Source: a virus
Strand: one strand, 5' to 3'
DNA: 29,860 nt
IMG/VR virus record: IMGVR_UViG_3300047640_000003
Location: 1 to 29,860 of that record
Program-made: the position numbers and the translations under genes
In this document: piece by piece, positions 1-29,860 of the stretch
Position numbering within the stretch: position 1 is the first letter of the stretch
How the letters are laid out: each line of letters starts with the position of its first letter
The notes under the pieces: model-generated
The model's database searches: none
What the model was told of the DNA's origin: nothing
Seen by the model: the letters and a program-made list of their open reading frames with translations, nothing else

Positions 1-50
1 GTTCCCACGCTCTGCACCGGCAGGTGCACGTGATCGCAGAGCGTGGGAAC
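1..50. repeat. Perfect 15-bp inverted repeat at the window edge
   Basis: Bases 1-15 (GTTCCCACGCTCTGC) are the exact reverse complement of 36-50, with a 20-base spacer. The repeat lies inside miaB, and the conserved MiaB reading stops matching the family in the 1-15 arm. It may be a fold-back sequence artefact rather than a biological element. Confidence 0.7.
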
Positions 51-806
51 CGAGTCGATGGCCTCCACAATGTCTGGCGTAAAGTGGCGCGGGTGCGAGG
101 TGGTGAAGCGCACACGGCGAATGCCGGGCAGTCGCCCAACCTCGGCCAGCAGTGTGGCGAACGTGTGCTTGCCGGAAGGATCGAGATAGGAGTTCACGTT
201 CTGGCCGAGAAGCTGAATCTCCGTCAGCCCACTGTCGCCGATGCCGCGCGCTTCTTCCAGTACGGATGCCGAGGCTCGGCTGCGCTCACGTCCGCGGGTG
301 TACGGCACCACGCAGTAAGCGCAGAACTTGTCGCAACCTTCGATGATGGTGATGTATCCGCGGTGCGGATTGGTGCGCGCCGTGAACTCGGTCTCGAAAG
401 TCTCTTCCGTCTGGCGATCGTCAAGGCCGGTGGCGCGATGGCCTTCGCCGATCTGCACCAGCATCTCCGGCAAGCGATTGTAGCTGGCCGAGCCGGCAAC
501 CAGGGAAACGTGCGGCGCGCGCTCAAAGATACGCTCGCCCTCCTGCTGCGCCACGCATCCGATGACGGCAAACTTCTTGCCCTGCCGTTCGAGGCGTTTG
601 AAATCCGCGAGGCGATGGAAGACCTTCTGCTCGGCTTTGTCGCGAATGGAGCAGGTGTTATAGAAGATCAGATCGGCATCTTCAACCGACTGCACCTGTC
701 GGTATCCCTGCGAGATAAGCGATCCGGCGACCTTCTCTGAGTCGTGAAAGTTCATCTGGCAGCCGAAGGTCTCAATGAAGAACGTTTTTTGCTGATTGCA
801 ACTCAA
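1..806 (-). CDS. miaB: MiaB, tRNA 2-methylthio-N6-dimethylallyladenosine synthase (partial, 3' end missing)
   Basis: Radical-SAM methylthiotransferase that adds a methylthio group to i6A37 of tRNAs reading UNN codons. The reading frame from a TTG at 806 gives the N-terminal UPF0004 domain with its three cluster cysteines: C16 in ETFGCQMNF, C52 in YNTCSIRD and C84 in VIGCVAQ. The radical-SAM CxxxCxxC follows at C158/C162/C165 (GCDKFCAYC). The frame continues through GQNVNSY to HLPVQS near the window edge, so about 268 of an expected 440-480 residues are present. No ATG lies upstream of the first conserved cysteine. TTG with AAGGA nine bases before it is the best start, but a different non-ATG start is possible. 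After HLPVQS the family has G, whereas here the next residues are V-G, coinciding with an inverted repeat at the edge. This is a host chromosomal gene. Confidence 0.93.
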   Translation of the reverse strand, partial: MSCNQQKTFFIETFGCQMNFHDSEKVAGSLISQGYRQVQSVEDADLIFYNTCSIRDKAEQKVFHRLADFKRLERQGKKFAVIGCVAQQEGERIFERAPHVSLVAGSASYNRLPEMLVQIGEGHRATGLDDRQTEETFETEFTARTNPHRGYITIIEGCDKFCAYCVVPYTRGRERSRASASVLEEARGIGDSGLTEIQLLGQNVNSYLDPSGKHTFATLLAEVGRLPGIRRVRFTTSHPRHFTPDIVEAIDSVPTLCDHVHLPVQSVG

Positions 807-952
807 ATACGGCGGTCCTTGCGGGGCTGAATTCAGCCGCCTCGGCCGGGCCATCCTGCCCCGCCACACGACGGCTCTTTTGTGCATTATCGCAGATAAC
901 GAGAGCACAATCGCCTGCCGCATCACGTCGCCCAGCACAAGGGCAGCGCAGG

Positions 953-981
953 TTGACGAATCCTGCCCAAGAACTTATGAT
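953..981 (+). promoter_or_regulatory. Sigma-70-type promoter for tRNA-Gln
   Basis: TTGACG at 953-958, a 17-base spacer, and TATGAT at 976-981. This is close to consensus and sits 37 bases before the tRNA. The spacer between miaB and the tRNA (807-1017) otherwise holds only a 14-base palindrome at 825-838 (GGCTGAATTCAGCC), probably in the miaB leader. Confidence 0.65.
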
Positions 982-1017
982 CGAAGACGTTGTAGGACAA
1001 TAGAACAGCTTGCTTGC

Positions 1018-1088
1018 TGCCCCCTCGTTCAATGGTAGGACACCTGCCTCTGGAGCAGGGTATCGGGGTTCGAATCCCTGAACCTGCA
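1018..1088 (+). tRNA. tRNA-Gln(CUG), hybrid gene at the phage junction with an unpaired acceptor
   Basis: D stem 1027-1030/1038-1041, anticodon stem CCTGC/GCAGG (1043-1047/1055-1059), loop CTCTGGA with anticodon CTG at 1050-1052, and T arm CGGGG-TTCGAAT-CCCTG (1064-1080) all fold well. The acceptor arms do not. The 5' arm is TGCCCCC (1018-1024; a U1 start is typical of tRNA-Gln) and should be matched by GGGGGCA, but the 3' arm reads AACCTGC (1081-1087), with no pairs at all. The gene lies directly before the integrase, so the 3' part is probably phage-derived and the tRNA probably does not work. CCA is not encoded. Confidence 0.8.
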
Positions 1089-1168
1089 CTAAGTGTCCTA
1101 GATACACAGCATTAGCTTCAGCCTAGAGTTACTTCTCTCCTAACTTGATACCCTGCTTAGGAGATTCC
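1027..1168. other. Candidate left attachment site (attL) and integrase leader
   Basis: The tRNA 3' half, the following 80 bases and the start of the integrase form the classic order for a tRNA-targeting temperate phage. The host-to-phage switch must lie before 1081, because the acceptor 3' arm no longer matches the host 5' arm. It cannot be placed exactly without attR, which is outside the window. The leader contains a short imperfect repeat (GTGT...ACAC, 1093-1107) that could be an arm-type site, but this is weak. Confidence 0.5.
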
Positions 1169-2008
1169 ATGGACACGAAGTTTGAGCAGTTTCTGAAGGA
1201 ACGTCAGTACCTTAAGAACGTCTCTACCCGTACTCTCAACTGGTACACCGAATCCTTCAAGTGGTTCTCTAATCCTTCCCCTACCCAAGCTGACCTAACC
1301 GCTGTAGTCATCAAGATGCGTGAGGCTGGTCTAGTCCCCAGCTCCTGTAACAATCGCATCCGGGCTATCAATGTGTTTATACATTGGGCTCACGCTGGCT
1401 CAGATGTGAAGTGTTCTCCGATGTGTAAACACCCCAAGCTTGCCAAGCTCAAGGAGCCCGTCAGGGTACTCCCTACATTCAGTCAGGATGACATTCTCAG
1501 GTTTGCCAAGTGGAAGCCCACGGGGTACCTCGACACACGATTACAGGTGCTCATACTTCTATTGGCTGACACTGGCACCCGGCTGGATGAGGCTCTATCG
1601 CTACGCTGGACTGATGTCGATTTTGACAACTTGCTTTTGACCGTCATTGGCAAAGGGGATAAGCAGCGGGTCATACCGTTCAGCCTTGAACTCCGTAAGC
1701 ACCTGTTCAAGTTCAAGCATGGTCATGAGCTTGTGTTCTCCACTGCTGATGGTGGCAAGCTCCACAGGTGCAACGTCTGGAGAGATGTACACGCCCTCTG
1801 TGTTGAGCTAGGCATTACAGCCCCTGAGAGACTGATACACGCCCTACGTCACAGCTTCGCTACCAACTACATCAGGCAGGGTGGCAACGTCTTCCTACTG
1901 CAACGGGCTCTGGGGCACACCACGATTACCATGAGCCAACGCTACTGCCACCTCAACACGGCTGACCTACAAGCGGTTCACCAAAGGGTTAGCTTGCTGT
2001 CACGCTGA
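1169..2008 (+). CDS. int: Tyrosine recombinase, prophage integrase
   Basis: Catalyses strand exchange between phage and host attachment sites. The start is the ATG at 1169 behind an AGGAG at a proper distance, not the in-frame start at 1145. The 279-residue protein has an N-terminal SAM-like core-binding domain (KEFEQF..ERQYLKNVSTRTL style) over about residues 5-85 and a C-terminal catalytic domain. The catalytic set is visible: Arg in DTGTRLDEALSL, Lys in GKGDKQR, H-x-x-R in HALRHSFAT, His in RALGHTTIT, and the Tyr nucleophile in SQRYCHL. The length is typical of XerC-like phage integrases. It sits beside the tRNA-Gln it presumably targets and is transcribed away from it. A separate excisionase is not obvious nearby. 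Confidence 0.93.
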   Translation: MDTKFEQFLKERQYLKNVSTRTLNWYTESFKWFSNPSPTQADLTAVVIKMREAGLVPSSCNNRIRAINVFIHWAHAGSDVKCSPMCKHPKLAKLKEPVRVLPTFSQDDILRFAKWKPTGYLDTRLQVLILLLADTGTRLDEALSLRWTDVDFDNLLLTVIGKGDKQRVIPFSLELRKHLFKFKHGHELVFSTADGGKLHRCNVWRDVHALCVELGITAPERLIHALRHSFATNYIRQGGNVFLLQRALGHTTITMSQRYCHLNTADLQAVHQRVSLLSR

Positions 2009-2026
2009 GCAGTACGGTAATCTGAG

Positions 2027-3223
2027 TTGGTGAAATGTCACCAGCGAAGACTCAAGGAACAGGCTGCACTAACCCCGGAGCCGGATGAGGCTCTTAAGTG
2101 TGAGGCTGCTGCCAGTCTAGCTAACGCTTGTGTGCGAGAGATTACCAGAGAGCAAGCTGAGACGATTATCCTAAAATTTGAGTGGTTGAAGAATATGGGT
2201 CAAACGTCCAAAGCGTTTGGCCTATTCTTTCGCCACCCGGTGACCGGGGTTGAATACCTAGCCGGGTGCTCCTGCTTTGGCTCAACTGGTGGCAGCAAGG
2301 TTGCTCAATCCATCTGTGGTGAAGAGTATGCCAGTATGGTGGCTACACTCGTGAGGGGAGCAACAACACATTGGAGCCACCCACACAGTGGTACTTGGAT
2401 GACCACCAGAGCCTGTGACCTGATGACCAAGTATGGTAAGCATATTTTCATTGGGTATGCAGATGAGTCCGCAGGTGAAAAGGGCCGAATCTATGCTGGC
2501 TCCAACTGGCTCTATGTAGGTCGGGGTGGAACTGACACAGTCCAGAGACGGGCTAATGGTAGACTGGTTGGCAGCAAGATTATTGCCAGCCGGGTTAAAG
2601 ACCGTACCGGACGCCCTGACCGCAAGCATGGGGCTACCCTCGAAGATGTAGACCGCTGGGCTGCTCAGATGCGTGCTGAGGGTAAGGTGGTCAAGGGTAG
2701 CGGGTTCTATCGGTATGTTCAGAAGATGTCACGGGCTGAAGCTAAGCTACGATTAGTTGAAGAGCATGGGGAGTTTGTGCCGACACAACCCAAGCATAGA
2801 TTCATTCACTTTGCAGGTGACAGACGTATAGTAAAGAAGTTGCGGAAGGCTCTAAAGCTGCAAGTCTTACCACATCCCAAACGATGGAATAAGGAGCTAG
2901 ACGATATGGCCGTGAATATTGAACAGGAATTACAGAGCCAGCTTGACGCACTAAACGATAAGATAGCTGGTCTGGAAGAGTTGAAGGCTCAGCGTGACCG
3001 GGTAGAAGACACTCTAGGTGTACTGCGTGGTGAGTTTACGGTTACCCATACCAAGCGCACATCACCCAGTCAGACTGGCACCAAGGGCACGATGTCTGAA
3101 GACCACAAACTGAAAATCAAGATTAGCAACCTCAAGAGACAGTTAGCCCAGAACCCCGGTGACGTAGAGAAGCAACGGAAGCTGAAGGATATTGAGGCTC
3201 TGTTGGCAAGCATCAAGAAGTAA
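2027..3223 (+). CDS. Mom-like GNAT-fold protein with coiled-coil C-terminal extension (putative DNA modification)
   Basis: Residues 40-170 resemble the Mom family of phage Mu, which adds a methylcarbamoyl group to adenine and protects phage DNA from restriction. What I see: ITREQAETIILKFEWL, KAFGLFF, a WMTTRACDLM helix, and FIGYADESAGEKGRIYAGSNW (trailing LYVG). The last corresponds to the Mom-family segment of the form YAD..GH.G.IY.A.NW.Y.G. The remainder (290-398) is highly charged and predicted coiled coil (QSQLDALNDKIAGLEEL), which I do not recall in Mu Mom. The frame opens with TTG at 2027 then GTG at 2030. There is no ATG before the conserved region and no strong ribosome site, so the start is uncertain. 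The gene follows int by 18 bases and ends at a terminator. Family assignment is from motif recall, and the chemistry is inferred. Confidence 0.6.
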   Translation: MVKCHQRRLKEQAALTPEPDEALKCEAAASLANACVREITREQAETIILKFEWLKNMGQTSKAFGLFFRHPVTGVEYLAGCSCFGSTGGSKVAQSICGEEYASMVATLVRGATTHWSHPHSGTWMTTRACDLMTKYGKHIFIGYADESAGEKGRIYAGSNWLYVGRGGTDTVQRRANGRLVGSKIIASRVKDRTGRPDRKHGATLEDVDRWAAQMRAEGKVVKGSGFYRYVQKMSRAEAKLRLVEEHGEFVPTQPKHRFIHFAGDRRIVKKLRKALKLQVLPHPKRWNKELDDMAVNIEQELQSQLDALNDKIAGLEELKAQRDRVEDTLGVLRGEFTVTHTKRTSPSQTGTKGTMSEDHKLKIKISNLKRQLAQNPGDVEKQRKLKDIEALLASIKK

Positions 3224-3243
3224 CTAGAAGCCCAGACGCACAG

Positions 3244-3271
3244 AAGCCCAGCTAACCACGCTGGGCTTTTT
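3244..3271 (+). terminator. Rho-independent terminator after the Mom-like gene
   Basis: Stem AAGCCCAGC (3244-3252)/GCTGGGCTT (3260-3268), 7-base loop, T run 3267-3271. It lies between convergent genes. In the leftward direction the U tract is poor, so it serves mainly the rightward int/Mom-like pair. Confidence 0.85.
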
Positions 3272-3281
3272 CTATTGATGG

Positions 3282-3605
3282 CTACTTTACTTCTCTGACT
3301 TTATGAATCTCATACGCTTGCTCTTTTCCATCAACCATCACGGTTACCCTGCCCAAAGTCATATCCACTTTGGCTGGGAAGTCATTACCAACATCCTTCA
3401 TACCGATAGGCCCCCAGCAAGCCACTCCCAGAGGAGCATTATCTCCTTTGGTCTCCAGTGTGTACTCCTTGTTCCCAATCATACCCACCACCGACCATTC
3501 ACAGGTGTCAGCGGTTACCACATGGAGCTGGGGAACGGTAGGCTTGGACTTACAACCAGCCCCAGTCAGTAACGCCACAGCCAATACTATAAGTGCATTC
3601 TTCAT
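3282..3605 (-). CDS. Predicted small lipoprotein
   Basis: A 107-residue protein with a typical lipoprotein signal: basic MKNA, a hydrophobic stretch LIVLAVALL, and the lipobox LTGAGC with the modified cysteine near residue 18. The mature part (KSKPTVPQLHVVTADTCEW and on) is probably a small beta-rich envelope domain that I do not recognise. ATG at 3605 is preceded by a GGGGGAT ribosome site. It lies 24 bases downstream of a second lipoprotein gene on the same strand, so the two likely form a pair. Phage lipoproteins near the integrase are often lysogenic-conversion genes, for example superinfection exclusion. That role is only inferred here. Confidence 0.75.
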   Translation of the reverse strand: MKNALIVLAVALLTGAGCKSKPTVPQLHVVTADTCEWSVVGMIGNKEYTLETKGDNAPLGVACWGPIGMKDVGNDFPAKVDMTLGRVTVMVDGKEQAYEIHKVREVK

Positions 3606-3629
3606 GCTGTCATCCCCCCTGTGTGACTC

Positions 3630-4316
3630 TTACTCCTTGATTCTCCAGCCATCGTCATACTTCTGGAACTGTGCTGATGAGTCTATCCCTTGCTCGACAA
3701 GTCTACGCACGGTGGCAGGGTCACCACTCATATCAACAAAACCAGTAAGACCAGCAATGTTCCTGCTCGGCATCTTCCATAGAGGGGAGTTGTCTGCAAG
3801 CAGTTCCGTACCCAGCGGGGTGAGTACCCACTTCAGGTGAAACTCCACTTTCCTTACTGAATCTCCATCTGTAATCCCGGTCACCTTGTCAAATTCAGCC
3901 TCTGCTACTGGTAGGCTGGCTAGGTCGGTCTCGCACTCACCATACTTGGCGTGAGCAAACAGCGGAGAGTTTGCCGCACTCAGGAACTTGGTGCCCTTAT
4001 CAGTCATGGTAACCAGATAAGACTTCGGCCCTGTAGTCTTAACGTCAAGGTACCCTAGCTGCTGAAGCAAGGTGTAGTCTTGGGGAACACCATTGTCGTA
4101 GTCAAAAGCGCAGTCTGCCCCCTCTTCCGTCATCTGTGGGTGATTCTTAGTATCATCAAACTTACCCACTCCCTCTAATATGTCTGGCTGATGGCGGTGG
4201 GTCTTTAGCTTCTCAATTAAAAGAGCCTCAGCTTTCGAGCGAGAAAGGCTTCCCTTACAGCCCACCATGCCTACCGCTATAAGTACGGCCACCACTGATA
4301 TCAGTACACGCCTCAT
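3630..4316 (-). CDS. Predicted lipoprotein, unknown function
   Basis: The start is the ATG at 4316 behind GGAG, giving 228 residues. Longer readings to 4439 have no ribosome site and place the signal peptide internally. The N terminus MRRVLISVVAVLIAVGMVGC is a lipoprotein signal with lipobox VGMVGC. The mature part is soluble and fairly acidic, with helical and strand-like segments (YTLLQQLGYLDVKTT, YLVTMTDKG, HLKWVLTPLGTELL) that read like two winged-helix-like or beta-hairpin repeats. I cannot assign a family. It is paired with the smaller lipoprotein at 3282-3605 and has its own leader with a hairpin (4329-4350), suggesting independent expression in the lysogen. Confidence 0.75.
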   Translation of the reverse strand: MRRVLISVVAVLIAVGMVGCKGSLSRSKAEALLIEKLKTHRHQPDILEGVGKFDDTKNHPQMTEEGADCAFDYDNGVPQDYTLLQQLGYLDVKTTGPKSYLVTMTDKGTKFLSAANSPLFAHAKYGECETDLASLPVAEAEFDKVTGITDGDSVRKVEFHLKWVLTPLGTELLADNSPLWKMPSRNIAGLTGFVDMSGDPATVRRLVEQGIDSSAQFQKYDDGWRIKE

Positions 4317-4562
4317 GTTGTTCTCCAAGTGGTTCAGCGGACGGAACCACCTTCCCACTGTCAATTGTTTGTCTCTCCTCAATATCTTGGACGGGTCACG
4401 TTTGGGTGTCAAGGAATAACATTTATAAACATTGGCCACCCAAGCCCGGTCACTCCAGTAGCAAGACTATCTTTTGCATGGATGTCGCTAGACCGGGTAT
4501 TAACTATTACACCGATGTGAATCGAAGTTCGTATGCCCATACTGGTAAGAAGACCCCGGAAC
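4317..4562 (-). promoter_or_regulatory. Leader of the lipoprotein pair
   Basis: On the minus strand there are two TTGACA words in this leader, but neither has a convincing -10 box at 16-18 bases. A 7-bp hairpin (GTGGTTC 4329-4335 / GAACCAC 4344-4350) lies just before the ribosome site of the 228-residue lipoprotein and could affect its translation. I see no further gene here. Confidence 0.35.
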
Positions 4563-4582
4563 TCAGGCTGGGGTCTTCTTTT
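4547..4582. terminator. Strong stem-loop at the end of the leftward replication operon
   Basis: Perfect 11-bp stem AAGAAGACCCC (4547-4557)/GGGGTCTTCTT (4570-4580) with a 12-base loop. It overlaps the stop of the 34-residue gene. The tail of Ts is short in both directions, so it may be a bidirectional terminator or an RNA-stabilising 3' end. Confidence 0.6.
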
Positions 4583-4667
4583 GCTTCAACACCACCAGTG
4601 CCAGTAACGCTGCCAATAAAAAGTTAAGTCTGGCTTCAGCGTGCTTGAATTGCTCTGCCTGTGTCAT
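4563..4667 (-). CDS. Small single-helix membrane protein (34 aa)
   Basis: ATG at 4667 has a near-perfect ribosome site, GGGGGAG, five bases upstream, located inside the preceding small gene. The product starts MTQAEQFKHAEARLNF, followed by one hydrophobic helix (LLAALLALVVL) and a basic end KQKKTPA, consistent with one membrane span with the C terminus in the cytoplasm. The stop lies in the loop side of the strong stem-loop at 4547-4580. No family recognised. The reading frame is short, so the evidence is the ribosome site, the helix and the compact overlap with its neighbour. Confidence 0.55.
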   Translation of the reverse strand: MTQAEQFKHAEARLNFLLAALLALVVLKQKKTPA

Positions 4668-4779
4668 GCTTCTCCCCCTTGCTGTTCCCTTCATCCTCAG
4701 CCCATAACTCCTCAAGTAACTCCCACGCTGCTTCTAGCTTCTCTTCCGTGATGGTTCCCCATCCGTTATCTTTAATCAT
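4636..4779 (-). CDS. Small acidic protein (47 aa)
   Basis: The ATG at 4779 overlaps the TAA of the upstream gene (TAATG), a sign of translational coupling. The product, MIKDNGWGTITEEKLEAAWE and on, is amphipathic and acidic, followed by a basic tail ending GRAIQAR. It carries within it the ribosome site of the next tiny gene. I do not recognise it. Small acidic helical proteins are common in phage early operons, but nothing here gives a function. Confidence 0.55.
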   Translation of the reverse strand: MIKDNGWGTITEEKLEAAWELLEELWAEDEGNSKGEKHDTGRAIQAR

Positions 4780-5447
4780 TACTCACCCACCAAGCAATCA
4801 TTGTCACCCTCTTCAATGTAGTACACGCCCTTGACTGGCTTCTTGGGAACCTCCGGCACGGGTGCTGGAACTGCCTTAGGCTTCGCTGCCTTGAGCTTCG
4901 CTTGCTGGTTACCAGATTCAAAGCCCATCACCTCATCAGCTACAGACGTGCGAGTCTCAAAGAAGCCCAGCAACTCTGGGTACTCCTGCTGGATGAGACG
5001 GCTGTAGTACGGGGCAATATCGTTGTTGAGTTCAAACTCAGTATTCTTGGTCTTAACGCCAAGCTCCCAACGACAGATGTTGAAGATGAGCGGGAAGCCA
5101 TATGTTTTGTAGCCAGCGTCACGAGCTTGGAATGTAAGCTCCAGCATCTTGGCGTACACATGAGGGTTGCTGGCATGGTACTCAAGGAACTTCTTATGGG
5201 TACGGTGAGCAGCCTTCTCTTTACGCAGCATGTCAGCCGCACCATCACGCTTGTTACGGGCTTCGATGCGGGGCGGATAGATGACCCACTCTGATTCCGG
5301 TGGAACAACAGAGGCGGGTACCTTCTGCCCGGTCACCGTCTCATACTTCTCTGCCAGACGGCTGTAGTCAAAGTCTTCCATGGTGCTGACGTAGGGTTCA
5401 TTACCCCAACTTAGACTCCACTTGCTTGCTGTCTTTACTAGGTTCAT
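4779..5447 (-). CDS. Conserved phage protein of unknown function
   Basis: The start is ATG 5447 behind GAGGAAAAGCA, giving 222 residues. The in-frame start at 5474 has no ribosome site. The core (about residues 95-165) has aromatic and Asn-rich signatures: GYKTYGFPLIFNICRWE, FELNNDIAPYYSRL and PELLGFFETR. These resemble a widespread short family of phage and bacterial hypothetical proteins containing the pattern F-x-[IL]-N-N...Y.RL...P.L.GFF..R, whose function I do not know. A Pro/Lys-rich linker (PEVPKKPV) near the C terminus repeats a peptide in the adjacent primase-helicase. It is the second-last large gene of the leftward replication block, so a role in DNA metabolism is plausible but unproven. 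Confidence 0.75.
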   Translation of the reverse strand: MNLVKTASKWSLSWGNEPYVSTMEDFDYSRLAEKYETVTGQKVPASVVPPESEWVIYPPRIEARNKRDGAADMLRKEKAAHRTHKKFLEYHASNPHVYAKMLELTFQARDAGYKTYGFPLIFNICRWELGVKTKNTEFELNNDIAPYYSRLIQQEYPELLGFFETRTSVADEVMGFESGNQQAKLKAAKPKAVPAPVPEVPKKPVKGVYYIEEGDNDCLVGE

Positions 5448-5460
5448 TGCTTTTCCTCGT

Positions 5461-5480
5461 ACCCGGCTTTCCATCCGGGT
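5461..5480 (-). promoter_or_regulatory. Hairpin in the leader of the 222-residue protein
   Basis: ACCCGG (5461-5466)/CCGGGT (5475-5480) with an 8-base loop, immediately before the GAGG ribosome site. It could tune translation or mark an RNA processing site. There is no T run, so it is not a terminator. Confidence 0.4.
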
Positions 5481-5513
5481 CTCTGTATATAGTGGTGATA
5501 GTTGAAATACTCG

Positions 5514-7871
5514 TTAGTTAATTCTTCCCCGCAACGTAACAAACGGTGATGGGTCTCTTTCCAGCTCCCCGTCTTCATCCCGGTCATACACCAGAGCGAT
5601 GATGTTTTCATGCACCATGCTTTGCTTAAGGCGGTTGAGCAACGGGCTTCCATGCTTGCGGTAGAGGCTCTTGGCATTCATCACCTTTGACCAGTGGAGC
5701 TGTCTGCACTGGTAGTCAGGGATATGCTCCTCCATTGCTGAATCATGAATGGCACCAGCGGGAGCCTTGCCAGACTTCAACTGCTTATCAAGCTGAGCCT
5801 GTAATGCCCCAGCTACCGCTTCGAAGGCTTCAGCTTCTTTACTCTCAGCCTTGCCAGCCCGGTAAGCCATACGTATGGCGTACTGCCACTCCATGAGCTT
5901 GAATGCACATGCGAATGACTCTTGGTTAACTTCAGCATCACCGTTAATGGATGACTGGATGAGAGCAACCCGTAAGCCAATCTCACCAAGACGACGCTTA
6001 GAGCGGTCTTCGTTAATCCACTCGTGCATCTTGGTGAAGCACCAACCCGGAACTAGGCAGGGTTTAACGTCAATCTGGTGACGCTTCACCCGGCAGGGGT
6101 AGTAATCCACTACAGGGCCTATCCCAAAGAGCATACGGTCATAGAGCCCACGGGTGGTCTCAGCACCCATTACCTTGGCAAAGTCCCCGGCATCCTCTAC
6201 CGCTAGGTTACCAAGCAAAGAGACCACACCCCAGCATTCGTCTGTACTCTTCTTATCCGCTGCCTTGGCGTGGTCTTTGCTCCACAGGGTACAAAGTACC
6301 GGAGTCAAGGCTGAATTGAGGATGGCACACTTGCTGAGTAAGGTACGGAACTCATCATGGACAAAGACGGTACGCTTGGCTACATCCTCACCTATCATTC
6401 CAATCAAGCCACGGTCAGATGATGGGGTACCGTCTTCATAGGTGCCCTCTGGAGCTAAGAAGGATGCCATAGCACGGTCTGTGACGATGGACTTACCATA
6501 GTTGAAGCCACCAAGGTTGGCACAATAGAGGGTGGCTCTGACGTTGTTACCACGGTCTTTAATGTCCAGCCCACATGCTGTGGTTAGAAGAGACGGATAA
6601 CTGAACCCATATGGTACGTTCAAGTCCAGTGCAATTTCCTTCAGCTTGCCATACATGGCTTCTACCGGGAATGGGAACAGCCCGTCATTCTTAGGCTCTA
6701 CATGGGGGAACTCTACAGGTACATATGACTCACGGAAGTCATCCATACCAAAGGTATAGTCATCCTCATCTGCAACGGGCTTCTTAGGTACCTCTGGGGT
6801 TGCTACCACCGCTGGCTGGGGCTCCGGTAGAATCACACCACCAAGAATCTCAACCACCTCTTCACATGACAGAGGCTTCCCTGTCAGCGCAACGGGCGTC
6901 ACCGCTGGCTTAGGGTTGATAACGTCATCATCCAGCTCATCTATCTCAATGCTCCAGCGTGGGTCATTCAACAGCGGCTGCTTGTACCCCGGCCAGATTT
7001 CACCGGGGAACGGCTCATGGTCTTCATTGAGCTTCCTGATGAGGTCACCAATGGAAGGGTCTCCACAACCACCAGCAAAGCAGTGAAAACCAAAGTGGAC
7101 ACCGTCCCAGTAGAACGCTGTACGGAGACTATGCTCATGGGCGTGACCACAGTAAGGGCAGGCCGGAGTAACGTACCAGTTAGAGCCGTAGTCATCCTCC
7201 ACTTCAATCTCGTAATGCTCCCAGAAGTCTTCCGCTTCAAACCCGGCTACCGTCTTCAGGTCAAACTTACCAGCGGTGGCTGGTGCCTTCTCTTGCTTCC
7301 CCTTGGCTGCAATCCATTCACAGAACCAGTCAGGGGCTTCCACGATGGGGGAGTCATCTACGACGCTGTAGATGAACCCAAGCGGATGGGTTGAGCCGGG
7401 TGCAATCACCTGACGGCGATTCTGCTGGGCATCGAACTCCAGAGCATATGGCTTGGACTTGTCAATGGAGTGTAGAGCCCGGTTGCCCATCAAGCGGCTG
7501 GCGTCTGTCTGTTTCCAGTACAGGTGGAACCTGCCCGGCCTTGACTGCACGGTGAACGTCTTGGGGAGCTGGTGCCCGGTCTCCTTCTCAATCACGGCAA
7601 TGCTGCCGGGTGTGTCAGCGTCAAACATCCAGACACCTTCTGGGGTCGCCACAGAGCCACAGTTGCAATTGTTACCGTACTTCGTAATCCATGACATCAG
7701 CGTCTTGGGGTCTTTGGTAGAGTTCAACTGCCATGCAAACGGCAGGGGATTCTTACCCTTGGCAGCTACGATGGTGACAGGCACACCACGGCGAACCATG
7801 GCAGCGGCCATCTTGCCAAAGGGCAGTCCAACCGCTTCAACTGGAGATTCAGCTACGTTGGTGTCAGACAT
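5514..7871 (-). CDS. Prim-Pol primase fused to a helicase-like ATPase (replication protein)
   Basis: A 785-residue replication protein. Residues 15-190 form an archaeo-eukaryotic-type Prim-Pol domain: metal ligands D84 and D86 in WMFDADTPGS, the SRPGRFHLYW motif with H116, and D147 in EFDAQQNRRQVIAPGSTH. A zinc-finger-like segment follows (C238, C241, H-rich, C264, C269). An acidic Pro-rich linker (310-385) leads to an ATPase part of the DUF3987-like helicase type: Walker A-like GGFNYGKS at 454-461 and Walker B-like TVFVHDEFR with D506/E507. The Walker A is degenerate (no GxxxxGK[ST] in strict form). It probably primes and unwinds phage DNA. The start ATG overlaps the stop of the upstream helix-turn-helix gene (TAATG), so the two are co-translated. 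Confidence 0.87.
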   Translation of the reverse strand: MSDTNVAESPVEAVGLPFGKMAAAMVRRGVPVTIVAAKGKNPLPFAWQLNSTKDPKTLMSWITKYGNNCNCGSVATPEGVWMFDADTPGSIAVIEKETGHQLPKTFTVQSRPGRFHLYWKQTDASRLMGNRALHSIDKSKPYALEFDAQQNRRQVIAPGSTHPLGFIYSVVDDSPIVEAPDWFCEWIAAKGKQEKAPATAGKFDLKTVAGFEAEDFWEHYEIEVEDDYGSNWYVTPACPYCGHAHEHSLRTAFYWDGVHFGFHCFAGGCGDPSIGDLIRKLNEDHEPFPGEIWPGYKQPLLNDPRWSIEIDELDDDVINPKPAVTPVALTGKPLSCEEVVEILGGVILPEPQPAVVATPEVPKKPVADEDDYTFGMDDFRESYVPVEFPHVEPKNDGLFPFPVEAMYGKLKEIALDLNVPYGFSYPSLLTTACGLDIKDRGNNVRATLYCANLGGFNYGKSIVTDRAMASFLAPEGTYEDGTPSSDRGLIGMIGEDVAKRTVFVHDEFRTLLSKCAILNSALTPVLCTLWSKDHAKAADKKSTDECWGVVSLLGNLAVEDAGDFAKVMGAETTRGLYDRMLFGIGPVVDYYPCRVKRHQIDVKPCLVPGWCFTKMHEWINEDRSKRRLGEIGLRVALIQSSINGDAEVNQESFACAFKLMEWQYAIRMAYRAGKAESKEAEAFEAVAGALQAQLDKQLKSGKAPAGAIHDSAMEEHIPDYQCRQLHWSKVMNAKSLYRKHGSPLLNRLKQSMVHENIIALVYDRDEDGELERDPSPFVTLRGRIN

Positions 7872-8077
7872 TACTTCACCCCCTGAGGCTTGCGACCCGT
7901 GGGGCGGTGGTGGTTGATGGCTTTGGCTACCTTGGTGACCCAGAAGCGTGACACCCCGTACACAGAGGCTACTTCTGGATAAGTCAACTCAGGGTGGGTG
8001 ATAAGGGTATCTGCTAACTGTGCGTCTAGCTTACTCCTCAGGGTCTTGAGATTGTTCTTGCTCAGCAACTCGTTCAT
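7871..8077 (-). CDS. Small helix-turn-helix protein
   Basis: 68 residues, with a central helix-turn-helix: HPELTYPEVASVYGVSRFWV followed by TKVAKAI, i.e. a positioning helix, the turn VYGVS and a recognition helix. The C terminus is basic (NHHRPTGRKPQGVK). It could be a DNA-binding regulator, or an accessory factor that loads the primase-helicase with which it is translationally coupled. The ribosome site is TAGGAA, about nine bases before ATG 8077. Its leader carries two inverted repeats (8103-8148 and 8191-8224), candidate operators. It is the only helix-turn-helix regulator-like protein I find apart from the sigma factor. It is too small to be a full CI-type repressor. Confidence 0.7.
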   Translation of the reverse strand: MNELLSKNNLKTLRSKLDAQLADTLITHPELTYPEVASVYGVSRFWVTKVAKAINHHRPTGRKPQGVK

Positions 8078-8102
8078 TGGGTCTGTTCCTACCTATCTGC
8101 TT

Positions 8103-8148
8103 AATACCCGTCCATTCGTACAACGGGCTTACTAATGGACTGGGTATT
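8103..8148. promoter_or_regulatory. Inverted repeat upstream of the helix-turn-helix gene
   Basis: AATACCCGTCCATT (8103-8116) faces AATGGACTGGGTATT (8134-8148): 14 paired bases with a single extra base, 17-base spacer. It lies 26 bases upstream of the gene start. It could be an operator for that protein or an RNA hairpin. Confidence 0.5.
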
Positions 8149-8190
8149 CTTGAAACTCTTCACTAACATTGGCGTCTTTGACTACATCTT

Positions 8191-8224
8191 GGGGTGTCTA
8201 GCTTACTTAGCTAAAACACACCCC
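8191..8224. promoter_or_regulatory. Two-tier imperfect hairpin
   Basis: Outer arms GGGGTGT/ACACCCC (8191-8197/8218-8224) and inner arms TAGCT/AGCTA (8199-8203/8209-8213) with a 5-base loop. It sits between the small Cys-rich gene and the helix-turn-helix gene. There is no U tract on the minus strand, so a regulatory or processing role fits better than termination. Confidence 0.45.
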
Positions 8225-8260
8225 CAGATTTTGTGGTCACTTCTCTTTGCGGAACGATAA

Positions 8261-8431
8261 TCACATTTCACCGGGGTACATTACTGACCCCGGCTTGGCT
8301 ACAGATGCGTGGGTGGGACAGAGCCAGTACCCGTTGACGGACACTACAGCGGCCAAGTCACAGTCATAGGTGGGAAAGCACGGGGTATCCGTGGGCTCAA
8401 CCATCTCATGGTGTTCACAGGGGTGGTACAT
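8261..8431 (-). CDS. Small Cys/His-rich protein (56 aa), possible zinc-binding
   Basis: The ATG at 8431 shares one base with the TGA of the upstream gene (TGATG), indicating coupled translation. The product MYHPCEHHEMVEPTDTPCF and on contains C5-x-x-H8, C18, C24 (YDCDL) and a WLCPTH segment with C38 and H41. This spacing suggests one small zinc site. It has no hydrophobic helix. The family is not recognised. Such small Cys/His proteins are frequent in phage early regions and often act by binding host proteins or nucleic acid, but nothing specific can be claimed. Confidence 0.6.
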   Translation of the reverse strand: MYHPCEHHEMVEPTDTPCFPTYDCDLAAVVSVNGYWLCPTHASVAKPGSVMYPGEM

Positions 8432-8643
8432 CAGGCGACTCTCCAGACCCGGACAAGGGTATCCTCTGTGCGCCGGGTAAATCTCTTACCGTAGCGGTCT
8501 GCGCGGAACTTGATAGAAGGGCCTAGCGTGTTGTAGTCGGTGAGGGGGAACGTGGTAGAGTCGCCGACCTCAAGTAAGTCAAGGGCACTGAACTTAGAGT
8601 TGCGGGGCTTGGGAATGGGGATGTTCTTATCTATAGTAGTCAT
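8431..8643 (-). CDS. Small early phage protein (70 aa)
   Basis: First gene of the leftward early block, with AGGAGCTAC before ATG 8643, a good ribosome site. The 70-residue product has VGDSTTFPLTDYN and ends RFTRRTEDTLVRVWRVA. This resembles a common small phage protein family of the pattern [FY]-x-x-LxVGxSF...FTTR...VRVWRV. That family's function is unknown to me; the basic, aromatic C-terminal strand suggests nucleic-acid contact. It is followed by the Cys/His-rich gene with a one-base overlap and then by the replication genes. Confidence 0.75.
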   Translation of the reverse strand: MTTIDKNIPIPKPRNSKFSALDLLEVGDSTTFPLTDYNTLGPSIKFRADRYGKRFTRRTEDTLVRVWRVA

Positions 8644-9209
8644 ATGTAGCTCCTGTATATCAATACGCAGATTTTCAGGAGTTTGAGAAAAGAAAGTTGG
8701 GGAGATAGTCCGCTACCGGGCAAGGATGAGGAATCTGGAGTGGATACCCCATAAACAGCATAAGTCAGCCATAAGCAGGGGGTTGACTTATGACCCGTCA
8801 TGCTCTAACCGTCTGATTCTAATAAGGGTTATCTATTCATTTTTATATGATAAGTCAATAAGCACCCATACTCTAATGGGTAGGGTTCTAGCTATCCAAT
8901 GTTCGAGCTAGAAGACAAGCCGGGTCTTATTGCCCGGAACCCCTACAGGGTATATTGCCTAGATGACTTAAGCGGGGGTTACCCACGCTGGAGAGCCCAT
9001 GGATAGCGGGGTTGACGGGGGTAAGCCCATAAACAGTTTGGCTGTTTATGGTGACTTACAGAACCCTTGAATTGACTTATGGACTTCCGACCCACCCGGC
9101 TTACTCCCAGTCTCAGGGCCGCTCGGCTCCCACCACTGTCAGTGCCACTAATTACCACAGGTGGATGAGAAAACATTTTACGGACTCCTCTTATAAGGAG
9201 CTACACAAC
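8644..9209. promoter_or_regulatory. Repeat-rich divergent control region (candidate operators or origin)
   Basis: Gene-free stretch between divergent transcription units. The word CCATAAACAG occurs at 8749-8758 and 9027-9036, CCATAAGCAG at 8769-8778, and the inverse CTGTTTATGG at 9042-9051; 9027-9051 is a perfect 10-bp palindrome with a 5-base spacer. A second word, TTGACTTATG, is at 8783-8792 and 9072-9081, with the inverse forms CATAAGTCA (8759-8767) and ATAAGTCAA (8850-8858). A further hairpin, TTCTAGCT/AGCTAGAA, is at 8886-8893/8906-8913, and CCGGG/CCCGG is at 8920-8937. I could not identify a convincing paired -35/-10. I see no real gene here. Confidence 0.7.
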
Positions 9210-9314
9210 ATGGAATCTCTCATCACCCTCGTTTGGTCTCTCGCTCTAGCCGTTCTAGCTTCCCTGCCCTGCATTATTTTCTGGTGTGAAGTGTCAGACC
9301 ACATCAGAAACTGA
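9210..9314 (+). CDS. Small single-helix membrane peptide (34 aa)
   Basis: ATG at 9210 lies behind AAGGAG with eight bases of spacing, one of the best ribosome sites in the window. The product, MESLITLVWSLALAVLASLP then CIIFWCEVSDHIRN, is one long hydrophobic helix with a short polar end. It stands alone between the control region and a strong terminator, as the first rightward transcript. Candidates are an early membrane peptide affecting host physiology or exclusion. Its isolation from the lysis genes argues against a holin, though that cannot be excluded. Confidence 0.65.
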   Translation: MESLITLVWSLALAVLASLPCIIFWCEVSDHIRN

Positions 9315-9356
9315 GTATTCATAGTTAGACGTTCATTGCTGCTGTACCTCAAACCC

Positions 9357-9394
9357 CACCCGGCTTGGCTAACCCCAGTAAGCCGGGTGTTTTT
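9357..9394 (+). terminator. Rho-independent terminator
   Basis: Perfect 10-bp stem CACCCGGCTT (9357-9366)/AAGCCGGGTG (9380-9389), 13-base loop, then TTTTT (9390-9394). It ends the short rightward early transcript. The sigma factor gene 55 bases later therefore needs its own promoter or antitermination. Confidence 0.9.
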
Positions 9395-9448
9395 CTGATA
9401 GTTACACAGAAACTGCAATATCTACCCCTATGGTAGGAGAACAATTAC

Positions 9449-9937
9449 ATGACAAGCAATTATAGCGACATCGTAAGTAAGACCATCAAGAAGTTTGGCA
9501 GCAAGTACAACCTCAACCAAGCGGAACGGGATGACATGGAAAGTATCATTGTTGTCCATCTCGCTGAGCTGTGCGCCCAAGACCCGACCCAAGAGACACT
9601 GTTAGCCCAGCCAGCCTACCTAACCACCGTCAGCCGTAACTCAGCCTTAGACTACATCCGGGTGTTACTCCGCAACCGCAACCGTACTACCATCCTCAGC
9701 GACTACCACGAGCTGGCAACAGAAGAGATTGATACAGACTCCATCATCTGGTTACAGCAAGCCTTATCTCAGCTCACTCCTGCCCAGTTCAAAATAATCA
9801 AAATCTACTACGGTCTTGACGGTCTACCACCAGTTCAGTGGGTGCGAAGCATTGTCAAGCTTACTGGCTACACCAGTGGCAAGGTAACGCAGCTCCTTGA
9901 CTCCGCTATGCAGACATTGAAAAAGGCAGCGGAATAG
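9449..9937 (+). CDS. Phage sigma-70-like RNA polymerase sigma factor
   Basis: 162 residues with two sigma domains. A region-2-like helix bundle spans residues 5-82 (AERDDMESIIVVHLAELC ... YLTTVSRNSALDYIR), and a region-4 helix-turn-helix spans residues 100-160 (ALSQLTPAQFKIIKIYYGL, then WVRSIVKLTGYTSGKVTQLL). Region 3 is missing, as in ECF-type factors. The start ATG 9449 follows TAGGAGA. It presumably redirects host RNA polymerase to the rightward late genes that begin just downstream, in the manner of other phage late sigma factors. I could not find its promoter sequence by eye. Region 4 is longer between its helices than in standard ECF factors. Confidence 0.82.
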   Translation: MTSNYSDIVSKTIKKFGSKYNLNQAERDDMESIIVVHLAELCAQDPTQETLLAQPAYLTTVSRNSALDYIRVLLRNRNRTTILSDYHELATEEIDTDSIIWLQQALSQLTPAQFKIIKIYYGLDGLPPVQWVRSIVKLTGYTSGKVTQLLDSAMQTLKKAAE

Positions 9938-10072
9938 TTGGTGGTGAGACTGGCTCTACATCGTTATAGGAAGTGTACGGCTCCCTGCCAAGTGTTTAGT
10001 CCCCACCTCGTAGTCTGACTTATCCACCCTGTAATCCACCTTCAGGGTCTGGGAGCCGCGAGATTAGTAGAA
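9938..10072 (+). promoter_or_regulatory. Spacer before the lysis/late block
   Basis: Contains an 8-bp inverted repeat CGGCTCCC (9977-9984)/GGGAGCCG (10050-10057) enclosing 65 bases, and TGACTTAT at 10017-10024, which echoes the TTGACTTATG word of the control region. It is a plausible site for the late promoter, but no -10 element is evident. Confidence 0.35.
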
Positions 10073-10402
10073 ATGGTCAAAGCTTGGAAACCTTGCGCCC
10101 ACAGTGGCTGTCATGTAGCGACTACAGACAGGTACTGCCCAGCTCATGTAGATGACGCTAAGGCATGGTCACACCCGTTCAAGAAGACCGCTGAGTCCAG
10201 AGGCTATGGCTGGAACTGGGTAAAGACCCGCAGAAAGATACTCAAGCGTGACCCAGTCTGTAAGGCATGTGGCATTAGACCCAGCACCGACTGTGACCAC
10301 ATCCGGCCAAAGTCATTAGGCGGCACTGATACGGATAGCAACCTACAAGGCTTATGCCGTGCCTGCCACAAGGAAAAGACAGAACGCGAGAAAAGAGCAT
10401 GA
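10073..10402 (+). CDS. HNH endonuclease
   Basis: 109 residues. The C-terminal half is a classic zinc-supported HNH fold: C63-x-x-C66, then D75-H76 (DCDHIRPKSLGG), N90 and H99 (SNLQGLCRACHKEKT), with C95-x-x-C98. The N terminus carries an extra Cys/His pair set (C8, H10, C13, C22, H25) that may form a second zinc knuckle. In cos-packaging HK97-like phages, an HNH protein works with the terminase in end cleavage and is usually adjacent to it. Here it lies 7 kb upstream of the terminase, at the head of the lysis block. Whether it is the packaging HNH or a homing enzyme cannot be decided. It overlaps the next gene by four bases (ATGA). Confidence 0.88.
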   Translation: MVKAWKPCAHSGCHVATTDRYCPAHVDDAKAWSHPFKKTAESRGYGWNWVKTRRKILKRDPVCKACGIRPSTDCDHIRPKSLGGTDTDSNLQGLCRACHKEKTEREKRA

Positions 10403-10593
10403 CGGTTGACTGGCAACACCTCAGATTAGTGGTTCATGGCTTTGTAGCAGCTTTTGTATCGGCTGCTATTACCACGTTAGCAGGGATTGTAGCTACCCCT
10501 GACCTTACCTACCATCAGCTCCTGCATGTTGCCATCACTGGTGGAATCATTGGTACGGCTGGCTACTTCGTTAAGAGCCCGGTGACTAAATGA
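10399..10593 (+). CDS. Holin-like small membrane protein
   Basis: 64 residues beginning with MTVDWQHLRL, then two predicted membrane helices (VVHGFVAAFVSAAITTLAGI, and LLHVAITGGIIGTAGYFV) and a short basic end. Size, two-helix topology and position in front of the endolysin in the same operon fit a class II holin, which makes the membrane lesion that releases the lysin. It is coupled to the HNH gene by an ATGA overlap and to the next tiny gene by another. No sequence family was recognised, so holin is an inference from topology and context. Confidence 0.65.
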   Translation: MTVDWQHLRLVVHGFVAAFVSAAITTLAGIVATPDLTYHQLLHVAITGGIIGTAGYFVKSPVTK

Positions 10594-10697
10594 GCTGGAT
10601 TAAAGACAAATTCTTCTACGCTACAGGTTGGATTGTGTTGACCGTCTGGAACCTCCTAGCCAAGGCCCACTTAGTTGAACCCTATGACCCTGAATAA
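10590..10697 (+). CDS. Tiny membrane-associated protein (35 aa)
   Basis: The ATG overlaps the stop of the holin-like gene (ATGA). The product is MSWIKDKFFYATGWIVLTVW then NLLAKAHLVEPYDPE, with a Trp/Phe-rich hydrophobic segment of about 17 residues between charged ends. It also overlaps the next gene by 14 bases. Its position within the lysis cassette suggests a lysis accessory such as a second holin or antiholin, but the evidence is topology and coupling only. Confidence 0.5.
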   Translation: MSWIKDKFFYATGWIVLTVWNLLAKAHLVEPYDPE

Positions 10698-11226
10698 ATA
10701 CATCATCGCTGGGACAGTGTTAGCGGCTGTACTGGCTGGTCTGCTGTTCAGGTTCAGTTGGCTACCAGCTCATGACAAGCAAGTAGCAGCCAAGCAACAG
10801 CTCCAAACGCTGGTGAAGAAAGAGACTGTACTACAAGCTGACCAGAAGGTTATCCAGCAGACCACAGCTAATGGCGTTAAAGCGGTTGCCACCGTGAGAG
10901 CCAAGGCTAAGACAGCACCACAGCAAGTCAAGTATGTAGATGACAACACCGGGCTCAATATCAGCCAACCAGTACCAGATGCACCTGATGTAACCATGCC
11001 AGTAGCCAGCCTACCCAAGTTGGCTGACCTAGTAGCGGATGACAAGACGGTACATGTTGAGTTAACCGGGTCACAGCAAGAAGTAACGAATGTGACCGCA
11101 CAGTTATCCAACTGCAATGACCAAAAGAAGTCCATTAAGCAGGTTCTGAAAGACAAGCACACTTGGCTCAAGATTGGTATCGGTGTAGGCATCGGCTCAG
11201 TGATTGGTTGGAAAGTTAAGAAGTAA
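10684..11226 (+). CDS. Membrane-anchored protein of the lysis cassette, spanin-like candidate
   Basis: The start is the ATG at 10684 (the TTG at 10675 is less likely), giving 180 residues. It has an N-terminal membrane helix (YIIAGTVLAAVLAGLLF, residues 8-24), a long Gln/Lys/Ala-rich segment predicted coiled coil (25-80), a Pro-rich middle (ISQPVPDAPDVTMPV), and a C-terminal Gly-rich hydrophobic stretch (LKIGIGVGIGSVIGW) with a KVKK end. The N-terminal anchor plus coiled coil just before the endolysin resembles an inner-membrane spanin (Rz). The second hydrophobic end is unusual for Rz; it could allow the protein to bridge or insert in another membrane. No outer-membrane partner lipoprotein is visible here. 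Confidence 0.55.
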   Translation: MTLNKYIIAGTVLAAVLAGLLFRFSWLPAHDKQVAAKQQLQTLVKKETVLQADQKVIQQTTANGVKAVATVRAKAKTAPQQVKYVDDNTGLNISQPVPDAPDVTMPVASLPKLADLVADDKTVHVELTGSQQEVTNVTAQLSNCNDQKKSIKQVLKDKHTWLKIGIGVGIGSVIGWKVKK

Positions 11227-11654
11227 TGCAATACTCCAGCGATGGTATGCACCTAACAGAACAGTTTGAGCAGTGTAGGTTAATTGCCTACCCTGACAGT
11301 AAGGGCGTACCAACTATTGGCTGGGGTCACACACTGCACGTAACTCTTGGTATGACCTGCTCACAGTCTCAGGCTGACGACTGGTTGAGGCAAGACGTAC
11401 AAATAGCAGCCAACGCAGTTAATACCATGGTTAGGGTCACACTGACCCAGCACGAGTATGACGCCCTAGTAGACTTCGTTTTCAACTGTGGAGCCCATAA
11501 CTTCTACTGCTCAACCATGCTGACCAAGCTAAACAATGGTGACTATGCAGGAGCAGCTAACGAGTTTGACAAGTGGGATATGTGCGGTGGTCAGCACCTC
11601 GCTGGGTTGCTAAGACGTAGGCAAGCAGAGACACAAGAATTTAAGGAGCAATGA
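11226..11654 (+). CDS. Endolysin, T4-type lysozyme (GH24)
   Basis: A 142-residue muramidase that cuts the glycan strands of peptidoglycan at lysis. The catalytic set E15-x8-D24-x5-T30 is intact in FEQCRLIAYPDSKGVPTIGW followed by GHT. The later conserved part ALVDFVFNCGAHNFYCSTML and the RRRQAE end fit the P21/R21 lysozyme group. No signal peptide or anchor is present, so release depends on the holin-like neighbour. It starts at the ATG overlapping the previous stop (TAATG at 11225-11228). A second ATG at residue 8 is possible. Confidence 0.93.
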   Translation: MQYSSDGMHLTEQFEQCRLIAYPDSKGVPTIGWGHTLHVTLGMTCSQSQADDWLRQDVQIAANAVNTMVRVTLTQHEYDALVDFVFNCGAHNFYCSTMLTKLNNGDYAGAANEFDKWDMCGGQHLAGLLRRRQAETQEFKEQ

Positions 11655-11655
11655 C

Positions 11656-11823
11656 ATGATTGAAGCGTTAGTTGCATTCGCTGTGCTGGCCTCAGTGGTT
11701 GGGTACTTCTCTTACAGATATGCAAAGCCTGAGGTAGCAGCGGTTGGAGCAGATGCTATGGCCGATGTAGCCAAGTTGGAAGCTGACGCCAAGGCGATTG
11801 AGGCAGAGGCTAAGACCATCTAA
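11656..11823 (+). CDS. Small membrane-anchored protein (55 aa)
   Basis: ATG 11656 follows AAGGAG at a workable distance and comes two bases after the endolysin stop. The product MIEALVAFAVLASVVGYFSY has one N-terminal membrane helix, then an Ala/Asp/Glu-rich helical tail (ADVAKLEADAKAIEAEA) likely to form a coiled coil. Its stop overlaps the next start (TAATG). Position and topology suggest a lysis accessory. No family recognised. Confidence 0.6.
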   Translation: MIEALVAFAVLASVVGYFSYRYAKPEVAAVGADAMADVAKLEADAKAIEAEAKTI

Positions 11824-11984
11824 TGCACCCACGCTCACCCATAACGATAGAGGTTGAGCCCATGGTGGGTGACTGTGACAGGTGCCCTACATGTGGTGAC
11901 CCTTACGTCATGGTGACGATGTCTAGCTGGGATGCGTTCTACTTTGGCTGTTACTGCCTCACATGCGACCCACGCAACGCTTAG
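11823..11984 (+). CDS. Small zinc-ribbon-like protein (53 aa)
   Basis: Starts in the TAATG overlap with the preceding gene. It contains C18-x2-C21-x2-C24 (DCDRCPTCGD) and a second cluster C43-x-C45-x2-C48 (GCYCLTCD), a layout typical of a treble-clef or zinc-ribbon knuckle. There is no membrane helix. It is the last gene of the lysis block, and the 163 bases after it (11985-12147) hold only a 12-base palindrome (TACCCATGGGTA, 12012-12023) before the fibre gene. Function unknown. Confidence 0.6.
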   Translation: MHPRSPITIEVEPMVGDCDRCPTCGDPYVMVTMSSWDAFYFGCYCLTCDPRNA

Positions 11985-12147
11985 ATAGCCACCCCGGATG
12001 GAAAAAGAAGTTACCCATGGGTAGGGGTGGGTCAAAATCGCTTTTTAGGTGGGTCTGAGAACACCGACGCCAAGACGGATTTTCACATCGCCAATTCCTC
12101 AAAATTTTAGTGTTGATAACACAAGACTTACAGAAGGCTTAAAAGAC

Positions 12148-15100
12148 ATGGCAGATTCCGTTACCCCCAACTTAGGTTTAACTATTCCAGCTCACGGAGA
12201 GACGTTGACATGGGAGCAGGAGGTGGACAATAATTACTACCTTATTGATACGGTTGTGGGAGCTAACACCGCTGCCATTGCTGCTGAGGTAACCCGTGCT
12301 GAATCTGCTGAGTCTGCGCTTACTGCCAATCTAGCTGCTGAGGTTACAAGAGCCACTAACGCTGAGGCTACCAAGGCTTCTACTACGGCTCTGACGGCTG
12401 AGACCACCCGTGCTGAGGCTGCTGAGGCTCTCCTGCTCCCCATCGCCACGGCTGCATCTACCTATGCTACCCAGACTGCTCTAGCGACTGAAGCCACAGC
12501 AAGAGCCAATGCTGATGCATTGCTGTTGCCTATCACTACTGCATCCAGTACGTATGCCACCCAAGCCAACCTGACGGCTGAAGCATCTACCCGTGCTACC
12601 GCTGATACCACTAACGCTACGGCCATCGCCGCTGAGACCACCAGAGCAACCAACGCTGAGGCTCTGAAAGCTAACACGTCCTCACTAGGCTCCGCTGCTT
12701 TCCAGCCAACCACAGCGTTTGACGCCTCAGGCTCCGCTGCCACCGTGCAGACCAACCTGACCGCTGAAGCTACCACTAGAGCCAATGCAGATGCCCTGTT
12801 GCTCCCGATTAGCACAGCAGCGTCTACCTATGCCACACAGACGGTCCTGAGTGCAGAGACTACCCGTGCTACCACGGCTGAGGCTCTCCTGTTGCCCGTC
12901 ACGACAGCAGCCAGCACCTATGTCCCAAAGACGCTAACCGTAAATGGTCATGCTCTCTCAGCTAATGTTACCGTCAGTGCCTCTGACCTGACTACCGGAA
13001 CCCTGCCTCACGCCCAGCTACCCACCTTACTGGTGGGTGACATCCCTGCTCTGCCTTACGATGCCTCAGGGGCGGCTGCTGGGGTTCAGACCAACCTTAC
13101 TGCTGAAGTGACACGGGCAACTACCGCAGAGGGGCTCCTAGTCGCAAAGAGCACCACCGTGAATGGTCATGCCCTGTCTGGCAACGTCACGGTATCAGCT
13201 TCTGACCTGACAACTGGCACACTCCCAGTTGCTCAGCTTCCAACCATCCCTTATTCAGATTTGAGTGGAACTCCCACCATCCCCGTGGTTGCCATAACCA
13301 CCCCGGTTATGGATGGTACAGCCTCGATTGGCGCAACAGGGAAATGGGCTGATGCTGGGCACATTCACCCAACAGATACCAGCCGTCAGGCTGCTCTAGG
13401 TTTCACACCAGTTGCTAACACGGTTACCGTAAACGGTCACGCTCTGTCTTCCAACGTGACGGTATCAGCTTCTGATTTGACCACTGGGACGCTACCACAT
13501 GCTCAGCTCCCCACCCTGCTGGCTGCTGATGTTCCAAACATCGCTGAGTCACAGGTTACCAACCTTGCCAACGACCTAGCCGGGTGCGAGAAGACCATTA
13601 ACAAGGGTGCTGCCAACGGCTATGCCTCACTGGATGCAACAGGTAAGTTGGTCTCTGCTCAGATTCCGGCTCTAGCCATCATTGACACATGGGTTCCAGC
13701 GTCACAGACGGCCATGCTTGCCCTAGCTGCTCATCAGGGTGATGTTGCTATCCGCTCTGACATCAATGAGACGTTTATCCTCTCGACTCCTGACCCCACC
13801 CAGCTTGCCAACTGGAAACAGATTCTAACCCCAGCCGCACCAGTGCAGAGTGTCAACGGGTATACGGGCATTGTCAATTTGACTATCCCCGCTGCTCAAG
13901 TCAGCAGTGATTGGAATTCAGTTGTCAGCCCCACCCAGATTCTGAATAAGCCCACATTGGGCACCGCCGCTGCTATGGCTTCCTCAGCGTTTGACGCTGC
14001 TGGAACAGCCGCAACTGTTCAGACCAATCTGACAGCAGAGGTAACGAGAGCAACCACGGCAGAGGGTCTGTTAGTTGCTAACACGGTTACCGTCAACGGT
14101 CACGCTCTATCGGCCAACGTTACCGTCAGTGCAAGTGACATCACAACAGGTACGCTGCCTGTTGCCCAGCTCCCCACTATCCCTTACAGCGATTTGTCAG
14201 GGACTCCAGTTATCCCGGTGGTTGCCATCACAACCCCAGTTATGGATGGGACGGCTACGATAGGTTCCATTGGTAAGTTTGCAGACGCTGGACACATTCA
14301 CCCAACGGATACTTCACGCCAAGCTGCTCTTGGCTACACACCCACCAATGCAGCGGTTGTGCCAAGCACAGCCCCAACGGCTGGTCAGGTACTCATTGGC
14401 AACACTGGTGGTACAGCATATGCACCCATTACATTATCCGGCCCTGTGTCTGTCACCGCTGCTGGTGTTACTTCAGTTGCAACGTTGAACCAAAACACCA
14501 CGGGCTCAGCCGCAAGCTTTACAGGCTCTCTAGTGGGAGATGTCACAGGCACCCAAGGTGCTACCACAGTGGGCAAGCTCAATGGAACTTCATTGGCTGG
14601 TCTTGCAACAGGCATTCTAAAGAACACCACAAGCACGGGTGTACCAACGATTGCGGTAGCGGGTACTGACTACGTCATCCCCTCTGCCGTTCCTGTGGTG
14701 GCAACCACCACGCCAGTGATGGACGGTACCGCCACTATTGGCTCACTGGGCAAGTGGGCAGACGCTGGGCATATCCACCCCACAGACACCTCACGCACCA
14801 GCGCAACGGTTGTCCCCAGTACGGCTCCAGCCGCTGGTCAGATTCTTATTGGTAATTCAGGTGGGACAGCTTATGCCCCAGTCTCATTAACTGGGGCTGT
14901 CTCCATTACCTCTGCCGGGGTCACCTCGGTTGCAACCTTGAACCAGAACACAACTGGCTCAGCCGCGAGTTTTACGGGCTCATTAGTGGGTGACGTGACG
15001 GGGACACAGGGTGCCACTGTGGTAGGCAAAGTCAACGGCGCAACTGTACCCGTGTCTGCCCCACTGGTGGGCACCAACAGCAGCGGCCAACCAGTGAGTG

Positions 15101-16452
15101 TTACAACTCTGCCGACCTCGGCTGAACCAGCTCACACAGGAGACGCAACCAACACCGCTGGCTCTCTGGCAATGACCGTCAAGGGTTTGAATGGTACGTT
15201 GCTCTCCGGTCTAGCAACGGGGCTCATTAAGAACACGACCAGTACGGGTGTTCCCACTATCGCGGTGGCTGGCACTGACTATGCTCTACCCAACGCCAAT
15301 ACAACTGGGTCAGCCGCAAGCTTTACGGGCTCCTTGTCTGGCGATGTCACCGGAACTCAAGGCGCAACAGTCGTAGGAAAGCTCAATGGAACCTCATTGG
15401 CTGGTCTAGCTACTGGACTCTTGAAAAACACAACCTCTACTGGTGTTCCTGTTATCGCCACGGCTGGCACTGATTATGTTGTACCGTCAGGCTCCATCAC
15501 GGGTACAGCCGCTAACTTGTCAGGCACCCCGGCTCTACCCAACGGCACCACAGCCACCACACAGACTGCCGGGGACAACTCAACCAAGCTTTCAACCACA
15601 GCTTACGTTGCAACCGCTGTGGCTGCTGAAACGACCAGAGCAACCAACGCTGAGGGGCTCTTAGCTCCTATTGCGAGTCCCACGTTCACAGGCACTGTGG
15701 CTGCTCCGGTTTTCTCAGGTTCGTCAACCGTTGGTGTAGCTGGAGCCTTCCGCAACCTTCGTGCTTCAGCAACTGGACTAAGCACGAATGTATCCGTCAC
15801 TGCTGATGAGGTGATGCTAGAGAACAGCAGCAACTACTACACAACGGTAAGGGGCGTCAGCCTGACCATAGCGGGTACTGCCTCAGGTGCCAATGGTCTG
15901 GATACGGGAACCATCGCAGCTTCCACTTGGTACAGTGTTTGGGTCATCAACAACGGAACTACCACGGCTGGGTTGCTCTCGCTGTCTTCCACCGCACCAA
16001 CTCTGCCTAGCACCTACAGCTATGCTGCACGTATCGGCTGGCTACGTACCGATGCTGTCAATAAGTACCCCCTGCCATTCACTCAGTATGGCCGCAAGGT
16101 TCAATACAAAGTTGCGGGGGGGAACCTGACTGGCTTACCACTCCTATGCAGCGGTACACAGGGTGATGTCACAACCCCAACATGGATAGGCTTCTCGGTA
16201 GTCCCTTACGTTCCTACCACAGCAAGCATCATCAAGCTGGTTGTAACGGGTAACGGAACCTCAAATATCGAAAGCTGTGTCTCCCCTAGCAATACCGCTG
16301 GGACCCTCGCAAGCAGTGCCAACTCTCCAATGGGTGGTGGAGCATCTTGGGGCAAGATTCAGTGCGAACTCATGTTAGAAACCACGACCATCTATGTGGG
16401 AGCCATGACGAACACCTTCATTAACGTGATTGGTTGGGAAGACAACCTGTAA
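12148..16452 (+). CDS. Long repetitive tail fibre protein
   Basis: The start is ATG 12148 (MADSVTPNLGLTIPAHGE), giving 1,434 residues. An in-frame GTG at 12049 lacks support. The N-terminal 40 residues should attach to the tail. Residues 40-260 are strings of AETTRA/AEALLLPI heptad-like coiled-coil repeats. The middle (about 263-1080) is built of three interleaved repeat families (see the repeat entries) typical of trimeric beta-structured fibres, including the widespread GHIHPTDTSR and LGYTP motifs. A PTFTGTV segment precedes a non-repetitive C terminus (about 1190-1434: SASGANGLDTGTI, YSVWVINNG, NVIGWEDNL), the likely receptor-binding tip. No separate chaperone gene is evident. It lies between lysis and packaging genes, not after the tape measure as is common. 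Confidence 0.85.
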   Translation: MADSVTPNLGLTIPAHGETLTWEQEVDNNYYLIDTVVGANTAAIAAEVTRAESAESALTANLAAEVTRATNAEATKASTTALTAETTRAEAAEALLLPIATAASTYATQTALATEATARANADALLLPITTASSTYATQANLTAEASTRATADTTNATAIAAETTRATNAEALKANTSSLGSAAFQPTTAFDASGSAATVQTNLTAEATTRANADALLLPISTAASTYATQTVLSAETTRATTAEALLLPVTTAASTYVPKTLTVNGHALSANVTVSASDLTTGTLPHAQLPTLLVGDIPALPYDASGAAAGVQTNLTAEVTRATTAEGLLVAKSTTVNGHALSGNVTVSASDLTTGTLPVAQLPTIPYSDLSGTPTIPVVAITTPVMDGTASIGATGKWADAGHIHPTDTSRQAALGFTPVANTVTVNGHALSSNVTVSASDLTTGTLPHAQLPTLLAADVPNIAESQVTNLANDLAGCEKTINKGAANGYASLDATGKLVSAQIPALAIIDTWVPASQTAMLALAAHQGDVAIRSDINETFILSTPDPTQLANWKQILTPAAPVQSVNGYTGIVNLTIPAAQVSSDWNSVVSPTQILNKPTLGTAAAMASSAFDAAGTAATVQTNLTAEVTRATTAEGLLVANTVTVNGHALSANVTVSASDITTGTLPVAQLPTIPYSDLSGTPVIPVVAITTPVMDGTATIGSIGKFADAGHIHPTDTSRQAALGYTPTNAAVVPSTAPTAGQVLIGNTGGTAYAPITLSGPVSVTAAGVTSVATLNQNTTGSAASFTGSLVGDVTGTQGATTVGKLNGTSLAGLATGILKNTTSTGVPTIAVAGTDYVIPSAVPVVATTTPVMDGTATIGSLGKWADAGHIHPTDTSRTSATVVPSTAPAAGQILIGNSGGTAYAPVSLTGAVSITSAGVTSVATLNQNTTGSAASFTGSLVGDVTGTQGATVVGKVNGATVPVSAPLVGTNSSGQPVSVTTLPTSAEPAHTGDATNTAGSLAMTVKGLNGTLLSGLATGLIKNTTSTGVPTIAVAGTDYALPNANTTGSAASFTGSLSGDVTGTQGATVVGKLNGTSLAGLATGLLKNTTSTGVPVIATAGTDYVVPSGSITGTAANLSGTPALPNGTTATTQTAGDNSTKLSTTAYVATAVAAETTRATNAEGLLAPIASPTFTGTVAAPVFSGSSTVGVAGAFRNLRASATGLSTNVSVTADEVMLENSSNYYTTVRGVSLTIAGTASGANGLDTGTIAASTWYSVWVINNGTTTAGLLSLSSTAPTLPSTYSYAARIGWLRTDAVNKYPLPFTQYGRKVQYKVAGGNLTGLPLLCSGTQGDVTTPTWIGFSVVPYVPTTASIIKLVVTGNGTSNIESCVSPSNTAGTLASSANSPMGGGASWGKIQCELMLETTTIYVGAMTNTFINVIGWEDNL
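12937..14178 (+). repeat. Fibre repeat family A: four 90-bp copies
   Basis: Copies at 12937-13026, 13156-13245, 13426-13515 and 14089-14178, each encoding TVNGHALSxNVTVSASDLTT followed by GTLPxAQLPT. DNA identity is high but not complete (synonymous changes), so the copies have had time to diverge. Confidence 0.9.
13285..14796 (+). repeat. Fibre repeat family B: three 102-bp copies
   Basis: Copies at 13285-13386, 14218-14319 and 14695-14796, each encoding VVATTTPVMDGTATIGxxGK (first position variants) followed by WADAGHIHPTDTSR. The HIHPTDTSR core is common in tail fibres of unrelated phages. Confidence 0.9.
14330..14358 (+). repeat. 29-bp exact repeat, copy in tail fibre gene
   Basis: Identical over 29 bases to 28562-28590 in the tape measure gene, and in the same codon phase. 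It encodes GYTPTNAAV at fibre residues 729-737. Confidence 0.95.
14494..15390 (+). repeat. Fibre repeat family C: three 93-bp copies
   Basis: Copies at 14494-14586, 14947-15039 and 15298-15390, each encoding NTTGSAASFTGSLxGDVTGT then QGAT.VGK.NG. They are linked by a further repeated segment (SLAGLATGILKNTTSTGVP) after copies one and three, with a variant at 15204-15260. Confidence 0.9.
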
Positions 16453-16466
16453 GGAATAAGCAAAGC

Positions 16467-16736
16467 ATGAGTCAAGGCTGGGGTACATTCGCATGGGGTC
16501 AGGGTGGCTGGGGCATAGGTTATGGCGTCAACACACCCATCATCGTTGCAGGTGCCTCAGTACGCTGCACAGTAATGCTTGGCTCACCACTGTCTTATCC
16601 CAAGCTGAGCCTCGGAACATTCACTACAAGCAACACAGTAACGCTGGGCGTAGCCACCTGCTACCCAACGCTCAACCTTAGGTTAGCAACGTCTTACCCA
16701 ACGGTTGTATTAGGACAGGCATTTATCAATGACTAA
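16467..16736 (+). CDS. Small structural-type protein (89 aa)
   Basis: The start is the ATG at 16467 behind AAGGAATAAGCAAAGC. The N terminus is Gly/Trp-rich (MSQGWGTFAWGQGGWGIGYG), followed by repeated short beta-strand-like units (VTLGVATCYPTLNL, LATSYPTVVL) rich in Thr, Val, Leu and Tyr-Pro. This looks like a small beta-structured virion or fibre-associated protein. It immediately follows the fibre and overlaps the next gene by eight bases. No family recognised. Confidence 0.65.
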   Translation: MSQGWGTFAWGQGGWGIGYGVNTPIIVAGASVRCTVMLGSPLSYPKLSLGTFTTSNTVTLGVATCYPTLNLRLATSYPTVVLGQAFIND

Positions 16737-17043
16737 ACTGACTATCTACCAAGGCAATACAGCAGAGATTAAGCTGACAGGCATACAGAATGCTGACACT
16801 CTAGCCTTTATCACGGGCTCTACAATCACCTGCACTCTCTACACCCCAGCGGGTGTGGCAGTCACCGGTGCCATCAACCTGAGTATGTCTGACGTTGCTG
16901 GAACACCCGGCACGGTCAATACCTTCATCCCCGGCACGGTCACGCTGCCAGAGGGTAACTACTATCTCACTTTCAGCGGAACAATCCCCACAGGTGACAC
17001 CTTCACTTGGTATCAGCCAGTTGAAGTCAGAGTAAGGCAGTAA
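16729..17043 (+). CDS. Small beta-rich virion protein (104 aa), possibly baseplate or tip
   Basis: 104 residues with the start MTKLTIYQGNTAEIKLTGI and regular beta-sandwich-like strands through TPAGVAVTG, GNYYLTFSGTIPTGDTFTWY and VEVRVRQ. This resembles a general class of small phage Ig-like structural proteins located beside fibres (pattern I..G.....+.....G....GA.....L.G.....G.Y.L...). The family is uncertain. It lies in the same transcript as the fibre and the terminase, ending two bases before the small terminase gene. Confidence 0.6.
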   Translation: MTKLTIYQGNTAEIKLTGIQNADTLAFITGSTITCTLYTPAGVAVTGAINLSMSDVAGTPGTVNTFIPGTVTLPEGNYYLTFSGTIPTGDTFTWYQPVEVRVRQ

Positions 17044-17045
17044 CG

Positions 17046-17468
17046 ATGCCCAAACCACGCAAACCAACGTCAGCGTTAGCCATGTCTGGCACTCTTCAAG
17101 ACCATCCGGGCAGGTACAAGGATAGAGCCAATGAGCCGACTAACTTGGATGAGTTGGGACGGGCACCAACATACATGTCCGATGAAGAGAAGAAAATCTG
17201 GAAAGAGTTAGCTGGGAATGTTACCCCCGGATGGCTCACCAGAGCAGACAGACACACCGTTGAACTCACCGTCACGCTCATAGCTGAGCTAAGAGCCAGA
17301 ACGATTGACAAGCCCGGTAGAACGTCACTCACGGCCCTCTTATCCAAGCTCGGAATGAACCCCTGTGACCGTACCAAGGTACAGGTACCCCAGAAGCCCA
17401 AACAAGACAATGACCCGTGGGCTGATTACCCGTCAGCCACAGATGAACCAGAAGAGAAAGTCCAGTAA
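17046..17468 (+). CDS. terS: Terminase small subunit, P27 family
   Basis: DNA-recognition subunit of the packaging motor. 140 residues: a basic N terminus (MPKPRKPTSALAMSGTLQDH), then PTYMSDEEKKIWKELA, helical WLTRADRHTVELTVTLIAEL, and the family hallmark near the C terminus (LLSKLGMNPCDRTKVQ), i.e. LG..P..R.KV. This combination and the order small terminase, large terminase, portal, protease and capsid support the assignment. It is followed after four bases by the large subunit. Confidence 0.85.
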   Translation: MPKPRKPTSALAMSGTLQDHPGRYKDRANEPTNLDELGRAPTYMSDEEKKIWKELAGNVTPGWLTRADRHTVELTVTLIAELRARTIDKPGRTSLTALLSKLGMNPCDRTKVQVPQKPKQDNDPWADYPSATDEPEEKVQ

Positions 17469-17472
17469 GTTA

Positions 17473-19164
17473 ATGAGAGATTACGCAGCAATAGCCAGAC
17501 AGTACGCTGAAGATGTTGTAGCAGGAACCATACCCAATTGTAAGTGGGTGCGGTTGGCTTGCCAGCGTCATCTGGATGACTTACAGAAGGTAGACAACCC
17601 TGAGTATGAATACAGGTTTGAACCTCGTAAGGCTGAGGCTGTGTGCTCTTTCATCGAACGGCTACCCCATGTACTGGATGACTTCAAGAAGCGTGCTGGC
17701 AAGAAGGAACTCATTACCCTTCAACCATGGCAAGTGTTCGTTGTGTCCTGCATCTTTGGGTGGTTATACAAAGACTCAGGGTTGAGGCGTTATCGCCAAG
17801 CCTACATCTGTGTGCCTAAGAAGAATGGCAAGTCTACCCTCATGGCTGGCATCGGGCTCTACATGCTCTGCTGTGATGGGGAATCCTCTGCCGTAGTGCA
17901 GATGGGTGCCACCGCTGAGAAGCACGTTATCAAGACTCTCTTTGACCCGGCCAAGCAGATGGTGAGTAAGTCGCCCGGTCTCAGAGCAAAGTTTGGTGTC
18001 AAGGTAAACGCCCGTAGCATCGTCATTGAGGATAACGGCTCCGTACTTGAACCTGTCATTGGTGACCCCGGTGACGGCCCTTCAATCTCCTGTGGCATCC
18101 TCGATGAGTTCCACGAAGCTGTTACACCTGTGCTCTACAACAAATTCAAGTCTGGTGGAATGTCACGCTCTCAGCCATTGGTCATTGTCATCACCACGGC
18201 TGGTGAAAATATTGCCTCACCTTGTCACCTATTGCAGGAGCAAGCTGAGATGGTGCTCTCAGGTACTTTCAATGATGAGCAAACCTTCACCATCATCTAC
18301 ACCTTGGATGAGGATGACGATTGGACTACAGAGGCTTCACTCCGCAAAGCGAACCCCAACTATGGTGTCAGCGTCAATGGTAAGACCCTACGCAATGACC
18401 AAGAGGTAGCAATACAGAATGCTGCTGAGCAGAACAACTTCCGTATCAAGCACCTCAACCAGTGGTTGAATGCCAGCGTTAGCTGGATGAACATGAGCAA
18501 GTGGAATGCTCTGGGTGACGCCAAGATTGAGGAGTTTGAGGGTGAGGAGTGTTGGCTTGGTCTTGACATGTCCATCAAGTGGGACTTGACCGCTGCTATC
18601 CGGCTATTCAGAAAAGAGATTGACGGTAAGATTCATTACTTCGTCTTCCCTAGATTTTACTTACCTTCTGACCGCACATCTGACCCAGCCGCGCAACACT
18701 ACGCCAAGTGGGTACATGAGGGTCACCTCATTGCAACAGAAGGCTCAGAGATAGAGCCAGCGGTAGTGGCCAAGGATTTGATTGAGGATTCAAAGAAGTA
18801 TGCAGTTAAGGAACTGGACTTTGACCAATGGGAATCAGCGTCCGTAACTAATGAGTTCGGAACGGCAAGTGGGGTAATGGTCTTTCAAGTTCCCCAAGCA
18901 GCTCAGTATCTATCCTTCCCTGCCAAGGAACTCTACACCATGGTGCTGTCCGGGCGCATTCACCATGATGGTAACCCGGTCATGACGTGGTGTGTAAGTA
19001 ACGTGGTGGCGAAGTATTACAAAGACAATCTGATACTTAACAAAGCGCGTGACGAAAACAAGATAGACGGAGTGGATGCTCTGCTTAACGCCCTCTATCG
19101 CTGCCTAGAATCCCCAATGACACCAAAGTACCAGAAGTACCAACGAATTCAGTTTTTCAACTAA
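17473..19164 (+). CDS. terL: Terminase large subunit (HK97 type)
   Basis: ATPase-nuclease that drives and cuts DNA during packaging. The chosen start is ATG 17473 (MRDYAAIARQYAEDVVAG), 563 residues. ATG 17443 inside the small subunit is an alternative, and neither has a strong ribosome site. Walker A-type PKKNGKS at residues 115-121; Walker B CGILDEFHEA with D211 and catalytic E212; the coupling motif VIVITTAGE near 240; nuclease Asp D365 in WLGLDMSIKWD; and a final Asp in ENKIDGVDALLNAL. Length and motif order are normal for the family. Confidence 0.95.
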   Translation: MRDYAAIARQYAEDVVAGTIPNCKWVRLACQRHLDDLQKVDNPEYEYRFEPRKAEAVCSFIERLPHVLDDFKKRAGKKELITLQPWQVFVVSCIFGWLYKDSGLRRYRQAYICVPKKNGKSTLMAGIGLYMLCCDGESSAVVQMGATAEKHVIKTLFDPAKQMVSKSPGLRAKFGVKVNARSIVIEDNGSVLEPVIGDPGDGPSISCGILDEFHEAVTPVLYNKFKSGGMSRSQPLVIVITTAGENIASPCHLLQEQAEMVLSGTFNDEQTFTIIYTLDEDDDWTTEASLRKANPNYGVSVNGKTLRNDQEVAIQNAAEQNNFRIKHLNQWLNASVSWMNMSKWNALGDAKIEEFEGEECWLGLDMSIKWDLTAAIRLFRKEIDGKIHYFVFPRFYLPSDRTSDPAAQHYAKWVHEGHLIATEGSEIEPAVVAKDLIEDSKKYAVKELDFDQWESASVTNEFGTASGVMVFQVPQAAQYLSFPAKELYTMVLSGRIHHDGNPVMTWCVSNVVAKYYKDNLILNKARDENKIDGVDALLNALYRCLESPMTPKYQKYQRIQFFN

Positions 19165-19176
19165 AGGTAGATAACT

Positions 19177-20784
19177 ATGGCAATACTCAGTCTCAATCTG
19201 CAAGCACCTGAACCAGAGAAACGCTCTGCGTTAGAGAACCCACAGGTGTCTCTCTCCGCTGCCCTGTTAGGTATGGGTATGGGCTCCTACACCGACTCTA
19301 ACGAGCTGGTGAATGAGCATACCGCCCTACAGGTGCCCAGCGTCCTTGCCTGTGTAAAGATTCTTGCGGATGGGCTCAGCCAACTCCCCATGCGTGTGTA
19401 TGAGGAACTGGGGCGTGGGCGTAAGCCAGCTAAAGACCACTACCTTTATTACCTGCTCACCCAACGTCCCAACCCTGAGATGAGTGCAGTGACGTTCCTG
19501 AACGTCATGATGACCCATGCCGTGTTATGGCAGAACGCTTACGCTGAGGTATTCCGTGACGCTGACGGGCACCCATACGCACTCTACCCACGCAACCCTG
19601 ACCGGACTAAGCCATGGCGTGACCCGGCTACTGGGGTGCTGATGTTCAAGACTACGGATACACCCAACCACGCTGAGCGGGTCATTGCTGCCAAGAATAT
19701 GCTCCACATCACCGGGTTCAGTCTGGATGGGCTCTCAGGCTCCTCACTGGTGACTTGTGCCCGTCAAGCTATCGGGTTGTCCATGGTGGCTGAACGCTTC
19801 GCAGCACGCTTCTATTCAAACGGAGCGAGACCGGGATTCTTCCTACAGCCGGACTCGCCATTGTCCCCAGAGGATATGGCTCTCCTCAAGGAAGACGTTG
19901 AGGTGCTCAGCTCGGGTACCAACGCTTGGCGTGTGGGTGCCCTGCCTACCGGAATCAAGGTTGTCCCTGTGGTGACTGACCCCTCTGCTATGCAGGAATA
20001 CATCAACACGCAGAAGTTCAGCCGTGAGGAGATTGCAGCCGTCTTTGGTGTTCCCCCGTACCGCATTGGAGCCTCTGAGAAGACGCTCAAGAGCACGATT
20101 GAGGCAATGTCTCAAGACTTCCTGACCACGCTGCTTCCGTGGATTGAACGATTCCAACAGGAGTTCCAGTACAAGCTGCTGCCACCAGTTGGACGGGCGT
20201 CTGGCAAGTACACCGTCTTGTTCTACAAGAATGCGCTCCTGACCATTGATACAGCCACCAGAAACGCCATGTTCACCCAAGGCAGAAGCGGTGGTTGGTA
20301 CACCGTCAACAACATCCTTGAGCAGCTCGACATGGAACCCATCGGGCCTGAGGGGGATACCTACCTACGGCCACTCAACATGGTTGACTCAGGCTCAGCC
20401 GCGACTGAGGTAGAGACTGATGATGAGCCAGAGGAGACAGAAGACCCTGACGAAGCTAAGACAGCTACTAGAGCCCGTACCCTGTATGCACCCATCTTCA
20501 AGGATGCATTCACCCGGCTTCAACACCGTAGCAAGCAGGATTTAGCCACCATTACCCAGACATTGAGCCCCATTACCACGGGGATGGGTGCCTATTTCCG
20601 CACCTCCAACACCGCTGGTACGGCTGAGGTTGAGGCTGTTAACAGATACCTCAAGGGTCTGGAAAGCAGAGTAAGTAAGTCAGATGCTGATGCAGAGTTC
20701 CAAAGGTTAGTTAAGTCCGTTGTATTCGCAGTAGAAGCAGATGCAGCCGAAGCTAGAGCCAGAAAGGTATTAGAAAATGAGTAA
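19177..20784 (+). CDS. Portal protein (HK97 family)
   Basis: Dodecameric portal at the capsid vertex through which DNA enters and to which the tail joins. 535 residues. Conserved pieces are LQVPSVLACVKILADGLSQL, LLTQRPNPEMSA, LWQNAYAEVFRD, the FSREEIAAVFGVPPYRIG segment and IERFQQEFQYKLLP. The C-terminal extension (about 400-535) has a very acidic linker (VETDDEPEETEDPDEAKT) and a helical tail, making it longer than many HK97 portals. The start at 19177 follows AAAGG. It overlaps the protease gene by eight bases. Confidence 0.94.
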   Translation: MAILSLNLQAPEPEKRSALENPQVSLSAALLGMGMGSYTDSNELVNEHTALQVPSVLACVKILADGLSQLPMRVYEELGRGRKPAKDHYLYYLLTQRPNPEMSAVTFLNVMMTHAVLWQNAYAEVFRDADGHPYALYPRNPDRTKPWRDPATGVLMFKTTDTPNHAERVIAAKNMLHITGFSLDGLSGSSLVTCARQAIGLSMVAERFAARFYSNGARPGFFLQPDSPLSPEDMALLKEDVEVLSSGTNAWRVGALPTGIKVVPVVTDPSAMQEYINTQKFSREEIAAVFGVPPYRIGASEKTLKSTIEAMSQDFLTTLLPWIERFQQEFQYKLLPPVGRASGKYTVLFYKNALLTIDTATRNAMFTQGRSGGWYTVNNILEQLDMEPIGPEGDTYLRPLNMVDSGSAATEVETDDEPEETEDPDEAKTATRARTLYAPIFKDAFTRLQHRSKQDLATITQTLSPITTGMGAYFRTSNTAGTAEVEAVNRYLKGLESRVSKSDADAEFQRLVKSVVFAVEADAAEARARKVLENE

Positions 20785-21493
20785 AGAATTACGTTCACTT
20801 CATGTTAAAGAATTCCGGGTGGCAAAGTCCGCTGATGGTACCCGTACCCTCACAGGCATTGTGACCTATAACTCCCCTAGTGTTGACTTGGGTGGGTTCA
20901 CGGAAATCCTAGCTCCGGGTTGCTTCGCTGGGTCACTCTCTGGTGATGTGCTTATGCTCAGAGACCATGAGCCCACGCTGCTGATGGGCAGAACCAAAAG
21001 TGGGACTCTATCCCTGTCTGATTCGGCTGACGGGCTCCACTTCTCTTGTAAGCTCCCCAACACCACATCCGCTACTGACCTAGCGGAGTCTGTAGACCGT
21101 GGTGACTTAGACGCTACCTCATTCGGCTTCATCACCATGGAAGACAAGTGGGCAGCTTCAGCAGACGGCTCAGTGGTTCGCACTGTCCTAGAGGCTGAAT
21201 TGCTAGAGGTGAGCCCGTGCAGCTTTGCAGCCTACCCGGCTAACTCTGTCTCCGTTCGCTCCTGCCCTCAGGACATCCAGAGTAAGCTAACCATCCCCGA
21301 TGGTGTTAAACCGGAGAGTATACCGGAGACCCGCTCAAAGGTGGAGGGTTGTCAGTGCGAGTGTGAGCAATGCCTTGACGGGGATTGTGCAGACTGCTCC
21401 TGCCCAGACTGCACCTGTGAGGATTGCACATGCTCAGAGACTCGCTCTGCTGAGTGCCTAAGGATGAGACTAAAACTCGCTTCTATCCTCTAA
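20777..21493 (+). CDS. Prohead protease (HK97 family, S78) with Cys-rich C terminus
   Basis: Serine protease that matures the capsid. 238 residues. The protease core is clear: GIVTYNSPSVDLGGFTEILA, catalytic H64 in LRDHEP, LLMGRT, and nucleophile S115 in DATSFGF, followed by SPCSFAAYPAN. The C-terminal tail is unusual: 12 cysteines between residues 192 and 227 in C-x-C, C-x2-C and C-x-C-x2-C spacing (CQCECEQC, CADCSCPDCTCEDCTC), interspersed with Asp/Glu. This could bind metal ions or form disulfides. A terminator follows 34 bases after the stop. Confidence 0.93.
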   Translation: MSKELRSLHVKEFRVAKSADGTRTLTGIVTYNSPSVDLGGFTEILAPGCFAGSLSGDVLMLRDHEPTLLMGRTKSGTLSLSDSADGLHFSCKLPNTTSATDLAESVDRGDLDATSFGFITMEDKWAASADGSVVRTVLEAELLEVSPCSFAAYPANSVSVRSCPQDIQSKLTIPDGVKPESIPETRSKVEGCQCECEQCLDGDCADCSCPDCTCEDCTCSETRSAECLRMRLKLASIL

Positions 21494-21527
21494 GGGGGTG
21501 ATTCCGGGGTAACCCATATCTACTTAT

Positions 21528-21559
21528 AACCCAGCCTGAGATGGCTGGGTTATTTGTTT
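21528..21559 (+). terminator. Terminator between protease and capsid genes
   Basis: Perfect 9-bp stem AACCCAGCC (21528-21536)/GGCTGGGTT (21543-21551), 6-base loop, then TTATTTGTTT-like tail. It would stop or reduce rightward transcription before the capsid gene and also faces the end of the antisense HNH gene. Confidence 0.75.
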
Positions 21560-22153
21560 CTACTCGTAAGCGTTCCGGTATTGCATGGCCCTTGACAGCC
21601 ACTTGGTGTCTGTCTCAATTCTTCCAATCAGAAGGTTGCAGCTAGTACAAAGCAGACCCCGTACACACTTTCCACATGATGTCTTCCCCGGACAGCACGA
21701 GTGGTCATGGTCAACAGCAAGTCTCCTACCCCCTTCTTTAGGGGCTGTGGAGCAGAGAGCACAATGACCACCTTGTCTCTTCAATTTAGCGTTGTACTCC
21801 TCCGATGTCATCTTGTACTGATACATAAGGGACTGGTCACGGAGCTTCTGCTTATACTCCGCTGGGCTCTCCTCCCTCTGCTTATCACGCCAGCGTCTTT
21901 GAGATGCACCTCCATCGGCGGCTACCCTCCGGTACTGGCTACGCTTCTGTTTGTTCCCTTCCCGTGATGCCCACTCCCTCTGGTACTCAGCCAGCCGCTT
22001 CCTGATGTCAGGATTACTTCTACGCTGCTTGGAATACTCCGCTGCACATTCCCTACAGTATGTCTGGTACTTCCCATTGCTAACTCCGAAAGAAGTAACA
22101 GGGAGTCTTACTCCCTCACCGTTGTTGTGCCTAGAACATAGTTTCTTATCCAT
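21560..22153 (-). CDS. Endonuclease VII-like HNH nuclease, antisense within the head module
   Basis: The start is ATG 22153 (MDKKLCSRHNNGEGV) behind GGGGAG, giving 197 residues. The C-terminal part is an endonuclease VII-type HNH fold: C131-x2-C134 (HCALCSTAP), DHDH at 148-151, C169-x2-C172 and N173 (LLCTSCNLLIG). An upstream YCRECAAEYSK segment adds another zinc-type pair, and the centre is a long basic helix (PAEYKQKLRDQSLMYQYKMT). Free-standing enzymes of this type are often homing endonucleases. Its antisense placement between protease and capsid, flanked by a terminator and a structured leader, fits a mobile insertion in the late operon. Confidence 0.9.
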   Translation of the reverse strand: MDKKLCSRHNNGEGVRLPVTSFGVSNGKYQTYCRECAAEYSKQRRSNPDIRKRLAEYQREWASREGNKQKRSQYRRVAADGGASQRRWRDKQREESPAEYKQKLRDQSLMYQYKMTSEEYNAKLKRQGGHCALCSTAPKEGGRRLAVDHDHSCCPGKTSCGKCVRGLLCTSCNLLIGRIETDTKWLSRAMQYRNAYE

Positions 22154-22238
22154 AACTCCCCTAACTAAGTGTGTATGGATAAGTAATACTGACAAACTTA
22201 CACAATTCCTGAAATTCAAGTGAAGAAACTTGGTGGTC

Positions 22239-22328
22239 GGTTACTAGTAGCAACGTTATAGGTAGTGACAGGTAATACTGAGCCCCAGCGCACCGTTTGA
22301 ATACGGAATCACTACTTACCTAGTAACC
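22239..22328 (+). other. Nested inverted repeats in the capsid-gene leader (possible structured RNA)
   Basis: Outer arms GGTTACTAG (22239-22247)/CTAGTAACC (22320-22328) enclose inner arms GTAGTGA (22262-22268)/TCACTAC (22309-22315), with a small CCGT/ACGG hairpin in the apical part. The pairing is perfect in each arm, so a roughly 90-base folded leader is plausible. It lies in the 248-base gap (22154-22401) that must contain the capsid promoter or processing site. The ribosome site AGGACATACCCCG is close to ATG 22402. Confidence 0.5.
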
Positions 22329-22401
22329 CAGCCTACCGCAACCATCCCCGCTGGATGTGTCCTGCGTAAGCCCAAAAAACTAATACATAGGACATACCCC
22401 G

Positions 22402-23562
22402 ATGACTGCTCAACAGTTGCGTGAACAACGTGCAAAGCTGATTGCTGATGCACAGGCTGTAATCCCTGAAGATACTTCGAAATTTACCAGTGAACTCCGT
22501 ACCAAGGCAGAGGCTATGTTTGCTGACGCTAAGGGTCTGGATTCTCTTATTGCCACGATGGAAGCGGAAGAGCGTTCTACACTTGAATCCCGTAGCCGTG
22601 ACATGCAGCTCCCACAGGTTGGTGAGCACGCTGTAACTGAAGACCGTAGTGCAGAAGTAAAGGCTTCACTCCGTAGCTACCTCCAGACGGGTAAGGTTGA
22701 AACTCGTGACCTGACTGTCTCTGCCGATGGTGTGATGATTCCCACCTTTGTAGCAGACCCCGTGTTGGCCAAGAAGGCTCCGGGCTTCATCCTTGACCTA
22801 GTGGGCAAGATGAATACCAAGACTGGTGCCCCGGTGAAGGTTCCCTACTGGAACGATTTGTCTAACTCGTTCGTTCTGAACTCCACAGGTATTACCACGA
22901 CTGACCCGGTTGTCACTGATGGCCCTACCATCAGCATTGATGACTATCGCTTCAACCCGCTCTTGCTGGATAACAGCTTGATTCAGGATGCATCGTATGA
23001 CATCGAAGGCGCGGTGGTTAATGCTATTGCTCTCCGCTATCAGCGTGACATGAGCAAAGCCATCACGCTGGGCAACTCCAGCAACATCGCTGGTCTTACC
23101 TCTTGCACGGCAACTGTACAGACTGGCACCACACTGGTTGTGGCGTACAAGGATTTCATCAACACCTTTGCTGCCCTCGACCCGGCCTATGCTGCTAACG
23201 CTGTCTGGACGATGAACAACACGACCCTAGCGGCTGTGATGAACATTGTAGATGCTAACCAACGTCCGCTGTTCCTTAACTATACGGATGGTGGAGCCTC
23301 TGGCTTCGCTGGTTCCATCCTTGGCTACTCCGTCAAGTTGAACCAGTACCAGCCCAACATTGGTGTAGCTGCTCAACAGTGCCATTTTGGAGATTTTTCC
23401 CAAGGGTACTACTTCCGCACCCTTGACACCGGAATCATGGTGAAGAGACTTGCAGAGCGTTACGCTGAACTCAACCGTGTGGGTTATGTCGCATTTACCC
23501 GTGTCGGTGGCGTGTTGGTAAACGCTGGTACTCCTCCAATCGTCGCAATGCTTGGTAAGTAA
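22402..23562 (+). CDS. Major capsid protein (HK97 fold)
   Basis: 386 residues. The N-terminal 105 residues are a highly charged helical delta/scaffold domain (REQRAKLIADAQAVIPED, KFTSELRTKAEAMFADA), normally removed by the prohead protease. The capsid domain shows VKVPYWNDLSNSFV, an E-loop region, the spine helix (YDIEGAVVNAIALRYQRDMSKAI), WTMNNTTLAAVMNIVD, the P-loop region and the ending GYVAFTRVGGVLVNAGTPPIV. Length and order are typical. It is preceded by a structured leader and followed by a hairpin, consistent with high expression. Confidence 0.95.
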   Translation: MTAQQLREQRAKLIADAQAVIPEDTSKFTSELRTKAEAMFADAKGLDSLIATMEAEERSTLESRSRDMQLPQVGEHAVTEDRSAEVKASLRSYLQTGKVETRDLTVSADGVMIPTFVADPVLAKKAPGFILDLVGKMNTKTGAPVKVPYWNDLSNSFVLNSTGITTTDPVVTDGPTISIDDYRFNPLLLDNSLIQDASYDIEGAVVNAIALRYQRDMSKAITLGNSSNIAGLTSCTATVQTGTTLVVAYKDFINTFAALDPAYAANAVWTMNNTTLAAVMNIVDANQRPLFLNYTDGGASGFAGSILGYSVKLNQYQPNIGVAAQQCHFGDFSQGYYFRTLDTGIMVKRLAERYAELNRVGYVAFTRVGGVLVNAGTPPIVAMLGK

Positions 23563-23568
23563 CAAACT

Positions 23569-23595
23569 GGGGAGCCTCGCAACAAGGGGCTCCCC
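23569..23595 (+). terminator. Hairpin after the capsid gene (not a standard terminator)
   Basis: Perfect 8-bp stem GGGGAGCC (23569-23576)/GGCTCCCC (23588-23595), 11-base loop. No T run follows, so it may be a partial attenuator or an mRNA 3'-end stabiliser that lets capsid be made in excess over the downstream genes. Confidence 0.5.
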
Positions 23596-23608
23596 ACCTC
23601 CTCTTACC

Positions 23609-23794
23609 ATGCAGATACTTATCACACAGCACATTGCTACAGCTCCCACTGTCCATGCCCCTTATGGAGAGGTTATCACCGTGTCTGAGGAGTTAGGTCA
23701 GGCATGGGTAGAAGCTGGCATTGCTTCACTCGTAGTAGAGACAGCCGTCTCCCCTAAGTTGGCTGAGACCGCAGTAACTAGGAAAAGACGCTAA
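23609..23794 (+). CDS. Small head protein (61 aa), head-tail region
   Basis: The start is ATG 23609 (MQILITQHIATAPTVHAPYG). It reads like the small protein that often follows the capsid gene in HK97-like phages (Y-x-x-GE...V.....A...W..AG.A). The conserved piece is VITVSEELGQAWVEAGIASLV. The upstream region is poor in ribosome-site purines (CCTCCTC), so translation may rely on coupling or on the post-capsid hairpin. Its stop overlaps the next start by one base. Confidence 0.65.
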   Translation: MQILITQHIATAPTVHAPYGEVITVSEELGQAWVEAGIASLVVETAVSPKLAETAVTRKRR

Positions 23795-24432
23795 TGGGAA
23801 TCTCACTACAACGTGTAGAGGTTACAGGTACTGAACCAGTCACGCTGGCTGAGATGAAATCTCACCTACGTGTGGATTTTCCAGATGATGACTCCTTGAT
23901 TTCAAGTCTGATTACCGCTGCTAGACAGCGTGCTGAAAACATCACAGGACGTTGTATCCCCACCAGTAACTGGATTTATGGGCTGGATACATTCCCTTAC
24001 GGTTGGACTAACCAGAGTGCCCCAGCCCGGTCAGGTTTAACACAGTTCATGGGGTGGTGGGCTAATGCTCAGACCATCCGCATTCCTCAGGCTCCGCTAC
24101 AGTCCATCACAAGCATTCAGTACATACCCGGTGGGGGTGGGTCTTATCTCACACTAGACCCCTCTACTTACACCGTGGATGCCAACAGTAATCCAGCCGT
24201 GGTCTTCCCTATCGTCAACTACTACTGGCCAGCCTGTTACGCAGTCAAGAATACCGTATTGATTAGCTTTGTAGCTGGGTATGGAGATAACTGCCCAGAG
24301 GATGTCAAGGTAGCCATTCGTATGCTGGTTGCTTATTGGTATGAGAACCGTCAGGACAATGCAGTAACACCGACTGTGGTTAATAGCCTTCTATCGAACT
24401 ACAGAAGCCAGCCTTGTGGGTACGTGCGCTAA
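23794..24432 (+). CDS. Head-tail connector (gp6-like / phiE125 gp8 family)
   Basis: 212 residues. The N-terminal motif EPVTLAEMKSHLRVDFPDDDSLI, then SSLITAARQRAENITGRCI, is the signature of the gp6-like adaptor family. This protein forms the ring docking below the portal. The middle carries a longer beta insertion (PLQSITSIQYIPGGGGSYLT) and the end is PEDVKVAIRMLVAYWYENR. It is translated from ATG 23794, which overlaps the preceding stop. Confidence 0.87.
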   Translation: MGISLQRVEVTGTEPVTLAEMKSHLRVDFPDDDSLISSLITAARQRAENITGRCIPTSNWIYGLDTFPYGWTNQSAPARSGLTQFMGWWANAQTIRIPQAPLQSITSIQYIPGGGGSYLTLDPSTYTVDANSNPAVVFPIVNYYWPACYAVKNTVLISFVAGYGDNCPEDVKVAIRMLVAYWYENRQDNAVTPTVVNSLLSNYRSQPCGYVR

Positions 24433-24764
24433 TGGAACCCGGAAAGCTCAAGAAGCGGTTGTCATTCCAGCGTCTAAGCTCCGCTACCAATTCCTTTGGT
24501 GAGGCTACCCAGTGGGTTACCTACTACACCTGTTGGGGCTCAGTTCAGCAGCTCAGAGCCCAGCTTATCTATGGCACTGGTGAGCAGGTAGGCAAGGAGA
24601 CTTATGACATCAGGGTTAGGCACACCACAACCCAGAGTATCAATATTGGCGATAGATGCCAGTTAGCGGATGGCACCACCTTCCAGATAGATGGGTTGAT
24701 GAACATTCAGATGCTTAACCGCGAGATTCAGATACTCAGCCACGTCATTAACGAGACCAGCTAA
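24432..24764 (+). CDS. Head closure / head-tail joining protein (SPP1 gp16-like)
   Basis: 110 residues starting MEPGKLKKRLSFQRLSSATN, with the characteristic GE.T..W.......W..... pattern (FGEATQWVTYYTCWGSVQQL), IRVRHTTTQSINIGDRC and a closing FQIDGLMNIQMLNREIQIL. It fits the phage head-tail joining family that seals the connector after packaging. The ATG is in a TAATG overlap with the upstream gene. Six residues upstream of this start in the same frame are not supported. Confidence 0.85.
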   Translation: MEPGKLKKRLSFQRLSSATNSFGEATQWVTYYTCWGSVQQLRAQLIYGTGEQVGKETYDIRVRHTTTQSINIGDRCQLADGTTFQIDGLMNIQMLNREIQILSHVINETS

Positions 24765-25192
24765 TGGATACCGTTGAGGTAGTTGGGTTAGATGACCTAC
24801 TCACAGCCTTCTCTGAGATGCAACCCCAGATGGTTAAGAGAGCGTTACATGACGCCCTTGACTTAGGTGGAACGGTTCTACAGACGGCTCTAGCGGAAGC
24901 AGCACCACGCTATGAAGGTGATGCAACTCCACCCCACCCGGCTGGACAGCTCGAAGCTGACATAAGACGGGTAGTGAAGATGAAGCCAGCAGAGGGTCAG
25001 GGAATAGTAGCCGTAGGCCCGTCAGCAGCCAGCTTCTATGGGGCTTTTGATGAGTTCGGAACGAGTCATCAGGAAGCTAAGCCATGGGTAAGACCAGCGT
25101 TTGATAGCTCCGTTGACGAAGCTATGGATGTGTTTGACCAAGTCTTGAGTGCCTACATAGACGAATTCTGTAAAGAGCAAGGCGGTAAGTAA
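24764..25192 (+). CDS. Neck / tail-completion protein (HK97 gp10-like)
   Basis: 142 residues. The pattern VGLDDLLTAFSEMQPQMVK, ALDLGGTVLQTALAEAAP, a PP..AG.L..DI segment, then FYGAFDEFGTSHQEAKPWVR and PAFD, is the standard HK97 gp10 family signature (Y...E.GT....A.PF.RPA). It acts at the head-tail interface. Start and stop are both one-base overlaps with its neighbours. Confidence 0.9.
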   Translation: MDTVEVVGLDDLLTAFSEMQPQMVKRALHDALDLGGTVLQTALAEAAPRYEGDATPPHPAGQLEADIRRVVKMKPAEGQGIVAVGPSAASFYGAFDEFGTSHQEAKPWVRPAFDSSVDEAMDVFDQVLSAYIDEFCKEQGGK

Positions 25193-25575
25193 TGCTGTTA
25201 GAGGGGCTGTACACACTACTCCAATCATGCACCCCTCTGACCAACATTGTTGGTACACGGATATACCCCCTTGTGCTGCCAAAGAATTACACAGTACCAG
25301 CGGTCACGTTCGGTCAGGTGTCTAGTACCACTGAAGTCCATCTGGATAGGACATACGTAGAGACCACTTCTGTTGACATTAACAGTTGGGCTCTTACTTA
25401 CTCCGATGCTGCTAAAGCACAAGACGCTATTAACACCCTGCTGAGCATGTACCAAGGCACGCTATCAGACGGAACGGTTGTGCTCTATACGCAGAGCAGT
25501 ACCCACCCAGATGAGTTTGAGCATGATTCGTTGCTCTATCGCTGTACCACTACGTTCACCATTCAACACACATAA
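25192..25575 (+). CDS. Tail terminator protein (DUF3168 type)
   Basis: 127 residues. The pattern LEGLYTLLQSCTPLTNIVGT, then RIYPLVLPKNYTVPAVTF and DINSWALTYSDAAKAQDAIN, fits the tail-completion/terminator family that caps the tail tube at its head-proximal end. It sits in the expected position, between the gp10-like gene and the tail tube. The ATG overlaps the preceding stop. Confidence 0.87.
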   Translation: MLLEGLYTLLQSCTPLTNIVGTRIYPLVLPKNYTVPAVTFGQVSSTTEVHLDRTYVETTSVDINSWALTYSDAAKAQDAINTLLSMYQGTLSDGTVVLYTQSSTHPDEFEHDSLLYRCTTTFTIQHT

Positions 25576-25595
25576 CTTTCTAGGAGCAACACATC

Positions 25596-26018
25596 ATGTC
25601 AACCAAAGCACAGAGCGGTCTAGGCTCAGCAGTAAAGATTGGCTCTACTCTCATCGGAGAAGTCCAGTCAGTAAAGCAAAGCGGCTGCAAGTGGGACACA
25701 GAAGACGCTACTAACTTCGCCTCAACCGCTAAAGAATTCGTAGCCACCATCATTGACTGGGGTGAGTTTGCAGTTGAAGCAAAGCGGGTATCTACCGATG
25801 CTGGGCAGCTTGCCGTAGTAGCTGCATTCGGCACGGGTGCAGCCACAGCCTTCACCATCACGCTACTTAAAGAAGCGGGGCAGGTAACAACTGGTGACAG
25901 CTATTCATTCAATGGAATCGTTACTGAGGCTGACATTTCACTGGATGCCACTAAGCTAACTCCCTTCTCTTTCAAAGTAAAAGTAACCGGAGCTGTCACC
26001 TTCACAGAAGGCGCATAA
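25596..26018 (+). CDS. Major tail tube protein, copy 1 (intact)
   Basis: 140 residues, the position-appropriate tail tube protein: between tail terminator and chaperones, with GEVQSVKQSGCKWDTEDATN, FASTAKEFVATIIDWGEF, VEAKRVSTDAGQLAVVAAFG, and the late strands FTITLLKEAGQVTTGDSYSF and PFSFKVKVTG. The ribosome site TAGGAGCAACACATC is good. A second, closely related copy follows 34 bases later but is frameshifted. Intact reading makes this one the probable functional subunit. Confidence 0.87.
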   Translation: MSTKAQSGLGSAVKIGSTLIGEVQSVKQSGCKWDTEDATNFASTAKEFVATIIDWGEFAVEAKRVSTDAGQLAVVAAFGTGAATAFTITLLKEAGQVTTGDSYSFNGIVTEADISLDATKLTPFSFKVKVTGAVTFTEGA

Positions 26019-26052
26019 CCCCCTAGTCACTGACTTCATAAAGGAATAAATC

Positions 26053-26480
26053 ATGGCCACAAAAGCAACTGATGGTGGGGGTACCGTTCTAGCAGTAGGA
26101 GCTACTCCCACCGCAATAGGTGAGATTCAAAGTGTTAAGCAGTCTGGTGCCAAGTGGGATACGGAGGAAGCCACCAACATGGGCTCCACAGCCAAGGAGT
26201 TTGTGGCACTGTTCTCGACTGGGGAGAGTTCGCTATTGAAGCTAAGCGGGTCTCTACCGACGCTGGACAACTGTTAGTGGTAGCTGCATTCAACACAGGT
26301 GCCCTTACCTCATTCACCCTTACCCTTCCCAAGGAAGGCACTGAAGCTACCACTGGTGACAAGTACGTGTTCAACGCCCTTGTAACTGAGCTAGACGTGT
26401 CTGCTGAATATAACAAGCTGGTGCCGTTCACCTGCAAGCTTAAGGTTGTCGGTCAGCCTACCTTTACGCAAGGAAGCTAA
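26053..26480 (+). pseudogene. Major tail tube protein, copy 2, single-base frameshift
   Basis: Starts MATKATDGGGTVLAVGATPT and matches copy 1 until KEFVALF. It then reads out of frame from about 26215 and stops at 26277. The matching continuation (DWGEFAIEAKRVSTDAGQLL and on, to PTFTQGS) is in the -1 frame from 26217 to the stop at 26480. The total of 428 bases is one short of a 142-codon gene. No classical slippery heptamer is at the break (CTGTTCTCGAC). The downstream half is well conserved, so the defect is recent or a sequence error; a programmed event is less likely. A duplicated tail tube protein is unusual. Confidence 0.85.
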
Positions 26481-26487
26481 TAACTAG

Positions 26488-26841
26488 ATGGCAAAGAAAC
26501 CCAACACCCCCACCGCTATTAAATCTGTACTCCCCAAAGTCAAGCTCAGTGTTGATGGGGTTGACTACTGGTTAGTGTACGACTTCAACGCCCTTGCTGA
26601 GGGTGAGGCACAGACTGGTATCAACCTTCTCCAATGCCTTAACTTTCAGAACCTGAACGCTACCAAGATTCGTGGCTTGCTCTACGCTGCCCTTCTCCGT
26701 CTCCAGCCGGATACAACCATTGAAGATGCTGGGAACCTTCTAGGCTCCGCTGATTCCTCAGCGGTAATGAATGCCATCGTGGAAGCCTATCTGGGTAGCC
26801 AACCAAAACCAGAGCCTGAGACTGAACCAAAAAACGAGTAA
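26488..26841 (+). CDS. Tail assembly chaperone, short form (lambda G-like)
   Basis: 117 residues read in zero frame: MAKKPNTPTAIKSVLPKVKL, DYWLVYDFNALAEGEAQTGI, NLLQCLNFQNLNATKIRGLL, then the Glu/Pro-rich end PEPETEPKNE. This is the small chaperone that coats the tape measure during tail assembly. It sits between the tail tube and the tape measure. Its last codons contain the -1 frameshift site that links it to the downstream T-like frame. The ATG follows the pseudogene stop by eight bases. Confidence 0.85.
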   Translation: MAKKPNTPTAIKSVLPKVKLSVDGVDYWLVYDFNALAEGEAQTGINLLQCLNFQNLNATKIRGLLYAALLRLQPDTTIEDAGNLLGSADSSAVMNAIVEAYLGSQPKPEPETEPKNE

Positions 26842-27209
26842 CCGGGGAGCGTGAGCTTACCCCGGAAGAAGTCTGGATGAACATGTGGACGTTTGCCAAG
26901 TTCAACCTCCACTTAACAGATGAAGAGTTTGGGCAGTTAACCCCACGTCAGTACCACGCCATGAAGCAACGGTTTGAGCAAGAGCAAGAGCATAGGGATT
27001 GGTACAACGCTTGTGTCTGTACCTCCATTATCAACTACTCCCTGTCCAGACCCAAGAAACCCGTACAGATAACAGACTTCATGCCTACCCGGTCAGCCTC
27101 TGTCCAGCCTGTAAAGAGAGTTAAGAGGATTACCAAGGCTAACCGTAAGCAGATAGCTGACTCACTCCGTGCAATGTTCGCTTCCGCTAGACCACTGGAT
27201 AAGAGGTAG
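26488..27209 (+). CDS. Tail assembly chaperone, long frameshift product (lambda G-T-like)
   Basis: After slippage at 26835 the frame continues as RVTGERELTPEEVWMNMW, then TFAKFNLHLTDEEFGQLTPR, to the basic end ADSLRAMFASARPLDKR at 27209: 116 residues from the first frame plus 124 from the second, about 240 in all. The T-like part is typical in length and joins the tape measure to the tube. An ATG at 26877 inside the second frame has no good ribosome site, so the fusion is the better reading. In lambda a few per cent of ribosomes shift, so the long product should be the minor one. Confidence 0.85.
26829..26865 (+). promoter_or_regulatory. -1 ribosomal frameshift signal (A AAA AAC plus stem-loop)
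   Basis: Slippery heptamer AAAAAAC at 26829-26835, placed in zero frame as CCA-AAA-AAC. The zero-frame stop TAA is at 26839-26841. Six bases after the heptamer comes a perfect 6-bp GC stem, CCGGGG (26842-26847)/CCCCGG (26860-26865), with a 12-base loop. The geometry is that of known -1 sites. Confidence 0.9.
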
Positions 27210-27227
27210 TTCCGAGTAATAGACACC

Positions 27228-27715
27228 ATGATTCTCTACATGATTGTGAACAAGATTAACGGGAAGTATTACATTGGGAAAACAACTACCAGCCTAAAGC
27301 ACAGATGGTACTTCCATAAGTATAACACAGCCCATGACGGTAAAACATACCTCTATCGGGCGATGCGTAAGCATGGGGTTGATAACTTTGAGATTCACGA
27401 GCTGGGCTCTCATTACAAGTCTGATGAAGAGTTAAAGAAGTGGGAAGCTGCTTTCATCCAGCTATTCAAGTCCCAAGACCCCAAACGTGGGTACAACCTC
27501 ACCGCTGGTGGGGATGGAGCAACAGGATATACCCATTCCGCTGAAACCCGTAAAAGATGGGTGACGTTAGACGGGGTAAGCCCAAGTCCGCTGAGACACG
27601 TAAACGGATGAGTGACGCAATGCGAAGTAGACCACTCGACCCTAACCCAACACCGAACGCTCTAGCTAGTCGTAGACACACCGAACGAGTACGGGCAAGG
27701 TTAGCTGCCCAATAG
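27228..27715 (+). pseudogene. GIY-YIG homing endonuclease with NUMOD3 tail, frameshifted
   Basis: GIY-YIG core: LYMIVNKINGKYYIGKT (YIG at residues 15-17), R26 in HRWYFH, and E73 in WEAAFIQLF; the tail has NUMOD3-like HSAETRKR DNA-binding repeats. The zero frame runs to 27611, but the meaningful continuation (MGDVRRGKPKSAETRKRMSD ... RLAAQ) is in the -1 frame from 27557 to 27715, so one base is missing near 27555-27557 in an A-rich spot. The total of 488 bases is one short of 163 codons. Like the HNH gene, it lies between two structural genes, typical of a homing element. It may still make a catalytic domain. Confidence 0.85.
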
Positions 27716-27732
27716 CAACCTAAGGAGTCCCC

Positions 27733-29860
27733 TTGAGTGAAAACATATTAAAGAACGTCTCAGTACGCATAACTGCGGACACGCAGCCGTTCCAATCTGA
27801 GTTAGACAAGGCTGCACGAGTAGCCAAGTCCAAGATGGCGGAGATTAAGGCTGCTACTCAGAAAGAGATGCAGGAGTCTAGCCACTCCATGGCCCTCTTT
27901 GGGGATGCGTTCGGGGTAACAATCCCTAGACATATCCGCACCTTCATCAATACCCTTCCCGGTGTCTCAGCAGCTATGTCTACAGCGTTCAACGCTGTGG
28001 CTATTCTAGTTGTCATTGATGTGCTGGTAAAGGCTGGTGAGAAGGTTAAGCAACTGGCTGAAGCCTATAGCGAGTCAGGCAAGAAAGCCGGGGAGATGTC
28101 CAACGCTTTTAGCAAGGTGTTGACCCCCATTCAGAATGCCAACAACTCCCTAGAGGTACAGAAAGACCAGATACAGAAGAGCATTGACAAGCTTGAACAC
28201 AAGCCCCACAACGCTATCAAAGATGCCATAGATGAGGCTATTGAGAGTGCAGACACCCTACTTGAGAAGGTGAGAGCAACCTCCGAAAAGATTTCAGAGA
28301 CATTACGTAAGCAGTCCGTCAGCCGCATCAAGGGGTTCATCACTGGTCAGGACAGCAACGCTGGCATAGCCACTGGCTACGATAACTTCAGCAATCGCTT
28401 TGAGCGGGTCATTGAAGATTACAAGGGCAAGCTGAGTAACGCCAAGCTGGGTGGAGCAACTCAGGCTCAACTGGATGACATTAGGAAAGAAGCCCGTACC
28501 GCTCTTACCAAGGTATCTGAAGACTACCGCACGGAATACCAGAGCGGGGATGCTTCCCACATTGGCTACACACCCACCAATGCAGCGGTTCGAGAACAGA
28601 AGAAATACAACCCCAATGCTACCAGCCCCGGCTATGACTACTCAGCCACCATCAAGCAGCTCACCACGGTAGACCAAGCACGACAGGGGCAGCTACAGCA
28701 CGCCCTCAACCAGTTTGACCTGTCTGACCTGAAGGCTAGACAGGGTAAGGATGAAGCTGGCAAAGGTGATGCCTCAGCTCAGATGAAGCATTGGGAAGAC
28801 CAGCTCCAAGATGCCATTCACCAAGCATGGACTAAGGGAAACATCTTCTCTGTGTCAGAGACTGCTGACTTCTGGGGCTCGAAGCTGGCTCAGGCACGTC
28901 CAGAGAACCGCAGAGCCGTTGAAGCCAAAGCTGACTCTGCTAACAAAGAGTTGACCAGCCACACCAACATGGTGATGGAGGAGCAACGTGAGGCAGATGC
29001 TAAGAAGGCTGCTGAAGCTATCAAGAAGGAAGATGAAGCAGCGGTTAAGGCTGGTGAGGCTTACAACAAAACTCAGGTAGCCATCGGTAAATATAATGAG
29101 GAGCTACTCAAGGGCGTCAAGTACGGTGAAGAGTTAGCCTCTAAGACCATCAATTGGCAGGAACACACTGGGCAGATTAGCCAAGCGGATGCAGCCCAGC
29201 GTCTGCTGAATGTTCACACTGAAGCCTACAAGGCTGAGATGGCTTCTCTAGCCGATGAAGTACAGCGGCTCACTGAATGGTACCTATCGGGAAATCTCAC
29301 TGACAGCGAGTTCCAAGCCAAGCTTGGTGCAAACACATTAGCTCAACAGAAGGTAAAGGGTGACTACGGGCTTCAGCATGGTGAGGATGTCCATAACACC
29401 CAGCTACAGTCAGCCTCACAAGGCTTCCATGATTTCTTCTCAGACTTTGTGGCGGATGCGGATAACTCAGCTAAGCAGGTACACCAGCTCCTCAGCACAC
29501 TGACTACCGGGTTAAACGCCAACATCGTTAAAGCCATTGACGGAGAGAAGACCAATTTTGGTCAAGTCTTCAAGCAGATGGGTGACCAGATGATGGAGTC
29601 CAGCCTTAAGAAGATGGAGTCTGCTGGCATGAAGGCTCTCGGACTGGATAAGTTGTTTGGCGGTGGCAAGCCTGACGGGTCTGCTGAGAAGCCATTCCAC
29701 GTTGTACAGGGTGGAGTAACAGGCAGCGGAGGGGCAGCGGGTGGGTTACTAGGTGGGCTATTTAGTAAGTGGTTCGGTGGTGGTGGTATTGGCAATGGCC
29801 AAGCAGCCGCTGGCATTGGTACCACCCCCGTTAGCGAACTCCCTAACTTGGGACTGATGT
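27733..29860 (+). CDS. Tape measure protein (partial, C-terminal end beyond window)
   Basis: The start is TTG 27733 with AAGGAG seven bases upstream. No stop occurs in 709 codons to the edge. Opening SENILKNVSVRITADTQPFQ and SELDKAARVAKSKMAEIK fits the N terminus of tape measure proteins, followed by long helical, Gln/Ala/Lys/Glu-rich coiled-coil stretches and a short hydrophobic helix (AFNAVAILVVIDVLVK, about 86-100). Near the edge is a Gly-rich, less helical segment (GGGKPDGSAEKP, GGAAGGLLGGLFSKWFGGG). The protein sets tail length and is ejected with the DNA. GYTPTNAAV (278-286) is identical at DNA level to a segment in the tail fibre. Confidence 0.9.
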   Translation, partial: MSENILKNVSVRITADTQPFQSELDKAARVAKSKMAEIKAATQKEMQESSHSMALFGDAFGVTIPRHIRTFINTLPGVSAAMSTAFNAVAILVVIDVLVKAGEKVKQLAEAYSESGKKAGEMSNAFSKVLTPIQNANNSLEVQKDQIQKSIDKLEHKPHNAIKDAIDEAIESADTLLEKVRATSEKISETLRKQSVSRIKGFITGQDSNAGIATGYDNFSNRFERVIEDYKGKLSNAKLGGATQAQLDDIRKEARTALTKVSEDYRTEYQSGDASHIGYTPTNAAVREQKKYNPNATSPGYDYSATIKQLTTVDQARQGQLQHALNQFDLSDLKARQGKDEAGKGDASAQMKHWEDQLQDAIHQAWTKGNIFSVSETADFWGSKLAQARPENRRAVEAKADSANKELTSHTNMVMEEQREADAKKAAEAIKKEDEAAVKAGEAYNKTQVAIGKYNEELLKGVKYGEELASKTINWQEHTGQISQADAAQRLLNVHTEAYKAEMASLADEVQRLTEWYLSGNLTDSEFQAKLGANTLAQQKVKGDYGLQHGEDVHNTQLQSASQGFHDFFSDFVADADNSAKQVHQLLSTLTTGLNANIVKAIDGEKTNFGQVFKQMGDQMMESSLKKMESAGMKALGLDKLFGGGKPDGSAEKPFHVVQGGVTGSGGAAGGLLGGLFSKWFGGGGIGNGQAAAGIGTTPVSELPNLGLM
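28562..28590 (+). repeat. 29-bp exact repeat, copy in tape measure gene
   Basis: Identical to 14330-14358 in the fibre gene, including codon phase. The flanks differ. Here it encodes GYTPTNAAV within an otherwise helical, non-fibre-like context (GDASHIGYTPTNAAVREQKK). Confidence 0.95.

Follow-up and report, generated by a model that had tools for sequence, protein, structure and literature searches.

An exact 29-bp repeat shared in frame by the tail fibre and tape measure genes of a phage suggests short-patch templated replacement

The window, meaning the whole stretch of DNA analyzed here (29,860 nucleotides), is an IMG/VR record with a prophage end. It carries a miaB-like gene (3-938; UPF0004 and Radical SAM domains) and an integrase gene (1145-2008), after which the order is lysozyme, fibre, terminase, portal, capsid and tail genes. 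Directly after the integrase lies a gene for a Mom-like DNA modification protein (2027-3223; Pfam Mom, 3e-12; PHROG 1384). Related tail-protein genes stand in tandem at 26154-26480 and 25596-26018, the second of which, in the window, has a frameshift close to its start; an intact copy of 142 aa is present in record L004 (8320-8748). About 57 bp, at 21522-21578, are missing from the near-identical record L092. An endonuclease VII-type gene on the minus strand (21560-22219) has its 3' end in this interval, which also contains a terminator-like hairpin.

The tail fibre gene occupies 12148..16452 on the plus strand (the ORF list starts it at an upstream GTG, 12049) and was recognized from its ORF, PHROG tail and tail fibre hits, and internal repeats D1-D4. 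Two further records of this phage, L092 and L093, stop at 16143 and 16684, positions inside and just after this repeat-rich gene, which suggests poor assembly of the fibre or variation of it from sample to sample. Among GenBank phages, nothing related to the fibre stretch was found.

The tape measure gene (27733..29859, plus strand) is truncated by the window end and complete in L004, where it encodes 811 aa. Its identity rests on the L004 ORF, a Tape_meas_lam_C match (PF09718; 1.2e-6, 28.9 bits versus a cut-off of 23) and PHROG 339, tape measure (5e-4). Lambda-type features are present, namely the C-terminal Tape_meas_lam_C domain and a body predicted, at low confidence, to be mostly helical. 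A structure model had a mean pLDDT of 39.5, too poor for use; it placed residues 272-283 between two helices, and we gave this no weight. Just upstream lies a GIY-YIG homing endonuclease gene (27228..27611, plus strand; Pfam GIY-YIG, 3.6e-10; PHROG homing endonuclease). This gene is lineage-specific, in that it was not found in the related records L006, L088 and L089, where the neighbouring genes are present. Among the proteins scanned, no recombinase gene was identified.

The original prediction for this DNA was of an exact 29-bp repeat shared by the fibre and tape measure genes in the same codon phase, and we confirmed both its coordinates and its phase. The sequence TTGGCTACACACCCACCAATGCAGCGGTT occurs at 14330-14358 in the fibre gene (copy 1) and identically at 28562-28590 in the tape measure gene (copy 2), both on the plus strand. 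Both are read CTT/ATT GGC TAC ACA CCC ACC AAT GCA GCG GTT, and both translate as GYTPTNAAV, preceded by L in the fibre and by I in the tape measure, where the peptide forms residues 278-286. The end of the GIY-YIG gene lies 951 bp upstream of copy 2. The edges of the repeat are sharp, with flanking bases agreeing at 13/60 positions upstream and 12/60 downstream. With up to three mismatches allowed, the window holds no further copy of the 29-mer or of its 23-base core (dinucleotide-shuffle expectation for the core, 0). Apart from the two exact copies, no stretch agrees with the 29-mer at more than 19/29 positions. With just two copies, a dispersed repeat family was rejected.

It had also been claimed that a 29-base match is beyond chance, and a survey of repeats in 81 non-redundant phage loci (1.22 Mb), together with codon shuffles, supports this. 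Among direct repeats whose copies lie over 2 kb from each other, numbers drop by ~0.4 per base and end at 22 bp; the next-longest exact ones measure 22, 22, 21 and 21 bp. Inverted repeats were also examined, with the first 67 loci. By our own estimate, a geometric extrapolation of the repeat-length tail, ~2e-5 29-mers are expected per such window. When codon order was shuffled in 2000 trials, the longest match between the fibre and tape measure genes was 10-16 bp, against the 29 observed; the next-longest real match between these genes is 11 bp. A codon-collision model gives 1.3e-9 expected nine-codon matches for the pair. Granted that each gene encodes GYTPTNAAV, the probability that all nine codons agree is ~4e-5. 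Simple chance is a poor account of the repeat, a judgment weakened by the number of windows read at the first stage.

In the fibre, a motif of this type has counterparts. The L008 fibre orthologue, 82% identical locally and collinear over 602 bp, reads LGFTPTNAGIV at the repeat site, and a paralogous site in the same fibre as copy 1, at 13396, reads LGFTPVANTV. LGYTP is a common fibre string, found also in L110. Judged by these sequences, the GYTPTNAAV-type motif is native in the fibre. The full nonapeptide, in any codons, was found in just one viral record of the scanned collection, a near-identical relative of this phage. Such confinement led us to reject a common fibre motif as the explanation.

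The motif had been described as foreign to the tape measure, and here the aligned relatives say otherwise. Tape-measure relatives are found in L005, L006 and L007 (45% identical) and in L088 (42%); none was detected among 50,697 GenBank phage records, and a pattern scan of GTDB species genomes likewise found none. At the aligned site L005-L007 have HIGYMPYNQAVLEQKKYNPN (HIGYMPYNQAV) and L088 has LGYTPYSKAK, versus HIGYTPTNAAVREQKKYNPN in the window. G278, Y279, P281 and A285 are invariant. The observation named in advance as refuting the original prediction, orthologues bearing the peptide, was made in part: the orthologues carry the GYxP core, which is native and old in the tape measure, and lack the whole nonapeptide. 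At T282 and A284 the window tape measure differs from all orthologues, yet agrees with the fibre and with the fibre orthologue.

The DNA at this site divides into two halves. The L088 tape measure has CTTGGATACACACC, of which 13/14 bases equal the fibre in the 5' half, and shares little with it in the 3' half. What distinguishes the window tape measure from its relatives is the second half, CACCAATGCAGCGGTT. Alignment of L006 through the repeat site is ungapped over 769 bp, and 17 of the 29 bases agree at the site itself, which is ordinary for this gene. Copy 2 also lies within a larger segment (28273..28701, plus strand; residues ~181-323) that was delimited by sliding codon-aligned DNA identity. 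A comparison of the tape measure genes of L006 (L006:7031-9346) and L088 (L088:5878-8151) showed 38-66% DNA identity at residues ~181-323 and mostly 85-100% elsewhere, except for the first residues. The segment is thus an intragenic cassette that has been exchanged between these two otherwise close relatives.

We think it probable, though well short of certain, that the repeat arose by short-patch templated replacement, with the fibre as source and the tape measure as target, at a stretch of GYTP-coding microhomology that was already in place. Fibre sequence would have overwritten no more than 29 bp of the tape measure gene, by template switching or by annealing of a small single-stranded fragment. 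Both genes would already have encoded GY[T]P with shared microhomology (form CTTGGnTACACACC), which would have served as the seed, and the replacement would have been in frame with length unchanged. Such a seed seems to have existed in the tape-measure family, since 13/14 bases of the L088 sequence match the fibre. Copy 1 is the likely donor and copy 2 the likely recipient, because T-N-A stands in the L008 fibre (T-P-T-N-A) but gives way to Y-N-Q or Y-S-K in the tape-measure orthologues. Codon usage lends no support to the fibre as origin (likelihood ratio 0.39) and is uninformative on direction. We infer the copying event, its fibre-to-tape-measure direction and its cause; no close relative without the patch was found in the collections, the nearest unpatched tape-measure orthologues being 44-47% identical in protein. 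Counting against replacement, identity to L006 is ordinary at the site, so that the patch is marked out solely by its match to the fibre, and homology beyond the patch edges is lacking; that the scanned proteins yielded no recombinase gene also counts against it. Break repair near the GIY-YIG gene is a plausible trigger and may have been the cause. The fuller proposal, that repair around this gene as a new arrival made the sub-30-bp in-frame patch in a swap-prone tape-measure cassette and that the fibre repeats serve as a reservoir of donor sequence diversifying another structural gene, we consider improbable.

The two genes could instead have converged, with two native GYxPxNxAV-like stretches, unrelated in their location, coming to agree at 29 bases through ordinary substitution. 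We regard this, the leading rival, as possible but doubtful. The motif is native in both proteins, similarity that predates the match spans about half of it (13/14 for the first half in L088, 17/29 overall in L006) and divergence of the site from its orthologue is ordinary; moreover, many windows were read, so that one case stands out. Weighing the other way are the extrapolated figure of ~2e-5 per window, the failure of codon shuffles to exceed 16 bp and the ~4e-5 probability of codon agreement given the peptide. It is quite improbable that the 29-mer is a functional DNA or RNA site kept in two late genes, for instance one recognized by a nuclease or regulator that the phage encodes. Exact identity that includes third codon positions fits such a site, as does the possession of GIY-YIG and HNH/endonuclease VII-type genes by this phage, but there are two copies only and no degenerate extra ones, DNA-level conservation is absent in L006, L088 and L008, and both positions are accounted for as conserved protein sequence.

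Assembly artefact, or a chimera joining the two genes, was raised by the original prediction and is very unlikely. The fibre site is seen in one record only, and the records of this phage that end in or beside the fibre gene (at 16143 and 16684) hint at a region that may assemble poorly. But both sites are collinear with orthologues across the repeat (769 bp for L006, 602 bp for L008) and both reading frames are intact. An identical tape-measure site is present in a second record, L004/L093, which departs from the window by 6 mismatches and 1 gap over 12-13 kb (12.1 kb) and does not extend to the fibre site. A length of 29 bp is below the k-mer sizes common in final assembly. The same prediction spoke of ectopic conversion or insertion, and of this the idea of transfer between genes is reasonable, whereas insertion fails. 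Had a fibre-derived fragment been inserted into the tape measure, the exactness of the repeat would fit, but the gene has not lengthened (the 769 bp shared with L006 are ungapped) and the orthologues share the motif core where the sequences align. The ungapped alignment excludes insertion.

Short-patch templated replacement of this sort has partial precedents. Harms et al. (PNAS, 2016; doi 10.1073/pnas.1615819114), cited in PMC7192050 and PMC6321871, reportedly described short segments of intragenomic origin that replace sequence with little homology and leave clustered differences. Short-patch illegitimate recombination is a known kind of event (PMC7192050, PMC6321871), and it resembles our case in that the clustered differences arise in place and large flanking homology is unnecessary. 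It is described for bacterial genomes and transformation; here it would concern two phage structural genes, with the replaced ancestor unavailable. Ectopic gene conversion by homologous recombination likewise copies between two loci of one genome at constant length, but the extended homology around the tract is absent here (13/60 and 12/60). Since the sequences are not homologous beyond the 29 bp, conversion of the ordinary homologous kind would find no partner for pairing. The site-bearing tape-measure segment swapped between L006 and L088 recalls phage mosaicism, which arises through illegitimate or homologous exchange; the 29-bp match differs in joining non-homologous genes of one phage rather than orthologues of two.

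At present this is a single case without a parent sequence, a curiosity and not a new system. Point mutations and very short ectopic patches are not easily told apart. If the replacement is real, pieces shorter than 30 bp can be transferred in frame between two identifiable, non-homologous genes of one phage, and could pass for clustered substitutions.
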